DNA of 64,000 bases from NCBI GenBank assembly GCA_022984795.1, contig JALIHJ010000010.1, forward strand, positions 265,453 to 329,452, in the 5' to 3' direction. The stretch comes from Fabrea salina. Taxonomy: Eukaryota; Ciliophora; Heterotrichea; Heterotrichida; Fabreidae. The notes beneath the pieces are model-generated. The model made no database searches, had not been told where the DNA came from, and worked only from the letters and a program-made list of their open reading frames with translations. Made by a program: the position numbers and the translations under genes. Positions 1-64,000 of this stretch are shown one piece after another (the stretch's first letter is position 1; each line of letters begins with the position of its first letter).

Positions 1-433
1 ACTGGTAGTACAGTTGTTGGGTGAGCTTTTGACCAATCAGATCTAGGTCGTTTTCAGACCAGGCGGTTTGCAGTTCGTGGAAGTAAGAAGAGGCTGTTTC
101 CTTAAGGCTGTTTTCGTCCCAAAAGTCCCCTTTTAGCTTCTCCAGTTTTTCCTTGGCATGCTCTTTCAGTTTAAATACTTTTTGTCGGTGTTTTCGCGGT
201 TTATAATAAAGGTTACAATACACAAAAGTGCCCACCGCTACAATAATACCTCCAAAGATGCCCAAAAATATCGCCAAGCCCGTCCCTGAAAGTGAGCCTC
301 CTGAGGTTGTAGATGATCGACTACCTCCACTGGTTCCCCCGCCACTGCTACCTCCACTTCCGCCTCCACCAGCTCTAGCCTCTGCTTCTAAAAGTCCTAG
401 CACAACTAATAGTAGTTTGTGCAAGCTTTTCAT
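1..433 (-). CDS. Tim44-like domain membrane protein (partial, cut by window edge)
   Basis: Reading leftwards from an ATG at 433, about 144 codons are open to the window edge, so the C-terminus is missing. The N-terminus (MKSLHKLLLVVLGLLEAEA) looks like a signal peptide. A Gly/Ser-rich linker follows (about residues 22-52), then one membrane segment (LAIFLGIFGGIIVAVGTFVY), a basic stretch, and the start of a Tim44-like fold with the pattern YFHELQTAW..NDLDLIGQKLT. Similar signal-peptide/GS-linker/TM/Tim44-like proteins occur in other protists, but their function is unknown; the domain name alone does not prove mitochondrial import. Divergent from the SNARE gene with 18 bp between start codons. 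Confidence 0.65.
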   Translation of the reverse strand, partial: MKSLHKLLLVVLGLLEAEARAGGGGSGGSSGGGTSGGSRSSTTSGGSLSGTGLAIFLGIFGGIIVAVGTFVYCNLYYKPRKHRQKVFKLKEHAKEKLEKLKGDFWDENSLKETASSYFHELQTAWSENDLDLIGQKLTQQLYYQ

Positions 434-451
434 TTAAAAAAATAACTAAGA

Positions 452-1087
452 ATGGGAGACTTTGCAAAAAAGGCTGAAAATACCCTTAAAGAACTAAAAA
501 GCATTTTCCCACTACTGGGAGAAATAGAACGTGTGGAACGCACTAAGGCCCTTAAGTACGAAATAGAAATCAAAAACAAACTCACTAACATTTCCATCAA
601 AATCGACGAACTGAGCTCACTTCTGTCCTTTTCACAAGTGTCCAGGTTCGAACTCGAAAAGCGCCACAAAGTAGTTAAAGAAATCAAACACCACTACGAA
701 ACCATCCAAACTAAACTTAAGAAGTCCAAAAGCAACCCCACCATGGAACTAATGCCTACCAGAGAAAAAGCTGACTACCAAAGGTTCTCCAACGCCGACT
801 TAGCTTACAGCCAAGAGCAACTAGTTCAGAAACAAGACAGCGACATCGACCAACTTCTTGACAGAATCAGCAACATCAAACAAACAGGCCTAGACATAGG
901 CGAAGAACTCACTTACCACACGCAACTTCTAGACCAAGCCGAAAGAGGAGTGGACTACAACACCCTTAAACTCAGGAACCTCCAAAACAAAATGACTCGA
1001 CTTATTGACAAAAGTTCCAACTCTTGCCTGGTGTGCATAATTATAGCTCTGATCGTGGTCTTGTTGTTACTTATATTTTACCTCTAA
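452..1087 (+). CDS. Qc-type SNARE (syntaxin 8/6-like)
   Basis: 211 aa, tail-anchored. A helical N-terminal region is followed by a SNARE heptad segment (about residues 127-188, QDSDIDQLLDRISNIKQ...) and a C-terminal membrane anchor of about 20 hydrophobic residues ending at the stop. Layout and SNARE sequence fit the Qc class (syntaxin 6/8/10, SYP5), which pairs with Qa, Qb and R partners on endosome/Golgi membranes. Aligning GEELTYHTQLLD with GNELEEQ...LED of syntaxin 6 puts His156 at the ionic zero layer, where Qc SNAREs usually have Gln. The compartment cannot be set from sequence. Confidence 0.75.
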   Translation: MGDFAKKAENTLKELKSIFPLLGEIERVERTKALKYEIEIKNKLTNISIKIDELSSLLSFSQVSRFELEKRHKVVKEIKHHYETIQTKLKKSKSNPTMELMPTREKADYQRFSNADLAYSQEQLVQKQDSDIDQLLDRISNIKQTGLDIGEELTYHTQLLDQAERGVDYNTLKLRNLQNKMTRLIDKSSNSCLVCIIIALIVVLLLLIFYL

Positions 1088-1103
1088 TTAATAATTGTAA
1101 ACG

Positions 1104-2777
1104 ATGGAAGAAGAAGTAGAGTCAATTCTTTTGCTGATAGACGAACTTAAATCTGAAGACCACAACATCCGCTTGCACTCAATAAACTCACTTGAACAGA
1201 TCGCAGAAGCCATAGGAGAAGAACGCACCCGGGAAGAACTTATTCCTTACATCAACGAACTGCTTGAAGACGACAACGAAGAAGTCCTTCTGGCACTTGC
1301 AGCCAAACTAGGGGAGCTCAGCAACTACTTAGGCGAGCCCCACCACATGAATGCTCTGCTCACTCCACTTAACACTTTGGCTTCCAATGAAGAACAGATA
1401 GTCCGGGACAAAGCTGTAGAAAGCATCAACAGTATAGCCGCTAAGGTGCCTTTGGAAGTAATGCAGGGAGAGCTGCTTGGTGTAGTTAAGGGTTTGGCTA
1501 CAAGTGACTGGTACTCTGCAAGAATAGCAGGGTGTGCATTAGTGCGGGTTCCTTTTGAGAGGATTGGAGACAAAGAGTTACTTAGGTTGTTTGAAGAGCT
1601 AGTTAAAGATGACACTCCAATGGTGCGCAGAGCTGCTGCTGCTCAAATGGGCGCTATGATTCAGATTTCTGGGAGCAAAGAATTGAAAGGTTTGATTGAA
1701 GGACTGAGTTCAGACGAGCACGACAGTGTTAGACAGATGACACTGGAAAGCGCCCTTTCTGTTTACAAAACCGAAGAAGAACTACTGTGGCTTGCCAAAA
1801 AGTACTCAGTTGATAAAAGCTGGAGAGTAAGGTACACTTTTTTGGAACACTTCCAAGAAGTACTGGGGCCTGTTGAAAACGCTCAGGAGTTAGTGAGTTA
1901 CGTTGTGAACTTGCTGAATGACTCTGAACCAGAAGTAAGAAGTATCATGCTTGACAAACTAGAAGTTTTAGCTAGTAAAGTTTCTAACCAGGTAATCGTC
2001 ACCCAAATCTTGCCTGCTTTAGAAAAACTGGCAAAGGATCCTTCGCACTACGTGAAGCTGTCTCTGATGACTGCTTTGTGCCAGATTTCCTACGCTTTTG
2101 GCTCAGACATGGCTATAGTGAGAGCTTTGCCAATGATAAACCAGTTGATTCGGGACGAAAGCTTTGAAGTAAGGATGTCCTTTGCAGAGAACATGAGGGT
2201 GTTCAACGAAGCAATAGGCTCTGAAAAAGTAATAACGTTTTCAGTCCCTTTGATAACTCAAATGATGAACGATTCCCAGTGGAGAGTCAGACTTAAAGTA
2301 GTGGAGTACCTTCCCCAGTTAGCAGAACTCTTGGGCTCTGACAAGTTCACAGAACACCTAGGAACCTCAGTAATGAAGTGGATAGAAGACCCTGTGTTTG
2401 CTATTAGAGAGTCAGTTTTGGACTCACTAAAGCAAGTCTCTGGACTGTTCGGAGATAACTGGCTGAAGCAAAGACTCCTTCCACAAATACAGATGTTGGT
2501 GACTAATCCTGTGTTTTCCAAAAGAATGACAGCTCTCAGAGCTTTTTTCAAACTGGGGGAGATTCTTCCCCGAGAAGAAGTAGTTTCAGCCCTCCAAACC
2601 CTAAGTCAGGACTCAGTGCCCAACATTAGGTTCAACGTAGCTAAGTGCGTGAAGCACCTCAAAGAACTGCTGTACAATGATAAACGAGTAATTGAGTCGC
2701 TCCAAAGCATCCAAGAAGACCCAGACTCAGATGTAAGATTCTTTGTCCAAGAAACTTTAAATACTTTAGGTAAATAA
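1104..2777 (+). CDS. Protein phosphatase 2A scaffold subunit A (PR65)
   Basis: 557 aa made almost entirely of ~39-residue HEAT repeats (about 14-15), with the typical PR65 pattern DDSEPEVRS / DPSHYVKLS / NDSQWRVRLKVVEYLP / QDSVPNIRFNVAKCVK. The A subunit is the curved scaffold that joins the PP2A catalytic C subunit to a regulatory B subunit. Human PR65 is 589 aa, so this is full length. Starts 16 bp after the SNARE gene and ends 4 bp before the TEDC1-like ATG. No introns seen. Confidence 0.95.
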   Translation: MEEEVESILLLIDELKSEDHNIRLHSINSLEQIAEAIGEERTREELIPYINELLEDDNEEVLLALAAKLGELSNYLGEPHHMNALLTPLNTLASNEEQIVRDKAVESINSIAAKVPLEVMQGELLGVVKGLATSDWYSARIAGCALVRVPFERIGDKELLRLFEELVKDDTPMVRRAAAAQMGAMIQISGSKELKGLIEGLSSDEHDSVRQMTLESALSVYKTEEELLWLAKKYSVDKSWRVRYTFLEHFQEVLGPVENAQELVSYVVNLLNDSEPEVRSIMLDKLEVLASKVSNQVIVTQILPALEKLAKDPSHYVKLSLMTALCQISYAFGSDMAIVRALPMINQLIRDESFEVRMSFAENMRVFNEAIGSEKVITFSVPLITQMMNDSQWRVRLKVVEYLPQLAELLGSDKFTEHLGTSVMKWIEDPVFAIRESVLDSLKQVSGLFGDNWLKQRLLPQIQMLVTNPVFSKRMTALRAFFKLGEILPREEVVSALQTLSQDSVPNIRFNVAKCVKHLKELLYNDKRVIESLQSIQEDPDSDVRFFVQETLNTLGK

Positions 2778-2781
2778 GAAT

Positions 2782-3951
2782 ATGAACGCCAAAACTGCCC
2801 GGGAGGCCATTGAAAACGTGTGCAACACACTTGCGTACTACGGAATAAGAGACTTGAACCCTGAGGTGTTCAGACAAGCCAAACTAAACAACCCTGAAGT
2901 TGCTGATAGGTTTTGGAAAGCCATCTTCCAACTCATAGTGCTCCACTACAATTCTTTCCAGCTAAGGCTAGACGAGCCCACAGTTGACTTGGGTTTAATC
3001 AGGTACGTTACTACTTACGTTCTTTACAAGTGGGGGTGCCCTGTTCCTTTAGCAAGGGACTCTTCACAGTTGCTTTTGATTGCTTTTGGGTTTACAGTGG
3101 ACTATGTGCAGTTGTTTTCTAACTACGACAGAAAGTTCCTGACTTCGCCGACTCCTTTTTGCTCGCTTGAAGAACTCTCTTCAAAGGCACAAACTTACTT
3201 AGAGGAAAACCTTCCAAAGCCAACTCAACTCACTCACAGTTCTATTTTGGGAGTGTACAAGTCTTTACTGTTCCACCTCCAAGAAACCTTCCACGAAATA
3301 ACTTACTGTGGCAGAATGATTTCTACAGTACACGAACTAGACCCTAGTTTGGAACCTGAAGACATTTGGGTAGCTAAGAGCAACAACAGAATTGAGGAGT
3401 ACAAAGTAACTGCTTCGGCAGGACAAAGACTCGAAAAAAAAAGACTTGAAGAGATCAAGCACCGCACTGTGTTTTTCAAGTGGCTCGAAAACATACTAGA
3501 CGGACTGGAAGCAAACCCCGAAACAGAAAACGAAGCCCAAGAAGAAGTCCAGGTAGACATGCAGCAAGTGCTTGAAAGTGTAGAAGGAATGTTCGAAAGT
3601 GTCAAAGGTGCTTGGAAGTCTATCCAGGGACTGCTTCCTAGAGTCAAAACTAAGTGGGAAGATGCTGGAGAAGTACTTCAGGGGTCACAGGTGCAAAAAC
3701 TAGCGCAGGAACTAAGCAGTAAGTTCGTGACCCTAACTGAAGTTATGGAAAGTGTAGTTGAGTCCAAAAGAGTGCCTTGTGCTATCAGAATTAGTGGACA
3801 GAGTGAAAAGGACCGAATTGAAGGAGAAACCTTGCTGTTTAAGCGACTGCCTAAGTTGCAACAAGAACTTGACAAACTCAAAAGGAACTATGGAACTAAA
3901 ATAAAAAAAAGCCTTAGTTCAGTTCCTGGCGTCAAAGCTTATAATTTATAA
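2782..3951 (+). CDS. TEDC1-like (tubulin epsilon and delta complex protein 1)
   Basis: 389 aa. The N-terminal ~120 residues match the TEDC1 (C14orf80) pattern: PEVFRQAKLNNPEVADRFWK, then a helical segment with VTTYVLYKWGCPVPLARD and SSQLLLIAFGFTVDYVQLF. The C-terminal half is Glu/Lys-rich and helical, likely coiled coil. In animals TEDC1 works with TEDC2 and delta/epsilon tubulin to stabilise centriolar triplet microtubules; ciliate basal bodies also carry triplets, so the role fits. Only 4 bp separate its ATG from the PP2A-A stop. Identification rests on motif likeness only. Confidence 0.6.
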   Translation: MNAKTAREAIENVCNTLAYYGIRDLNPEVFRQAKLNNPEVADRFWKAIFQLIVLHYNSFQLRLDEPTVDLGLIRYVTTYVLYKWGCPVPLARDSSQLLLIAFGFTVDYVQLFSNYDRKFLTSPTPFCSLEELSSKAQTYLEENLPKPTQLTHSSILGVYKSLLFHLQETFHEITYCGRMISTVHELDPSLEPEDIWVAKSNNRIEEYKVTASAGQRLEKKRLEEIKHRTVFFKWLENILDGLEANPETENEAQEEVQVDMQQVLESVEGMFESVKGAWKSIQGLLPRVKTKWEDAGEVLQGSQVQKLAQELSSKFVTLTEVMESVVESKRVPCAIRISGQSEKDRIEGETLLFKRLPKLQQELDKLKRNYGTKIKKSLSSVPGVKAYNL

Positions 3952-3960
3952 AATTAGTTA

Positions 3961-5256
3961 TTATTGCTGAGGAACTGGAGCTCCTACTGGGGCAAATAGG
4001 GGGTTGTAAGAGGGGTTTTGAGCTGGCATAGCTGGGAATGGTTGGTAAGACTGCACGTAGTTTTGAGGTTGCGGGTAGGGCCTTGAAGTCATGAGTTCGT
4101 ACTCCATTGTCTTCTTGTAGTAACTGTATGCAAAGCCTACACAACATGAGCAAATTCCTAATAGCATAATGACTCCAAGCAGTGTTACTCCGAAGATTGC
4201 TCCTTCAATTTCTTCAAGTTCCTCGTCTTCGTCGTCTTTGTCATGTCCGTGATGTTTTCCGTGCTTTCCGTGTTTACCATGTTTTCCGTGTTTTCCGTGT
4301 TTTCTATGATGTTTTCCATGGTGCCCCTTAGCTTCATCAGTTTCGTCAGATTCGTCAGTTTCGTCAGCTTCATCAGCTTCTTCCTCTGCATCTTCATGAT
4401 CTTTTTTTCCATGTTTTCCGTGCTTTTTATGATGTTTTTTGTGATGTTTTCCATGGTGCCCTTTAGCTTCATCAGCTTCATCAGCTTCATCAGCTTCATC
4501 AGCCTCATCAGCTTCATCAGCCTCATCAGCCTCATCAGCTTCATCAGCTTCATCAGCCTCGTCATCATCAATTTCTTCTTCTTCTGCACTTCCTGGACCG
4601 GTTGAAGGGTTCCAGTCATCAAACAAAGGTGAATCCTGGGCTTTCAAAACTCTTGGCTGGTTTTCTCGTTCTTCAATTCCATTTTCTGCATCATCCATGT
4701 AAATACCGCACTTTACAAAGGCCCCCAAAACCATAACAAGAGTCAAAACTACTAAACCCTTTACGAACTTTTTGGCAGTCTTGCTGTCTTTTTTGTTGCT
4801 AGCTTTGAAGCCCAAAGACCCAACAAAAGTCATACCCAAACTATTCAGAAAGTCCACCAAGTATATTCCGTCAGGCTCCTCGTCAGCAGCCACCATTCCA
4901 AGACCATTCAGAATTATCCCGACGACTCCGAACAAGCCTAAAAAGCCTGAAATCAACTTAATCCAACTAGCACGGTTGTCCATAGTTCGCTTGAGTTGGT
5001 AAAGTTCAGGATTCATGGGAGGGGCTGCAGGGACGTAAAACTGAGGAGGCTGAGCCATAGGCTGTCCCATCGAAGGATAACCCATAGGAGGGTTGGGCAT
5101 AGAAGGATACCCACCGTGAGGTTGTGGCATAGGAGGGGCAGTGCTGGGCATAGAAGGTCCAGACATGGGAGCGTATTGCAGCCTCCCGTTAGAACCCACC
5201 TGGACATTGGGCGGGTTGGAATAGTCGCGTAGATTTCGCATTTCCTGATTCTCCAT
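3961..5256 (-). CDS. Membrane protein with DEA and His-Lys-Gly tandem repeats
   Basis: 431 aa, family not recognised. Residues 1-85 are Pro/Met/Tyr-rich (GYPSMPNPPMGYPSMGQP) and probably cytosolic. Hydrophobic segments lie near 100-124, possibly 133-150, 166-186 and 350-377. Between the third and last is a long hydrophilic loop: ten DEA triplets (231-261), a basic KGHHGKHHKKHHKKHGKHGK block, a second acidic block (ADEADETDESDETDEA), a second KGHHGKHHRKHGKHG block, then DKDDEDEELEE. The C-terminal tail is Pro/Tyr/Gln-rich. The alternating acidic and His/Lys blocks could bind metal or drive charge-based assembly, but that is inference. Confidence 0.8.
   Translation of the reverse strand: MENQEMRNLRDYSNPPNVQVGSNGRLQYAPMSGPSMPSTAPPMPQPHGGYPSMPNPPMGYPSMGQPMAQPPQFYVPAAPPMNPELYQLKRTMDNRASWIKLISGFLGLFGVVGIILNGLGMVAADEEPDGIYLVDFLNSLGMTFVGSLGFKASNKKDSKTAKKFVKGLVVLTLVMVLGAFVKCGIYMDDAENGIEERENQPRVLKAQDSPLFDDWNPSTGPGSAEEEEIDDDEADEADEADEADEADEADEADEADEADEADEAKGHHGKHHKKHHKKHGKHGKKDHEDAEEEADEADETDESDETDEAKGHHGKHHRKHGKHGKHGKHGKHGKHHGHDKDDEDEELEEIEGAIFGVTLLGVIMLLGICSCCVGFAYSYYKKTMEYELMTSRPYPQPQNYVQSYQPFPAMPAQNPSYNPLFAPVGAPVPQQ
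4245..4566 (-). repeat. In-gene tandem repeats: two acidic (DEA/DET) and two HGKHGK blocks
   Basis: Coding-strand DNA is a 9-nt periodic run encoding DEA units, followed by GGAAAACAT-type units encoding GKH. The whole acidic-plus-basic module is present twice, suggesting internal duplication followed by unequal expansion. Synonymous differences between units (gct/gag versus gag/gaa) argue against a very recent slip or an assembly artefact, but copy number may still be unreliable. Confidence 0.9.
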
Positions 5257-5288
5257 TTATTAAGGTTACAACTTTTGAAAAAGATTGG

Positions 5289-5645
5289 TTAACTTAAGTT
5301 TGTGTGTTGAAGCTGCTTTTCTTCCTCTTCTAAAGCCTGGGTTTGTTCTGGATTTTCTTGGAAGGGTTCCTTTGCGCACTTGGCACAAAGGGCTCTTTCC
5401 TTAGCACAGTTGTCACAAACAGACCTGTAAGCTTTGCCTATGTTTTTTTCTTGGCAAACATTGCACTTCCCAGGCACTGTGCGCAACTTGTACTTCCTGT
5501 ACTGCTTCCTCCAGGAGAGCTTCTCGAAACAACGCTTGCAAAGCAGGTCTAGGGGTTCTGCAGCTATCACTTTAGTCAGCCTGCTGTTTTTGTTGTGTTT
5601 AAAAGCAAAGGCGTTCTGGTGTGCTGGTTTCTTGCCCTTTTTCAT
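5289..5645 (-). CDS. C9orf85-like (DUF2039) zinc-binding protein
   Basis: 118 aa. N-terminus KKGKKPAHQNAFAFKHNKNS matches the family signature (KHQNTFSFKNDK in the human protein), and four CxxC-type pairs follow: CKRC, CNVC, CDNC and CAKC. The central LSWRKQYRKYKLR block corresponds to the conserved LEWRxKYxKYKPL. These are small eukaryote-wide proteins of unknown function, here presumably folded on zinc. Start codons of this gene and the MORN gene are 27 bp apart and diverge. Confidence 0.85.
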   Translation of the reverse strand: MKKGKKPAHQNAFAFKHNKNSRLTKVIAAEPLDLLCKRCFEKLSWRKQYRKYKLRTVPGKCNVCQEKNIGKAYRSVCDNCAKERALCAKCAKEPFQENPEQTQALEEEEKQLQHTNLS

Positions 5646-5672
5646 TATAATAGCTGTGAAACTGTAGTAATA

Positions 5673-6677
5673 ATGGGCAATTGCACTGCGTTCTTGCTGA
5701 ACTGTGACAATGACAACTCAAGCCAAAACAGATACCTTGGTGAGTACTCAAGAAGTATTAACCAAAGTCTAAAAGCAACCACACAACAGCCCCCTCCAAG
5801 TCGGAGTTTAATTCCAGCTTCAATCAACCCAGTTAACTTCACTTCAGTTTCAAAAGCATACTTAGCACGTAAGTCTTTGCGTGCTTTGGACAAGGCTAAG
5901 AGGCACCAAGGCAAACCAGTAGTTTGGCTGCTGGGAGAAGTTTTAGTGCCTATTCCAAACAGACACTGGGTAGAGGGTTGGAAAATTGGCGAAGGCAGCC
6001 TTTACACAGGCCAGTTGCTCCAGGACAAAAGAGACGGACTGGGGTTTTTTACTGAGAAAGAAGGAATTAAGTACGAAGGGTTGTGGAAAGACGACAAAGC
6101 CCATGGGCTAGGAAAACTCACTAAACCTGAAGGAGACGTTTACGAAGGAGAGTGGAAACACGACTTTATAGAAGGCTTTGGAAAGTACGTGCACCAAAAA
6201 GGCACTACTTACATAGGTTACTGGAAACAAGACAAACAACACGGAAGAGGCACTGAAAAGTGGCCTAATGGAGCAGAGTACAAAGGACAGTACAAAGGAG
6301 GCAAGAAAAACGGAAGTGGGTTTTTGAAGTTTGCAGACGGGGCTTGTTACAAAGGGAGTTTTGTGAACAACGACATAAGTGGAGAAGGAGTGTACATATG
6401 GAAGGACGGGAAGTGGTACCAAGGCCAGTGGCGAAACAACAAGATGCACGGGAAAGGGAAACTGACCTGGCCGGACGGCAGAGTGTACATAGGCGAGTAC
6501 GTGAAAGACAAGAAAGAAGGAGAAGGGGAGTTTAGGTGGCCAGACGGAAGGTGCTACAGAGGCTGGTGGAAGGACGGGAAGCAGCACGGCAAAGGAGTGT
6601 ACTTCACTCCAGAAGGCTTGAAGAGATGTGGCGAGTGGTACAACGGGAAACGAGTAAGATGGACAGAAACTAGTTAG
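5673..6677 (+). CDS. MORN-repeat protein with N-terminal acylation signal
   Basis: 334 aa from the ATG at 5673. A longer in-frame reading from 5595 would run into the divergent neighbour's coding sequence, and the AT-rich gap sits just before 5673. MGNC fits N-myristoylation at Gly2 and palmitoylation at Cys4. From about residue 100, nine to ten MORN motifs follow (YTGQL, YEGLW, YEGEW, YIGYW, YKGQY, YKGSF, YQGQW, YIGEY, YRGWW). MORN proteins bind membranes or lie in ciliary and cortical structures; acylation plus MORN suggests a membrane-skeleton role, by inference. Stop is TAG. Confidence 0.85.
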   Translation: MGNCTAFLLNCDNDNSSQNRYLGEYSRSINQSLKATTQQPPPSRSLIPASINPVNFTSVSKAYLARKSLRALDKAKRHQGKPVVWLLGEVLVPIPNRHWVEGWKIGEGSLYTGQLLQDKRDGLGFFTEKEGIKYEGLWKDDKAHGLGKLTKPEGDVYEGEWKHDFIEGFGKYVHQKGTTYIGYWKQDKQHGRGTEKWPNGAEYKGQYKGGKKNGSGFLKFADGACYKGSFVNNDISGEGVYIWKDGKWYQGQWRNNKMHGKGKLTWPDGRVYIGEYVKDKKEGEGEFRWPDGRCYRGWWKDGKQHGKGVYFTPEGLKRCGEWYNGKRVRWTETS

Positions 6678-6708
6678 TGTATTAATCTACTCCATTTACT
6701 AAACAAAA

Positions 6709-9129
6709 ATGCGTAGGTGTCTTAGGCTGTTTGGAAACGCGCACCCAGAACAAAAGATCATTGAAAAACTTGCCCACTTGAAAGAACTCCAAAAAAGCGT
6801 GAAGCTGGGGAAAAGGCACACATTGCGCCACGCTACGTTTAAAGAAAGAACTTTAAGAGCTTCGATCCCCAGCATTGGGAGGCCTCTTGAAGAGTTCAAA
6901 GCTGCTAAAAAATTCCTAGTTGACAAACAAACTGAACTTGAAAGGGAGTTCCTCACTGAAATAGGAAAAAAACTAGAACCAGATGAACGAGAAGAACTAA
7001 TGCAGTCCTGGAAACAACGCAGAGCCGTGTCTAAGAACGCCAACATCGAAAGGATCTCTTCCAGTCCTCCTAAAGAAGAAGAAGAAGCAGTTGAAGAAAT
7101 CTTTGACTTGCAGAGTTTACTGATTCAAAACAGAACCAAACCTACTTACAACGACGTTGGGAAGTTCCTAGAACTGCCTGTGGACAAAGCAAGGACTTTG
7201 TTCAGCGACGGAATCTTTGGAGAGATGATTAGAGAACAGTACACACTCAACAACAGACTAGACGTTATGCTTAGGGAAGAAAGCTTCAACTTGATTAACT
7301 TAATGAAGGGAATGCAGAGCGTACGCCCTAACTCTGTCGAAGTCAGTGGCCAAGGCCAGAAAGGGTTTAAAGAAGCCCTTGAAACCAACTCTTACGCTTA
7401 CATGGCTGTGTACTCTTCACTGGGTTACTACATAAACTGTGCAGTGACTGACTCCCAAAACAAAGACCTCAGGAACCTTTACAGAAACTCCTTTGACACT
7501 TTTGACTTGCTAAAAAGAGTCCTTATTAAAGAACTTGCAGAACCCGACTTGTACTTTAAGGTGTTTGAAGAGTTCAACTTTCACTCTACTTCTGAACTTA
7601 GGTCCCAGTTGTCCCAGTCTAAACTTCCCTCTTTAGTTAATGAGTTGTGCAGCTTCTTGACAAACAAAGTTTCTTATGCAGACACCTTAATGGCTATTTC
7701 AGCAAGGGACTTCGTTGAGCACATCACTGGCCAAATTAACTTAGAAGGGTTTTCGCACACTATAGACCTAAAGAAACACTCCGACCTGCGCAGTCTCAAA
7801 AAGCCACCTGACTCTGAACTAGGCAGAGTCAAAGGCCTCAACGGAGTAGTTATTTCGGGCAAAAGAGGTTCAGGCAAAAGCCAAGTCCTCACAGCAGCAG
7901 CTCTTTGGGCCTTTGAAGAAGGCAACTGGGTGGTTTTCAAAGTTCCAAGAGCCACAGACCTAACTAGGAACGGAACTCACATTATTTGGGACCCCTGCGG
8001 TCTGTACATCCACCCCGAAGTTGCTTATGACCTGCTAAGTGACTTCAAAAACGCCAACGGTGAAAAACTAGGGCAAATCAAAGTGGACTTAAATTTGTAC
8101 GGAAAATACAACCTAGCAGGAATGCACGATGAACTAGACCAAGAGTACCAGCCCTTGCCAGCTAAGCAAGAGTGGATCAGGGAGTTGCAGTGTTACACAG
8201 ACGACTGGAAACAGTTCTACCCCAGAGACTACCTAGAAGAAATGCTCAGAGGAGTATTGGAGTACGAACTCAAACCCAGAAAAACAAGGTTCGAACACGA
8301 AGTTGAAGTAGTGGATAACCCCCCAGTTCCTCCTCTTATAATGCAAAGACTAGAAGACCCTGACTTCAAGCACCAAATTGACTTTGAGAAAATTCTGAAC
8401 CTAAACATCACTAAAAGAAAACCCAAAAAAACCAAACTCCCTAAGTGCAGCAGCGACACTCACCAATTTAGCCACAAAATGAAGCCTATTCACTCCCTAG
8501 AACTAGCAATTGGACATGAAGAAGGACCTAACGTCATTGAAAACTCCAGCGAAATCCTAGCTACTAGACTCAAAGAAAAACTCCCCGAACCCAAAACCCT
8601 TACTGAGATTGTTGAGTTCGGACTGACCCACCACACCTACGCACAAAACGCCATTTGCGAAATCCTAGAGCAACTGTACCACACAGACGACTTTAACGTA
8701 CTAGTGCTGGTGGACGGTTTTAACGAGTTCTTCAAAGCCTCAGACTTTCCCTCAGTGAAGTACGAAAACTACAAAGAATGCAAAGGCGCAATTCCTCCCT
8801 ACGACATGGGACTCTGCAGGGCACTTATGCGCTTTGACGGCCACACAATCAAAAACGGACTCAAAATAGTAGCTACGAGTGAAAAATTCGACCTAATCGA
8901 AAAAAGGACTTGGAACATTGAGCACCTGAACATTCCTAAAGCTTACGAACTAGAAGTTGAAAACTTGACCTTAGACGACTACAGGTACATGGTGAACTAC
9001 TACAAGTCAACTGGGTGGCTTGATTACAACATGAACGAAATCGAAATGGAAGGCATGTTTATGCAAACCCAAGGAAACTGGTGGATCACTCACCAACAAA
9101 TCCATATATGCCCACCTAAGCTTTACTAA
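6709..9129 (+). CDS. Mitochondrial ribosomal protein mS29 (DAP3)
   Basis: 806 aa, about twice the human length. The N-terminus (MRRCLRLFGNAH) is basic and amphipathic like a mitochondrial presequence. A P-loop, SGKRGSGKSQVL, lies near residues 383-394, followed by EEGNWVVFKVPRATDLT, and by a Walker-B-like LVLVDGFNEFF near 665: the DAP3 arrangement. mS29 is a GTP-binding protein of the small mitochondrial ribosomal subunit. The extra N-terminal ~300 residues have no recognised domain; mitoribosomal proteins are often enlarged in ciliates. It converges on the pseudokinase gene with a 6-bp gap. Confidence 0.85.
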   Translation: MRRCLRLFGNAHPEQKIIEKLAHLKELQKSVKLGKRHTLRHATFKERTLRASIPSIGRPLEEFKAAKKFLVDKQTELEREFLTEIGKKLEPDEREELMQSWKQRRAVSKNANIERISSSPPKEEEEAVEEIFDLQSLLIQNRTKPTYNDVGKFLELPVDKARTLFSDGIFGEMIREQYTLNNRLDVMLREESFNLINLMKGMQSVRPNSVEVSGQGQKGFKEALETNSYAYMAVYSSLGYYINCAVTDSQNKDLRNLYRNSFDTFDLLKRVLIKELAEPDLYFKVFEEFNFHSTSELRSQLSQSKLPSLVNELCSFLTNKVSYADTLMAISARDFVEHITGQINLEGFSHTIDLKKHSDLRSLKKPPDSELGRVKGLNGVVISGKRGSGKSQVLTAAALWAFEEGNWVVFKVPRATDLTRNGTHIIWDPCGLYIHPEVAYDLLSDFKNANGEKLGQIKVDLNLYGKYNLAGMHDELDQEYQPLPAKQEWIRELQCYTDDWKQFYPRDYLEEMLRGVLEYELKPRKTRFEHEVEVVDNPPVPPLIMQRLEDPDFKHQIDFEKILNLNITKRKPKKTKLPKCSSDTHQFSHKMKPIHSLELAIGHEEGPNVIENSSEILATRLKEKLPEPKTLTEIVEFGLTHHTYAQNAICEILEQLYHTDDFNVLVLVDGFNEFFKASDFPSVKYENYKECKGAIPPYDMGLCRALMRFDGHTIKNGLKIVATSEKFDLIEKRTWNIEHLNIPKAYELEVENLTLDDYRYMVNYYKSTGWLDYNMNEIEMEGMFMQTQGNWWITHQQIHICPPKLY

Positions 9130-9135
9130 TATGAC

Positions 9136-11205
9136 TTAAACAGCAACTGCCAAAACTGAAGAGGAGTGCCCTCGGAGCACCTGGACTTGTTTCCCCGACT
9201 CAAGGTTCCAAAGCACAACTGTCTTATCACCTGCTCCCGAAACTATGTACTTGTTGTCTCTAGACACAGTAACTGAAAGCACGGGGAAGGAATGCCCTCT
9301 GAGTAAATGAGTCTTTTTTCCTGTTTCGAAACTCCACACTGCAAGGGTTTTGTCTGAACTGGCCGACACCACAAACTTGTTGTCACTTGATATAGCCACT
9401 GACATCACTATATAGGAGTGTCCTTTGAAGAGTTTTAGTTGCTGCGAAGTTTCTAAACTCCAAACTCTGATTGTTTTGTCTTCGCTTCCTGAAACCACTA
9501 ACTTGTTGTCTTCAGAAATCACTACACTCCTCACTGCAAAGTTGTGTCCTCTAAGTACTTTTTTCTTTTGGCCGGTTTCAAAGCTCCAAACCCGGATGGT
9601 TGAGTCAGCACTTCCGGACACCACAAACCTGTTGTCAGTGGATATTGCAACTGACCAGACCCAAGAAGAGTGTCCTCGCAGCAACTGGACTTGCTTTCCT
9701 GAGTCTATGTTCCAAATCTTAACTCGGTTGTCTTTGCTTCCTGAAACAACAAACTTGTTGTCCCGCGATACAACTACACATCTAACCATGTCCGAGTGGC
9801 CTCTGAAAAGGTGGATTCTTTGTCCTGTGTCTAGGTTCCAAACACTGATGGTGTTGTCATGGCTCCCCGAGACTATGAACTTGTTGTCTGGTGATATAGC
9901 TACTGTGCTGACAGAGTCTGTGTGGCCTCTCAAAAGGTGTGTTTGTTGGCCAGTGTCTAAACTCCACACCCGCACAGTTTTATCTTCGCTTCCAGAAACA
10001 ATGTACTTCTGTTGTTTAGGAGGAGGGTTAAACACTGCAATGGAGTGAATAATGTCGTCAGGTTCAGGAAACTTAACTACTTCTTCTACGTAGCTTTGCA
10101 AGTCACAGCTCCTTTGGTAAGCACTGTCGAAGTGGTTCTTCATGACTAGGTCGCGAGTGGAGTAGTCAGTGAGTTGGATAATAAGTTGTTTGATGTTTTG
10201 ACGGGTTTGTTGGAACTTCTGGAGTTCTTTGGCACAGAAACTTTCGATCTGGCTGACAAGAGCATTGGCGTTGTGGATTACTTCGTTTTTGTAAAAGTCG
10301 CATCTTTTTTCAAGGTGCTTTAGGAACCTTAGGATTTCGATGTGGGAGTCGTAGTTCTTTTTAACTTCGTCAAGTTTGAGTTTAACAGACCTGAGGCTAG
10401 GTCTTTTGCTTGGGTCTTTTTCAAGCATCTTTTTGATGATTCCTTCAAAAACAGTAGAAGCAAACTTGTTCATAGGCATGTACTCTCCAGCATTAAAGGG
10501 TCCTTTGAGTTCACAAATTCTGTAAAACAAGATTCCTAAGTTGTACACGTCTTCTTTGCCCTCCTCGGTTTTGTAAAGGTTCTTGTAAGAGTCAGAAGAG
10601 TTAGTAACTGAGTTGCTGAAGAACTGCAGAGTGCCTAGGTCTGGAAGCAGGAGTTTGTTGTCTTGTCCAATATAAACGTTGCTTGAAGATATTTCAAAGT
10701 CAAATATTGCTTTGCTTTGCAGGTAAGCTGTGACATCTGAAAGCTGGGAAAACCAGTCTGCAACTCGTACTTCGTCAAAGGATCCAGGTTTTTGGTTCTG
10801 AATTACTTGTTCAAGTACATCTGCTTTAAAGTATTCAGTAGTCACACACAGGTGGTTTTCGTTGTTAGAGGTTACCTTAAGTAGTTTAGTGAGGTTAGAG
10901 TGACTAAGTTGAAGTAACTCTTCAGCTTGCTGCATGAACCTGTCAAGTTCTTCTTGACTTTTGGGGAACTTAGAAACCTTAACTACACAGAGTTGGTCAC
11001 TAAGGTCTGTGCAAAGGTAAGACTTAGCGAGTCCTTTTTCCTCCAAAAGCTTGATTTTTTGGTAGCCTTGAGGGACTTTTACAAGCTGTTGGGGCTTTTT
11101 GCCGCACTTAGAAGGACTGTGGTTCACTTGTTCACAAGCACAAAGTTCAGTAGGAGTAGACCTGCAAAGGCACTCTAGCCACTTTTCAGAGTGATCACAT
11201 TCCAT
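9136..11205 (-). CDS. Pseudokinase-WD40 protein
   Basis: About 689 aa from the ATG at 11205 (an in-frame ATG at 11223 would add six residues). A Cys/His-rich start (CDHSEKWLECLC...CACEQ) is followed by a kinase-like domain (about residues 50-285), a helical linker, and seven WD40 blades with signatures such as FVVSGSKDNRVKIW. The kinase keeps a VVKV lysine and a DLG, but the HRD loop reads IFDFEISSSNVYI, so catalytic Asp and Lys look lost. Such a protein would act as a scaffold. The blades are so alike that recent repeat homogenisation is likely. No close named family recognised. Confidence 0.8.
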   Translation of the reverse strand: MECDHSEKWLECLCRSTPTELCACEQVNHSPSKCGKKPQQLVKVPQGYQKIKLLEEKGLAKSYLCTDLSDQLCVVKVSKFPKSQEELDRFMQQAEELLQLSHSNLTKLLKVTSNNENHLCVTTEYFKADVLEQVIQNQKPGSFDEVRVADWFSQLSDVTAYLQSKAIFDFEISSSNVYIGQDNKLLLPDLGTLQFFSNSVTNSSDSYKNLYKTEEGKEDVYNLGILFYRICELKGPFNAGEYMPMNKFASTVFEGIIKKMLEKDPSKRPSLRSVKLKLDEVKKNYDSHIEILRFLKHLEKRCDFYKNEVIHNANALVSQIESFCAKELQKFQQTRQNIKQLIIQLTDYSTRDLVMKNHFDSAYQRSCDLQSYVEEVVKFPEPDDIIHSIAVFNPPPKQQKYIVSGSEDKTVRVWSLDTGQQTHLLRGHTDSVSTVAISPDNKFIVSGSHDNTISVWNLDTGQRIHLFRGHSDMVRCVVVSRDNKFVVSGSKDNRVKIWNIDSGKQVQLLRGHSSWVWSVAISTDNRFVVSGSADSTIRVWSFETGQKKKVLRGHNFAVRSVVISEDNKLVVSGSEDKTIRVWSLETSQQLKLFKGHSYIVMSVAISSDNKFVVSASSDKTLAVWSFETGKKTHLLRGHSFPVLSVTVSRDNKYIVSGAGDKTVVLWNLESGKQVQVLRGHSSSVLAVAV

Positions 11206-11240
11206 TACGTTATTTTTATACATTGCTTTAATTAACTGAA

Positions 11241-11843
11241 ATGTCCCAATTTAAAGAACCCAAAAATGCAGGCTCCAAACTGATGTAAGGACTACTAAGG
11301 ATCTGGCAGAACTACGCAAGTCTCGAAAGGAAACTCAAAACCATGAAAAGCACCATTGAGACCCACAGAGAGTTCCCCCAGGTTTTCAAAGGTCCAGTTG
11401 GCAAAAAGCAACACCTCAAAAAGATGCGAGACAAAGAGATCAAAGAAGAAAACAGAATCCTCCTTGAAAAAATGCAAGGCATCTTCAAAGCCAAACCTAA
11501 AATAATCCAAACTACCAAACTTAAGTCCCTCAACATCAATGCCAGGAAACAAGAAGCTACCCGCATTAACCAACAAAACACTAACCTTTATAAGCACCTT
11601 TCCAACATCAAATCTGAGTACAGCAGAGAAGAACTAGCTAAGTGGAACAAAACCAACCAAAAGTACAAACAAAACCTTAAGTCACGCTCAAGCATAAGTC
11701 CTTTAAGACCCATTGTAACTCCTGGACTTGCCAAAGCTTACCCCGAACTCAAGAAGCTCCCTTGCAACACAAGCAGGTCACGCGCTAGTGTTTCCACAAC
11801 TGACCGTGGCAAACCTGAAAACACCTCTAATTCGAATTCCTAA
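11241..11843 (+). CDS. CFAP97/Hemingway-like protein (one 15-nt intron)
   Basis: The reading from ATG 11241 meets an in-frame TAA inside a 15-nt intron (11285-11299). Removing it joins ..GSKL to MIWQNYASLERKL and gives 195 aa. The protein is short, basic and helical, and its central part (RINQQNTNLYKHLSNIKSEY) is like the CFAP97 (KIAA1430/hmw) motif with conserved N..L...L..I spacing. The family is needed for normal cilia/flagella in animals. The divergent pseudokinase start is 35 bp away and the stop is 1 bp from that of PSMB2. Family assignment is moderate, gene structure strong. Confidence 0.65.
11285..11299 (+). other. 15-nt intron, GTAAGGACTACTAAG
   Basis: Phase 2 intron. Contains the TAA that would otherwise truncate the CFAP97-like reading. 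GTAA at 1-4, A at 10, AG at 14-15. Confidence 0.9.
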
Positions 11844-11844
11844 C

Positions 11845-12423
11845 TTAACTTAATTCAATCTCATGAACTCCATTTGAATCCACACACTTGAAAATAAAGT
11901 GCGGCTGGGCCACCAAGAACCGAGTTCTAAGTGCGTGGGCACACTTAGCCATGACTTCTTTGGCCTCTTCAAAAGACATTTCGGGGTTCCACCAGTGGTC
12001 CAACAAGCCGTACAAAAAGTTGCCTCCGTAACCATGAGCTGCCTTGTCTACTTTGGAAGCCACTCCCAAGTAGTCTAAGTAGTACAGACTTGCTCCTTCT
12101 TGGTCAAAGCCTCCCAGCAACAAGTCAGTGAAGCTTGGACTCTTCCTCAGGTCTTCTGCTATAAGGGTCCTAATGAAGTTTGCCGAAGCACTAGTAGAGA
12201 GCGTGACTCCGTTGGAGAAGTAGTAAAGGTGGATGTTTTTTTGGACCAAGTCCGAAAAGTCATCTCGGTTGGATGCTTCCCCAGCAGCTGCAAGGATCTT
12301 GTTGTTGTCAATAGGGGTGATTTTGTCTTCGTCGTCTTTGAGTCTGACTATTGAGAACTGGGCACTGCGGTCTGCCCCCAGTATGACGAAGTCTTTGCCT
12401 TTTAGTCCGAAGATGGTATCCAT
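11845..12423 (-). CDS. 20S proteasome subunit beta type 2 (beta-4)
   Basis: 192 aa from the ATG at 12423; an upstream in-frame ATG (12447) adds eight unlikely residues, since the family begins directly with M..IxGxxG as here (MDTIFGLKGKDFVILGADRS). The body follows PSMB2: LLLGGFDQEGASLYYLDYLG and AAHGYGGNFLYGLLD. Beta-4 has no active N-terminal Thr and no propeptide, consistent with this sequence. It is structural in the inner ring of the 20S core. The stop is 1 bp from that of the converging CFAP97-like gene. Confidence 0.9.
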   Translation of the reverse strand: MDTIFGLKGKDFVILGADRSAQFSIVRLKDDEDKITPIDNNKILAAAGEASNRDDFSDLVQKNIHLYYFSNGVTLSTSASANFIRTLIAEDLRKSPSFTDLLLGGFDQEGASLYYLDYLGVASKVDKAAHGYGGNFLYGLLDHWWNPEMSFEEAKEVMAKCAHALRTRFLVAQPHFIFKCVDSNGVHEIELS

Positions 12424-12497
12424 ATTTGTGCTTATATGACCCAACAAAGCATATTTTAGTTAACTCCATATTAAGCGATAATTTAAAAATTCGTTAG

Positions 12498-13226
12498 ATG
12501 TCTGAATTTACAGCAACAGAAGTTCCCCAAGAACCCGAGCACAAAATGTACTCTGAAGTCAAACAACAAAGAAAACAAACCGAAGAAGACGCTAGACTAC
12601 TTGCTAACAGACTGGCTCTCCTCCGGCAAGAAGAAGCCAAAGCCCAGAAAAAGATCGAAGAAACCAGACGCAAAGCACTCGAAATCATGCAAACCCGAGC
12701 GCGTAACTTAGAAGCCCAACAAAAAAAAGAACAACTTTCAAAAGAAAAACAACTTCAAAAACAACAACGGTCTAGTGAACTCCGCAACCAAAAACAACAA
12801 CAACAACTCTCCAAAGAACAAAACCTCCAAAGTCACTTCCACAAAGTCCACTCAGAAGCCAAAGCTCTCAAAGAGTTCAAAAAAGAAAACAAACAAGCCA
12901 TCCACACCCAAAAACAACAGGAAAGAATGCAAAAACTATCCAAAAAGGAACAACTCCTTTCTTGCAAACGCGAAGCTGAACTCAGACGCAAAAAACTAGA
13001 AGAAGAACGCAAAGCCAAAGCTAAAGAAGAACTACAAAAACGCATTGAACAGGAAGAAGCTATACGCCTCCAAAAGGAAGAAGACGTCAAACGCATGGAA
13101 CAAGAAGAATTCGAACTCATACAGCGCCTCCAAAACACCCAGTCCATGCAACAGTCTGCTTACGAAGAACTCGAAAAAGCCCTTTCTGGAGAAGTTGAGT
13201 TCAGTATACTGAGTGAAACATGTTAA
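12498..13226 (+). CDS. Charged coiled-coil protein, unknown
   Basis: 242 aa, nearly all Glu/Lys/Gln/Arg with heptad hydrophobics from residue 15 to 225: a long single-helix or coiled-coil rod. No domain recognised. Length and composition resemble many ciliate cytoskeletal or basal-body rods, but composition alone is not evidence of a role. It is divergent from PSMB2 with a 74-bp gap (long for this window) and converges on the GTPase gene with a 2-bp gap. Confidence 0.75.
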   Translation: MSEFTATEVPQEPEHKMYSEVKQQRKQTEEDARLLANRLALLRQEEAKAQKKIEETRRKALEIMQTRARNLEAQQKKEQLSKEKQLQKQQRSSELRNQKQQQQLSKEQNLQSHFHKVHSEAKALKEFKKENKQAIHTQKQQERMQKLSKKEQLLSCKREAELRRKKLEEERKAKAKEELQKRIEQEEAIRLQKEEDVKRMEQEEFELIQRLQNTQSMQQSAYEELEKALSGEVEFSILSETC

Positions 13227-13228
13227 TA

Positions 13229-14563
13229 TTACTTAGCAGGATAAACTTTAGAAATAGCCCCTAGTCCTTTCGTCCGGCCTTCTCTGAACAAAATAGTCAT
13301 CCCTGGATGCACTAACTCAGGGTTGTACATAAACTTGAACCTTATAAGTCCTTTGTCGCCTGTTCGGAGGAGCTCCTTAGTCATGTCTAGCACCTTAGCT
13401 GCCTGTCTCACCACTCCACAGTGAATTATAGGTTGGTAGTTCTTTCTGATAGTAGTTGCGTGGTGCAGAATCACTACTTCTGCGTCAAACTCCCAGGCTG
13501 TCTGAGGCATTAAGTTCCTGTCCACCATCACCATGCCTTTGCGGATGCTGTTCCGTTTGATTTGGTCTTTTTTGTTAGAAGCCCTTACGTTGAAGCACAC
13601 TGACTGGCCTGCCACTGCAACCTCCACAGGAGTCCTTTTCATGTGTATGCTCCTCACAGTTACTTGTCTGTAGTTGCCGTTTTTCTCAGGACCCAGCATC
13701 AAGTTGGAGTTAACCTGCACTGTGCCTGACTTAAGAATTCCTGAAATCACAACACCTACACCTGTCACCATGTAAACTCCGTCTATCAAAAACTCCACAG
13801 GGTCTTCAGGACCTCCGAAAACCCCTGAAGTGGTTGCCCGTGGTTCGAGTCCGTGCAGAAACAACCTTAGTTTGTCTAGGCCTTCTCCAGTAACGTTAGA
13901 CACAGAAAAGATAGGGCAGACCTTAGTTTCCATAAGGTGTTGGATGTCCTGGAACTCTGTGTCTTGGTCTACTATCAAAGGCATTCGGCTCCCTGCTGAG
14001 GGACTCCGAAGGATCTTTTGCAGAGTTTCGAGGTTCTGGCTGTATACGTTTTCAGGAGCGATGTCGACTTTAGTAATCACGAAAAACATTGGAACTTTAA
14101 GAGCCAAAGCAAGCCCTATGTGCTCTTTAGTCATTCGAGTAAGACCCATGTTAGCTCCAATGACTATCATGGCGTAGTCAGGCATCAGTCCTACCAGTCC
14201 GAAAATAGTAGTTTTTAAGTACCTTTCGTGACCGCACAGGTCGAGGAAGGTAAGCACTCGGTTGGAGTTCTCAACAATGTGTGACCAAGTTTTGTTTTTG
14301 CTTTCTGTGATTCTTTCTGGAGCAACTTGCGAGCCGTCAGGACGGAAGCCCATGATTTCGTGGCCGATGCTGGAAGTTCTTCCGTTGGCTTGTTCGTGAG
14401 AAAAGTTAAATACCAAACTGCGTGCAGAACCTCTTCCGTCATCCATGACGCACCTAGTAAGCACTCCCACTAACGTGGATTTGCCTGAGTCGACGTTTCC
14501 GATAACAGCTACTCGGAGGTCAGGTTCCCCTCCAGAAACTTTGCTTTCTTCAGCTGGCTCCAT
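13229..14563 (-). CDS. GTP-binding protein GTPBP1/GTPBP2 family
   Basis: 444 aa. Translational-GTPase G motifs are visible: GNVDSGKST (G1), a DLCGH G3 and ITKVD (G4), followed by EF-Tu-like domains 2 and 3. The family-specific HEQANGRTSSIGHEIMGF switch segment marks GTPBP1/2, which in animals act in ribosome rescue and mRNA turnover. Shorter than human GTPBP1 (669 aa) because the long N-terminal extension is missing; the G domain starts within 20 residues of the ATG. The TBC gene lies 13 bp upstream on the same strand. Confidence 0.9.
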   Translation of the reverse strand: MEPAEESKVSGGEPDLRVAVIGNVDSGKSTLVGVLTRCVMDDGRGSARSLVFNFSHEQANGRTSSIGHEIMGFRPDGSQVAPERITESKNKTWSHIVENSNRVLTFLDLCGHERYLKTTIFGLVGLMPDYAMIVIGANMGLTRMTKEHIGLALALKVPMFFVITKVDIAPENVYSQNLETLQKILRSPSAGSRMPLIVDQDTEFQDIQHLMETKVCPIFSVSNVTGEGLDKLRLFLHGLEPRATTSGVFGGPEDPVEFLIDGVYMVTGVGVVISGILKSGTVQVNSNLMLGPEKNGNYRQVTVRSIHMKRTPVEVAVAGQSVCFNVRASNKKDQIKRNSIRKGMVMVDRNLMPQTAWEFDAEVVILHHATTIRKNYQPIIHCGVVRQAAKVLDMTKELLRTGDKGLIRFKFMYNPELVHPGMTILFREGRTKGLGAISKVYPAK

Positions 14564-14576
14564 TTATTAAGCTTAC

Positions 14577-15461
14577 TTAGATCATTTCGTATTCCTCTTC
14601 TATTTGGCAGAAGTCAGACCCGAACTCAAGCAAACTCTCAGCTTTATACTGCTCAAAGCACTCCACAACTAGTCTTTTGCTAAGGAAGTTGTGCAGTTCT
14701 CCAGATTTCAAGCGCAGTATCTTAGTTTTCTTTAAAACCAGCATTTTCAAGATCAAGTTTAAAAGCACTTCTTCGCCCTCCATCAAAAACAAGTCCATGA
14801 TCTTAACGCTGACCTCCAGGGGCGCTATATACACACACAAAGTCAAGAAGTAAGCTGAAAAACAGGTGAAGTCCAGTTCCTGACTCTGGAAATGCATGTA
14901 CAAGTCAAGGTGGTGGCTTTCTACTTGACGGGCAAGTGAGTCGAGGATCCTGACCAACTTAGGAGTGCCAGCTAGAAACAACTCTCTCCACTGCAAGTCG
15001 TTCATCACGTACCAAAACACCTTGAACGCAGCCAGCTCTGACAGGTGCATGAGGAGCAGGCCAGCAATGAAAGCCATGCCTTGGCAGTACCCCACCTTGG
15101 GGTCAGCTTTGGCGTAAGCACGCAAGAGGTTCTGAAGGGCTGTTTGGCCAATCCCCCCTTTTTGTGTGAAAAGACTGTGGAAGGGGAAGGTCCTACTCAG
15201 GTCCTTGTTGATTTCGCGATCTGCTCCCGTGAAGTTGCTCAGTTGTAGGTACTGTCTTTCTGAAACGTTTGCTCCAAACATTTGCCACAAACCTGGACGC
15301 ATGTGTTCAGGAATGCCCCTCACTAAGCTATGACGCAAGCCAGGAGGGGATACGCGACTCTGCCCTGGTCTCTGCAGTAGTGCCCACTCTTCTCTGTGTA
15401 CTTTTGGAACGGGCGGATCAATTATCTCGAATTCGTCGCTTAGGCTGTACTTGCGTGACAT
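14577..15461 (-). CDS. TBC-domain Rab GTPase-activating protein
   Basis: 294 aa, a TBC domain with little else. It begins VRGIPEHMRPGLWQMF and carries both catalytic fingers: Arg90 in NKDLSRTFP and Gln127 in GYCQGM. These stimulate GTP hydrolysis by Rab proteins. The substrate Rab cannot be told. The ends (EFEIIDPPVP; IEEEYEMI) are short acidic tails. Start is 89 bp from the divergent secreted-protein gene. Confidence 0.92.
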   Translation of the reverse strand: MSRKYSLSDEFEIIDPPVPKVHREEWALLQRPGQSRVSPPGLRHSLVRGIPEHMRPGLWQMFGANVSERQYLQLSNFTGADREINKDLSRTFPFHSLFTQKGGIGQTALQNLLRAYAKADPKVGYCQGMAFIAGLLLMHLSELAAFKVFWYVMNDLQWRELFLAGTPKLVRILDSLARQVESHHLDLYMHFQSQELDFTCFSAYFLTLCVYIAPLEVSVKIMDLFLMEGEEVLLNLILKMLVLKKTKILRLKSGELHNFLSKRLVVECFEQYKAESLLEFGSDFCQIEEEYEMI

Positions 15462-15550
15462 AGCGTAACTTTTAAAATATGTTTATTGCATGTTGGATTC
15501 ATAAATTAACCTGTAGGTGCAGTTTCTAGCTGTAGAAAAAATAAATAAAT

Positions 15551-16036
15551 ATGAAGTTTCTGGTAGTAGCTGTTCTAACTGTTGGAGTGTTGGGCCTCCA
15601 GAGTCCCTTGAGTGCCTATAAAGAGTTCCTAGAAGGTATGCATCAAGGCTTCACAGGGTCAATGCCCCCCCAGCAGTGCCTTTCGCAAGAAGCCCAAGAA
15701 AAGATCAGCCAGCACTTTTCTAAGTTCGTCTCAGTAGTTTCTGACAACCCTACAATCCACGACTTCTTCAGTGCCTGGTTGCTGTTCACGCCTGACGCTA
15801 TGAAGCTTGTCAGTGACTGCGACTTAGGAATTTACTTGGAGACTTTCAAAGAAGCCATGGAAAGCTACGGGATGCATGGGCTAATTTCAAGGACCTACAT
15901 GCACTATGGCGCTTTGCAACTGAGACTCAAGAACATAGCTGACTTTTGGAATCAGGCTAAGTTCAAGAACGCAGGCGACGAAGTAGGAAGACTGCTTAAA
16001 ATAGTCCTGAGTCCTGAAAACTTAGAAAGTAATTAA
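15551..16036 (+). CDS. Secreted helical protein, unknown
   Basis: 161 aa. Residues 1-16 (MKFLVVAVLTVGVLGL) form a clear signal peptide with no other membrane segment, so the product should enter the secretory route. The mature part is predicted helical, with only two cysteines (Cys43 in PQQCLS, Cys90 in SDCDLG) that could form one disulfide. No family recognised. First of six + strand genes; its stop is 3 nt before the next ATG. Confidence 0.8.
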   Translation: MKFLVVAVLTVGVLGLQSPLSAYKEFLEGMHQGFTGSMPPQQCLSQEAQEKISQHFSKFVSVVSDNPTIHDFFSAWLLFTPDAMKLVSDCDLGIYLETFKEAMESYGMHGLISRTYMHYGALQLRLKNIADFWNQAKFKNAGDEVGRLLKIVLSPENLESN

Positions 16037-16039
16037 TAA

Positions 16040-17023
16040 ATGGGGAGCAAGTGCTGCAAAAACATTAAGTCGAAAGAGCCCATTAAAGTTGTAGCTAGAA
16101 TTGAGAATATGGACTACGAACTGCCTGAAACTCCAGAGTCTTTTGAAATCTTGCAGCAAAACTTACTAGTTCTTGCTAAGCAGCATTACGGAGACGTAGA
16201 GCCTTACGACTATTTTAAAATGCAAATTGAATCTCAAAAGGAAAAGTTCATTGTTGACGAGGAGTCTTACTTGGCTGCCAAAAGTCTTCTGAACAACAAA
16301 GGACTGACCCTTGTAGTTACAAGGTGTTCTTTTCTGGACTTGTTTAATCTAGACTTGTCTTCAGTTCGAAATCAGCAGCTAAACGCAAGTTCAACACTGG
16401 TTCTTCAAAGTTTGGAATACCACAAAGAAAGCATTTTGCAGTTCCTTAAACTCCAGTGGAAACTACTGAGGTTCACAGAGCACCTGAACTTGTTTACTGC
16501 CTGTTCTTCACTGGACTCTGCTATTTTAGCTTTACTTCTGTGTTACGCGTGTGAGTGCAAAGGTTCCTTTGAAGTGATAGGCCTGAAGCTCTCAGAAGAC
16601 TACCCTTTCATTGACATATCAGCTTGTGTTTCAGAGAACTGTGCTAAACTAAACCAACTCTGGCAGAGCTTCATCAAAAGTTACTACGAAGCAAAAAGGG
16701 CAGCTAAAGTAATTTCGAAGCAAAGTAAAGAACTACTTGACTTAGTAGAGCACTCTTCTAAAAAGCAGTTCCAGGAACTTGGTCACTCCCACCTGGACTT
16801 TGAAAAGTTCCATGAAACAGCTGTTGACTTTGAAAAAAAGACTTCTAATATCCAAAAGCAACTTAAAAAAAGCGTGTCTTCGCTTTTCCAAATAGAAAAA
16901 GGTGACTGGCTCAGCAGGATTTGCATGATGGTCGACTTAGCCCAGGTAAAACTCAACAATGTCAAGTTAATATTTGGACTCAAAGGGAAGTTCTTAAAGA
17001 TTTCTGATATTTTAAATGACTAA
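16040..17023 (+). CDS. Putative acylated helical protein, unknown
   Basis: 327 aa, starting MGSKCCKNIKSK, which fits dual acylation (myristoyl at Gly2, palmitoyl at Cys5/Cys6). The rest is alpha-helical with a hydrophobic stretch near 175-192 (SAILALLLCYACECKGSF) and a coiled-coil-like part (about 225-290, FHETAVDFEKKTSNIQKQ). No domain recognised; a membrane-deforming or tethering helical bundle is possible but unproven. Starts 3 nt after the previous stop and ends 15 nt before the exonuclease ATG. Confidence 0.75.
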   Translation: MGSKCCKNIKSKEPIKVVARIENMDYELPETPESFEILQQNLLVLAKQHYGDVEPYDYFKMQIESQKEKFIVDEESYLAAKSLLNNKGLTLVVTRCSFLDLFNLDLSSVRNQQLNASSTLVLQSLEYHKESILQFLKLQWKLLRFTEHLNLFTACSSLDSAILALLLCYACECKGSFEVIGLKLSEDYPFIDISACVSENCAKLNQLWQSFIKSYYEAKRAAKVISKQSKELLDLVEHSSKKQFQELGHSHLDFEKFHETAVDFEKKTSNIQKQLKKSVSSLFQIEKGDWLSRICMMVDLAQVKLNNVKLIFGLKGKFLKISDILND

Positions 17024-17038
17024 TTAAAGGGGGTTATA

Positions 17039-18751
17039 ATGGAACAAGTCAAACAACCCAAAAGGAGTTTTTACCAAACAAGTAACTACTAGTAAGTGAT
17101 TACCTCTTCTAAAGAAGCTGCTCAAAAACTAGAACACTTGCTAAAAACAGATAAGTTAAACCCTAACCAAGTAGAAGAACACATCACCAAAGCTATCAAA
17201 AAGGCTGCACCACAAATTGACTTAGTTAGCGTTGTTTTGGGAATCTACAAAGAACTCCTACAGTTAAACTTACCTGAGATTTTGTCCAAAAAACTCACTT
17301 CAGCTGTTTGCAAAGCAATCGAGTCTAAACTTATTGACAAGCAGTCCATGGCCCAAGCAGTAGAGTCCCAAATTCACCAAATAGACCCTGGAACTCTTCC
17401 AGAACTCGTCGGGGCCCTTAGTCTAAACCACCTTAAAGAAAAGTAACTCCCAAACAGTTTGTATGAACTAGCTTGTAATTACTGGAACAACAAAAAACAC
17501 GAAAAAGCTGTAGTTTTGTGCCAGAAACTCAAGTTGTGCAACAGACTCCAAAGTGACTTCTGCGCTTTGGAGTTTTTAGTTAAATCCAACAAAACCGAAC
17601 TAGTTAAGAAACTCACTAAAAAGAACCCTGACTTAGCTAAAACCGCCGTAAAACTAATGACTTCTGAAAGACATGCTAAGTTTGCTGCCCAGATACTTAA
17701 AGAGTCCCAACTTTCCCTTGAAGAATACCCTTCACTTTTAAGCATTTTGAAAAGAAAAACAGTCAGGTACCACTTGAAAGCCTCAGACATCGGCTTCTTC
17801 AGACTAGCAGAAATAGTTAACGACGACCCTGAGTGCGTTGCCTTTGTAATAGACCAGCTGCAGTTTGAATGTAAACTTTAGTTAGACAAAAAGAAAAACA
17901 ACTACGCAGGAGGAGTGGCTGCAGACATATTTAGGAACTACCCCTACTCAGCACGTTTCTTAAAAAGACCTGTTAAAAAGGCAGTTGAAAACATTCCTCC
18001 AAGGAACTTTTCTTTAAATGACAGTTTCGGTCCCCGCAACCCAGAGGTCGAAGCTATTTTGCCTTTTGACTTTTCAGACCTTAAGTTCGTAGGCAGTTTG
18101 GACTCAGTCAAAGAACTAGACCTCAGCGGGGACGCAGTAGGACTGGACTGCGAGTGGCGGCCTTCTTTGACTGCCTTCGACACTACTAAGGTGTCCATCA
18201 TACAAATAGCTTTTGAAAACAGAATCTACATTGTAGACCTTTTGAACCTCAACAACTGCCAACTGCTAGACGAAAAGCTCAGCCGAATGTTTTCTGACCC
18301 AAGCATTGTGAAGTTGGGACTTAGTTTTTCTGGAGACCAAAAAAAGGCACAAGAAAGTTACCCCCACATGAAGTGCTTCAAGAACCCAATTAACAACTAC
18401 TGCGACTTAGTGGACTTGTTTCAAAAGCTAAACAACCAAAAGAACCCTGGCCTGGCTGGTCTGTGCGAAATGATCCTAGGACTGCCTTTGTCCAAAGTAG
18501 AACAAATGTCCAACTGGGAAAACAGACCTTTGAGACAGTCTCAACTGCACTATGCTGCAATGGACGCTTACGTGCAAATTCCTATTTACCAAGTTTTGCT
18601 AGCTCAAGAACCTGGTGAAGCACCTCAGATGGCCCCTAAAAGCTGTTTAAACTGCAAAAGCAAAATGCACCAGGAAGAGTCTTGCTACAGAGGACCTAAG
18701 TGCAGACTCTGTGAAGAGTACGGACACGAGTCTCCTCACTGTCCTTACTAA
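17039..18751 (+). CDS. Mut-7/EXD3-like 3'-5' exonuclease with zinc knuckle (three 15-nt introns)
   Basis: Exons 17039-17081, 17097-17442, 17458-17870 and 17886-18751 give 555 aa in one frame. The N-terminal half (about 1-290) is helical, TPR/HEAT-like. The C-terminal half is a DEDD exonuclease: ALGLDCEWRP-type exo I (here GLDCEWRPSL), an exo II region around NNYCDLVDLF, and exo III HYAAMDAYVQIPIY (DEDDy type). It ends with a CxxC..CxxC zinc cluster (CLNCKSK, CRLCEEYG). Architecture matches mut-7/EXD3/Nibbler exonucleases, which trim small RNA 3' ends in animals; a small-RNA role here is inference. Confidence 0.88.
17082..17096 (+). other. 15-nt intron, GTAACTACTAGTAAG
   Basis: Phase 1, splits an ATG codon (A|TG). 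Contains in-frame stop TAG. GTAA start, A at position 10, AG end. Confidence 0.9.
17443..17457 (+). other. 15-nt intron, GTAACTCCCAAACAG
   Basis: Phase 2 intron. The unspliced reading hits TAA at 17444-17446; splicing restores ..LKENLYELACNYW. GTAA start, A at position 10, AG end. Confidence 0.9.
17871..17885 (+). other. 15-nt intron, GTAAACTTTAGTTAG
   Basis: Phase 1 intron. Splicing joins QLQFEY to KKKNNYAGG in frame, removing TAG. GTAA start, A at position 10, AG end. Confidence 0.9.
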
Positions 18752-18758
18752 TTAAAAA

Positions 18759-19511
18759 ATGGAAGCTTTAGAGTTCAATTCAAACATCAACTCAACTTTA
18801 GAGTGTCCTATTTGCATGAACTACTTAAGTCCTCCCGTAATACAGTGCTGCAACGGGCACTCTATATGCGGCAAGTGTTCAAGCATGACTGAGAAGTGTC
18901 CTGAGTGCAGAATTAAACTTAACCAAGCCAACAGGAACCTTACTTTAGAAAAGATACTTGAAGGAATCCAACTTAAGTGCCAGTTTGAAGAGTGCCAAGT
19001 AGTTACTTCGCTTGCAAAAAGGTCCCAGCACATGGATGAGTGTCCTTTCAACCCTTACTTGCAGTGCGTGATTGAGCAGTGCCAGTGGGTAGGCAAAGAA
19101 GAAGACTTACTTAACCACTTAAAACGCACTCACTGCATCAAAGAGTTTGTGATGGACCCAGAAGGAGGTTTTAGGGGTTGGAACTCCAAGTCTTGGAAAC
19201 AAGCTGACTGGGGGTACAGTATTTGGAACTTCAACGGAGAAGTCATTCTTAACAAAAGCATGAGCACCAAGAACTTCTTTTACCTGTCTATTTACGACTT
19301 GGGCCAGCAACATAAAGTCAAACTTACAGTAGAAAACAAAGACAACAAAGTCTCCTTCGTTCTGAGCACTGGTTCTATAAAAAACCGCCACAAAGACCAA
19401 ATGCAGTTCCACCTTTCAATACAAGAAATCCAAAAACACTTTTTAGAGGCAGCTGAGGGTCTAGAAGACGGGTACCAAAGACTCACTATCAAAGTTCAGT
19501 TATTAAATTAA
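18759..19511 (+). CDS. SIAH-like RING E3 ubiquitin ligase
   Basis: 250 aa. An N-terminal C3HC4 RING (CPICMNYLSPPVIQCCNGH ... CPECR, about residues 17-52) is followed by SIAH/TRAF-type zinc fingers (CQFEECQ ... H..C and CVIEQCQW ... H..TH) and a C-terminal beta-rich domain. This is the seven-in-absentia layout: RING recruits E2, the C-terminal part binds substrate. Human SIAH1 is 282 aa, so it is full length. It lies 7 nt after the exonuclease stop. Confidence 0.88.
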   Translation: MEALEFNSNINSTLECPICMNYLSPPVIQCCNGHSICGKCSSMTEKCPECRIKLNQANRNLTLEKILEGIQLKCQFEECQVVTSLAKRSQHMDECPFNPYLQCVIEQCQWVGKEEDLLNHLKRTHCIKEFVMDPEGGFRGWNSKSWKQADWGYSIWNFNGEVILNKSMSTKNFFYLSIYDLGQQHKVKLTVENKDNKVSFVLSTGSIKNRHKDQMQFHLSIQEIQKHFLEAAEGLEDGYQRLTIKVQLLN

Positions 19512-19517
19512 TATAAA

Positions 19518-20033
19518 ATGAAAAGCAAAGAATGGTTGGAAGCAAGAGAAGCCCGCAAGAAGATGTGGGTGGAAAGACTTAACTACATGAGCAGGCGCTG
19601 CCACGCAGCTGTTTGGGCCATTGGAGCAGCTTTAGTGCTGTACTACACCAATTTCTTCTACGTAATCTTTAACTCGCCCCAAGTCAACTCGCTTTTCTTC
19701 GGAGTAACACTGACTTGCTTCGGAGTCTTTGCCTCACTCACTCTGTTTGCAAGCTTCGGGCTCCCCAAACACGAGGAAATAGAAGTAACTGCACCTAGAC
19801 TCATTCCGGTAGCTTCAGCTGTAGCAATGATGATGTACCTCAGTTCACACATTGCTTTCTGGCCAGTTTGGGGTTGGTACACTCCAGCAATCATTGCAGT
19901 ACTCACAATAGGGTTCATGATGGCAGGAACCTTCCTTCCAAAAGGCACTCCAGGAGCAGTCTTGGTGGTGGTTTTGTTTGTAGCTTCAGTGTCTTCAAGT
20001 AAGTACATTCCTCACGAAGGCTTATGGCATTAG
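19518..20033 (+). CDS. TMEM128-like four-helix membrane protein
   Basis: 171 aa with four to five hydrophobic segments (about 31-52, 57-80, 94-113, 118-137, 143-160) and a charged N-terminus (KEWLEAREARKKMW). The motif RLIPVASAV...HIAFWPVWGWYTP parallels ALIPITTASF...NIALWHVWSFFTP of human TMEM128 (165 aa), a broadly conserved ER-type protein of unknown function. The reading ends TGGCATTAG. Gap to the preceding SIAH gene is 6 nt. Confidence 0.7.
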   Translation: MKSKEWLEAREARKKMWVERLNYMSRRCHAAVWAIGAALVLYYTNFFYVIFNSPQVNSLFFGVTLTCFGVFASLTLFASFGLPKHEEIEVTAPRLIPVASAVAMMMYLSSHIAFWPVWGWYTPAIIAVLTIGFMMAGTFLPKGTPGAVLVVVLFVASVSSSKYIPHEGLWH

Positions 20034-20050
20034 CTAACTTAGTTAATAAT

Positions 20051-21340
20051 ATGTCTGACCTTGGCTTCTTAGACACTTTGGTGACTAAATACCGAGACAT
20101 TTTTGAAAAAGCCGTAGCTAACAACTACGTTGTGTGCATTCCGACAGAACCCTCTTTAGGACTGCAACCCATCACCAAAAGACTTGTAACAGACCACATC
20201 TTAAAGCCTTCTCCTTATATCGAAAACCTTTTCCAGACTTTAAGTGGAAAAAACTTGCTGATTAAGTCAGACGAGATTGAAGCCCACACTGGCTACACTC
20301 ACAAGTTCACACTTAAAATCATAAGGGAAGAGAACGCCCACGACGAAAAAGGCCGAGTTTACAAACAAATTACAGTAAACGCCCCCTTGGACGACAACCC
20401 CAAGAAGTTTGCTTACATTCCCCCAGACCCTATTTTTAAGTTCTACACTTCAGACCAGTACATCGGCTACCTAACCAACGCAGTTGAAGGGGCTGAGGCT
20501 GCCAGTATGTTTGCCAAGGCCTTTACTCAGCACTTCAACACTTCTTACATCATTTTCAAGGAGTTCGCAAAAGACTGCTACGCCAAAGTCAAAACGGGAC
20601 TTAAGGACCTCAAAGCTTTGGTGTTAACTATTGAACAGTTTCAGAGTGTGCACACCAGCCCTAAGTGGATGGAGTACTTGTGCGAAATGGTAGAAAGCAA
20701 CATACTCAAAAGAATCTACCCTAAGTTGTTTGGCCACATGAAAGAGTTCCACGAAGACAAAGAAACAGAACTCTGGAACGACTGCAGCAAACTCATAGAA
20801 CAACTCCCCCCCGAGAACTTTGGCTTCGACCCTGAACTCAAAGACTGCCAGTTCAAAGAGTCCTTTAGTTTGGTGATGCAACTAAATGACCTAGAAACTC
20901 CTTGGGAAAAACTCCAAGTCATCACTAGAGTCGCTTCTACAATCGACAAAGAATGCAAACACCACCTTTCTTCCATTAAGTCCCAAAAAGCTGACTCTTG
21001 GGAAACCTCTGCAGACCAGTACTTCCCCCTACTGACTTACTTCATTTGCTTGCACAAACCTAAAAACTTACTAGCCAACCTAGCTTACATACAGGAATTC
21101 ACCATTTCAACCAACTCTTCTGGAGAAAAGACCTACCACTTAATTAACTTCCAAGCAGCAGTGCAAAGCATCAAAAAGATGGTGGAGGATGTAAGTAAAC
21201 CCCAAGTAGTTAAAATCCCCTCTCCACCTCCTCCTGAGTACACCAGAATGAAAACCTACGGAAAAGCCAGAACTGATTTGGAAGCACAAAACATCGAAGA
21301 AGACTACGGAGTATTTGGACCTCCTAGAAGAAGAATTTAA
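20051..21340 (+). CDS. VPS9-domain Rab5-type guanine nucleotide exchange factor
   Basis: 429 aa from ATG 20051; an upstream in-frame ATG at 20024 lies inside the previous gene's last codons. The N-terminal half is helical. A VPS9 domain lies at about 220-385, ending with the signature region DQYFPLLTYFICL..PKNLLANLAYIQEF, with the conserved D and P of D.LPxL and the YxLxNxxAAxxxI end. VPS9 domains activate Rab5-type GTPases on early endosomes. A Pro-rich tail (PSPPPPEYTRM) follows. It contains a possible frame-preserving 15-nt intron (21195-21209) that would remove five residues after the VPS9 domain. Confidence 0.82.
   Translation: MSDLGFLDTLVTKYRDIFEKAVANNYVVCIPTEPSLGLQPITKRLVTDHILKPSPYIENLFQTLSGKNLLIKSDEIEAHTGYTHKFTLKIIREENAHDEKGRVYKQITVNAPLDDNPKKFAYIPPDPIFKFYTSDQYIGYLTNAVEGAEAASMFAKAFTQHFNTSYIIFKEFAKDCYAKVKTGLKDLKALVLTIEQFQSVHTSPKWMEYLCEMVESNILKRIYPKLFGHMKEFHEDKETELWNDCSKLIEQLPPENFGFDPELKDCQFKESFSLVMQLNDLETPWEKLQVITRVASTIDKECKHHLSSIKSQKADSWETSADQYFPLLTYFICLHKPKNLLANLAYIQEFTISTNSSGEKTYHLINFQAAVQSIKKMVEDVSKPQVVKIPSPPPPEYTRMKTYGKARTDLEAQNIEEDYGVFGPPRRRI
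21195..21209 (+). other. Candidate frame-preserving 15-nt intron, GTAAACCCCAAGTAG
   Basis: Fits every constant position of the proven introns (GTAA, A10, AG15). Splicing would change ..EDVSKPQVVKIP.. to ..EDVIKIP.. without changing frame. It lies in a non-conserved linker, so homology cannot decide. Confidence 0.45.
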
Positions 21341-21343
21341 TAT

Positions 21344-22870
21344 TTAAACCTTTTTCATAGAAGCAGAACTGGGCCTTGAATAGTCCTCAGGTCGGGGATC
21401 TAGTATCCTAGAAAATTCTTCAAAAGTAATGTAGTTTTCGTACTTAAACCCTTCTTCCCGAATCATAGACTTAACTTCTTCTTCGGAAACTCGGAGTCCC
21501 ATGATTTCTAAGGCATGCTTTATGTTGTCTTTCGTGATGAACCCATTGTCGTCTTCGTCAAAGAACTTAAAAGTCATCCACCTAAACTCTTTGTCAATCA
21601 AAAACTTGCGGTCAATCGTGGCTGAAAGGAACTCAGAGTACTTGATTTTACCTATCCCTTCAATGTCTATTCCAGCTACTAACTCGTTAATGCTTTCTTG
21701 GGTAGCTTCAAGTCCTAGCCGAGTAAGTGCTTCCTTCAACTCACTTGTAGTAATGTACCCTGTGTGGTCTGTGTCTAGAACTCTGAACACACTGTTTAGT
21801 TGTGTCAGTTCTTCAGTGTTTAAGTACCTCACTAACACGTTCATCATGTCTTTCCTCAGTTTAGAAGTTTTGTTAAACCTTTTGAGCCTCTTCAAAATGG
21901 GCTTAGTGTTTAAGTTGGAGGGAGAGTGCCTTAAAGAAAACCAGGAGTGCTCTATAGCTTCAGAAGCCGTGATGCGCTTTTTGGGGTCTACACAGAGCAT
22001 TTTCCTAAGTAAGTCTTTAGCAGTGTCGCTGATGCTTTCCCACTTTTTGCCTTCAAGTGAGTAGTTGCCTTCTAAAATATTTACAAACAAGTCTTTGGTG
22101 GTGCTTCCAGAAAAAGGGGGTTTTCCTACTAGAATTAAGTACATCACTGCTCCTAAACTCCAAATGTCGCATTCTTGGTCGTAGTTCTTGTTAAGGACTT
22201 CAGGAGCTACATAGTAAGGAGTGCCTACTATGCTGTGGAGCATGTCACCTTGTCCAAACTTAGCTGCAAGTCCGAAGTCAATAATCTTGATTTCGCCACC
22301 TGGGCCTTCGTGGGAAAACATAAGGTTTTCAGGTTTAAGGTCTCTGTGGGAAATGTTTATACTGTGCAAGTGGTTGATTGCGTGGAGCAGCTTATAAATT
22401 AAGTCAGAGGCCTCTGCTTCGCTGCAGGGTCCTTTTCTGAGCAGGTTTTCAAGGAGTTCGCCCCCCGAGCACATTTCCATTACTATGTGGATGAACTCTT
22501 CGTCTTCGTAAACTTCGTAGAGTCTAATGATGTTGGGATGGTCTACTTTGCAAAGTGCTTCAAGTTCCCTTTTGAGACTGTTTACTTGGGACTCTACTTT
22601 TTGCTTAGGGATGATTTTGATTGCGTATTTGTGTTTGGTTTGGGAGTCTTTTTTGTAAGCTAGTCTTACGTTGCCGAAGTACCCCTCTCCAATGATCTTT
22701 TTGATTTTGTAGTGCTTAAGAATGTCTAGTTAGATCTTACTGTCCTGGCTGATGTAAGGAAACTCCCCAAAAGAAGTAACCGGGTCGGTTGGGTTGAAAA
22801 AAAGACTTTTAGAAGAGACTCCGTTGGGCTTTACACTTGGTTTTGGTTTTTTCGAAATGCAGTTTCCCAT
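21344..22870 (-). CDS. Calcium-dependent protein kinase, CDPK (one 15-nt intron)
   Basis: Starts MGNCISKKPKPS (myristoylation/palmitoylation signal) at 22870; after removing intron 22726-22740 it encodes 503 aa. Kinase motifs: GEGYFGNV glycine loop, YAIKII lysine, HRDLKPEN, DFGLA, GTPYYVAPE. A junction helix and calmodulin-like domain follow: EF loops DTDHTGYITTSE and DEDDNGFITKDN look calcium-competent, DIEGIGKIKYSE is partial (Asp pattern weakened), and the last (REEGFKYENYITFEE) is degenerate. CDPKs couple Ca2+ to phosphorylation in plants and alveolates. The stop is 3 bp from that of the VPS9 gene. Confidence 0.95.
22726..22740 (-). other. 15-nt intron, GTAAGATCTAACTAG (minus strand)
   Basis: Phase 1. 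Splicing joins PYISQDN to ILKHYKIKKIIGEG, linking the acylated N-terminus to the kinase domain and removing stops. GTAA, A10, AG15. Confidence 0.9.
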
Positions 22871-22881
22871 GTTAATTAGTA

Positions 22882-23094
22882 TTAATTCGAATACTTGGAA
22901 CTTAAAAACCTGCTAAAGTTCTTTTCAGCGTGATCTTTTACGAGTTCTATAGCTTCTTGTAAACTAACTTTTTCTTCCAGAACCATTTTAGTGCACTTTT
23001 CTATAAAGGACTCTTGCGGTTCAATGTAAGTTGTTGGTGTTTCTTCTTCAGTAAGTATTTCGTCAGTTGTTTCGCTAAAGTCTCCACTCAGCAT
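22882..23094 (-). CDS. Small acidic protein, unknown
   Basis: 70 aa. N-terminal half acidic (TTDEILTEEETPTTYIEPQE), C-terminal half a likely amphipathic helix (KMVLEEKVSLQEAIELVKDH). No family recognised. Its stop is 11 bp from the CDPK ATG, on the same strand, and its ATG is 9 bp from that of CFAP300. A gene is supported by how well it fills the gap and by AT-rich flanks; the small size leaves doubt. Confidence 0.55.
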   Translation of the reverse strand: MLSGDFSETTDEILTEEETPTTYIEPQESFIEKCTKMVLEEKVSLQEAIELVKDHAEKNFSRFLSSKYSN

Positions 23095-23103
23095 CCCCTT
23101 AAA

Positions 23104-23856
23104 ATGGAAAGTTCTTTTACTTTTTCACTGCTAGAAAGGGCTTCTTTTCCTTACTTCCAAAACCCCCAAACACAACAGACCCTTACCAAGTGGGGAGTTT
23201 GGAACAGCATGGACTTGTTTAAGTTCCGGTTCGAACAAGTCTTTTCGGAGGACTTAGCTGAAACCTTTCTGCTGGACTTAGTTAACAGCTCAGAGGTCAG
23301 AAGAGCAGCTCCTAGCATTGCTCAAGGAGCCAAAGCTTCCCCAGTCACTTCACTCAACTTCAAAAAACTCAGGTGTTCTGAAGTGTCCATGTCCTTTTTC
23401 AACTTCCTCAAAGAAAAAGGCTTTTCAGGCGACTCTGGAAACATCGTAAAAGTCATTCCTGATTGGCTGGACGACATAGAAATCGTGGACAAGTTCAGAG
23501 AAGCTGTGCTGATGGAAGAAAGCGAGCACTGGGACTTACTTCCCCAAGAAGTCAGAGACGAGTTCTTGTTCAGAGTCTTCCAGCACCTAGAAATCGGAGG
23601 AGGCATGAACCAGTACGAAGACTACATAGAGCCTTACTTAGAAGCTACCAAAGGAGTTTACAAAGACTTAGTTAGCGTGAAGCAAGACCAAGACACCCAG
23701 GAACTCTATATAGTGTCCCAAGTCTACCAACTCTTAGACAACAACCAGTTCGACCCCTTTGGGTCCGAGCACCCCCAAAACTTCTGCTACGCAATTGTAG
23801 ACCCTTCTTACAGACATGTGAACTTGTGGTACCACAGGTGGCGCTCTTTTTGGTAA
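23104..23856 (+). CDS. CFAP300 (dynein assembly factor, C11orf70)
   Basis: 250 aa from ATG 23104; a longer in-frame reading from 23014 would overlap the divergent small gene. Family signatures are strong: an N-terminal LLERASFPYFQ...LTKWGV region, then FRVFQHLEIGGGMNQYEDYI and EPYLEATKGVYKDLVSV, then FCYAIVDPSYRHVNLWYH. CFAP300 works in the cytoplasm with other DNAAFs in assembling axonemal dynein arms; loss causes ciliary dyskinesia in humans. Length fits human (267 aa). Confidence 0.88.
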   Translation: MESSFTFSLLERASFPYFQNPQTQQTLTKWGVWNSMDLFKFRFEQVFSEDLAETFLLDLVNSSEVRRAAPSIAQGAKASPVTSLNFKKLRCSEVSMSFFNFLKEKGFSGDSGNIVKVIPDWLDDIEIVDKFREAVLMEESEHWDLLPQEVRDEFLFRVFQHLEIGGGMNQYEDYIEPYLEATKGVYKDLVSVKQDQDTQELYIVSQVYQLLDNNQFDPFGSEHPQNFCYAIVDPSYRHVNLWYHRWRSFW

Positions 23857-23882
23857 TAAGATAAAATGGTAGACTTTATAAT

Positions 23883-24410
23883 ATGCGAAGCACCCAAGTT
23901 TTCTTTAAACCTGCACAACGCAAACTGTACTGCAACCCAGAACTAGATTCTAGTTTTGAAAAAAGAAAAGACAGGCCCATCCTTCACAAGACTCCTTTAA
24001 CAGGGAGCACCCTGAGTTACAAGTCCATTCTTAAAGTGAAAATAGGATCTGCCAAAAGAACCTCTTCTTCAAGTCGCGACTTAAGGGCCCGCAAAGAACC
24101 CCACATCAGAAAAAGCAACCTTCAGAACTTGTTCGTTAAAGGCTTCAGAGAGAGGGTAGAAGCCAAGTCCTCAACTCCTAACAGACCCAGGCCCAAACTA
24201 AGTCCCCAACCCGAAAGACTTCCAGAACTCCCCCTGAAAACCAACAAAGACCACTGTTTCAACAGGTCCCGCATAATCAGAAAAACCAAAAACTTAAAGC
24301 AAGCCAAGCCTTCCAGAGTCGTAGTTCTCAACAAATTCAGAAAAGAAGAACCCTTCAAGGAACTCAGCTCAAGCTCTTCTAGCCTAAGCAGTCTCTGTCC
24401 TAAAATATAA
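23883..24410 (+). CDS. Basic, disordered protein, unknown
   Basis: 175 aa, rich in Lys/Arg/Ser/Pro, no hydrophobic core, ends in a Ser run (SSSSSSLSSLCPKI). No domain recognised. Probably an unfolded adapter or nucleic-acid/microtubule-binding protein, but nothing proves that. It is placed 26 bp after CFAP300 and 5 bp before ATG10. The ATG at 23866 is out of frame. Confidence 0.65.
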   Translation: MRSTQVFFKPAQRKLYCNPELDSSFEKRKDRPILHKTPLTGSTLSYKSILKVKIGSAKRTSSSSRDLRARKEPHIRKSNLQNLFVKGFRERVEAKSSTPNRPRPKLSPQPERLPELPLKTNKDHCFNRSRIIRKTKNLKQAKPSRVVVLNKFRKEEPFKELSSSSSSLSSLCPKI

Positions 24411-24415
24411 ATAAC

Positions 24416-24811
24416 ATGCAAAAAGAAACCTTTGAAGAAGAAGCTTGTTTGTTTGCCTTAAAAGCTCAGGAGTACCCTTCAGTAAACGTCAGTTGGTGCG
24501 AACCCTTTCTCAAGATCAGAGGCACCAGCCAGGACATAGACTGGGAAGCAGTAGTTCACTACCATGTAGGCTATAGAGTGCCTGTTCTGTACTTTAGACC
24601 TACTAACTGTGTTTTAGACTCCAAGTCTGTGGTTGAGTCTTTGTGCAAGTGGAACAGTTACGTTTCTCCTTGTGAGTTGCCTTTGACAGGACAGCCTTTT
24701 TATATGCTGCACCCTTGCAGGTCACAAGAAGTAGCTGGGTGCTTACTTCCCTGGCTCAGTGTGGTGTTGCAGGTTATAGGACTTACTCTTCCACTTGAAC
24801 TCTTTATTTAA
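24416..24811 (+). CDS. ATG10, autophagy E2-like enzyme
   Basis: 131 aa, shorter than human ATG10 (220 aa). The core family pattern is present: VVHYHVGYRVPVLYFRP, then a W at the usual place (KWNSY), LPLTGQPFYMLHPC with the catalytic Cys at residue 101 in the conserved HPC motif, and a hydrophobic end. ATG10 carries ATG12 as a thioester and hands it to ATG5 in autophagosome formation. The stop abuts directly the stop of the converging DDX54 gene (0 bp between). Confidence 0.85.
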   Translation: MQKETFEEEACLFALKAQEYPSVNVSWCEPFLKIRGTSQDIDWEAVVHYHVGYRVPVLYFRPTNCVLDSKSVVESLCKWNSYVSPCELPLTGQPFYMLHPCRSQEVAGCLLPWLSVVLQVIGLTLPLELFI

Positions 24812-26914
24812 CTATTTTTTAACGATCATTTTAGACCTAGGCGCTACACTGGACTTTTCGTACCTAGTTTTTTGTCTTGATGCAAACTGTCTTTCTTTGG
24901 CTTTTTTGTGTTTGAGGATAGCGTTCTTTTTAATGGCTTTCTTTTTTTCTTTGACGAGTTGTTGTTTGTTTTTGAGGTCTGAAGGAGCTCTGGACCTGCC
25001 AGTGTTTTTCTTCATGTTATCAGGGTCTTCTTTTTCGCCTACTTTTTGGATTCGTTTTTTGGTGGTTTTGGTCCACTCTTTGTAGAGGTCTTTGGCTTTG
25101 TTGTCAACTAAGAACTTTTTCTTCTTCTGGTCTTGTATGTACTTGCGTTTCTTTTTGTCCCACTTCATCTTAGTGGACTTCCTGAGTCCTGTTTCGTCTT
25201 CCATGGGAAGTTCCATAGCTAGTTGGGAGAACTCTTTGTCCTTTTCAAAAGTGCGTTCTCCTTCGTAGCTTAGGTAACTGGAGTCTTTGAAGTCTGTTTT
25301 TTGGCCTCTTTTTTGTCTTTTGGAGGGTTTGGACATCTGTTCTTGTTTCTTGCTGATGCCTTCTCTCACCATGACTTCTAGTTCTTTTTCTTCTTCTTCG
25401 TTCACTTGTTCTGGCTTGGGTTGTTCCCGGGGTCTTTTTTGGAGGTTGAGTCTTTCTTCCTTCATTCTGTTGGCAATTTCGCCTTTTCCTGACAGCTTAG
25501 CACTGAGTTCCAGCATGTTCATTGTGGGTTTGAACTGCTTTATTTTTTGGTAAAACTCTTCTTCAGGCTGGGCTTCTTTGTAGTCGGGGTGGATGCCCCA
25601 CTGGAACTGCTTGGCCCTGCGCACTGACTCCTCTGAGGCGCCTTGTTTGGTTTTGTTGTAGATTTTAAGGGCGTTGTTTACAGACTTCAGTCTGGTGTCT
25701 AGTTCTTCAAGGTTGACTTCTTTCATAGCTAGTGAGTACTCTTCGTGTGCGTCCCTGATCACACTTTCTGGGAAGTGGCCTATAGTTTCGATGTCTGTTT
25801 TGGAAAGGTGCATAAGTACATCTATTAAGTAAGGAACGTCTGGCTGAGTCGCTAAGCAGTAACAGTGCCCAGGACGCCCTGCACGGGCAACTCTTCCTGA
25901 CCTGTGGATGAAAAGTTTAGGTGTGTATGCAAAGTCGTAGTGAATTACGTTGTCTAGCAAAGGAATGTCCAGTCCACGCGCTGCTAAGTCAGTAGTAATC
26001 AGAAAGTTCCTTCTGGACTTCCGAAACATTTCCAAAGCCCTTGTCCTGGCTTCTTGGTCCATAGCTCCATAAAGACCAACAGCAGGAATCTTAAACGAGT
26101 TCAACAGAAACTCCATGTACTCCACGTGGTGCCTCGTTGCCACAAATATTATAGAGAGTTGGTCTTTAGAAAGGTCAATGATGTGTGTGATTATGTGCAG
26201 AAGCAAAGCTTCCTTGTCTTCTTTGCGCACCATGAAAAAGTCCAAGTCTAGTTCTTCAGGCAACTTGTGTTCTTGGTCCAGTTTAATCAGCACAGGGTTG
26301 CTCAAACCCGTTTTGGAGAAGTCAGTCAAAACCTCAGGCAAAGTAGCTGAAAAACACAGAGTTTGTCTGTTTGGGTGCTTCATGTGACTCAGTATTGAAC
26401 TTACTTGCTCCATAAGTCCCATCTCCACAAGACGGTCAGCTTCGTCCAGAACAACTATTTCCACGTTTGCCAAAGAATAGTTTAGTTCCAAAATAAAGTG
26501 AAGCAACCTTCCAGGAGTAGCTATCAAGATGTCTGGGTTCTCAGCTAGTTTGTTGAACTCACTTTTCAGTCCGTCTCCACCAACTAGTGCTGCGAACTTC
26601 AAAGAAGTGTACTTGCCCAAGTCCAAAGCAAACTTAAGTGTTTGGTAAGCCAGTTCACGAGTTGGACTGATAACTACAGCACGCGCTCCAACTATGTTGG
26701 AGTGGACTTTAAGTCTTTGGAATATGGGAATCAAAAACGCTGCTGTTTTACCTGAACCTGTCCGAGCAACCGCAATGATGTCTTGGCCTGACAAAGACAT
26801 TGGAATGGCTTTGCGCTGAATTGGAGTAGGCAAGTTGTACCCCTTTGCTTTAATGGCCCTAAACACCGCAGGGGGTAGTTCCATCTTCTCGAAGCCTCCA
26901 CTCTTTTTTACCAT
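24812..26914 (-). CDS. DEAD-box RNA helicase DDX54/Dbp10
   Basis: 700 aa. Q-motif (YNLPTPIQRKAIP), ARTGSGKT (I), PTRELA (Ia), DEAD at VVLDEADRLVEMG (II), SAT (III), and HRSGRVARAGRPG (VI) are all present. The second half holds the DBP10CT-like region (KKRKYIQDQKKKKFLVDNK) and a long Lys-rich tail. Dbp10/DDX54 acts in 60S ribosome assembly in the nucleolus. Stop is TAG, adjacent to the ATG10 stop; its ATG is 11 bp from the divergent kelch gene's. Confidence 0.93.
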   Translation of the reverse strand: MVKKSGGFEKMELPPAVFRAIKAKGYNLPTPIQRKAIPMSLSGQDIIAVARTGSGKTAAFLIPIFQRLKVHSNIVGARAVVISPTRELAYQTLKFALDLGKYTSLKFAALVGGDGLKSEFNKLAENPDILIATPGRLLHFILELNYSLANVEIVVLDEADRLVEMGLMEQVSSILSHMKHPNRQTLCFSATLPEVLTDFSKTGLSNPVLIKLDQEHKLPEELDLDFFMVRKEDKEALLLHIITHIIDLSKDQLSIIFVATRHHVEYMEFLLNSFKIPAVGLYGAMDQEARTRALEMFRKSRRNFLITTDLAARGLDIPLLDNVIHYDFAYTPKLFIHRSGRVARAGRPGHCYCLATQPDVPYLIDVLMHLSKTDIETIGHFPESVIRDAHEEYSLAMKEVNLEELDTRLKSVNNALKIYNKTKQGASEESVRRAKQFQWGIHPDYKEAQPEEEFYQKIKQFKPTMNMLELSAKLSGKGEIANRMKEERLNLQKRPREQPKPEQVNEEEEKELEVMVREGISKKQEQMSKPSKRQKRGQKTDFKDSSYLSYEGERTFEKDKEFSQLAMELPMEDETGLRKSTKMKWDKKKRKYIQDQKKKKFLVDNKAKDLYKEWTKTTKKRIQKVGEKEDPDNMKKNTGRSRAPSDLKNKQQLVKEKKKAIKKNAILKHKKAKERQFASRQKTRYEKSSVAPRSKMIVKK

Positions 26915-26925
26915 TGTTTATTATT

Positions 26926-27852
26926 ATGGAACCCAAATTAGCAAGTGGCTTGACTTTGGCAAAGGACCAAGAAATCTTTTACTTAGGTAACACAAACTCA
27001 GGAGGCGCTTCTACCAACGGCCAACACTCTAACAGAGTGTACAGGTACCAAGAGTCTTGGACTCAGTTGCAAATTACCAACTCTGAAGTCTTTAAACCTA
27101 GGTCAGGCTTAGTGGGGTTTTGCTACAATAACTGCATTTATGTCTTTGGAGGCCAAGAGGAAAAGGCCTCTGGAAGCACTGTGTACTCTGACTGGCTTAA
27201 ACTCAACTTAGCAACTCTGGAGTGGGAGGTTTTGCTTGAGTCTGAGTTCCCTAGACACTCTGCTTCATGTGTGCTTAGGGGCTCTAAGGCTTATGTATTT
27301 GGAGGAGCTAACTCTCAAGGCGTGTTCAGTACTCTACTTGAACTAGATTTAGGTAATGTCTAGTGAGACTCTTTGGAGTTTTGTGAAAAACCCACACTAG
27401 GAACTCCTCCTGGAGTGTTTATGAGCGGAGCTGTTCTTTACGGGGACTGTTTGTACTTGCTGGGGGGCCTAAAGGAGGACTCCACTGCTTCGAACGAACT
27501 CTATTCACTTGACTTCGAAACTTGGGAGTGGGCTTTAGTGAACACTTTTACTTGTGAAGGAAAGAGCATGCCTATGGCAGGACACTCTGTTACTCTGCAC
27601 GGAGAAGAGTTACTGGTGTTTGGGGGTTCTGACTTAGCTTCTGTGTTGTACTCCAACCTGTTTGTGTACCAGATCCCAGAAAACAAGTGGAACAAAGTTA
27701 ACTGTGAGTTGTTGCCTAGGTTCTGTGGGGGTATGTGTGTAGCTGGGAGTAAGATTTGGCTAGTAGGAGGCTGCAACTTAGAAAGGAGAGAAAACTTAGG
27801 AGAGCAAGAACTAGACTTAAGCACACTTAGTTCAAAGGAACCTTTAAGTTAA
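26926..27852 (+). CDS. Kelch-repeat protein (two 15-nt introns)
   Basis: Exons 26926-26986, 27002-27352 and 27368-27852 encode 298 aa. Five to six kelch blades are visible, each with the double-Gly strand: IYVFGG, AYVFGG, LYLLGG, LLVFGG, IWLVGG, and (only after splicing of 26987-27001) FYLGG. Kelch propellers are protein-binding scaffolds; no BTB or other domain is fused here. Gap to the divergent DDX54 gene is 11 bp. The intron at 27353 removes an in-frame TAG. Confidence 0.85.
26987..27001 (+). other. Frame-preserving 15-nt intron, GTAACACAAACTCAG
   Basis: Has GTAA, A10 and AG15 but no in-frame stop, so an ORF finder reads through it as NTNSG-like residues. Splicing turns FYLGNTNSGGAST into FYLGGAST, restoring the double-Gly kelch motif before NRVYRYQESW. 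Phase 1. Confidence 0.75.
27353..27367 (+). other. 15-nt intron, GTAATGTCTAGTGAG
   Basis: Phase 1 intron. Removes TAG; splicing gives LELDLDSLEFCEK. The TAG TGA run here is intronic, not a recoded stop. GTAA, A10, AG15. Confidence 0.9.
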
Positions 27853-27867
27853 GATTCTCCACTTATA

Positions 27868-29160
27868 ATGTTTACTTTAAAAATGTACAAACACACACTT
27901 AGGAAGTTTTCAGAAAGACCTGGATGGGCCGAACTCATCAAAAGAGAAGCCAAAAAGGTGTTTCAGGGCTGCAAACTGCTTTGCCACGACTCTAAGTACA
28001 TCTTGTTTAAGAAATACAAGTCTATTTTTTACACTGAAAACTTTACCATCAGGGACCAAAAAGCCCTGGACCGAACTAAAGGAGACCTGCTCAAGATGAT
28101 TCCTTTTAGCGTATTTATAATAATCCCTGGGATGGAGTTACTGCTCCCTTTGTTTCTTTATGTGTTTCCCAACATGATTCCTTCTACTTTCCTTAGCAAA
28201 ACCAAGCAAGAAGCTTACGTAGAATGCATTATACACAAACGCCCTTCGAATGCTGATAAACTCCACAGGTTTTTGCTAGAAAAAGCCAAAACTCTTGAGG
28301 AACAGCCTGACTTGATCCAGAAAATCAGAAACCAACCACAAAAAGTTACTTTGGGAGACCTAGTTAAAAGCCAACACCTTTTCAAAAAAGAGTTCACTTT
28401 AGGCAGCATGGACTCTGACCAGCTCAGAACTGTTTGCAGGTTCCTGTGCTGCGAACCCTGGACAGGATTCCGCACCTTCAATAAACTGGTTGTCTGGCCT
28501 ACTCACAGACTTTTGGGGTGTTTAGGTATAAAATTCCCTGCAGAGTGGGAACCCGGAGTATTTCCTTTATCAAGCATACAAAGAAACATTTTGATGCTGC
28601 AAGTTAGGTCTGTTCTTAGGAAACTCCGCGAAGGAGACTCTCTTCTCCTTCAAGAAAACCTGGACACTATTGAAGACTCCTTGTTAGACACTCTTTGTTG
28701 GGAAAGAGGCATTCCTACTGAGCTCCAAATAGACAAGCAAAAAAGGAAAGGACTCAAGACTTGGGTTTTTCACTCAACTCACCCTCTTCCAGGTGGTCCT
28801 GTCCAAAGCGAAGTTTTGGTGTTTGCTCAGGTCTTCCAGTACCTACACGACTCAATAATGCCTGAAGAAGAAGCAAAGATCCCCCTGACACCCAAAGTTA
28901 CTTTAGAAGAGTCAATAGATAGGATTCTAAACTTTGAAACTAAAAAAATCACTCAAATTCTTGAAGGACTTGAAGAAATTGAAGCCACTACTGAGATTTC
29001 TCCAGAAAAAAGACAAAAAATTACTGAGAAACTCAAAGAAGCCATTGACCAAAAGTTGTTTTTCGAAGAACGCGAAAGAATCAAAACACAACTCAAGAAA
29101 CTCGAAGAGATTTCTTCTGAGCAGCAAAAGTCTGAAGGACCTAATCATCCTAATAAGTAA
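27868..29160 (+). CDS. LETM1-domain mitochondrial inner-membrane protein
   Basis: 430 aa. After an N-terminal helix the LETM1 signature follows: a KALDRTKGDLLKMIPFSVF run, then a membrane segment of about 25 residues with the conserved P..E..LP (IIPGMELLLPLFLYVFPNMIPSTF, residues 82-105). A ribosome-binding-like helical domain and a charged coiled coil (about 350-420) follow. LETM1 proteins control K+/H+ and Ca2+ exchange in mitochondria. The usual long presequence is not obvious (MFTLKMYKHTLRKFSER is basic and could serve). No EF-hand seen. Confidence 0.9.
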   Translation: MFTLKMYKHTLRKFSERPGWAELIKREAKKVFQGCKLLCHDSKYILFKKYKSIFYTENFTIRDQKALDRTKGDLLKMIPFSVFIIIPGMELLLPLFLYVFPNMIPSTFLSKTKQEAYVECIIHKRPSNADKLHRFLLEKAKTLEEQPDLIQKIRNQPQKVTLGDLVKSQHLFKKEFTLGSMDSDQLRTVCRFLCCEPWTGFRTFNKLVVWPTHRLLGCLGIKFPAEWEPGVFPLSSIQRNILMLQVRSVLRKLREGDSLLLQENLDTIEDSLLDTLCWERGIPTELQIDKQKRKGLKTWVFHSTHPLPGGPVQSEVLVFAQVFQYLHDSIMPEEEAKIPLTPKVTLEESIDRILNFETKKITQILEGLEEIEATTEISPEKRQKITEKLKEAIDQKLFFEERERIKTQLKKLEEISSEQQKSEGPNHPNK

Positions 29161-29190
29161 CCTGTATAGTCGAAGTTTCTTTACTTATAA

Positions 29191-29610
29191 ATGGCGTTTA
29201 GGAGGAGCAAAGTGCTGCAGCAAATGCAAAACTACAACAGTCCTATGAGAAATGCTTTTATGCTAGATGCTTCCAAAATGAGTTACGACCCTTCAAGGTA
29301 CGGATTCCAGTACTCAAACAAAGCAGTGCGTGAAGGCTACGAAGACGGAAGGCGATTCCTCAGTAGGATTCCTAGGTACCGCGGAATCCACCCTGAACTC
29401 AAGGACAAAATCAACGCCCAGCGCTTGGGCTTCTATTTGGGAGTAGGAATCACTATATACTTAACAACGCAGTTGTGGACAATGCGACACCAAGAAGACA
29501 GGAGGTTCTGGTACGCGCTCTTCAAAGACAAGGAATTCGTGGGACGCTACTCCTATAAGACCAGAGCAATTGAGTTCCAGGACACCATCGCCCCCAGAGC
29601 TCCACTCTAA
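29191..29610 (+). CDS. Small single-pass membrane protein, unknown
   Basis: 139 aa. A basic, Tyr/Arg-rich N-terminal ~75 residues, one membrane segment (RLGFYLGVGITIYLTTQLW, about 79-97), then a short Arg-rich tail. Size and composition are like lineage-specific subunits of ciliate respiratory complexes, but no family match can be claimed. Gaps are 30 bp upstream and 43 bp downstream. Confidence 0.7.
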   Translation: MAFRRSKVLQQMQNYNSPMRNAFMLDASKMSYDPSRYGFQYSNKAVREGYEDGRRFLSRIPRYRGIHPELKDKINAQRLGFYLGVGITIYLTTQLWTMRHQEDRRFWYALFKDKEFVGRYSYKTRAIEFQDTIAPRAPL

Positions 29611-29653
29611 GTAAGTTTCTGGTTAATGTTTAAATAAGAAATGAAGCATAATA

Positions 29654-30391
29654 ATGAACTCTACTGCCAAAGGGTGGAACCGACCTAAAGCCCTTATTTG
29701 TCACATTTGTGGACGTGAATTTGGAACTGCTTCCCTAGCTATCCACCAGAAAACCTGTGCTAAGTTGTGGGAAGAAAGAGAATCCAAAAAGCCCAAGTCG
29801 AAACGCCGACCAGTGCCCCAGGCACCCTCTGAAATACCTGTTTCAGGGTCTGCTACAGACATTGACTTCCACAACCAAAGGGCTTTTGCTTACTTCGAAA
29901 GCAAAGTTATGAAACCCTGTCCTAACTGTCAACGTACTTTTTTGGAAGAGAGACTCCCCATTCACTTAAGAAGTTGCACTGCTGAAAAGCCCCACAAACC
30001 TGTAGGAGCTCCCAAATCTCCAGAGCCAGTTCCTAGAGCACAGTCCCCCAAACCACCAACTGCCCGGAGTGTGACTCCTAAAAAACAAGACTATGAAGAA
30101 TGTCCTTACTGCTACAGAAAGTTTCTCAGCAACGTAGCAGAACGCCACATTCCAATTTGCAAAGAGACCAAGCACAGACCTAAACCCCCTCCAACAACAA
30201 CTGACTTCTACTCTAAAAAGACTCCTACACGCAAGTCAGTGAGTAACACCAAAGGCAACATCTTTGCTTCTCCAGAGCCCACTCAAAGGGAGTTTAAGCC
30301 CCAGCCAAAAGTAAAGCTCTTCTGCCACATATGTGGTGAAAAGTACCTAGAAAAAGCTAACTACTGCGCTTACTGCGGCACAAAAAGATAG
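29654..30391 (+). CDS. ZC2HC1-type zinc-finger protein
   Basis: 245 aa. Three C2HC fingers: CHICGREFG..LAIHQKTC, CPNCQRTFLEERLPIHLRSC, and CPYCYRKFLSNVAERHIPIC, plus a final CxxC..CxxC pair (CHICGEKY..CAYCG). Linkers are Pro/Lys/Ser-rich and probably disordered. This is the ZC2HC1A/1B-like layout; family members are common in ciliated cells but function is not settled. The ATG at 29641 is out of frame. Stop is TAG. Confidence 0.8.
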   Translation: MNSTAKGWNRPKALICHICGREFGTASLAIHQKTCAKLWEERESKKPKSKRRPVPQAPSEIPVSGSATDIDFHNQRAFAYFESKVMKPCPNCQRTFLEERLPIHLRSCTAEKPHKPVGAPKSPEPVPRAQSPKPPTARSVTPKKQDYEECPYCYRKFLSNVAERHIPICKETKHRPKPPPTTTDFYSKKTPTRKSVSNTKGNIFASPEPTQREFKPQPKVKLFCHICGEKYLEKANYCAYCGTKR

Positions 30392-30418
30392 TGTAGACTA
30401 ACCTTAAACTTAAAGTAT

Positions 30419-31600
30419 ATGAAAAGTAACAATTCAAAGATGTCAAGGGTGCTTCTTAACGCCCAGTTCAAAGGCGACAAAGAAAACTTAGGATTCAGAA
30501 GCAAAGGAGTTTCTAGAAACTCAAGTTTTTCAGAAAGAAACTCCAGGTCCAATACTCCATCCATGCACACCCACCGCCTTTCAGATATTAATGTAGCTGC
30601 TAACTCCAATTTGCCCAGCTTGCCTCCTTGTGGAAAAAGACTACTGAATTCAAAGCCTCCTTTAAGTAAAATCCAGAGTCATAAAAGTGCTAGACCCTTG
30701 ATACCAGAAGAGTCAGAAAAACCCACTAGGCCCAAAACTCAACGAACTGCTACTATCGATACCCCAGTAGTTACTTATAGTTCTGAGCGCCTCCAGTGGA
30801 GCAAAAGGCTGCTGCCTACAATGCCAGTGCTTGTGATGAACTTTGAAGGAGTTCTAGGTGACTACTTCAAAAGCAGTGCTTGGGAAGCTAACGGGGAGAG
30901 TCTTTTCCTTCGGAGTGGTTGGGACAGAGGACTGAGGATCCTCCAGGAGTGCTTTTACTTAGTTTTGTTTTGCAGTCTCAAACCCAGTCGGGCACAGGAA
31001 CTCTTGCAGTTTTTCAGAAAGAAAGGCTTTGTTTTCGACGCTGTGTACAGAACAACGACTCCTAACTGTTTCCAAAACTACTCACAAGTAGCTGAAGACT
31101 TTAAACTCCAAGACTCAAGCAGTGTCCTGGTGGTTTCTAGTTTGAACTTAGACGAAAAAGAAATCACTGTCAGAAAAGGAAAAGACTTATTCTCTGACAA
31201 CTCAGTTTCAAAGCACAAAAGACTTAGAGTTAAGGGGTGTCCTGAAGGCTCTTGCAAACCCTTGACAGTGCTGGTTTCCAACCCAAGGGCCCAGAACTTC
31301 AACAAAGCTATGGCTCTCGACTCCATCGCCAGAGTCATTTATAAATTTTATAAAAACTCCCTTAAAAGTGCTTGTTTCCTGGAAACTTTCAGCGAAGCCA
31401 AGCAACTAGACTTTCCTGGGTGCAAGTTTGTGAAGGTCACTGACTCAGAGTTTCTGGAAGGTTTGTGCTTTTTCGTGATTTCTTCAAAGGGCTTCTTAGT
31501 GCACCCCTACGAAAAAGTTCTGACTAAGCAAGGCACTACTTTTTTTGACATATTTTCTTCCAAAACCATAAGGAACTCCAAGTCTGCCTGTAAATATTAA
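30419..31600 (+). CDS. HAD-like protein, probably inactive
   Basis: 393 aa (start could also be Met8 at 30440). Residues 1-130 are Ser/Asn/Pro-rich and disordered. From about 138 the order of elements resembles the FCP1/NIF-type HAD fold: LPVLVMNFEGVLGDY where DxDxT is expected, GLRILQECFYLVLFCS for the S/T motif strand, and later VLVVSS. The DxDxT Asp pair is replaced (N.E.V), so phosphatase activity is unlikely. The assignment is structural guesswork from pattern; otherwise a hypothetical protein. Confidence 0.6.
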   Translation: MKSNNSKMSRVLLNAQFKGDKENLGFRSKGVSRNSSFSERNSRSNTPSMHTHRLSDINVAANSNLPSLPPCGKRLLNSKPPLSKIQSHKSARPLIPEESEKPTRPKTQRTATIDTPVVTYSSERLQWSKRLLPTMPVLVMNFEGVLGDYFKSSAWEANGESLFLRSGWDRGLRILQECFYLVLFCSLKPSRAQELLQFFRKKGFVFDAVYRTTTPNCFQNYSQVAEDFKLQDSSSVLVVSSLNLDEKEITVRKGKDLFSDNSVSKHKRLRVKGCPEGSCKPLTVLVSNPRAQNFNKAMALDSIARVIYKFYKNSLKSACFLETFSEAKQLDFPGCKFVKVTDSEFLEGLCFFVISSKGFLVHPYEKVLTKQGTTFFDIFSSKTIRNSKSACKY

Positions 31601-31625
31601 CTTAATAGTAAGTTTCTTATCAAAA

Positions 31626-32525
31626 ATGTCAATTACTTCGTCTTCAAACGGAGGAGTTAACCCTGTACTTCCTGTAAGGGACTTGTACAACATGACTGCA
31701 GGTGCCAAGTCAGAGTGGGGAGTTGAAGGCTACTACGCTCCCAAACCCTGTCTCTACACGACCCACCAGTTCAAGTTCCCAAACGAAAAACGCAAAGACT
31801 TCATTTCAGAAGCCAAAAAGCGAGAAAACGAACCCGACCCTTCCAAGTACGCTTTGGAGCCCAAGAAGTTCAACGAGATGTACTGGCGCAAACCCAACGG
31901 GAAATTCCTCCAAGGAAAACGAACTACTTACACCGACGACGCCATCAAAAGAAGCAAAACCACACCTGCCCCCAGTGACTACTTTAAAACCGATAAAAAA
32001 AGCCAAAAACCAATAGTGTCTATCGGCGGAAAAATTTCAAAAACTGAAGGAATCAGCTTTATGACTACCACTGAGTACAACTCCGAACAACTGCCTGAAC
32101 CTTCTAAGTACAAACCCAACTTCAAACACGTAGAACGCAGAACTCCCAACTGGGGAATGGGCAAACCAATTCCTGCCAAGAAAAAGTCCAAAGACAACAT
32201 TGGCCCTGGAAGCTACGCAGATGCTTACTTCAAACACGAAAAAAAAGTAGTCAAGAGCTCCCCTTCCTTTTCAGTGCCCAAGTCAAGACAACCCAACTCA
32301 GTAGTCCAAGCAACAACAGTCACTAAAAACAACCCAGGAGTAGGCGCCTACAAAGAACTAGACCGAGCTTTCACCTCAAACACTGTTTGGAAAAGACAGA
32401 GAGCAGCTGCCATCACGCCTTACAAATTCAGAAGGTCGACTGACGAGTACACCAAAAGCAAAGACTGGGTGCCTGGTCCAGGCAGCTACAACGTAGGTCC
32501 TCCCGCTATTCAAAAGTCCAAATAA
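31626..32525 (+). CDS. STPGR (SHIPPO)-repeat ciliary protein
   Basis: 299 aa, Lys/Pro/Tyr-rich. Repeats of the sperm-tail PG-rich type are spread along the chain: PDPSKYA, APSDYF, PEPSKYKP, IGPGSYADA, NPGVGAYKE and PGPGSYNVG. STPGR proteins such as ODF3/CIMAP lie on axonemal microtubules in many eukaryotes. There is no hydrophobic core or other domain. It lies 25 bp from neighbours on either side. Confidence 0.85.
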   Translation: MSITSSSNGGVNPVLPVRDLYNMTAGAKSEWGVEGYYAPKPCLYTTHQFKFPNEKRKDFISEAKKRENEPDPSKYALEPKKFNEMYWRKPNGKFLQGKRTTYTDDAIKRSKTTPAPSDYFKTDKKSQKPIVSIGGKISKTEGISFMTTTEYNSEQLPEPSKYKPNFKHVERRTPNWGMGKPIPAKKKSKDNIGPGSYADAYFKHEKKVVKSSPSFSVPKSRQPNSVVQATTVTKNNPGVGAYKELDRAFTSNTVWKRQRAAAITPYKFRRSTDEYTKSKDWVPGPGSYNVGPPAIQKSK

Positions 32526-32550
32526 GGCCTTCATAATTTAAACTTAAGTT

Positions 32551-33654
32551 ATGGAATCCAAAAGACCCCAAGAGTGGAGTGTTTCGGAAGTAGGAGAGTG
32601 GCTGGAATCCCTTGACCTTACTGTGTACAAACCACGGTTCCAAGAACTCCGCATTGACGGAATGCTGTTGTTTGAAATGACTGAAGAAGATCTTATTAAT
32701 GACATAGGAGTGCCAGTACGCCTTCACAGGTTCAAAATTAACGAAAACATCAAAAAACTCAAAGAACAGACACTACAGAACCCTCCAGAGAGCGACTCTG
32801 AAGAAATGAGTGAAGAAGCCCCGCAGGAAGTCAAGTGGGAAGTCTTAGTGCTCAAAGCAATGGAAGGCCAACTTGCAAATAATACTTTTTTAATTGGAAC
32901 ATCAGGTGCTACTATTGGTCGGAACTCCAGTTTCAATGAAATAGTTATTGGAGAAAGCTTTGTAAGTAGGAAGCACTGCGAAGTCAGGTACAACGAATCT
33001 ACTAATCAGTTCCTGCTCAACGACCTAGGAAGCACTACTGGGACTTTCATGATGGTTAGCTGTCCTTTGCAATTGCAACTCGGAACAATGTTCCAACTAG
33101 GACTCAGCGAGTTCAAAGTAACCAACGTCAAGTACAACCCCCACGGAAGAGCTGTGACCCTTGAACTCGAAATTTACGAAGGACCTGCTCGGCAAAACCA
33201 ACTAAGTGTAGGACCCCAAGGACTAACTATCGGTAGAGACCCCGAAAACTCCTACAGCATCAGAGAAGACTCCCAAATGAGTGGGTTCCACGCCAAAATT
33301 GAGTACTCTGAAGGCAACTTTTACCTTTCAGACGTAGGGTCCACTAACAAAACTTGGGTGAGACTCAGTGCAGAGGGAGAAAGAAGTCAACCCTACCCTG
33401 TTTTAGTAGGCGACGTAGTGAAAATAGGCTCTACAGTGCTTGCAGTTGAGTTGCCAGACCCTTCCCAAGTTCCTTTTAGGGACTCTAACGGTCCAGTTTC
33501 TGAAGACACTGCTTGCAAGATTTGCTTTACTCGTGAGTGCAACGTTGCTTACTACCCTTGTGGACACATGCTGTGCGAGTTCTGTGCTAGGAAGTGCGGG
33601 AACTGCCCTATTTGCAGAAAGCCTGTGCAAGACCTAGTCAGGCTTTTTAGGTAA
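32551..33654 (+). CDS. SAM-FHA-FHA-RING protein, putative E3 ligase
   Basis: 367 aa. A SAM domain is at 7-70 (WSVSEVGEWLESLDL...IGVPVRLHRF). Two FHA domains follow: one at about 95-190 with TIGRNSS, VSRKHC and DLGSTTGTF; one at about 205-300 with TIGRDPEN, SGFHAKI and DVGSTNKTWV. A C-terminal RING (CKICFTRECNVAYYPCGH...CPICRK) ends the chain. FHA domains read phosphothreonine and RING recruits E2, so it may ubiquitinate phosphorylated partners, somewhat like CHFR/RNF8 but with a SAM and a second FHA. Confidence 0.88.
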   Translation: MESKRPQEWSVSEVGEWLESLDLTVYKPRFQELRIDGMLLFEMTEEDLINDIGVPVRLHRFKINENIKKLKEQTLQNPPESDSEEMSEEAPQEVKWEVLVLKAMEGQLANNTFLIGTSGATIGRNSSFNEIVIGESFVSRKHCEVRYNESTNQFLLNDLGSTTGTFMMVSCPLQLQLGTMFQLGLSEFKVTNVKYNPHGRAVTLELEIYEGPARQNQLSVGPQGLTIGRDPENSYSIREDSQMSGFHAKIEYSEGNFYLSDVGSTNKTWVRLSAEGERSQPYPVLVGDVVKIGSTVLAVELPDPSQVPFRDSNGPVSEDTACKICFTRECNVAYYPCGHMLCEFCARKCGNCPICRKPVQDLVRLFR

Positions 33655-33658
33655 TATG

Positions 33659-34174
33659 TTACTCTTTAGTTAGTTTGCGTTTTTTGTGGGGAGTTTTGGT
33701 TGTGTTGGGGAGTTCGCCAATGATTCTGATCATTCCTTCTTCAGTTTCTACTTCTGAAACCTGGAATTCTAGTTCTTGGTTTTTGGTGAGTAACTTGTTT
33801 TTGTAGTAGAGGTCGTTGCCTTTGAGTTTCAAAGCCCTTTTGCCCTTGATAGGAATTGTGGCGTTGTAGATGCCAACCATCAACCCAATGGTGTCTTCAC
33901 TCCAAGTCTTAAGTGTGCCTGTGAGTTTTTGGCCTGGTTTAGGACTGAAGTACTTAGCAACTAACTTAACTTTAACTAGTATCACAGAAGTTTCCTCAAT
34001 GATTTTGGCTTTCTTTTCTAGGACTTTGAGGTCAGTGTAACTCTGCATGACTCCTTGGAAGTCTTCGTTCCACTTGTTTACATAACTCTGGAGGTGCTCT
34101 TCCACAGCTTTGCGCACGTTTTTGAGTTTGGAAAAAGGCACTGGAACTATTGTGTTTATTTCGTGTTCTTCCAT
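33659..34174 (-). CDS. RNA polymerase I subunit RPA43 (POLR1F-like)
   Basis: 171 aa. The RPB7-like N-terminal domain is seen as VPVPFSKLKNVRKAVEEHL, YVNKWNEDFQGVMQSYTDLK, and the OB-like part as VAKYFSPKPGQKLTGTLKTW with IGLMVGIYNATIPI, the family order (FxPxxGxxLxGxV...NxxI). RPA43 pairs with RPA14 as the Pol I stalk. Shorter than human (338 aa) as the long basic tail is only a short KKRKLTKE. Stop is 4 bp from that of the RING gene. Confidence 0.8.
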   Translation of the reverse strand: MEEHEINTIVPVPFSKLKNVRKAVEEHLQSYVNKWNEDFQGVMQSYTDLKVLEKKAKIIEETSVILVKVKLVAKYFSPKPGQKLTGTLKTWSEDTIGLMVGIYNATIPIKGKRALKLKGNDLYYKNKLLTKNQELEFQVSEVETEEGMIRIIGELPNTTKTPHKKRKLTKE

Positions 34175-34192
34175 TAATACAAACTACTTTTA

Positions 34193-34855
34193 TTAAGTGC
34201 CTAACTTTTCTTTGTGGGTTTTGGTGGTGACGTGTCTTTTGGCAGAGGACTTTTGCATCGTTTTGTTGCAAAGAGTGCATTTGTAAATCCAAGAGTCCTC
34301 TTCGCCTTCGTCCCTCACAAGCTCAAAAAGAGTCCCATCTTCCATAGTTAAGTGGTGGGGGTCAGACACCTCCACCGCTACGGAGGGCTTAAACTTGTCT
34401 GAAAGAGTGTCTGACTCAATGCTTAAACTACGGATGCTTTCAGGCGAAGAAGGAGGAGAAGTCCGCTTTGAAGTCCCGTTGCGGAACTGGCACTCCCGAG
34501 CTATATGGCCTTGGCCTCCGCATTCGTAGCACTCAGGCACTTCTTTGCAGTCCCTGCTAATGTGTCCAGGCTTCCCACAGTTATAACAGCGGTCCTTTTG
34601 GCGTTCTCGCGAAGTGCCTCCTTCGCGTTGTGTGAACTTGCCTGAGCGTTTTGACCACTCGATGTTCAGACACAGACCTCCCATGTTTTTGCCGTGCAGG
34701 TCTAGCTTAGCTTCGTCTGCGTCGCGTTCGTCCTGGTACTCTATGAAGGCATAGCCTCCTCGGTGGTTTATTTTGCAAGGTCCAAATCTGTGGAATTCTT
34801 CTTCTAAGTCCTTTAAAGACACGTTGCGAGAAATGTTCCCTACAAACAAGCTCAT
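34193..34855 (-). CDS. RRM + two CCHC knuckles + C2H2 finger RNA-binding protein
   Basis: 220 aa. An RRM (about 2-70, with RNP2 LFVGNI and RNP1-like GYAFIEYQ) is followed by two zinc knuckles, [14 protein letters not shown] and [14 protein letters not shown]-type, a Ser-rich linker, and a C-terminal U1/matrin-like finger ([24 protein letters not shown]). The front half is like SR splicing factors of the RSZ type (RRM plus knuckle), though the RS domain is replaced by the C2H2 finger. Likely a nuclear RNA-processing factor. Confidence 0.88.
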
Positions 34856-34891
34856 TTTACTAATTACTTACTTAGTTATTATTGCTTAACT

Positions 34892-34993
34892 ATGGAAACC
34901 GAAGAAGTTAGAGTTCAGTACGACATTCTAATAGCTTTAATTGTGTTGCTTGTTTCTATAAAGGAAATCATTCTGCTTTTCACTCGACTTTAG
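34892..34993 (+). CDS. 33-aa single-pass membrane peptide, unknown
   Basis: ATG at 34892 opens 33 codons to a TAG: a short acidic start (METEEVRVQYD), a ~20-residue hydrophobic helix (ILIALIVLLVSIKEIILLF) and TRL. It fills an otherwise 151-bp gap in a window where gaps are usually under 40 bp, has AT-rich DNA before the ATG, and ends 13 bp before the ESS2 start. Too short to identify. A chance ORF cannot be ruled out. Confidence 0.45.
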   Translation: METEEVRVQYDILIALIVLLVSIKEIILLFTRL

Positions 34994-35006
34994 TGACATT
35001 ATAATT

Positions 35007-35687
35007 ATGTCGAGTTTGCCTAAAAAAAGAAAACAGCGAGTCTGGGAAGAAGACGAGTACCTGCACAAACTAAGCATGATCATCGAACGTGACTATTTTC
35101 CTGAAAAACAAAAACTGTTTGCTTTAAGGGCCCTTCTGGAAGCAGAGGACTCCAATGACTCCCAAGCAATTTCTATGTCCAAAGTCCGTTTAGAGCAGTC
35201 TAGAAACTTCTCCAACGAGTCCCTTAATGAGTTCCTTTCCAGCAACACTAGTCAAGACAACACTAGTTTCTTCAAAATCCACACCCAGGACTTACTGGAT
35301 TTCAAAAACAAACACTGGTGGGCTTTTGCTTCTGAAGCACTGCAGACTCACCAGTTACTTGCAATAGAACCCCCTAAAGACCTAGGAGCAAAGCCATCTA
35401 GCTTGATGTTTAGTTCTGAGTTAGCTGTTGCAAACCCTGCTTTTAAAACGCCCTCTAGACAAGTAGTAGCAGCCAACACGCGCATAGCAGACTTCACTCT
35501 GACAAAGAACTCAAACTTCAAGCTCCAAGGTCTTTCAGAAAAAGAGAAACTTGCCTTCTCTCTTTCAGAAAAACTCAAGCAGTCCAAAAGGGCCCCCAAG
35601 TCTTCTTCACGCAAGAACTCTATTTTCGGGACCTCTTCTAAAAAAAGCAAGTCTTCCTACTTGTTTCCTGTTATTAACGAGCCTTAG
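35007..35687 (+). CDS. ESS2/DGCR14-like splicing factor
   Basis: 226 aa. The family opening is clear: KKRKQRVWEEDEYLHKLSMI followed by IERDYFPEKQKL and ALLEAED, then SLNEFLSSNTSQDNTSFFKI, the ESS2 signature (eFLxxxTSEDNxSF). ESS2 is a nuclear protein found with the late (C complex) spliceosome. It is shorter than human DGCR14 (476 aa), with a Ser/Lys-rich tail. Stop is TAG. Together with PRP38 and cactin, part of this window's splicing set. Confidence 0.85.
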   Translation: MSSLPKKRKQRVWEEDEYLHKLSMIIERDYFPEKQKLFALRALLEAEDSNDSQAISMSKVRLEQSRNFSNESLNEFLSSNTSQDNTSFFKIHTQDLLDFKNKHWWAFASEALQTHQLLAIEPPKDLGAKPSSLMFSSELAVANPAFKTPSRQVVAANTRIADFTLTKNSNFKLQGLSEKEKLAFSLSEKLKQSKRAPKSSSRKNSIFGTSSKKSKSSYLFPVINEP

Positions 35688-35699
35688 TAATTCATATAA

Positions 35700-36483
35700 A
35701 TGGCAAGAGCACTTGGAAGCATGCCTGACTTGAAAACTGGAAACCTAATTCAGAGGTTTTACAAAAAGGCCGGAGTCAAACAAGCTTCTGATGGGTTTGC
35801 TGTTGTTTTGGACGGCAGAGGCATCAAAACTCCTGAAAGAACGTCTGTGGTACTCCCCACTGAGATACTTGCACTCGGAGTTGCTTCTGAGTGGCAAGTT
35901 CAAGACAAGTTCCTTAAACCACACACCATGCCTTTGGTAAACCCTACTTAGATGCAACTAACTTCCACTGTTTTGGACATCCATGTCACCCAAATGCGCT
36001 CTAAACTAAGTGAGCGAATACTAGAGTTCCTGCAAAACGACAGCATATGGGAAGTAACACTAAAGTAGCTATAGAGAAGACTCAGAAGAACAGGCCCAGC
36101 ACCAAGATCAACTCCTCAACCCCCTTCTGGAGCACATCAACAAAAAGTACCAAATCGAACTTCCTATGTGCAGTGGTTTGGAAACTCCTGAGATTCCCTC
36201 TTCTTCGCTTGAAAGTTTGAAGAGCCACTGCAACTCTTTGGACGACTACGGAATTGTAGCTTTGGAAGCAGCTTCCACAATCTCAAGGTCAGTAGGAATC
36301 GCTTTGGCACTCTTAGACGGGCACTTGTCCATCGGGGACGCTCTGAAGTGTGCACGTGTGGAAGAAGACTTACAAATTGAGGAGTTCGGGATGGTTGAAG
36401 GAAGCCACGACATTGACGAAGTCAACTCCAAAATGATCCTTGCTGCTTCTAAAAACTTAGTTTCACTTAAAAGTTTTAGTTAA
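35700..36483 (+). CDS. ATP12 (ATPAF2), F1-ATPase assembly factor; two introns, frame break at second
   Basis: Exons 35700-35936, 35952-36053 and 36069-36483. Exon 1 carries the ATP12 pattern [17 protein letters not shown] and [12 protein letters not shown]; splicing intron 1 gives [15 protein letters not shown], as in other ATP12 proteins. Exon 3 gives YREDSEEQ... and later [20 protein letters not shown] and [17 protein letters not shown]. Joining exons 2 and 3 by the expected 15-nt intron leaves one base too many (total 754 nt), so the reading breaks between DSIW and YRED. ATP12 chaperones the F1 alpha subunit in mitochondria. Stop codon interlocks with that of the methionine synthase. Confidence 0.85.
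35937..35951 (+). other. 15-nt intron, GTAAACCCTACTTAG
   Basis: Phase 0. Removes TAG and joins MPL to MQLTSTVLD, matching ATP12 homologues. GTAA, A10, AG15. Confidence 0.92.
36054..36068 (+). other. 15-nt intron, GTAACACTAAAGTAG, at a frame-inconsistent junction
   Basis: Has GTAA, A10 and AG15 and removes a TAG. After splicing, ATATGGGAA joins CTATAGAGAA, which is one base out of the ATP12 frame. With GG instead of GGG it would read [11 protein letters not shown]. Confidence 0.7.
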
Positions 36484-39400
36484 ATCCATTTTCTCACTTC
36501 GTCTACGGAAACGCCCTTCCTTCTAGCGTAGTCTTCGACTTGTTCGTCAGAAATAGGGCCTAGGTTGAAGTACCTTGAGTTAGGGTGGCAGAAGTAAAGT
36601 CCACACACAGAAGCTGCAGGAGTCATTGCCAAACTTTCAGTCAAGTCCATGCCAATCTTGTTTTTGACGTCAAGGACTTCCCAAAGAGTTAGTTTTTCAG
36701 AGTGATCAGGCTGAGAAGGGTATCCAGGAGCAGGTCTGATTCCCTGGTACTTTTCGTGGATGAGTTCCTCACTAGAGAGGCTTTCAGTCTTAACGTAGCC
36801 CCAGTGCTCAGTTCTGACTTTGTAGTGCAGCAACTCTGCGTAGGCTTCCACAAGTCTGTCAGCCAGTGCCTTCACCATAATGCTTTTGTAGTCGTCGTGG
36901 TTCCTTTCGTACTCAGCAGCTATTTCCTCTGCTCCGTGCACAGTGACTGCGAAGAACCCAACATAATCATGTTTGGGATGCACAAAGTCACTCATGGCTA
37001 GAGAAGGTCCGTCGACAGCATTGACTTCTTGTTGTCTGAAGGTGTAGAATTTGTAAGTGTTGCCGTCTTTTGTGATTTCAATGTCATCTCCGTCTGACCT
37101 TCCTTCAAAGATCCCAATGACTGCCTTGGCAGTCAAGGACTTCTTGGAAATGATTTCTTCAAGCATCTGGCAGGCTTCGTCGTAAAGTGTTTTGGCCTGT
37201 TCTCCAACTCGTTTGTCGTTGAAAATTCTGGGGTAACTTCTGTTGGGGTACCTACCTCTGAGTTGCCACATTGAGAAGAAAGGGTTCCAGTCAATGTAGT
37301 TAACCAACTCCCTTAGGTCTTGGGAGTCAAAAACTTTTACGCCTTCAATGTTGGGTTTGGGGGCTTCGTAGTTGTTCCAGTTGATTTTGGGTTTGTTTGC
37401 TCTGGCGTCGCTCAAGGACTTAAGTTTCTTTTCTGACTGTTGGGAGTAGTAGTCTTTGCGGAGTTCTTCGTACTCTTCGCAAATTTCTTCGTAGTAAGAG
37501 TACTTCAAGTTGGGGTCCAGAAGTGCTGATGCCACTCCTACTGCCCTTGAGGCGTCTAACACGTGCACTGTAGGTCCTGAGTAAACGGGCTGGATCTTAA
37601 CTGCTGTGTGCATTTTGGAAGTGGTGGCTCCTCCAATCAAAAGAGGAATTCTGTAGCCGTTAGATTCTAGCTGCTTAGCGTTGTTGACCATGTGTTCAAG
37701 TGAAGGAGTGATGAGTCCCGAAAGACCTAGCACGTCCACTTTCTTTTCCTTCATAGTCTGCAAAATCACTTCCCAAGGAACTTGCACTCCCAAGTCAATT
37801 ACTTCGAAGTTGTTGCACTTCAGCACCACTCCTACAATGTTTTTCCCAATGTCGTGCACGTCTCCCTTCACAGTTGCCATCAAAATGGTTCCGTTGTTTT
37901 GAGCACCTTCTTTCTTTTCCATAAAAGGTTCTAAGTAAGCAATTCCTTGCTTCATCACACGCGCAGACTTAATCACTTGGGGCAAAAACATCTTTCCAGC
38001 TCCAAAGAGGTCTCCAACTACTCCCATAGCTCCCATCAAGGGCCCTTCAATGATTTCAAGAGGCCCTGGATACTGAGTCATGGCTTCCATCAAGTCCTCA
38101 ACGATGAACTCACCCATACCTTTGACTAAGGCGTGTTTGAGTCTTTCTTCAAGGCTTAAGGTCCTCCACTCTTGCTGCTTTTTGCCTTCGGACTTTTTGC
38201 TGCCTTTCTGTTTTTCTTTTTCGGCGTACTCAAGAAGCCTTTCCACGTGGTTGCCGTCAGAACTGTTGTTCCAAATCACTTCTTCCAGCAAGTCCCTAAG
38301 TTCAGTGTTGATGTCTTCGTAAATCGGAAGAGCTCCTGCGTTCACGATTCCCATGTTCATGCCGTTTTTGATTGCGTGGTACAAAAACACAGAGTGCATC
38401 GACTCCCTTAAGTCAGTGAGTCCCCTGAAACTAAAGGACAAGTTGGACAGTCCTCCAGAAACGCAGCAGTAGGGCAACTTCTCTCTGATGAGTTTGGTAG
38501 CTTCAATGTAGTTTTTAGCATAGGGATTGTGTTCTTCCATCCCTGTGGCTATTGTAAGGATGTTTAGGTCAAAAATAATATCTGTGGGGTCAAATCCTAC
38601 TTTTTCAGTAAGGAGGCGGTAAGCCCTTTCGGCAATTGAAACTTTGCCTTCGACTTCAGTGGCCTGGCCTTCCTCGTCAAAAGCCATCACCACCACAGCT
38701 CCTCCGAACTTCTTGATCACCTTTGCTTCTTCCAGGAACTCTTCTTCTCCGTTCTTGAGCGAAATAGAGTTAACAATGCACTTCCCTTGGCAGCACTTCA
38801 GTCCAGCCTTAATGATTTCGAAGTTCGAAGAGTCAACCATCAAAGGCACCGTTGAAATGTCAGGGTCACTTGTCAACAAGCGTAAAAACTTCCCCATCAC
38901 TTCCACTCCGTCTATAAGACCGTCGTCCACGTTGATGTCTAAGACCTGGGCTCCGTTTTGGACCTGTTCACGAGCTACTTCAAGAGCTGCGTCGTAGTTC
39001 TTTTCCTTCACCATCAGTCTTTTGAACTTGAGGGAACCAGAAAGGTTGCAGCGCTCACCTACGTTCACAAAAGGAATGTCGTCGTAGAAGATGAATTCTT
39101 TAAGTCCACTTAGCATCAACTTGTGAGTTCTGGCAGCTGGAACTCTTGGCTTGGCACCTGACTCTTCAATAGCGTCTACCAAAGCTCTAATATGGTCAGG
39201 AGTAGTTCCACAGCACCCTCCAACCATGTTCACTAAGGACTCTGTTACAAACTCCATGCTGTTTTTGGCAAAGGTTTGTGGGTCTTCATCGTATCCCCCC
39301 ATGGCGTTGGGAAGACCTGCGTTAGCGTAAGCATGCACGTAGAAAGGACACAAGTCAGACAAGTTGGTCAAGAAAGGCTTCATGTGAGTAGCTCCCAAAG

Positions 39401-40151
39401 CACAGTTAAGACCCACACACAAAGGGTTGGCGTGCTGGATGCTGATTAAGAAAGCTTCACAGGTTTGGCCAGACAAAGTTCGGCCACTCATGTCAACAAG
39501 GGTTCCAGAAACGATCAAAGGCAGTCTTTGTTTGTCTTCAAAGAACTCTTGGTAAGCGTAAAGGGCAGCTTTGGCGTTAAGTGTGTCAAAAACAGTTTCA
39601 ACTAGAATGATATGAACTCCAGCTTCATACAGAATTCTAATCTGCTGTCCGTAAGATTCAACTAATTCGTCAAAAGTTATGTCGCGCTCTGAAGGGTCTT
39701 CAACGTTCCTACTCACAGAGCAAGTTTTGCTAGTGGGTCCCACAGCTCCTGCTACGTATCTCTTTTTGGAGGGGTCCCTCTGCGTCATTTCGTCTGCTGC
39801 GCGTCTAGCACAAGCCACATTGGCTTTGTTGATCTCCTCCACAAATTCTTGCATGTCGAAGTCAGCCTGGGCAAGAGTAGTTCCGTTGAAGGTGTTGGTT
39901 TCGATGATATCAGCGCCTCCCTCGAGGTAGCCCATATGGAGTCGGTAAATAAGTTCGGGTTGGGTGAGCCCTAGCAGGTCATTGTTATTCATCAGGTCCC
40001 TGTGGAACTCACTGAACCTTTCCCCTCTGTAGTCTTCTTCTTTGAGGTTCTGGAGTTGGATCATTGTCCCCATACCTCCGTCAAGAATCACTATTTTGCT
40101 TTCAAACAACTTTTCGACTTCTTCGTAAACCTCTTTCGGATCAAAGTCCAT
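36480..40151 (-). CDS. Cobalamin-dependent methionine synthase (MetH type)
   Basis: 1223 aa, full length, no intron. Modules in order: homocysteine-binding barrel (DGGMGTMIQ start; zinc Cys in GLNCALG and GGCCGTTP), pterin-binding barrel (from about 350, [11 protein letters not shown]), cap plus B12 domain with [11 protein letters not shown] (His axial ligand, near residue 760) and SGLITPS, and the AdoMet reactivation domain ending with [12 protein letters not shown]. It makes methionine from homocysteine and methyl-tetrahydrofolate and needs vitamin B12, implying B12 uptake from food. Its stop overlaps that of ATP12 (shared TTAA). Confidence 0.97.
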
Positions 40152-40249
40152 TTATAAGTTTTATGGAGTCATTGCTCGCTAAAAATGGCTATTTGCGAAT
40201 TTCAATTCAAAATGGTTTTGCGGGGAAGTTTGGGTACTTTTTATTAAAT
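40152..40249. promoter_or_regulatory. 98-bp gap upstream of methionine synthase with a near-direct repeat
   Basis: Longest gap between same-strand genes in the gene-dense part. Holds two similar copies of AAAATGG(n)TTTTGCG (around 40182 and 40211 on the + strand; GCAAAA-CCATTTT in gene direction). Possible regulatory element; purely by position. Confidence 0.3.
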
Positions 40250-41077
40250 TTACTCTGAGTAGTCTTGGCTGCAAGGACTTCCGAATTCAGAACTCTCGAG
40301 AGTTCTGCTTTCCAAACACACTTTGTTTTCAACCAGTTCTTCTAAAACTTGGAAAAAGCCAGAATGGTCTCCAGAAACTTCTTCGTGAACCTCCATGAGT
40401 TGCTGGGTGTTTTTAAGTGCATTCAAGCCAGAGGTTACTACACTCCTTAGCAGTTGGCTAAGGTACTCGTAAAACTTGTTCCTGATCGGTGGAATTTCCT
40501 CTATTTCTACTGAGTAGTTCTTGGAAGTGATGTATCTTATGTAGGCTTGGTAAGTAGCAGCTTGCATTTGGGGGCTGCCTTCTAAGGACTTTATGTAGTG
40601 AGTCATTTTTTGGTTTTTGGTTTCTTGTTTGTGTTTTTGTTGGACTGCGAAGTTCTCAAGTTCATTTAGGTCGGAGTCAATGATGGCTTTGTCGTCTTCA
40701 ATGTCTGCAATTTGCTCTGACTCAAACTTAGCAGCTACTTCAGTTATTCTTTTGCACAACACTTTCAGTTCTGTACTCACTGAAGAGTAGACTTCTGCCC
40801 TTTTTTTGGAGTTGGCTAAGTCACTTAAAGTTTTCTCTAGTTGAGTTAAACTTTTGGAGTAAGACTGGTGGGCTTTGTCTCTGAGTTTTTGTAGAACTTC
40901 CCTAGAGTGGGAGTTCAGCCAAAGCATTTTGTGGGACTTGTGGTTTTCTATGAAGCAGTAGTTGCACTCTAGGACTTGGCACTCTTCACAGTAGACTTTA
41001 AGACTTGCTTTGGAAAGGTGGCACTTAGAGTAACTTGGAGTAACTTCTCTGGATCTTTCTTCAGAACTACTAAACAT
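40250..41077 (-). CDS. B-box zinc finger, coiled-coil protein (TRIM-like)
   Basis: 275 aa. An N-terminal B-box2-like finger (KCHLSKASLKVYCEECQVLE, then CYFC-like CNYC and H..H in ENHKSHK) is followed by a long coiled coil (about 65-160) and a helical C-terminal part. No RING precedes the B-box and no PRY/SPRY follows, so an E3 function is not supported. B-box/coiled-coil proteins are abundant in ciliates; role unknown. Confidence 0.75.
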   Translation of the reverse strand: MFSSSEERSREVTPSYSKCHLSKASLKVYCEECQVLECNYCFIENHKSHKMLWLNSHSREVLQKLRDKAHQSYSKSLTQLEKTLSDLANSKKRAEVYSSVSTELKVLCKRITEVAAKFESEQIADIEDDKAIIDSDLNELENFAVQQKHKQETKNQKMTHYIKSLEGSPQMQAATYQAYIRYITSKNYSVEIEEIPPIRNKFYEYLSQLLRSVVTSGLNALKNTQQLMEVHEEVSGDHSGFFQVLEELVENKVCLESRTLESSEFGSPCSQDYSE

Positions 41078-41109
41078 TACTGTATCTTTAAAATGGAGTT
41101 ACATACTTA

Positions 41110-41631
41110 TTACTCACTTAGGATACTTTTGAACTCTTCAAGAGTTACTTCGAGTTTCCTGTTGTTTTTGTTTTCTTTGGAGCCTTTTTGGGCCACCCTT
41201 ATCATTTTTTCAATTTCTTCTTCACTCAAGTCTTCCCCCAACTCTGCAATTACTTTTTGCAAGTCTTCCTTCGAAACTGTGCCTTTTCCTTCCAAATCAA
41301 GCATTTCAAAGGACCTTTCGATGTCTTCTGCTGAGTCAGGCTGGGAGACCTTGTCAATGATTATGTCCAGAAACTCGTGGAAGTCTATTTTGCCTGACTC
41401 AGAAGTAGTTCCTACGAGTTTTTCAATAGCTTCTTTCGAAGGGTCAAACCCCAAAGCCCTCAGAGCTACTCTGAGTTCCTTGCCCTCTATTGTGCCTGTT
41501 CCTGAAACGTCGAAAAGGTCAAAGGCTTCTTTAATGTCTCTTTGGTGTTCCTGAGTAAGTTCTTCTCTCTTGGCTTCGGTCTTCTTGGGTTTCTTTGGCG
41601 GCAACTTTCTAGTTTTGGTGTTGCGCTTCAT
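41110..41631 (-). CDS. Centrin (EF-hand)
   Basis: 173 aa from the ATG at 41631; a longer frame upstream runs through the start of the divergent gene. A basic N-terminal tail ([14 protein letters not shown]) is followed by the centrin signature [20 protein letters not shown] loop 1 ([12 protein letters not shown]) and loop 3 ([12 protein letters not shown]) look usable; loop 2 ([12 protein letters not shown]) lacks the first Asp; loop 4 is degenerate and lengthened ([20 protein letters not shown]). Centrins form contractile or basal-body fibres. The divergent Rav1-like gene starts 13 bp away. Confidence 0.92.
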
Positions 41632-41644
41632 ACTATGATAAAAT

Positions 41645-44600
41645 ATGAAACCAGCCCAACTAGTGCCAGGAGGACCTAATTCGGAACAGTGCATTTCGCT
41701 AGGTTGTTACGACGACGTGCTTTTAGTGGCTTACGGAAGTGGCAAAAAGGTAATTCTGATCCAAGCCCACTCTTTTAGTTTGCAACAAGTACTAAACGAC
41801 CACCCTAGCGAAGTGTCTGCTGTAAGTTGGTCAAGAACAGGAGGCAGACTAAGCAGTGCCAGCAAAGACTGTATTCTTGTCCACACTCCGCAAAGCGACT
41901 TTACTTGGGCACCTGCTTTGAGTCTTAAGCCTTCTGGAGTTCCAAGTTGTCTTTCATGGTCCCACTTCGGAGATGTTTTGCTAGCTTTAACTCAAAAGGT
42001 GTCTTTGTGGAGTTTTGAGGTGAACGTGCAAGGAGACCTCATTACTTCTGAAAAGCCTCTTTGGAACTCACGCAACACTTACTTGGACTCAAAAATCTCG
42101 CCAGACGGGAGACTTGTAGCTGCTACAAAAGAAGACAAAGCACTTTACATGCTTTTTAGAGAAGGCGACTTAAGTGAAGACACTAGTTTCCCCCAACTTA
42201 AAAGTGACTCCCTCAAGAGTTTGAAGCTTTTGCACTCAGCTAAAGTTGTCCACTTCGACTGGAAAGACATAAGTGTGTTTAAGATGTACTTGAACTACTA
42301 CAACCCCAACAGTATCTTGACGATCTGTGAAGACGGTTGGGTTAGAGTCTGGAGTGAGTACTACAGTCCTACAGGGATAGGGTTCAACATTGTGTTTCAA
42401 CTTCAAACCTGCGATGGAATGGCTGCTTGGCTAAGGGACTTTTACAACCTTGAAAACCACATTAACTTGCTTGCTAGGAAACAAGAGTCCCTTAAGCAAC
42501 TCCACGGAGAAATTTACTTCAACATGAACTCCAAAAGTTGTTTGCTTAGACAGAAAAAAAGCGAACCTGAAAAGCACGTGTATGGAGCAATGCTTAGGGA
42601 CAAAATTCCAGTAGAGTGGTTTGTAGTGGTACAGAACCAAGACGTGAGGTTTTACATGTGTGAAGGGTTGGGTTCTGTTCCCTTCACTGCCATCAACATC
42701 AAACTCCACTTGCACTTTGAGCACTTTTGGAGTCCCGAAGCTTTCCGTTGGATGCCCTGCAAAATGCCTTTGTTTCTAGTTAAAGAAGAGGAAGAAGTGC
42801 AGTTCCTGAGTTTGGATAAAACAGGAGACTTAGTGAGGTGGAGGAAAAGATTCGGCACTGAAGAGTATGGAGGGTACGTTTCTGCGCTAACTGGAGTAAT
42901 GGGTGGACACAGGGCTAAAATAGTTCAAATTGAGTGTCACAGAACCCTGCCTTTAATATGCACTTTGGACTCTTTAGGAGTTGCTAGAGTTTGGAACTCA
43001 GCTATGACAGTCAAAGGTGATGAAAAGGCAGTAGACGCTTTGCGTCACTGGGGCATTTTGGAAGAAAGCAACATTTCCTGTGTCAGGTGGACTAAAAGCT
43101 ATGCTATACTTCTAGTTGCTACCAAAGACTCTCAAGTCCACCTTTACAAGTGGCTTTCACAAACCTCCAATCAACTGAAACTTCCCACAATACACTGGAC
43201 TCCTCAAAAGACTTGGAAAGGAGTGTCTCCTGAGTGCATAAGACTAGACTCCAGCAACATTGAAATTCCTAACTACAACTACTTTTGTTCGGACTTACTT
43301 GGAGTGTACAAAGAGTGCGGGATTCAGCTTTGGAAACTTAGTTTCCAAGACGGAGTTTTTGAAACTAAAACTATATGCTTCGAAGAAGGGGACTTTCTAG
43401 ACGCCAGAATTAACTCGTTTTTGTGGTTTTCAGAGGAGGAGTCGACTTACTACAATTACTTGTACTCTCTGAGAAAAGACAAAATAACTTGCAAACTCAT
43501 CAAAGACTCCTATTTAGAGTGTATGTGGGAAACTAACCTAGGGATGGCTTTCCACAAAATCATACTTTCAGGCATTCTTATGTTGGTAGGTGGCAGGAAG
43601 GAAATACTGTGTGTGAGCTTGCAGGGAAACATATTAGGCGCGGTGGGGGGATTTAAGTCCAACGTGAAAGCAAGGTTCTTAAGTAAAGGCCAGGTGACTG
43701 AAAACTTAGCAGTTTTGGAAGACCAAAGAATCCAGGTTATGGCCCAAAAATTCCTTGCAGGTGTAGGTGAAACAAACATGCCTTGGAAAAACATACTCAC
43801 TGCACCCCTCAAGCAAAAACCCAACTCAATTGGAGTGAGTGTTTTCCAGCAACTCTTAGTTACTTCTGAGCGAAGTTTGAGTGTGTACTTGCCCGACACT
43901 CCAGAGTTTGACTTGTTTGGGAACTTGCAAAACTACCAAAAACCCTTTCCTTACTACCACCCCCTCATGCTTGCTGAGCTTATCCGGATCAACAAAACCC
44001 ACTTGATAAAGATGATCCTTAAAGTCCTTGAGTCCAAAATAGACGAAGGCACTGCTTGTTCTACACTAGGAATAAGTTTGGAAGAGTTTTTAGAAGCAAA
44101 AGAAGAAGAACCACCCAAAGCCACTGGAGACTTTGACTGGTTTTTTAACTCAGTGCAGCCCAAACAAGAAGAAACCTTTTCACAACAAAGTGCAGCTAGT
44201 CTGAAACAGAAAATCCAAAACTCAGAGCTGCCTGGAGTCTCACAAAACGCACACTTGCTAAGAGAGTTACTTGAAGTAATAGAAACTTTTGGGCAAATAG
44301 AAGAACAACAAAGAGCCATTGACGAGTTTTCTAAGGTGTTTTACTTGAACCTTAAGATTTTTAGGTTCTGTTCTGAACTGAAACAACCTGGAGTAGTTAG
44401 ACCTAGTAGTCTCACAACTATGGATGTGGCCTTTGCCTTGCACAGTGAACACCAAGACACCCTTTTCCAAATACTCTTTACAGAAGAGCTCAACTGGACA
44501 AGTATGAGGAAGTACGGAATGGGAATTTGGGTGCAAAGTTCAGCAAGAATCAAAAGCTTAGTTGAAACTATTGCCAGGAACGAGTTCAGAGCCAACAGAG

Positions 44601-47596
44601 ACCCCAAAGCAGTGACTTTGTGGTACCTTGCTTTGAAGAAAAAAAACATTCTCCAGGGACTTTACAAACAAGACCCCAGCAACTCCCGAGTGTTCCAGTT
44701 CCTGTCCAACGACTTTTCACTCAAAGAAAACCAAGTCAAAGCACTCAAAAACGCCTTTGAACTCCGAAAACAAAGGAAGTACGAAATGAGTGCAGGCTTC
44801 TTTTTACTTGGAGACTCACTTGGGGACGCTCTGGAAGTACTTGCACGCGACTTAGGCGACCCTCAGTTAGCTTTGGTAGTAGCTAGACTCTATGAAGGAG
44901 ATTCAGGAGAAGAGTTTTTGAAGGTTGTAGACAAGTTCTTGCTCAACACAGGCTTAGAAGCAAGGGACCCTTGGCTTATAAGCATTGCTTACACTCTTCT
45001 CGGAAACCACTTGCAGAGTGTAAGTTTTCTTGAACACTTCCCTAAACAACCACTTCAAACCCAAAGCCTTACTTACTGGACTGAAAAGACCCAACCTGCA
45101 CTCCAGGGATTCCACCCTTGTTTGGAGCACTTTGTCTCTTTACTCCAAAACACTCTTAAAGTCAAAAGGCAGTGCCAGTCCCTCCTTAACATCCAACTCA
45201 CTAGTAGGTCTGCACAGGCTTACCTCAGTGCAGGCTTGCCAGTACTTGCTTTGCGTGTTCTCAAGGAAAAAGACACCAGTGCAGACACCCTTCTTACTGA
45301 AAAAATCCTTTGTACTCAACTGCTTTTGACTGTAAAGGACACCTTGGAGAAAGAGTGGAGTCAAATGTGTCCTTCACTTATAGCAGACATAAGGTACTTG
45401 GGTCTGAGTTTTAACTTTCCACAGGGAATTTTAGTGGACTTCCTGACTAAGTACTTCTATAAAAGGGACTTAAGGCACTACCAAAGTGCTCTTTTAGTTG
45501 GACTTAACATGAGACAAAAGGGCACCGAAGCTGTTCTGCACAGAGCGGCAGTTATGCATATTATACTGTCTAGGTTTTCAAGGGACCCTTTTTATAAAGT
45601 GAAAGTAGTTACTTTAACTGGGATTTCAAACGAACTAGTGACTTGCTTAGGTATTTTGAAACAACCTGAAACTTCAGTTTACGATTTAGCTATAAGGCAA
45701 AGAGCTCACCTTTTCCAGATTTCACTCTGTGTTTTCTTGAGTGGGTTTTTAGTGGTTTACACTAGAGGGAACTGGAGCGAAACTATTGAAATTCTACAGA
45801 AACTTGAAGTGTTCTTAAACGACCAAAACTCACAAACATTCCAAACTCTCAGTTTGCCTGAGTACGAACACACTGTGCATAATGACTTAGTTACTACTTG
45901 GCTTAGGTACTTGATTGTGAACAAACTCCACAAGGTTTTTAAACACCACGACTTCAGTGAGATTGACGACTGGTTCGAAAAAAGCCTTATGCAATTCAAC
46001 TACATGGACACCCAGACTTCTGGAAAAGACTTTTTGCCGAAAAAAGCCCTTGAGGCCAGACTAGGTCCTGGCAGAGGAATCAAAAAGCGTCCCATCATGC
46101 CTATTTCTCGATTGCAGCGGAGAATCCATTCTTGGAAACGCAGACTTTTGCTAAGAGCTCAGAAGTTTATGGTCAACGAAACAATGCAAAGTACCCAACA
46201 GTACATTGAGTTGTTAACAAACCCAGGGCCTCAACTGCACCCCCAACTCTCACCTCACTTTGCTTCTTCAGTGCTTTATTCGGAGTTCAACGAGTACTTT
46301 GGAGGCAACACAGAAGTCCACCTTTTGCTGCAGCACTCAGAACACAACTTGAGCACTTTCATTTACGAAAACCCTGCAAAAGTAGAAGACCTCATAGAAA
46401 AAGACAACTTCATTTACGAAGAAAACATCAAAGAAAACGCCAACTTGTTCAAAAACGGCTTGGAACTCTTCAAGTCCAAAGACCCTGTACTGGGGTTTGC
46501 CATCAATCCTTGCGACAAAAACCACATGGCTGTGATTCTGCAGTCCAAAAAAGACAAAGTCAGGGAAGTCACCCTTGAACACTCTATTAAGTGCAGACAA
46601 AGAAACCAAGAACTCCAACTCACTCAAGAAGACCCTGACTCTTGGGAAAAATGCCTCCACCAAACCACTCAAGAAGTCCCACTGCTCAGTCCTACCCTGA
46701 ACTCTGCTTTGACTTGTTTAGGAACTCACCAAAAAGTCTTTGTAGAGTCTATGAAACTCCCTCCAGAAACTTGGCACAGAAGCTCTTTGGAAGAGCTACT
46801 TGGAAGTTTGGAGTCACACAAAAGTCGTTCAGAACGCTTTGTCAATATTGCAGGACACCCCTTGCTGCCTCTTTACGTTACTGGAAGCGACTCAGGAGTG
46901 GTTACTCTCTGGCAGTACGCAAGACCCAAAAGTCTTGGAGACTTTGCAGGACCTTCCAACAGTTCAAGTCTCACTTCTATCCAGTTCAACGCCTACGGAG
47001 ACAAGTTAGGCACTTGTGACGCCCAGGGAAACTTTTTCCTTTACAAATTTGACTTGCAACCCACTTCCTTCCAGCCCCAACTTACAATGATGAGTTCAGT
47101 AGGTTCCAAGGCCAGTGCATTTAGTTTCCTGAACTTAGGTTCAGTGATTGCCACAACTGGGCACAAACCCAGAGGCTTCCTTTCAATTTACGATACTTTG
47201 CTTCCACCCAACAAGTCCTTGCTGCACACAGACTCAGTTGGTGGAAACATAATCCACTACGTTTCTAGGTACCAGCAAGTTATTTTGGGACACAAAAAAG
47301 GAAAACTTAGTAGGTATGACCTGCGCATGATGAAAGTTGCTGACACAATTGACTCTAGACACGAAAACATTCTTGACTTAGTAAGTGACTCCACTGAAAC
47401 CACTTTGGTATCTGCAGGGAGTGACGGCTTTGTGCGGATTTGGGATGCCAGGAACTTAACTCTGAGGGAAGGCATAGAAGTAGTTCCTAAAAAGACTAGG
47501 AACAGAACTGTTACAAAACTTGAGTTCTTGGACAACGCACTGTTTTGTTCTACTTCAGACGGGTTTGTCAAGTTGCTGAGGACCACAACTAATTAA
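41645..47596 (+). CDS. Rav1/DMXL (rabconnectin-3 alpha) V-ATPase assembly protein
   Basis: 1983 aa, the largest gene, no intron that breaks frame. WD40-type repeats at the N-terminus ([18 protein letters not shown]) are followed by the Rav1 C domain: [20 protein letters not shown], then [15 protein letters not shown], then [20 protein letters not shown], the most conserved part of the family, and a second WD40 set near the C-terminus ([14 protein letters not shown]). RAVE/rabconnectin-3 reassembles V1 with Vo of the V-ATPase, controlling acidification. Human DMXL proteins are ~3000 aa, so this is a shorter form. Confidence 0.93.
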
Positions 47597-47597
47597 T

Positions 47598-48365
47598 TTA
47601 CATGTTTTTGGGATCAGTGAGTTGTTTAAGACTTTCAAAAGAAAGAACATCTTTGAGAGACTCTTCGCCATAAATGTCGTTTTGTTCTTGGAATCTTTTA
47701 AGTCGTTTAGTGGGGTCGCCTTCTTCTTTTAGGGCGTTTTCAGGCTTGTAGGAGTAAGCCCTGGAAGAGTCCACACTGAACTTAAGTTTGTTGTTGAACC
47801 ACTTTTTTGCGGTTTGGTTGGACTTTAAGTTTTGGATGAAAGAGTCGAGTTTTTGGAGGGTCTGGGTTTCTCTGCCTTTGGTTTTCTTTCGGTGCTGGTT
47901 GTACTTGAAGCGTCTAAGTTCAAGTGGCGACAGAAGAGTTTCTTCTTGTTTGACCTCTTCTTGGACGTAGGGGTTATTGGTTCCAGTGGGGTTCTTTTTG
48001 ATCAGCAACTGGTTCTTTAGTTGCTGGAACTCTTCTTCAGGGTCCTTCACTGCCCTTGTGAGGTGGTCTTCCTGGACAATTGTGAACTTGCCAAACCTAG
48101 TTGGGTTCATTTCTAGCAAACTTGAGTCTAGGTTTTTCTTTTTTTGCAAAACTGAGTTCCTCATTTTAGTGTCGAAGTCTTCTTCGTCAGAATGACTTTT
48201 GAGGGAAGTTTTTTCTTCTTTTTGTGGGTTTTGCTGGAGCACTTTGGCTTGGAACTGGTCTTTGCTGAAAGAAGGGTCTGTTAGTAAGTCATGGCTGCTC
48301 TGGATTCCAAAAAAGACTTCTTCCTCTTCCTCTTCTTCTGCAAAAGAAAGTTTCGGAATGGACAT
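47598..48365 (-). CDS. CWC27-tail-like nuclear protein (tentative)
   Basis: 255 aa, charged and mostly disordered. An acidic run (AEEEEEEEVFFG) and a helical region with LSPLELRRFKYNQHRKK precede RETQTLQKLDSFIQNLK...WFNNKLKF, which resembles the C-terminal end of the spliceosomal cyclophilin CWC27 (R..qTL..L..F...L then W....L.F). The PPIase domain itself is absent. Either a detached CWC27-like tail or another splicing-related family. Stop is 1 bp from that of the Rav1 gene. Confidence 0.5.
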   Translation of the reverse strand: MSIPKLSFAEEEEEEEVFFGIQSSHDLLTDPSFSKDQFQAKVLQQNPQKEEKTSLKSHSDEEDFDTKMRNSVLQKKKNLDSSLLEMNPTRFGKFTIVQEDHLTRAVKDPEEEFQQLKNQLLIKKNPTGTNNPYVQEEVKQEETLLSPLELRRFKYNQHRKKTKGRETQTLQKLDSFIQNLKSNQTAKKWFNNKLKFSVDSSRAYSYKPENALKEEGDPTKRLKRFQEQNDIYGEESLKDVLSFESLKQLTDPKNM

Positions 48366-48397
48366 TTATCAATAATATATGCTTTGCAAATACTTTA

Positions 48398-49330
48398 ATG
48401 AGAGAGTACGTTTTAGGGATAATAGCTGTTCTAGGAGTAGTTGTGGGCTGGGTCACCTCCGACGCTATCAACCAAGCTGTAATGCAGAGTTTCTACTACC
48501 CTTTGTTTATAACTAGAACTGGGGCTTTCCTAGAAACTTTTTGGATTTTTACCTGGAAAACTTTAAAACTGCCCAAAAGAGAAGACTTACTCAAACTCTT
48601 CGTTTTAAGTCTTCTTTGGTTCGGAGCAACTTACCTAAACTTGCTATCCCTTCACTTCACTTCTGTCAGTTCCAACGAAGTACTGACTACACTGATGGCT
48701 CCCTGGGCTATGGTACTTTCTGTAGTGCTCATGCCTAGTGAACGCAAGCACTGGCTGTGGAAGACAGGAAGTATCCTTTTAAGTATCTCAGGAACTTGTC
48801 TCATAGCCTATGCTGATGAAGAGTCTTCAGGTTCAAGGTGGTTTGGAGACCTTTTCATTATACTTTCAGCCCTTTCTTACGGCACCTATGACGTCTGTAT
48901 CAAAGTTTGGTTTCCCACCCACACAGACGTCAGACCTATTTTGATGAGCATTGGAATACTAGTCTCGATCTATACATACCCCCTGCAGTACATTTTCGGA
49001 GGGACTGGCTTTGAATCAGTTGCAGACCCTTCGCTTTTTGAGTTTGGAATCATTGTTTTCACAGGCTTCCTGGGCAACTTCTTAGCAGACTACTGCATAG
49101 CTAAGTCAGTTCTTTTTTTATCGCCCCTAGCAACTACCATTGGGTTGACTCTGTCAGTGCCACTAGCTATTGTCATCGAGATTAGTTTTTACTCAGCTAC
49201 TTTCCACTGGCAGTACATTTTGGGAATTGTGCTTTGTGTGGCTAGTTTTGTGGTAGTCTCTTACTTAGAAAGCCCCTACAGTGAAAAAACCAACTCCAGG
49301 TCACTCGGAACTAAACTTAATGATTATTAA
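48398..49330 (+). CDS. SLC35F-type drug/metabolite transporter
   Basis: 310 aa with ten hydrophobic segments, as expected for the DMT (EamA) fold. The first helix begins at the ATG, and the SLC35F5-like pattern is visible: LLWFGATYLNLLSLHFTSVSS, NEVLTTLMAPWAMVLSV, LFIILSALSYGTYDVCIKV, and FLADYCIAKSVLFLSPLATT. Substrate unknown; SLC35F members sit in endomembranes. The stop interlocks with that of CAND1 (TTAA). Confidence 0.88.
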   Translation: MREYVLGIIAVLGVVVGWVTSDAINQAVMQSFYYPLFITRTGAFLETFWIFTWKTLKLPKREDLLKLFVLSLLWFGATYLNLLSLHFTSVSSNEVLTTLMAPWAMVLSVVLMPSERKHWLWKTGSILLSISGTCLIAYADEESSGSRWFGDLFIILSALSYGTYDVCIKVWFPTHTDVRPILMSIGILVSIYTYPLQYIFGGTGFESVADPSLFEFGIIVFTGFLGNFLADYCIAKSVLFLSPLATTIGLTLSVPLAIVIEISFYSATFHWQYILGIVLCVASFVVVSYLESPYSEKTNSRSLGTKLNDY

Positions 49331-52300
49331 CCAAAGAATAATGTTTCTCTTTGCTCTTTGATCACGTGCATGATGCTGGCAAGTTCAGGAACTCCTGAAA
49401 TGTAGCTAAGTAATTCTTTGAACTGCATGTTGTTTTCAACCTCCACGTGGACTTCAATTGAGTCTAGGCACCTAAAGCAGCTCCTCAGCACGTCATTAGC
49501 TCTCTCCACGTCCTGACGGTTGTTGATCATTTTAAGTTGTTTTTCAATGTTTTTGCGAATAGGAGCCAGCACTCCGTCCAAGGCCCCACTCAAAGCCCCT
49601 GATCCGTAAACAGCCAACTTACTCACAATTTGGTGGCAAATCATCTGAACTTCTTCACTGGGGTCGTCCAGCCCAATTACCATGTGCTCTGTCAAGGTGT
49701 TGGGGTCCACCTTTTCAGGCACTGCTTCCAACAAAGCTTCTAGCAACCCGTAAGCTGCTTTTCTAACAGGGAGTCCGTCGTCTATTTGGTGGGTAAACGG
49801 ACCTAAGTCTACTTTTCTAATTAAGTCTTGTCTTATCTGAGTTTCAGGGTACACTTGAGGAAGTATTTCAGGTACTTCGTGCTTAATGGTTTTGGGAAGG
49901 TTGTGGGCCATAGCGTTGAGTGAAAGCATGCAAGCCCGTTTGAGGTTTACATCTTGACTAGCAAAACAAGACACCAAAGCCTTTAGAATTCCTTCTAAAG
50001 CCGAAGTGTCAGGCAACTTGGAACTAGCTGCAAACTTAATTGAAGAAGCAACTGTAACTCTAGAAACTATACTGCCTTCTTGGATGTTGCTCTCCAGTTG
50101 AGGGCCAATTTTTTCTGGGGAAATCAAAAACAACTTCCCTAAACACTCTGCCACTAAGTTCCTCACACTGTCTTCTGGGTTGCTGCTGTGTTCAAACAGC
50201 AAAGGCAGTATGGTATCCAGGAAAGGAGTCATCTTTTGGAAGTGGTAAGATATCACTTCTTTAAGTGCTATCAAAAGCAAGTACTTGTGGGACTGCACTT
50301 TAAACTGCGAAAAGATCAAAGGCAAGTACTTGTCTAAGTTACCCACTGCTAAGTTTCCTAGGGCTACACTTGCACATATCTTAAGGTCTTCACTTCTGTT
50401 GTCGAACATTTGTATGAGACTCTGGGCAATTTCAGCCCTGTCTGACAAATCTTGGTGTTTGCCAATCTCTCCAATGCAAAGTGCTCCTAGTTGGGTTTTG
50501 GGGGACTGTTGGTTCAATAACTCCACACAAGAGTTCAAGAAAGAACTGGCGTAAGAACCTGAGCTTGCCAAGCACACTGCAGCAATGCACTGAGACAGCC
50601 CCTCCAGTCCGTGTCTGTGGACTCCTTCAATGTTCACTTCCATCAGCCAGTTGGTTACTTCTTCAGCACTTTTAAGTCCTTCTTTGACTACTTGGAAGTA
50701 AGCATTTCGGAGACGTTCCAAAGCTCCTCCCTGGATCAAGTTAGACACAGCTAAGTTCTTCATGTTTTGCATGTAAGACTCCAGAACCTCTGGCTGGAAC
50801 CCAAACTTCTTTTCAATGCAAACTGAAAATATTTCTAGGGCGTTTTGCGCCAAGTGGAGATCTGAGTCATTGATGAACACGTAGAGTTCCTTCGAAAGTT
50901 GTTCAAAAGACTCACTGGACAGGTTGTACCTCTTAACTAAGGCCAAAAGGGTCTCTAATGTGGAGAGTTGGAGTGCCCTTAAGTTCTTTTTCAACAAAGC
51001 ACTCATTTCAAAAACTGCCTGGGAAAGTTCTGGGCTTCCGTTTAACTGGAGATCTGCAGTTCCTTCGCACACTTTGCTCCAGGCTTTCAAACAAGTTAGT
51101 CTAGTGACTTCATTTTTCATTCTTTCGTTAACTAACTCCAAAGCACGACTTACCGTTTGGGAGTCAACCTGTTGGCCTGCGTCTGAAAGAATCAAGCCAG
51201 TGCTGAATATAGAAGCTTGCTTGACTTCTTGGTCAATGTCAGTCATGCTTAGTTTTTCCAGCACCAAAGGAAACACTTCAGACACCACAGTGGACTTGTT
51301 TTCCATGACTCGAACTAAACCCCCAGCTACTCTGAGTCCTTCAGCTGATATTTTGAAGTACTCGTCCTTTATGGCTTGTTGGATCTGAGGAATCAAGCTG
51401 CTTGAAACAGACTCTATCACTTCAGAACGCGTCCTTCCTCTGAAAAGTCTTTTGAAAATCACCAGTGTGTCTATGCGCAAGTTAGAGTTGTTTAGGTCTT
51501 GCAGGTTCTTGCACAAGTCATCCAGGATGTTAGGTAACTGTTCACAAAGGTTTTCAGGGAGCGAAAGTGCCATTTCCATCAAGAAACTAGTTACACCTTG
51601 TTTGGTTTTGGGGTTTTTAGAAGACAGTTCTTTCTGGACTCCTTGGATTATCAAGGGGACTTGGTCTCTGAGTTGGTCTGTTGAAGACCGCGTTCTAACT
51701 AGTGTTGGAAGTGCTTCTTCATCTTTGCTGTTGTCGACTTCACCCACAAGTATGGACCTTATGAGTCCCGAAAAGGTTTTGAAGATGTCTAGTTTGACGT
51801 TTTCTTCCCTTTCTCTGAAGCGCTCCACAAGTTTGTCCACAAGTTGCGAGTAGTACTCAGAAAGTTTTTCAGGACGGGAACGTATGATCGAGTCCAGTAC
51901 GTGCACAGCAGCTCTCCTTACTTTCCAAGAAGAGTCGTCAATTCCAGCGTCACTGAGTTCCTCACTTTCTTCGAAATCAGAACCCCAGTCTTCGTCTTCT
52001 TCCATTTCTTCTTCTGCGTAGCTGTAGTTGGGGTCGTAGGATATCAGTTCCATCACTAGTTTGAAAATCTCAGGAACGAAGTCTGCTACTTCTTTAGGAC
52101 ATCTTCTGATAAACGACTCCAGTGCAGACAAACAAATTTCTATGAGTTCGTGGTCTGTTTCGATCTCCGGGGAGTCTATTTCTAGCTTCGAAGTGTCGCA
52201 AAAGGGCATCAGAATAGGAACTAAGTCATTGAGGTAGTTGCTGAGTTTACTGCCCACTGTCCGGGAAATGGCTGAAATGGCTTGAATGTAGGTGTACATT

Positions 52301-52968
52301 TCTTTTTTGTTCCTTGAAGACTGGATCCTCGAAATCAAAAGTGAGACCAAGGATTGCAGTTGGTTAGATGGCAAAATAAGTGCAGCTGCCCCTATGCACT
52401 GACAAGCCTTTTTGCGCAAACTCAGTTTTTCGTGGGTAAGCAAAGCAAACACTGAGTTAATGGTTTGTTCTGGGTCAGTGGTTCCGTGCATGTAGTATGC
52501 AAAGCGTCTGAAGAGTTCTGTCATGATGTCAGCAGCTTCTTCTTGAAGTTGCGAGTCCTGAGTCTGCAGTGCACGGAGCAGTATAGGCAGCATTGTTTTG
52601 GTTACTGTGCTTGAGTAGGAATTAGGCACGTCACTAATGAGCCCTTTCAGGCAAGTGGCATAAATGTCCCTGAACTCAGCTTTTCCAGTCATAAGGACTT
52701 CTCCGAGTTTCGTAATCACTTCTGAAGTTTGAGATTCCTGGATCTTCGAAACAGTTCTTTTGATGCAGCGGACAGCGTTGCCTTGAACGTCAATGCTGGA
52801 GTCATCTAGTTGCTGCAAGAACACTCCTAGAATTTGTCTCTGCAGGCCTGTTTCAAGCTGCTTGTTTTCTTTGAGAAGTTCATTGCACAAGTCATTTGCA
52901 GCCATAAAGCGCTTGTCGGGGTCGTAGTCTGTAGCATCTTTGAGTAGCTGATCGAAGCTTTGACTCAT
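49327..52968 (-). CDS. CAND1, cullin-associated NEDD8-dissociated protein
   Basis: 1213 aa from the ATG at 52968 (a longer frame upstream adds unlikely hydrophobic residues). HEAT repeats cover the length (about 27), with the family features MAANDLCNELLK at the start, an acidic insertion EEEMEEDEDWGSDFEESEEL near 330-350, the C-terminal VRKAAYGLLEALLEAVPEK and a final FKELLSYISGVPELASIM region. Length is near human CAND1 (1230). It wraps around un-neddylated cullins and exchanges substrate receptors of SCF ligases. Confidence 0.95.
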   Translation of the reverse strand: MSQSFDQLLKDATDYDPDKRFMAANDLCNELLKENKQLETGLQRQILGVFLQQLDDSSIDVQGNAVRCIKRTVSKIQESQTSEVITKLGEVLMTGKAEFRDIYATCLKGLISDVPNSYSSTVTKTMLPILLRALQTQDSQLQEEAADIMTELFRRFAYYMHGTTDPEQTINSVFALLTHEKLSLRKKACQCIGAAALILPSNQLQSLVSLLISRIQSSRNKKEMYTYIQAISAISRTVGSKLSNYLNDLVPILMPFCDTSKLEIDSPEIETDHELIEICLSALESFIRRCPKEVADFVPEIFKLVMELISYDPNYSYAEEEMEEDEDWGSDFEESEELSDAGIDDSSWKVRRAAVHVLDSIIRSRPEKLSEYYSQLVDKLVERFREREENVKLDIFKTFSGLIRSILVGEVDNSKDEEALPTLVRTRSSTDQLRDQVPLIIQGVQKELSSKNPKTKQGVTSFLMEMALSLPENLCEQLPNILDDLCKNLQDLNNSNLRIDTLVIFKRLFRGRTRSEVIESVSSSLIPQIQQAIKDEYFKISAEGLRVAGGLVRVMENKSTVVSEVFPLVLEKLSMTDIDQEVKQASIFSTGLILSDAGQQVDSQTVSRALELVNERMKNEVTRLTCLKAWSKVCEGTADLQLNGSPELSQAVFEMSALLKKNLRALQLSTLETLLALVKRYNLSSESFEQLSKELYVFINDSDLHLAQNALEIFSVCIEKKFGFQPEVLESYMQNMKNLAVSNLIQGGALERLRNAYFQVVKEGLKSAEEVTNWLMEVNIEGVHRHGLEGLSQCIAAVCLASSGSYASSFLNSCVELLNQQSPKTQLGALCIGEIGKHQDLSDRAEIAQSLIQMFDNRSEDLKICASVALGNLAVGNLDKYLPLIFSQFKVQSHKYLLLIALKEVISYHFQKMTPFLDTILPLLFEHSSNPEDSVRNLVAECLGKLFLISPEKIGPQLESNIQEGSIVSRVTVASSIKFAASSKLPDTSALEGILKALVSCFASQDVNLKRACMLSLNAMAHNLPKTIKHEVPEILPQVYPETQIRQDLIRKVDLGPFTHQIDDGLPVRKAAYGLLEALLEAVPEKVDPNTLTEHMVIGLDDPSEEVQMICHQIVSKLAVYGSGALSGALDGVLAPIRKNIEKQLKMINNRQDVERANDVLRSCFRCLDSIEVHVEVENNMQFKELLSYISGVPELASIMHVIKEQRETLFFG

Positions 52969-53003
52969 AGTAATAATTATGGTTATCCAGAACAAGTTAT
53001 AAT

Positions 53004-54377
53004 ATGGAAACCCAAACTTACCAACCCCCCCAGAAAAAGCCCAAACTGGATGAAATTGACGACTCTGAAAAAAGTTTCCACCTCGAACAAGCCAAACTGA
53101 GGTCCAGAATCCGAATTGAACAGGACAGAGAAAGTTTGTTTGACCTTGTACTGCAAATCCTTATGATTTACCACGGGGAAGTTAACTTTAAAGACACTTC
53201 TCAACAAAAACTGCCCAAACAAATTAAGGAGCCTTACCTCTACATGCAAGGACAAAACTACTCCTCCCTCGAAAACCTAAAAGCTTCCATTGAGCTCCAC
53301 TGTGAACTCGAAACAGACCCAAAAAGACTAGAGTACTGGAAAGCCCTTTTGAAAATAGTCAAAATCGAACTCCAGCCGGAATCCAACACTCTTTTCGAAG
53401 ACGAAATTGACTCTATTGTAGAGGGCAAAAACGAGTCAGAACTCCAAAACCTCAAGTCCCAAGTTAAAGCTACTCTGAGCAAAGGGTGCTCTAACGAAGA
53501 GTTTTGGAAAAAAGTTCTGCAAAAAATCAAACTTTGCAGAGCTAAATGCGTCCTTAGAAGACATGCAGAAGAATTCACCAGCAAGTTCGAAAACAAATCC
53601 GAACTTCCCAACCAAGTCCAACTTGAAGTAGGTGACTTAACTCTTACCAAAGACATCAACGACAAGGCCTTTGGAGACGGGAAGCTTTCACCTGAACTCC
53701 AGAGTTCGGATGAAGAAGACCACTGGAGCCCTGAACAAGACATCCAGAACTACTCAACACAACGCAAACAAACACTTGAAGGGTTAGTAAAGGAGTACCT
53801 GGAGTCCTTTTCTAACTTCAAAGAAAAACAACTCATAGAAAGCACCAGGTTCAGTCTTCAAGAACACGAAAGAATCTCAAGTTTGGGAACTACTAAGTCG
53901 GTTGAAGACATTATGCGTGCAGAACTCCTGAAACAAGAACCCTTTCAAGAAGAAGACTCTGAGTTTTCCGAAGTAGTTGACCTCAAACCTATCTTCCAAA
54001 ACTGGCAAAACAGGTTCCGGCCCCGTAAACCTAAGTACTTCAACCGAGTTAAGACAGGCTACGAGTGGACTAAGCACAACCAAGCCCACTACGACCACTT
54101 CAATCCCCCACCTAAAGTAGTGCAGGGCTACAAATTCAACGTCTTTTACCCAGACTTAATAGACAAAACTAAGTCGCCACAGTTTTACTTAGAACCCGAC
54201 AACAACAAAGACACCTGCATAATAAGGTTCCACGCAGGACCGCCTTACGAAGACATAGCTTTCAGAATAGTGAATAGGGAGTGGGACTTTTCAGAACGCA
54301 ATGGGTTCAAGTGCTTGTTTGACAAAGGAATTCTGCACCTCTACTTCAACTTCAAAAGACACAGGTACAAAAGGTAA
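53004..54377 (+). CDS. Cactin
   Basis: 457 aa. The C-terminal ~115 residues are the highly conserved cactin end: RPRKPKYFNRVKTGYEWTKH, NQAHYDHFNPPPKVVQGYKF, NVFYPDLIDKTKSPQFYLEP, then CIIRFHAGPPYEDIAF and the final LHLYFNFKRHRYKR. The middle carries the helical cactin domain (LDLVLQILMIYHG-like, ESLFDLVLQI). Human cactin is 758 aa; the Arg/Ser-rich N-terminus is missing here. It is a spliceosome-associated factor. Divergent from CAND1 with a 35-bp gap. Confidence 0.93.
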   Translation: METQTYQPPQKKPKLDEIDDSEKSFHLEQAKLRSRIRIEQDRESLFDLVLQILMIYHGEVNFKDTSQQKLPKQIKEPYLYMQGQNYSSLENLKASIELHCELETDPKRLEYWKALLKIVKIELQPESNTLFEDEIDSIVEGKNESELQNLKSQVKATLSKGCSNEEFWKKVLQKIKLCRAKCVLRRHAEEFTSKFENKSELPNQVQLEVGDLTLTKDINDKAFGDGKLSPELQSSDEEDHWSPEQDIQNYSTQRKQTLEGLVKEYLESFSNFKEKQLIESTRFSLQEHERISSLGTTKSVEDIMRAELLKQEPFQEEDSEFSEVVDLKPIFQNWQNRFRPRKPKYFNRVKTGYEWTKHNQAHYDHFNPPPKVVQGYKFNVFYPDLIDKTKSPQFYLEPDNNKDTCIIRFHAGPPYEDIAFRIVNREWDFSERNGFKCLFDKGILHLYFNFKRHRYKR

Positions 54378-54404
54378 TTAATAAGAGTTAAGTGTATTAT
54401 TATT

Positions 54405-57400
54405 ATGGAAGAAACCGGGAACCAAGCTGCAGAGGAACAAAACCAAGAAGACCTCAACCGTCGCTTCAGCAGAATCATGAGGAAAAAACCCCAACTTGTA
54501 GGACTTGCAAAACCCCAAATCAAAACGCGGGTTGAGCGGTATGTAGAAGAGTTCAGTCAAATGAAAGGACTTGAAGTTTCGGGTTTACTTGGAAAGAACA
54601 TTCAGCAACTAAACAAAGCTGCCATAGTCAGAGGAGAACCCAACATACTGAGTTCCGAAGACCTGTACGGACTTAGTGATTGGAAACAAGATGGGTTGTG
54701 TGACACAGGGATGCTGCCCACCTCAGACAACCTGCAAAGACTAGAACAACGCATTCTCAAAATGAAACAACTACCCTACTTCAACAAAAGCAACTGGCAA
54801 ATGAGACTAGATTCTGACGTGACTACTCACTACATTTCCAAACCTGTAGACATCTCCTTGGAGTTCAACCCTGCAAAGGAAACCAAAATGCAAAGTGCAA
54901 TTCTGTCCCACCGGAAGAACGCTGCCAAAACCAAGTACTTTAGACTGGACTTGCAAATAGGAAGACTCAACTTCGAAAACCACCCCCAGTTCATCCGCGA
55001 AGACACGCTAGCAATGCAACTCCAGCAACTTTACTATGACTACGAAAAAAGAGTGGGACTTTGCCTTGTAGACCACCTGAACGAAAGGGTCGAGAGTCTA
55101 GAAAGACAAATTGAGGAAAAAGAAGAACTCCTCAGAACTTACTCCCAAGCCCCCTCAACCACCCAGCAAGAACAAAACGAAGTCCTAATGCAAGAAATCT
55201 CGCTCATGAGGAAGCATCTTGAAGACGCAACAGAAAGCCTTGAAGCTGAAAAGGGAGCCATCCAACAAGGAGCAGAAGAACTCTACAACAAGTGGGAAGA
55301 ACTCAAAGAAGCACGCCAAAACCAAGGCTTCACTTCCACCTTTGTCAAACTTGCTGTCAGGGAATACAGAGACCAAGACACAGAGTACGACTTCTTTCTG
55401 CATCCTCAAGAACCAACTTCAGAGGGTCTTCCTGCCTCTGAAACCAGTAGAAGAGCCATTGTGCGTTCAACTAGGGTCTTTTTGCGCATAAAAGTGAATG
55501 GAGTTTACGTAGCCAGAACTACCAAAAAGTTTCTGCAGTGGCCCCAGTTTTCAGTGAACTTTGCAGAGCGTTTCCAACTTCACTTGTTCAACAGACCAGT
55601 TAAAATAGAACTTGAAGTCTGCACAGGACTCAGAGCTGCTAAAACCCTAGCAAGGGGGTTTTTCCACCCTCCTGGACTCAACGTAAACGCTGAAACCAGT
55701 TCTGCCGAAATATACAAGCAAGTGCAACTCCAGTCAGAACAACAACCTGAGTTTGCTGCAGTTACTTTAAAGTCTTACTGGGTAGGCCATTCCAAGAAGA
55801 TGCCCCCTGTAAGGTTTGAAGACTTGTGCAACTTGCCTAAGTCTGGCTTCCAAGAAACTGAAGAACAAAACTACTTCATTGACGTAAACGACCCTAGGAA
55901 AAAAGCTTTGATAGACAGTTTGCAAAAGGAACGCAGCAAAGTCATGAAGGACTTACTTAAGAAAGACGAACTTTTTCCCCACTTTAAGTTCCAGGCATTG
56001 CGGGAGTTGTTGATGAAGGAAAGAGTGCGCAGTATAGAGTTAGTTAAGTACCCTGTGCCTTTGCTGGAAAGAGACATCAGAAATGCCCCCATGCTTATGA
56101 GGTTCATTGAAGCTATGCAGCAGTACAAAGCTATTTACGGCAACCTGCCCTTTTTCTTTCTGCAGAAACAAAAACTTAAGTACAGCACAGACCCCGAAAG
56201 CAAGGGCAGAATGAAAGAGTTGATGGAGTACTTCATCACTAAACAAAACCAAATCAAACTCGGAACACAAAAGCCCCTGCACTCCCTCGAAACCACAGTT
56301 AGGGAGTTCATTTTGATCGACAGAAGCCCCTTTTTGGAGTGCTTCAAGTTTTTGTTTTCTCCCAGAAGGAAACTCTTGCCCAGAAAAACCCGCGTCCAAG
56401 CAATCTCTTCTTCTTCTGTTTCAGTCTGCAAAGTCAATATCACCATTTACAAAGGAATCAACATTCCTGTGAGGAACTCCGAAGCTTCCAAAAGGTATGC
56501 TCAGGTGGAAAGGTTCTACCAACCCAGACTACCTGGTGCAAGGATGCGCGAAGTCCCTGAAAACCAACCGAGTGCTTTCAACTCCGCAAGCATGGGACCT
56601 GAGTACCCTCCCTCTCCTCGCTACTCAGGATTTGCTCCTTCCCCAAGGCCCTACAACCAGTTCTATCCCTACCGGCCCCCTTCGCCTTCTTCTAGTTTTT
56701 ACGTGCCTCCAGAATTCCAACCCATTTTCGAAAACGTAGAAAGGGTCCAGAGTTTCGTGGAAGTCAGACTGTTCCACCTTGGAGTTTCCCGAGTAGTGAG
56801 GACTGCTCCCTTCGAAGGCACCAACGCAGAGTGGAACCAACTCCTAGAGTTGGCCTTTGAAAGCATGAACAACATGAGTTTCACTAAGGAAGAACTCATA
56901 GACTGCAAAAGTGTGCTTTACTTCAATCTTTATGACCAAATAGTAAACGTCAAGAAACTCTTGATGGAAAAAGACAGGGCCTTAGTAGGCCTCGAAAGAA
57001 GATACTTGGGCAGTTTCAGTCTGCCCTTAATTACTGTTTTCCAGAACCCCCACGGAATAGAGGCTTCTTTCAGAGTCAAAAGGCCACTGTTCATTTTTGG
57101 CTACCACACTAGTAGCGAGAACCCCTTCACGCCACTTGATGAAAACAGAGAACAACAAAACCTAATTTTGAGTCCAGAGTCCCCCACCTACATAGTTCTC
57201 AAAGTTTCCCTGGATCCTGTGTTGGAACTTCCCAACGAAAGCGAAGCTGACTACTACCCTGGGGCAGAGAACCCTTCGTTTCTGTTCCACGGGTTCCAAT
57301 GGCTTTCCAATAAGAAAAACACCATGGAGGTCCTTAAAGACCGGAGAGTCATTCTTTGGGCAGAAAACTCCAAGTTCCAAAGTGTGTTTCTTCCAAGGTT

Positions 57401-58568
57401 TTTGTGCCCACAAGAACCTCCTCCAGGATTGCTTCTGGAAGACGACCCTGACCCCATTGCCAAAGTAGTGAGGTTTGTTTCTCTGATTCCTCACGTAGAG
57501 GACTCAAGGGCTTTCAGAGACATGCCAGACGTGTGGACTTCTTCCCAGGAAATGCTAGACTTGGGCTTTGGAGACTACGAAGAACACGCTCTTCTCCTGT
57601 GCAACTACTTCAAGTGGATTGACCGAAACAACCAAGCAATACAAAACATGATTGTAATTGGAAAAGGAGTTCCTGAAGGAAATGCTATCTACGTGCTGAG
57701 AAGAGACATCCACTCAGGAGACGTGGAACTGTGGAATGCCTCCGAAGGGGTCGGCTATTCACTTAAGCAAGAACCCTTTATTTCTAAGTTCCTTTGTTTC
57801 AGCATCACTAGAGGGAAAAGAGCGATACCCCAGGACTTTGAGCAAACCATCGGCTTGAAAAGCGTGGGCTGCATTTTTGACGAAAACGACATATACGTCA
57901 ACGTCCAGCAGTTCAGTGACCCTTACTCCATAGACTTCAACGTCCAAAACACCAAAAACTGGATGCCTTTCTTAGGAAAAGGTGGCAAAAGGAACCTTTA
58001 CTTCCCTGGAAACAGAATTACTACTGTGCAAGAAGACATTAAGTACGAAGTCACTCCTGAAAGGTTTGTGCAGGAACTCCAACTCAGGATTGAGAAAATG
58101 ATCAGAACTAGGTTTGAAGAAGTCCGTTCTTCCAGTGAAGGCAAGAGACCCATGATCACTAAGTGGAACTTCCGAATTGCAGACTACCTGTACCAGTTAC
58201 TTCCTCTCCTGGAAACCTTTTACTCCTCCTACAGAATCGGAGCCCAAAAAACTTCGCTGTGCAATCAAGACTCACAACAAACTCTATCCAGACTAACTGA
58301 CTTAGAGTCCCAAATCAAGAATGTAATTGGGGAAAGGGCTTACGGGTTCCCTATAAACAAATCTTTGCAGGATCTTGACAGTTTGTGGCAAGAAGTCGAA
58401 AACACAGACCTGCACAACCTGCCTGACGAAGACTGTGAGTTCGTTCTCTCAGTAAGAGTTTTTGACTACGCCTGCTTTGTTTCTTCTGTGTGGATTTACA
58501 TTGCAGCAGTTTACAGAGACCCCAGAGAAAGGTTTGAAGAAGCTCAAGCCAGGTACAGTTACTACTAA
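54405..58568 (+). CDS. CC2D2A, transition-zone C2-domain protein
   Basis: 1387 aa (human 1620). A disordered N-terminus, a coiled coil near 225-310, a first C2-like beta region (RVFLRIKVNGVYVARTTKKF, about 355-420), a second C2 domain from about 674 (CKVNITIYKGINIPVRN) split by a Pro/Tyr-rich insertion (about 725-770), resuming with VEVRLFHLGVSRVVRTAPF, and the large C-terminal transglutaminase-like region (about 1000-1387). CC2D2A is part of the MKS/B9 module at the ciliary transition zone. No cysteine-protease triad claimed. Confidence 0.9.
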   Translation: MEETGNQAAEEQNQEDLNRRFSRIMRKKPQLVGLAKPQIKTRVERYVEEFSQMKGLEVSGLLGKNIQQLNKAAIVRGEPNILSSEDLYGLSDWKQDGLCDTGMLPTSDNLQRLEQRILKMKQLPYFNKSNWQMRLDSDVTTHYISKPVDISLEFNPAKETKMQSAILSHRKNAAKTKYFRLDLQIGRLNFENHPQFIREDTLAMQLQQLYYDYEKRVGLCLVDHLNERVESLERQIEEKEELLRTYSQAPSTTQQEQNEVLMQEISLMRKHLEDATESLEAEKGAIQQGAEELYNKWEELKEARQNQGFTSTFVKLAVREYRDQDTEYDFFLHPQEPTSEGLPASETSRRAIVRSTRVFLRIKVNGVYVARTTKKFLQWPQFSVNFAERFQLHLFNRPVKIELEVCTGLRAAKTLARGFFHPPGLNVNAETSSAEIYKQVQLQSEQQPEFAAVTLKSYWVGHSKKMPPVRFEDLCNLPKSGFQETEEQNYFIDVNDPRKKALIDSLQKERSKVMKDLLKKDELFPHFKFQALRELLMKERVRSIELVKYPVPLLERDIRNAPMLMRFIEAMQQYKAIYGNLPFFFLQKQKLKYSTDPESKGRMKELMEYFITKQNQIKLGTQKPLHSLETTVREFILIDRSPFLECFKFLFSPRRKLLPRKTRVQAISSSSVSVCKVNITIYKGINIPVRNSEASKRYAQVERFYQPRLPGARMREVPENQPSAFNSASMGPEYPPSPRYSGFAPSPRPYNQFYPYRPPSPSSSFYVPPEFQPIFENVERVQSFVEVRLFHLGVSRVVRTAPFEGTNAEWNQLLELAFESMNNMSFTKEELIDCKSVLYFNLYDQIVNVKKLLMEKDRALVGLERRYLGSFSLPLITVFQNPHGIEASFRVKRPLFIFGYHTSSENPFTPLDENREQQNLILSPESPTYIVLKVSLDPVLELPNESEADYYPGAENPSFLFHGFQWLSNKKNTMEVLKDRRVILWAENSKFQSVFLPRFLCPQEPPPGLLLEDDPDPIAKVVRFVSLIPHVEDSRAFRDMPDVWTSSQEMLDLGFGDYEEHALLLCNYFKWIDRNNQAIQNMIVIGKGVPEGNAIYVLRRDIHSGDVELWNASEGVGYSLKQEPFISKFLCFSITRGKRAIPQDFEQTIGLKSVGCIFDENDIYVNVQQFSDPYSIDFNVQNTKNWMPFLGKGGKRNLYFPGNRITTVQEDIKYEVTPERFVQELQLRIEKMIRTRFEEVRSSSEGKRPMITKWNFRIADYLYQLLPLLETFYSSYRIGAQKTSLCNQDSQQTLSRLTDLESQIKNVIGERAYGFPINKSLQDLDSLWQEVENTDLHNLPDEDCEFVLSVRVFDYACFVSSVWIYIAAVYRDPRERFEEAQARYSYY

Positions 58569-58580
58569 TTACATGTTAAT

Positions 58581-59306
58581 TTATTCTGACTTTAAAGGCG
58601 GGAGTCCTAGTTGAGCTCTTATGTTGTTCCAATACTCAGTAGACTCAGGAACTGGTTCTTTCTGAGGGTTCTTGTTGCCTTCACCCAGTCTAACTCTGTT
58701 GCGCTTAATTTTAGGCTTAGGTTCAGGTTCATTTGACTGGGCTGGTTCAACAATTTCAAGTTGGCCTTCTAAAGCACTTTTCCTCTGAACTAATTCCCCC
58801 ATTTCTTCCAAAACGTGGCGTTTGGGCAGACTCGGCAGAGCAATGTCAACAACTACTTCTTTATAAAGCAAGTCCTCTATGAACTCGTCCATGTGTGACC
58901 TTACAAAAGAAGAGTCTGGCTGCCTCACTCTGATCTTCCTGTAATCGTTGTAAAGAGGCTCCAGAGTCTCAAATACCTCCTTAGGCGAGGCAACTAGCCT
59001 CCACACAAAGGCCCCAAGTGCTCTTAAGTACTTGTACTCTGACTGTTGAATGTACTTAAGTAATACTTGCTTTTCTGGGTAGATTTGCAGCAACTTCACC
59101 ACTAAACACATAAAAGGAGTTGCATTCCTTGCACCGCCAGAAGTTCCACCTATGTACTTGAGCTCCACTGCCTTGTCTATCAAGTTTTTTGCATCAAGCC
59201 CGAAACAGTGTTCTTTGTAGTAAATTGAGTTAAAAGCTTTGTTTCTAATTATTTTGTCAACTAAGAATATTGGCTTAGTTCCTCTAACTTGGGTTTCGCT
59301 TGACAT
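58581..59306 (-). CDS. Pre-mRNA splicing factor 38 (PRP38)
   Basis: 241 aa. PRP38 domain over residues 1-180: IFLVDKIIRNKAFNSIYYKE, HCFGLDAKNLIDKAVELKYIG, then TSGGARNATPFMCLVVKLLQ, and YKYLRALGAFVWRLV, in the order of human PRPF38A. The N-terminus GTKPIFLVDKI matches the usual VHGTNPQYLVEKI. It is needed for spliceosome activation (B complex). C-terminal tail is basic (KIKRNRVRLGEG) but without RS repeats. Divergent neighbour starts 18 bp away. Confidence 0.93.
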   Translation of the reverse strand: MSSETQVRGTKPIFLVDKIIRNKAFNSIYYKEHCFGLDAKNLIDKAVELKYIGGTSGGARNATPFMCLVVKLLQIYPEKQVLLKYIQQSEYKYLRALGAFVWRLVASPKEVFETLEPLYNDYRKIRVRQPDSSFVRSHMDEFIEDLLYKEVVVDIALPSLPKRHVLEEMGELVQRKSALEGQLEIVEPAQSNEPEPKPKIKRNRVRLGEGNKNPQKEPVPESTEYWNNIRAQLGLPPLKSE

Positions 59307-59324
59307 CTAATTTATTACGTAATA

Positions 59325-60377
59325 ATGAAAATTAATCTCAAACAAGAAATCAACAGACTTGTTGAGAATTTGACTTCTACACGCAACCTAATCTACATCT
59401 GCATAGTATTATACTTCTTGCTTATGGTAACTCATAAACAGCTTTCGTTGTTTTGGTGGCCAACAGTTGTTTTGATGCATGCGCTTCCGAGTTTACTCGC
59501 TTTTGTACTTCTAAGCAAAGCAAAAACTCTGCAGTCCCAAGGCATCATTAACTTACTTCCCAAAGCAATCCAAAACCTCTTACTCAAAAACTCAGTCTTC
59601 GATTTGCTCTGCAAAGTGTGGTTCCCAACCAAAGCCTCCCTGTACATCAAAAGACTAGCTCTGCCTTTCTTTGTGAAGATGGAAAGGAACGAAGCCCTCA
59701 GAATGTTTGAAGAACTAAATCCTAAAGTAGCCCAAAAACTCAGCACACCTGGAGTCCTGAACGTCTTGCCTCCCTCTGTTTCTGAGTTTTTGCTCCCTAA
59801 AGTTGAGTATGATGCTTCAACTGCAGCTTCTGAGTCTGGGCACGAAGAAATAAAAACCATGACCTTCGACCATGACCAAAACATTGTTAAACTCAAAACC
59901 CACCGCACCCAACTCTTGAGTTCAAGCAAAGTTGACAACAAACGCCCTACTTCAGATCTTGACTCAAAAATCCAAAAAATCACAGAACAGATTCCTACAC
60001 TAGAACCTGTGTTTTCTCAAATCTTAGGAAACAAGTTCAGGCAACTCATGACATTCATCAGTTACAAAGCACTGGGCTTCGTCAGTGTAGGAACTGGAGT
60101 TGCCATTGTAGCCCAACTAGTTTTTTCAAAGCACGCCCGAAGATGGGCTGCCAGCGGGGCTAAGTTAGGGTTGTTTCTAGGAGCCATAGTTCTGTTGCTA
60201 GGCTCCATCTCTGGAATGTGCATAAAGTTCGTCCACAACCGGGTCCAAGAACCTAAGAAACTCCAAAGTCCTTCTTTGAGTTTCGTGAAGAGACAATTAC
60301 TGCCTAGGAAAAGAAAAGAACCCAAAGTCAAACAGGAAACAGAATTCGACTTCTTCAACCCCGACCTTGCTTTTTAA
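59325..60377 (+). CDS. Multi-pass membrane protein, unknown
   Basis: 350 aa. Hydrophobic segments near 22-40, 44-63, 245-265 and 275-297, with a soluble middle part (about 90-230) and a basic tail (FVKRQLLPRKRKEPKVK) ending FDFFNPDLAF. No family recognised. The first two segments are separated by VTHKQ, which is encoded by a 15-nt stretch fitting the intron consensus (59427-59441); if that is spliced, the topology changes. Stop interlocks with that of the UCH gene. Confidence 0.75.
   Translation: MKINLKQEINRLVENLTSTRNLIYICIVLYFLLMVTHKQLSLFWWPTVVLMHALPSLLAFVLLSKAKTLQSQGIINLLPKAIQNLLLKNSVFDLLCKVWFPTKASLYIKRLALPFFVKMERNEALRMFEELNPKVAQKLSTPGVLNVLPPSVSEFLLPKVEYDASTAASESGHEEIKTMTFDHDQNIVKLKTHRTQLLSSSKVDNKRPTSDLDSKIQKITEQIPTLEPVFSQILGNKFRQLMTFISYKALGFVSVGTGVAIVAQLVFSKHARRWAASGAKLGLFLGAIVLLLGSISGMCIKFVHNRVQEPKKLQSPSLSFVKRQLLPRKRKEPKVKQETEFDFFNPDLAF
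59427..59441 (+). other. Candidate frame-preserving 15-nt intron, GTAACTCATAAACAG
   Basis: Fits GTAA, A10, AG15 in phase 0. Splicing would delete VTHKQ and fuse two hydrophobic stretches into one long one, which argues somewhat against splicing; undecided. Confidence 0.35.
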
Positions 60378-61108
60378 TACTCTATGTTATCGTTAGGAAC
60401 TAAGGCTAAGATGTTAAATCTCACTTCTTCAGGGTCCTTTTCAATGAATTCTTTCTTAATCACTCTCGTCAAAGCTTCTAGTCCAAAGCTCACAGGATCA
60501 GTGTATGCTCCGTGGTTTATAGGAGCTGCATTCCTTCCGTCTAGTTCGTAAATGTTCCCGTCTTTGGGAACAATAGCCACAAAGTGCAGGGTGATTTTTT
60601 CATGTTCTGGGGGCGGAGCAGTTTGTCCTCTTGAAGCAGCAGAGTGGTGGGCTTGCTCAATAGTTGCAGAGAGTTCATCTCCTTGCTCTAGTTCTCTGCC
60701 CCTCTCTTCAGCTGACATGTCTGCAGTTCTTTCTAAAAACCTTTGGAAGAACCCAGTCATATCTATCTGCCCTATCACGTCGCTTTTGTGTGAATTCCCG
60801 ATTGCATGCATCAACCCAATCGTTCCACAGGCATTCCCTACTGTTTGCTTCATGAAGTACACAGAACCTTCCTCCAGTCTAGAGTTCTCAATCCTTTCTT
60901 TCTTTGCCGATTCTGAGCGTTCTGTTATCGGGAACAACAATAGAAATGCCAGTACTGGCTGAGGAATCATTTCCAGTGCCCACTCTTCACAGGCTAAAAC
61001 GTCACAGAACTTATAAAGCGATGTTGGAAAACCCAAGATCTCCAAGTACTCGTTTATAACCTCTGGGTTTGACTCCAGCGGAATCCACTTCTTCTTCTTA
61101 GTTTCCAT
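60374..61108 (-). CDS. Ubiquitin C-terminal hydrolase, UCHL3 type
   Basis: 244 aa. Catalytic triad in canonical setting: Cys94 in QTVGNACGTIGLMHA (with the oxyanion Gln88), His175 in LHFVAIV, Asp190 in YELDGR. Human UCHL3 has Cys95, His169, Asp184. The N-terminus KKWIPLESNPEVINEYLEIL is also typical. It removes small adducts from ubiquitin C-termini in the cytosol. The crossover loop (about 145-168) is of usual length. A 483-bp gap lies upstream. Confidence 0.95.
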   Translation of the reverse strand: METKKKKWIPLESNPEVINEYLEILGFPTSLYKFCDVLACEEWALEMIPQPVLAFLLLFPITERSESAKKERIENSRLEEGSVYFMKQTVGNACGTIGLMHAIGNSHKSDVIGQIDMTGFFQRFLERTADMSAEERGRELEQGDELSATIEQAHHSAASRGQTAPPPEHEKITLHFVAIVPKDGNIYELDGRNAAPINHGAYTDPVSFGLEALTRVIKKEFIEKDPEEVRFNILALVPNDNIEY

Positions 61109-61591
61109 TTATTAGGTTATAGAACCCTTCTTATTAGTTTCGGAAGTGTGAATAAGAGCTTTGGGGTTTGTAGCGCCCCAAAAAGCTGTACAAATTCCAA
61201 AGAGCAACCAGTCTTGGCCCTTTTAAGTTTCTTACTGCTAAAATTTTCATGACATTCAACCTCCAAAGGACTGTATGGAAGGTTTTTCAGTGGCATATTC
61301 AGGAAACCCCAGCTGCTGGAATAGACGTAGTTGTTCTAATGCCGAGAAATACTCACTCAATACTATGTGTGGAATTTCAACCAAGATCTTTGAGGGCCAT
61401 GCTGAAATAGTGATTTCGCTTTACCTATACAACAAGATGATTACTTAGTTTCCGGAATATACATCCCACAAAGACTCTCCAATTAGATTAGCTTCAAAAT
61501 AAGCAACAAGTTTAAAAACTACAAGGGCACCATCCTGTTTGGCCATTTAAGATAAGATAACATTCTAGAATATTAAGTAATATAAGTAAAA
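61109..61591. other. 483-bp gap with low gene content
   Basis: Largest gap before the subtelomere. It holds the candidate Nudix fragment (61174-61410), a GGCCCTTTTAAG motif at 61216-61227, and an AT-rich run before the lipocalin ATG. No RNA gene recognised. Confidence 0.5.
61174..61410 (+). pseudogene. Possible ADP-ribose pyrophosphatase (Nudix, NUDT5-like) remnant
   Basis: An open stretch of 78 codons between TAG codons, with its first ATG at 61249 (53 aa). The order of FLTAKIFMTFNLQRTVWKVF, then ETPAAGIDVVVLMPR and ILCVEFQPR resembles the N-terminal part of NUDT5-type hydrolases (KW..L....Y.D..G..R.WE...R.T....GV.VI..L....IVLV.QFRP). The Nudix box that should follow is missing. Reads as a decayed or truncated copy; could be chance similarity. 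Confidence 0.35.
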
Positions 61592-62152
61592 ATGAAACTA
61601 GTAGTAGGAACATTGTTACTCCTGAGCTTAGCTGGAGTCAGCGGAAAGTTTATATGGGGCTCTTGTCCTGACATAGAACCCATCCAAGACTTCAAACCTG
61701 CTTCTTACATGGGAGTTTGGTGGGAAGCCATGAGGATAAAGAACACACCTTTTGAGCACGGAGATTGTGCACATGCTAGGTACACTCTGAAGGAAGACGG
61801 AACCATCAAAGTTGTGAACTCAGGAGTCAAGAACTCAACCTGGTCGAGCGTAGTTGGCGAAGCATACTGCGACAAATCTGGAAGTGCAACAACTGGAGCT
61901 TGCCATGTCAGGTTTTCAGAGTTCTCACCTTACGGCCCCTACAATGTTTTGGCCACTGACTACGAAAACTACGCTGTAGTTTACGGCTGCAGCAACTACT
62001 ACATATTCCACATCACCTACGCTTGGGTTCTCGAAAGAAAAGTTGGAGGTGTAGATGTCAGCAACTACATCAAGTATTTCGAAAAAGACGGACTAACTCT
62101 AGAAGACTTCCAACTAACCACTAACAAGAACTGCCCTCCATTCCCTAACTAA
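61592..62152 (+). CDS. Secreted lipocalin (apolipoprotein D-like)
   Basis: 186 aa. Signal peptide 1-18 (MKLVVGTLLLLSLAGVSG), then the lipocalin GxW region: CPDIEPIQDF...YMGVWWEAMR, followed by a beta-barrel pattern and YNVLATDYENYAVVYGCSNY, the second lipocalin signature (TDYxNYxxxxxC). Cysteines (CPD, DCAHA, YCDK, ACHV, GCSN, NCPP) could form the usual disulfides. It probably binds a small hydrophobic ligand outside the cell or in vesicles. Last gene before the telomere, about 1.1 kb from it. Confidence 0.9.
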   Translation: MKLVVGTLLLLSLAGVSGKFIWGSCPDIEPIQDFKPASYMGVWWEAMRIKNTPFEHGDCAHARYTLKEDGTIKVVNSGVKNSTWSSVVGEAYCDKSGSATTGACHVRFSEFSPYGPYNVLATDYENYAVVYGCSNYYIFHITYAWVLERKVGGVDVSNYIKYFEKDGLTLEDFQLTTNKNCPPFPN

Positions 62153-62293
62153 TTAAGCCCAGTTCTTTTAATCTTCGGTCTGTGAAGTTCCTACATCTCG
62201 AAATAATTCTTTCATCTGGTATATTGTTGATCAGTCAAGTTGTTGTCATTAATTTGAGTTAGTTCTTCTGACTTCTTTTAATGTTTGTTCTTA

Positions 62294-62305
62294 GGCCTTT
62301 CTAAG
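62294..62305 (+). repeat. Short motif GGCCTTTCTAAG (one of five related copies)
   Basis: Related copies: 61216-61227 (GGCCCTTTTAAG), 62456-62466 (GGCCTTTTTAG), 62951-62962 (GGCCTTTTTAAG) and 62990-63000 (GGCCTTTTAAG). They cluster in the last 2 kb before the telomere. Confidence 0.4.
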
Positions 62306-62653
62306 TTCCCATAATCTGTGCTAATATTTAGTTTCTCTATGCTTAAGTTCAATCCTTCTTGAATTCCCAGCTACTTTTCATTTAAGTTGCTAAGAATGCT
62401 AGTAAGCATAGACAGTCTAACTATGCTAGTATTGGAATCTATCTGACTTCACTCTGGCCTTTTTAGTTCTGTAAACTTCCAACCAGTGTTGACTCTTAAA
62501 CTGTGTTGGGGCAATAACTACGAAAGCTAGGTAAGGACCATAAACAGAGCAATTAACGCAACCGAAACTCTATATCTACAACAGAAGACACACAGACCTA
62601 AAGCCCAAACTCATATCTCTATCCACTCAGAGACTCATGATTAACTAATGTAA

Positions 62654-62704
62654 TTCAAAGTTTATTTATTTATTTATTCGAGCTAGTTCAAGCCGCCTAG
62701 GCCT
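62654..62704 (-). repeat. Subtelomeric repeat, copy A
   Basis: TTCAAAGTTTATT, then (TTTA)n, then TTCAAGCC..CTAGGCCT. Copy B of the same order is 247 bp downstream. In minus orientation: AGGCCTA, TTGA, (AATA)n, AAACTTTGAA. Confidence 0.6.
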
Positions 62705-62900
62705 CTAATGGGTGGGTTTTTCTTGTGTTTTTTAGTTGGTTTCTGGTCTTCTGTTCTTTTTCGTGTTCTTCTTGGGTTGAGGGTGTTGTTGCTTCGTTTT
62801 CTTGTTTCTTCTTTTGGGTTTTTTCTGGTTTTGATGATGATGTTGACGTAGTTCTTGGTTTCTCTGTCTAATTTTTGCTTTTGTATTGTTTTTAGTTGGT

Positions 62901-62955
62901 TTCAAAGTTTATTAATTTATTTATTTATTTGTTATGTTATCAAGCCCTTAGGCCT
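62901..62955 (-). repeat. Subtelomeric repeat, copy B
   Basis: TTCAAAGTTTATT, TTATTTATTTATTT, TTATCAAGCCCTTAGGCCT. Same order as copy A. TTTTTAGTTGGTTT borders copy B and also occurs 25 bp after copy A. Confidence 0.6.
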
Positions 62956-63259
62956 TTTTAAGAATACAGGGAGCGTTGACTTTGTTGCGGGCCTTTTAAG
63001 TTTGTTACAGTTTCTTCTTCTGTAAACTCTATGTTACTATTGAACACTTTATTAAGTACTGTCTTAATACTAACTAGTTATTGCATGTAAGTACTAGTGT
63101 GTTGAGTATTCTTAGTACTGAGTATGTTTAATTGTGATCTTTATAACTTAGTTACTACTTAAGTATGTTCTATACATGATTAGGTTACTACATATTGTAA
63201 GTATTTAATACTGTTGTTAGATTACTCTTGTATACTGAGTAACTATTCAAATGTATGTC

Positions 63260-64000
63260 TGTTAGGGTGTTAGGGTGTTATGGGTGTTAGGGTGTTAGGG
63301 TGTTAGGGTGTTAGGGTGTTAGGGTGTTAGGGTGTTAGGGTGTTAGGGTGTTAGGGTGTTAGGGTGTTAGGGTGTTAGGGTGTTAGGGTGTTAGGGTGTT
63401 AGGGTGTTAGGGTGTTAGGGTGTTAGGGTGTTAGGGTGTTAGGGTGTTAGGGTGTTAGGGTGTTAGGGTGTTAGGGGTGTTAGGGTGTTAGGGTGTTAGG
63501 GTGTTAGGGTGTTAGGGTGTTAGGGTGTTAGGGTGTTAGGGTGTTAGGGTGTTAGGGTGTTAGGGTGTTAGGGTGTTAGGGTGTTAGGGTGTTAGGGTGT
63601 TAGGGTGTTAGGGTGTTAGGTGTTAGGGTGTTAGGGTGTTAGGGTGTTAGGGTGTTAGGGTGTTAGGGTGTTAGGGTGTTAGGGTGTTAGGGTGTTAGGG
63701 TGTTAGGGTGTTAGGGTGTTAGGGTGTTAGGGTGTTAGGGTGTTAGGGTGTTAGGGTGTTAGGGTGTTAGGGTGTTAGGGTGTTAGGGTGTTAGGGTGTT
63801 AGGGTGTTAGGGTGTTAGGGTGTTAGGGTGTTAGGGTGTTAGGGTGTTAGGGTGTTAGGGTGTTAGGGTGTTAGGGTGTTAGGGTGTTAGGGTGTTAGGG
63901 TGTTAGGGGTGTTAGGGTGTTAGGGTGTTAGGGTGTTAGGGTGTTAGGGTGTTAGGGTGTTAGGGTGTTAGGGTGTTAGGGTGTTAGGGTGTTAGGGTGT
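63260..64000 (+). repeat. Telomere, (TGTTAGGG)n
   Basis: About 92 copies of an 8-nt unit TGTTAGGG run to the window end; the G-rich strand reads 5' to 3' toward the right, as for a right chromosome end. Four variant units are visible: TGTTATGGG near 63278, TGTTAGGGG near 63469 and 63901, and TGTTAGG near 63614. The complement unit CCCTAACA is, as I recall it, the heterotrich telomere. The telomere is not closed within the window. Confidence 0.98.

Follow-up and report, generated by a model that had tools for sequence, protein, structure and literature searches.

Putative 15-nt introns with a shared adenine at position 10 in five genes at a chromosome end of Fabrea salina

Results

The window, i.e., the whole 64,000-nt stretch of Fabrea salina DNA that was analysed, ends in a telomere (63260..64000) in which TGTTAGGG is repeated about 92 times (read on the opposite strand as CCCTAACA), the same 8-mer as that reported for Blepharisma. 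Ciliary and other eukaryotic genes are present, e.g., CFAP300, CFAP97, and CEP76, and the telomere together with this gene content suggests that the window represents a heterotrich macronuclear chromosome end. No rRNA was found in the window, which had no Rfam matches. A search for relatives by comparing the telomere repeat with viral contigs gave four matches, all of them short repeats within other sequence in the excerpts examined, and no relative. The GC content of the window is 43–44%, whereas that of Stentor coeruleus is near 30%. The gene models are our own, and their codon model was trained on 33 open reading frames from the same window. Ten short gene calls are excluded from every gene count; eight overlap a longer gene on the opposite strand and two are short calls in gaps (34915-34971 and 61365-61448). 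The 48 gene models examined for stops end in UAA (43) or UAG (5) and never in UGA, a statement limited to the models kept, as four of the ten omitted calls end in TGA. The coding regions of the models can be read without any internal UGA.

Seven introns were upheld, at 11285, 17082, 17443, 17871, 22726 (minus strand), 27353, and 35937, distributed over five of the 49 modelled genes. Each is exactly 15 nt long and its removal restores the reading frame. The earlier note had listed eight breaks, each explained by removing exactly 15 nt; this held for seven of them and failed for 36054, where the excision leaves the frame off by one. Its statement that all intron phases are present was borne out (phase 0 once, phase 1 four times, and phase 2 twice). 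A codon-usage gene finder that required GT and AG at the intron ends was run with one intron length at a time over 53 lengths (8 to 60). The 15-nt run called five introns (17082, 17443, 17871, 22726, and 27353) for a gain of 96.8 log units, compared with 51.6 for the next-best single length, which overlaps the same breaks. Among 13 other dinucleotide end pairs at 15 nt, nine gained nothing, and the top gain of 33.5 again fell on the same breaks. The picture was less clear-cut with mixed lengths. When any length from 10 to 40 was allowed, nine introns were called, four of which were 15 nt, and 17082 was absorbed into a 30-nt call. With lengths of 14–17 and a penalty of -6, six of the seven calls were reported introns, 11285 now among them. 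At -3 there were 17 calls that included all seven introns, 35937 being gained, and at -1.5 the same seven were found among 61 calls. The introns at 11285 and 35937 were recovered only with weaker penalties, which also let in noise.

The intron GTAAGGACTACTAAG (11285..11299, plus strand, phase 2) lies in a Hemingway/CFAP97-family gene (11241-11843). It was called at penalty -6 and was not called at -9 with 15 nt alone allowed, and its junction is outside the Pfam match (PF13879, 1.2e-11; residues 25-115 of the protein). The idea of a start codon split by the intron at 11285 was abandoned in view of an in-frame ATG upstream, at 11241. The 3'-5' exonuclease gene (17039-18751) contains three introns on the plus strand, namely GTAACTACTAGTAAG (17082..17096, phase 1), called in the 15-nt and 14–17 runs, and GTAACTCCCAAACAG (17443..17457, phase 2) and GTAAACTTTAGTTAG (17871..17885, phase 1), both also called in the free-length run; none of the three has homologue coverage. 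The calcium-dependent protein kinase gene (21344-22870) carries GTAAGATCTAACTAG (22726..22740, minus strand, phase 1), called in the free-length, 15-nt, and 14–17 runs. Its junction is just ahead of the kinase domain (Pfam, 1e-77), the score of which is 261.5 with the 15-mer retained and 261.6 with it removed. Elsewhere, the possibility of a 16-nt intron at 49253 was rejected, as excision of this 16-mer would only exchange the C-terminal residues of a transporter-like protein and extend into the convergent gene.

At two of the seven junctions, the alignment to solved homologues is continuous and ungapped; the other five have no homologue coverage and are backed by the reading frame and by codon usage. 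The first of these two belongs to the Kelch-repeat gene (26926-27852), in which GTAATGTCTAGTGAG (27353..27367, plus strand, phase 1) was called in the free-length, 15-nt, and 14–17 runs. The junction aligns ungapped to LZTR1 and KLHDC3, and removal of the 15-mer raises eight of the nine shared Pfam Kelch scores, although one weak secondary Kelch alignment (i-Evalue 0.3) has a five-residue gap at the junction, which counts against the intron. The second is GTAAACCCTACTTAG (35937..35951, plus strand, phase 0) in the ATP12 gene (35700-36483), called at a penalty of -3 or weaker only. Its junction is ungapped in the alignment to 2p4x and 2zd2, and the Pfam ATP12 score is 98.0 bits with the 15-mer removed versus 86.9 with it retained. 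In general, the excised versions outscored the retained ones in Pfam, and most scores fell in the three control excisions made within these genes.

The ATP12 gene has a second break at the 15-mer GTAACACTAAAGTAG (36054..36068, plus strand). The two halves around it form one protein (E 1.1e-21 over residues 18-224), yet the excess at the break is 1 modulo 3, and no GT-AG excision that begins at 36054 and ends at an AG up to 35 nt away restores the correct frame. Excisions of 10, 16, and 19 nt keep the frame and score 105.3, 108.1, and 111.4 bits, respectively. It is very likely that this site holds either a real 15-nt intron with a nearby one-base insertion error in the assembly, or a 16-nt intron whose ends are atypical, or a true frameshift. 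A 16-nt intron would agree with the 16-nt minority among published heterotrich introns, but the best-fitting 16-mer starts with AG rather than GT, and the 10-nt GTAGCTATAG at 36065 likewise restores the ATP12 frame.

The template described in the earlier note, a GTAA start, A at position 10, and a terminal AG, was found in all eight 15-mers, with T or C at position 9 in seven of them. In the seven upheld introns, A10 and GTAA are both invariant, although the finder demanded only GT and AG. Pyrimidines occupy positions 8 and 9 in all seven (C8 in six and T9 in six). The A+T content of the introns is 62.9%. The pattern GTAANNNYYANNNAG, of which the YY part was chosen post hoc, occurs nine times in bases 1-63250, and seven of these are the introns. 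A selection overlooked in the earlier note has to be considered here: breaks in open reading frames reveal only introns with an in-frame stop, and a phase-1 stop puts A at position 10, so the constancy of A10 is partly an effect of detection. Four of the seven introns were detected via a stop codon with A10 as its middle base. Conditional on an in-frame stop and the base composition of the window, the probability of A10 in seven of seven is 4.7e-4, and that of GTAA in seven of seven is 1.1e-7. The fixed A10 thus remains unlikely by chance after the correction for bias.

Discussion

It is highly likely that the window is a heterotrich macronuclear chromosome end that carries seven 15-nt U2-type (GT-AG) spliceosomal introns in five of its 49 modelled genes, which would be spliced in the manner proposed for Stentor. 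The pattern is real, yet it is already known from heterotrichs, and its tight template, which the earlier note presented as newly visible, was in print for Stentor (PMC9505925). In S. coeruleus, 8173 of 8806 introns (92.81%) are 15 nt, the remainder being 16, and 8005 have the branch A at position 10 (Nuadthaisong et al., 2022; PMC9505925). These are the shortest introns known for a full spliceosome (PMC9505925). The proposal of uniform 15-nt spliceosomal introns with A10 thus agrees at seven sites with what was published for Stentor, and does not extend to 36054. Stentor and the window share the 15-nt length, GU...AG, A at position 10, the standard genetic code, and few introns per gene (PMC9505925). 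On the other hand, the Stentor branch region is described as lacking a strong consensus (PMC9505925), whereas pyrimidines at 8 and 9 precede A10 in all seven introns here. The A+U content is 75.63% in Stentor (PMC9505925) compared with 62.9% A+T in the seven introns, a difference that we counted against our explanation. Blepharisma stoltei resembles the window in its introns of mostly 15 and 16 bp, gene-dense genome, and CCCTAACA telomere; it differs in that UGA encodes tryptophan, for which the gene models of the window have no need, and in a genome of 66% A+T (PMC9942806). For heterotrichs, about 95% of introns were reported to be 15 bp and the remainder 16 (PMC11441545). A conserved A near the intron 3' end was described in 2024 for S. 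coeruleus and as undetected in other species outside the list given there, in a passage that does not name Blepharisma (PMC10946202).

By analogy with Stentor, the seven 15-mers would be removed by the spliceosome. Most likely, U1 and U6 would read GTAA at the intron 5' end, A10 with its pyrimidines at 8 and 9 would serve as the branch nucleotide, and the second step would use the AG five bases past A10. The resulting lariat, of the kind proposed for Stentor, would have a loop of about 10 nt and a tail of 5 nt. The mechanistic question is how 15 nt accommodate a branch point together with the two splice sites.

Stop codons in Condylostoma are read through or reassigned. A similar situation here, with no splicing and with the 15-mers as coding inserts whose in-frame stops undergo readthrough or reassignment, is highly improbable. 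Every insert is a multiple of three and would keep the frame if retained, and stop usage is unusual in that UGA never serves as a stop in the 48 models. Nevertheless, genes clearly end at UAA and UAG, the retained versions match homologues worse at 27353 and 35937, and GTAA, A10, and AG are not predicted by readthrough. We give almost no credence to the 15-mers being internal eliminated sequences that remained in somatic DNA: ciliates do excise short stretches of DNA as the macronucleus develops, but the ends here are GT and AG, as opposed to the terminal inverted repeats with TA of the eliminated sequences reported for Paramecium, the shortest size peak of which is 26-28 bp, and the DNA bears a telomere, as expected for a processed chromosome end.

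The window probably adds a species other than Stentor to those with 15-nt introns, and the pyrimidine-pyrimidine-A10 pattern is an addition to the published template. The same template in a less A+T-rich heterotrich means that length and A10 persist despite a shift in base composition.

We also consider, with somewhat less than even confidence, that the template is a stop-codon trap in each of the three reading frames. An intron of 15 nt, a multiple of three, keeps the frame when it is not spliced out and would enter the protein unnoticed. If so, GTAA would supply TAA in phase 2, T9-A10-R11 would supply TAA or TAG in phase 1, and T13-A14-G15 would supply TAG in phase 0, the presumed branch A being the middle base of the phase-1 stop. 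Apart from the detection bias, support comes from a count of stopless introns. If stops arose by chance (0.30), about 11.6 hidden stopless introns would be expected beside the five stop-bearing ones of phases 0 and 1. The in-frame stopless template matches number three, with no excess over codon shuffles (4.07). The deficit has a P of about 0.005, or 0.06 should all three matches be true introns, which hints that in-frame stops are maintained in these multiple-of-three introns. On the other hand, the looser pattern GT.......A...AG occurs 74 times in coding sequence versus 56.8 in shuffles (sd 7.6). This excess is a point against the stop trap and could hide stopless introns without GTAA. In Loxodes magnus, of the sister class to heterotrichs, introns are likewise very short, but the mode is 17 bp, those below 16 bp are negligible, and multiples of three are depleted (PMC11441545). 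If the stop trap is true, heterotrichs use the intron sequence itself against a problem that Loxodes and others handle by keeping intron lengths off multiples of three, and intron phase sets positions 9, 11, and 13, a phase-by-phase prediction for any heterotrich genome with RNA-seq.

The three stopless matches are all on the plus strand. The match GTAAACCCCAAGTAG (21195..21209), in a VPS9-domain gene, fits GTAANNNYYANNNAG, and its removal leaves the Pfam score unchanged (70.4 vs 70.5). A second, GTAACTCATAAACAG (59427..59441), is in a gene without a Pfam match. The third, GTAACACAAACTCAG (26987..27001) in the Kelch gene, is an uncertain candidate with AA at positions 8-9. Its removal would restore a Gly-Gly Kelch motif and raises nine of ten Pfam scores, while the top-scoring family drops from 203.1 to 158.1; the change in scores is weak evidence for an intron there. 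Finally, genes cover 97% of the window, and this layout may be more unusual than the tiny introns.

Probable 15-nt introns and the break at 36054

The earlier note proposed eight introns of exactly 15 nt, and its reading of the letters was confirmed: the 15-mers at 11285, 17082, 17443, 17871, 22726, 27353, 35937 and 36054 all start with GTAA, have A at position 10 (A10, the presumed branch nucleotide) and end with AG, and position 9 is T or C in seven of them. The 15-mer at 22726, on the minus strand, is GTAAGATCTAACTAG. A simple gene finder, trained on codon frequencies in 33 long ORFs from the same window, was run with GT-AG introns of a single length per run (8 to 60 nt). Length 15 gained 96.8 log units with five introns (17082, 17443 and 17871 in the 3'-5' exonuclease gene, 22726 in the CDPK gene, and 27353 in the Kelch gene). 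The runner-up lengths of 54, 48 and 36 nt gained 51.6, 47.9 and 47.4, respectively, all by reusing the breaks of 15-nt introns. With non-GT-AG ends at 15 nt, the gain was zero for 9 of 13 dinucleotide pairs, and the three pairs gaining at least 19 overlap breaks already taken by GT-AG introns. Other settings gave less clean results. When lengths 10–40 were all allowed together, the finder called nine introns, of which four had 15 nt, and 17082 was swallowed by a 30-nt call. With lengths 14–17, a penalty of –6 gave seven calls, six of which were reported sites including 11285 (Hemingway/CFAP97 gene), while penalties of –3 and –1.5 gave 17 and 61 calls, each set including the same seven introns, namely the proposed ones without 36054. 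The support for 11285 and 35937 therefore comes partly from other evidence.

Homology bears on two of the seven junctions. At 35937, the joined ATP12 protein is ungapped over the junction (residues 79 and 80) against 2p4x and 2zd2, and its Pfam ATP12 score increases from 86.9 bits with the 15-mer retained to 98.0 with it removed. At 27353, the Kelch protein is ungapped at the junction against LZTR1 and in the stronger KLHDC3 match, a five-residue gap appearing there in a single secondary alignment to KLHDC3, which is weak (i-Evalue 0.3), and removal raises the Pfam Kelch scores in eight of nine shared families. The junctions at 11285, 17082, 17443, 17871 and 22726 fall outside matched domains, and the kinase score for 22726 is equal in both states. 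When other template-like 15-mers were excised as controls, scores mostly fell: in seven of eight listed families at 27739, to 81.1 for ATP12 at 35850, from 261.6 to 240.5 for the kinase domain at 21977, and in one of two TBC families at 15238.

The claim of a 15-nt intron failed at 36054, where excising 15 nt leaves the frame one base off. Both flanks belong to one ATP12 gene, as removal of 16 nt gives a 2p4x match of 80.5 bits over residues 18–224; the part upstream of 36054 by itself reaches 48.6 bits. Frame-keeping excisions of 10, 16 and 19 nt score 105.3, 108.1 and 111.4 bits, and, as read off the sequence, the frame is wrong for all seven AG ends that lie up to 35 nt from its GT. The break may be a true 15-nt intron adjoining a one-base assembly error, or it may be a 16-nt intron with unusual ends.

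Three spliceosome-associated family genes were observed in the window: Es2 (35007–35687), also named DGCR14, cactin (53004–54377) and PRP38 (58581–59306). A table for Stentor in PMC9505925 gives DGCR14 as not found. The 15-nt introns are of an already known type, because papers report them for S. coeruleus (of the 8806 introns annotated, 8173 measure 15 nt and 633 measure 16 nt, with the presumed branch adenosine at position 10 in 8005; PMC9505925), for Blepharisma (mostly 15 and 16 bp; PMC9942806) and for heterotrichs generally (about 95% 15 bp, the remainder 16, in the Loxodes paper; PMC11441545).

Detection bias and in-frame stops

Every one of the seven introns has an in-frame stop because they were found through broken reading frames. 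In all four phase 1 introns the revealing stop lies at positions 9–11, and therefore A at position 10 is forced; the stop is TAA at 2–4 in phase 2 and TAG at 13–15 in phase 0. A10 is independent of the revealing stop in only three of the seven. Among 15-mers simulated under this bias, A10 in 7/7 has P = 4.7e-4 and GTAA in 7/7 has P = 1.1e-7. Six of the seven carry C at position 8 (binomial P 7.5e-4, uncorrected for the number of positions tried), and six carry T at position 9.

The template GTAANNNYYANNNAG, whose YY was picked after seeing the seven introns, occurs nine times in bases 1–63250. Seven occurrences are the introns, and the others are an in-frame match at 21195 in a VPS9-domain gene and an antisense match at 11017. 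In the spliced coding set (49 pieces, 59,817 bases), GTAA.....A...AG without a stop was found three times, and the antisense count is also three; codon-shuffled sequence has 4.07 (sd 1.92). Excising one of these stopless matches, at 26987, would bring back a Gly-Gly Kelch motif and raises nine of ten Pfam scores, but the best one drops from 203.1 to 158.1. The looser GT.......A...AG is in excess, with 74 occurrences in spliced sense coding sequence versus 56.8 (sd 7.6) shuffled, and it occurs 83 times antisense.

Because 15 is divisible by three, an intron left unspliced can be given away only by a stop in frame. Short introns bearing stops, and mRNA surveillance, are known from Paramecium. 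A bolder reading is that introns of such length are kept supplied with in-frame stops. If stops came at the chance rate (about 0.30 in phase 0 and 1 introns), one would expect, alongside the five stop-bearing introns of these phases, about 11.6 hidden introns without a stop, which is unlikely because only three stopless matches stand against a background of 4.07 (P about 0.005, or 0.06 if every one of the three is a real intron rather than background). This estimate comes from a small sample. A limited literature search found no statement of this idea for heterotrichs, which is not proof of absence.

Host, genetic code and gene spacing

At its end the window carries about 92 copies of TGTTAGGG, the complement of the Blepharisma telomere repeat CCCTAACA given in PMC9942806. 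The gene models include CFAP97, CFAP300, CEP76-like, CDPK and further eukaryotic families. Judging by the telomere, the type of intron and the genes present, the host is probably a heterotrich. In Blepharisma, UGA encodes Trp, according to the same source (PMC9942806). Such a code is unlikely in this genome because UGG is used 237 times in 19,716 codons and no UGA is needed inside genes. The 48 gene models ending inside the window stop with TAA (43), TAG (5) and TGA (0); TGA ends 4 of 10 short gene calls excluded from the model set. In the 33 long ORFs, C far exceeds T at third positions for Asp (GAC 691, GAT 107), Asn (AAC 674, AAT 107), His (CAC 332, CAT 58) and Tyr (TAC 485, TAT 70), but not for Phe (TTC 420, TTT 415).

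Genes are packed extremely tightly: the 49 models cover 97.1% of 1–62152. The median gap between neighbours is 16.5 bp (n = 48; 40 gaps are at most 35 bp), with introns counted as gene and gaps resting on our own start choices. The 13 divergent pairs have a median of 32 bp between start codons and minima of 11 and 13 bp (26915–26925 and 41632–41644), leaving hardly any promoter space outside coding sequence. In the 12 convergent pairs the genes are separated by a median of 1.5 bp. Three of these pairs overlap by 4 bp, with TTAA common to both genes and the stop codons interlocked (36480–36483, 49327–49330 and 60374–60377). The 3' ends of mRNAs must extend into the neighbour or be nearly absent.
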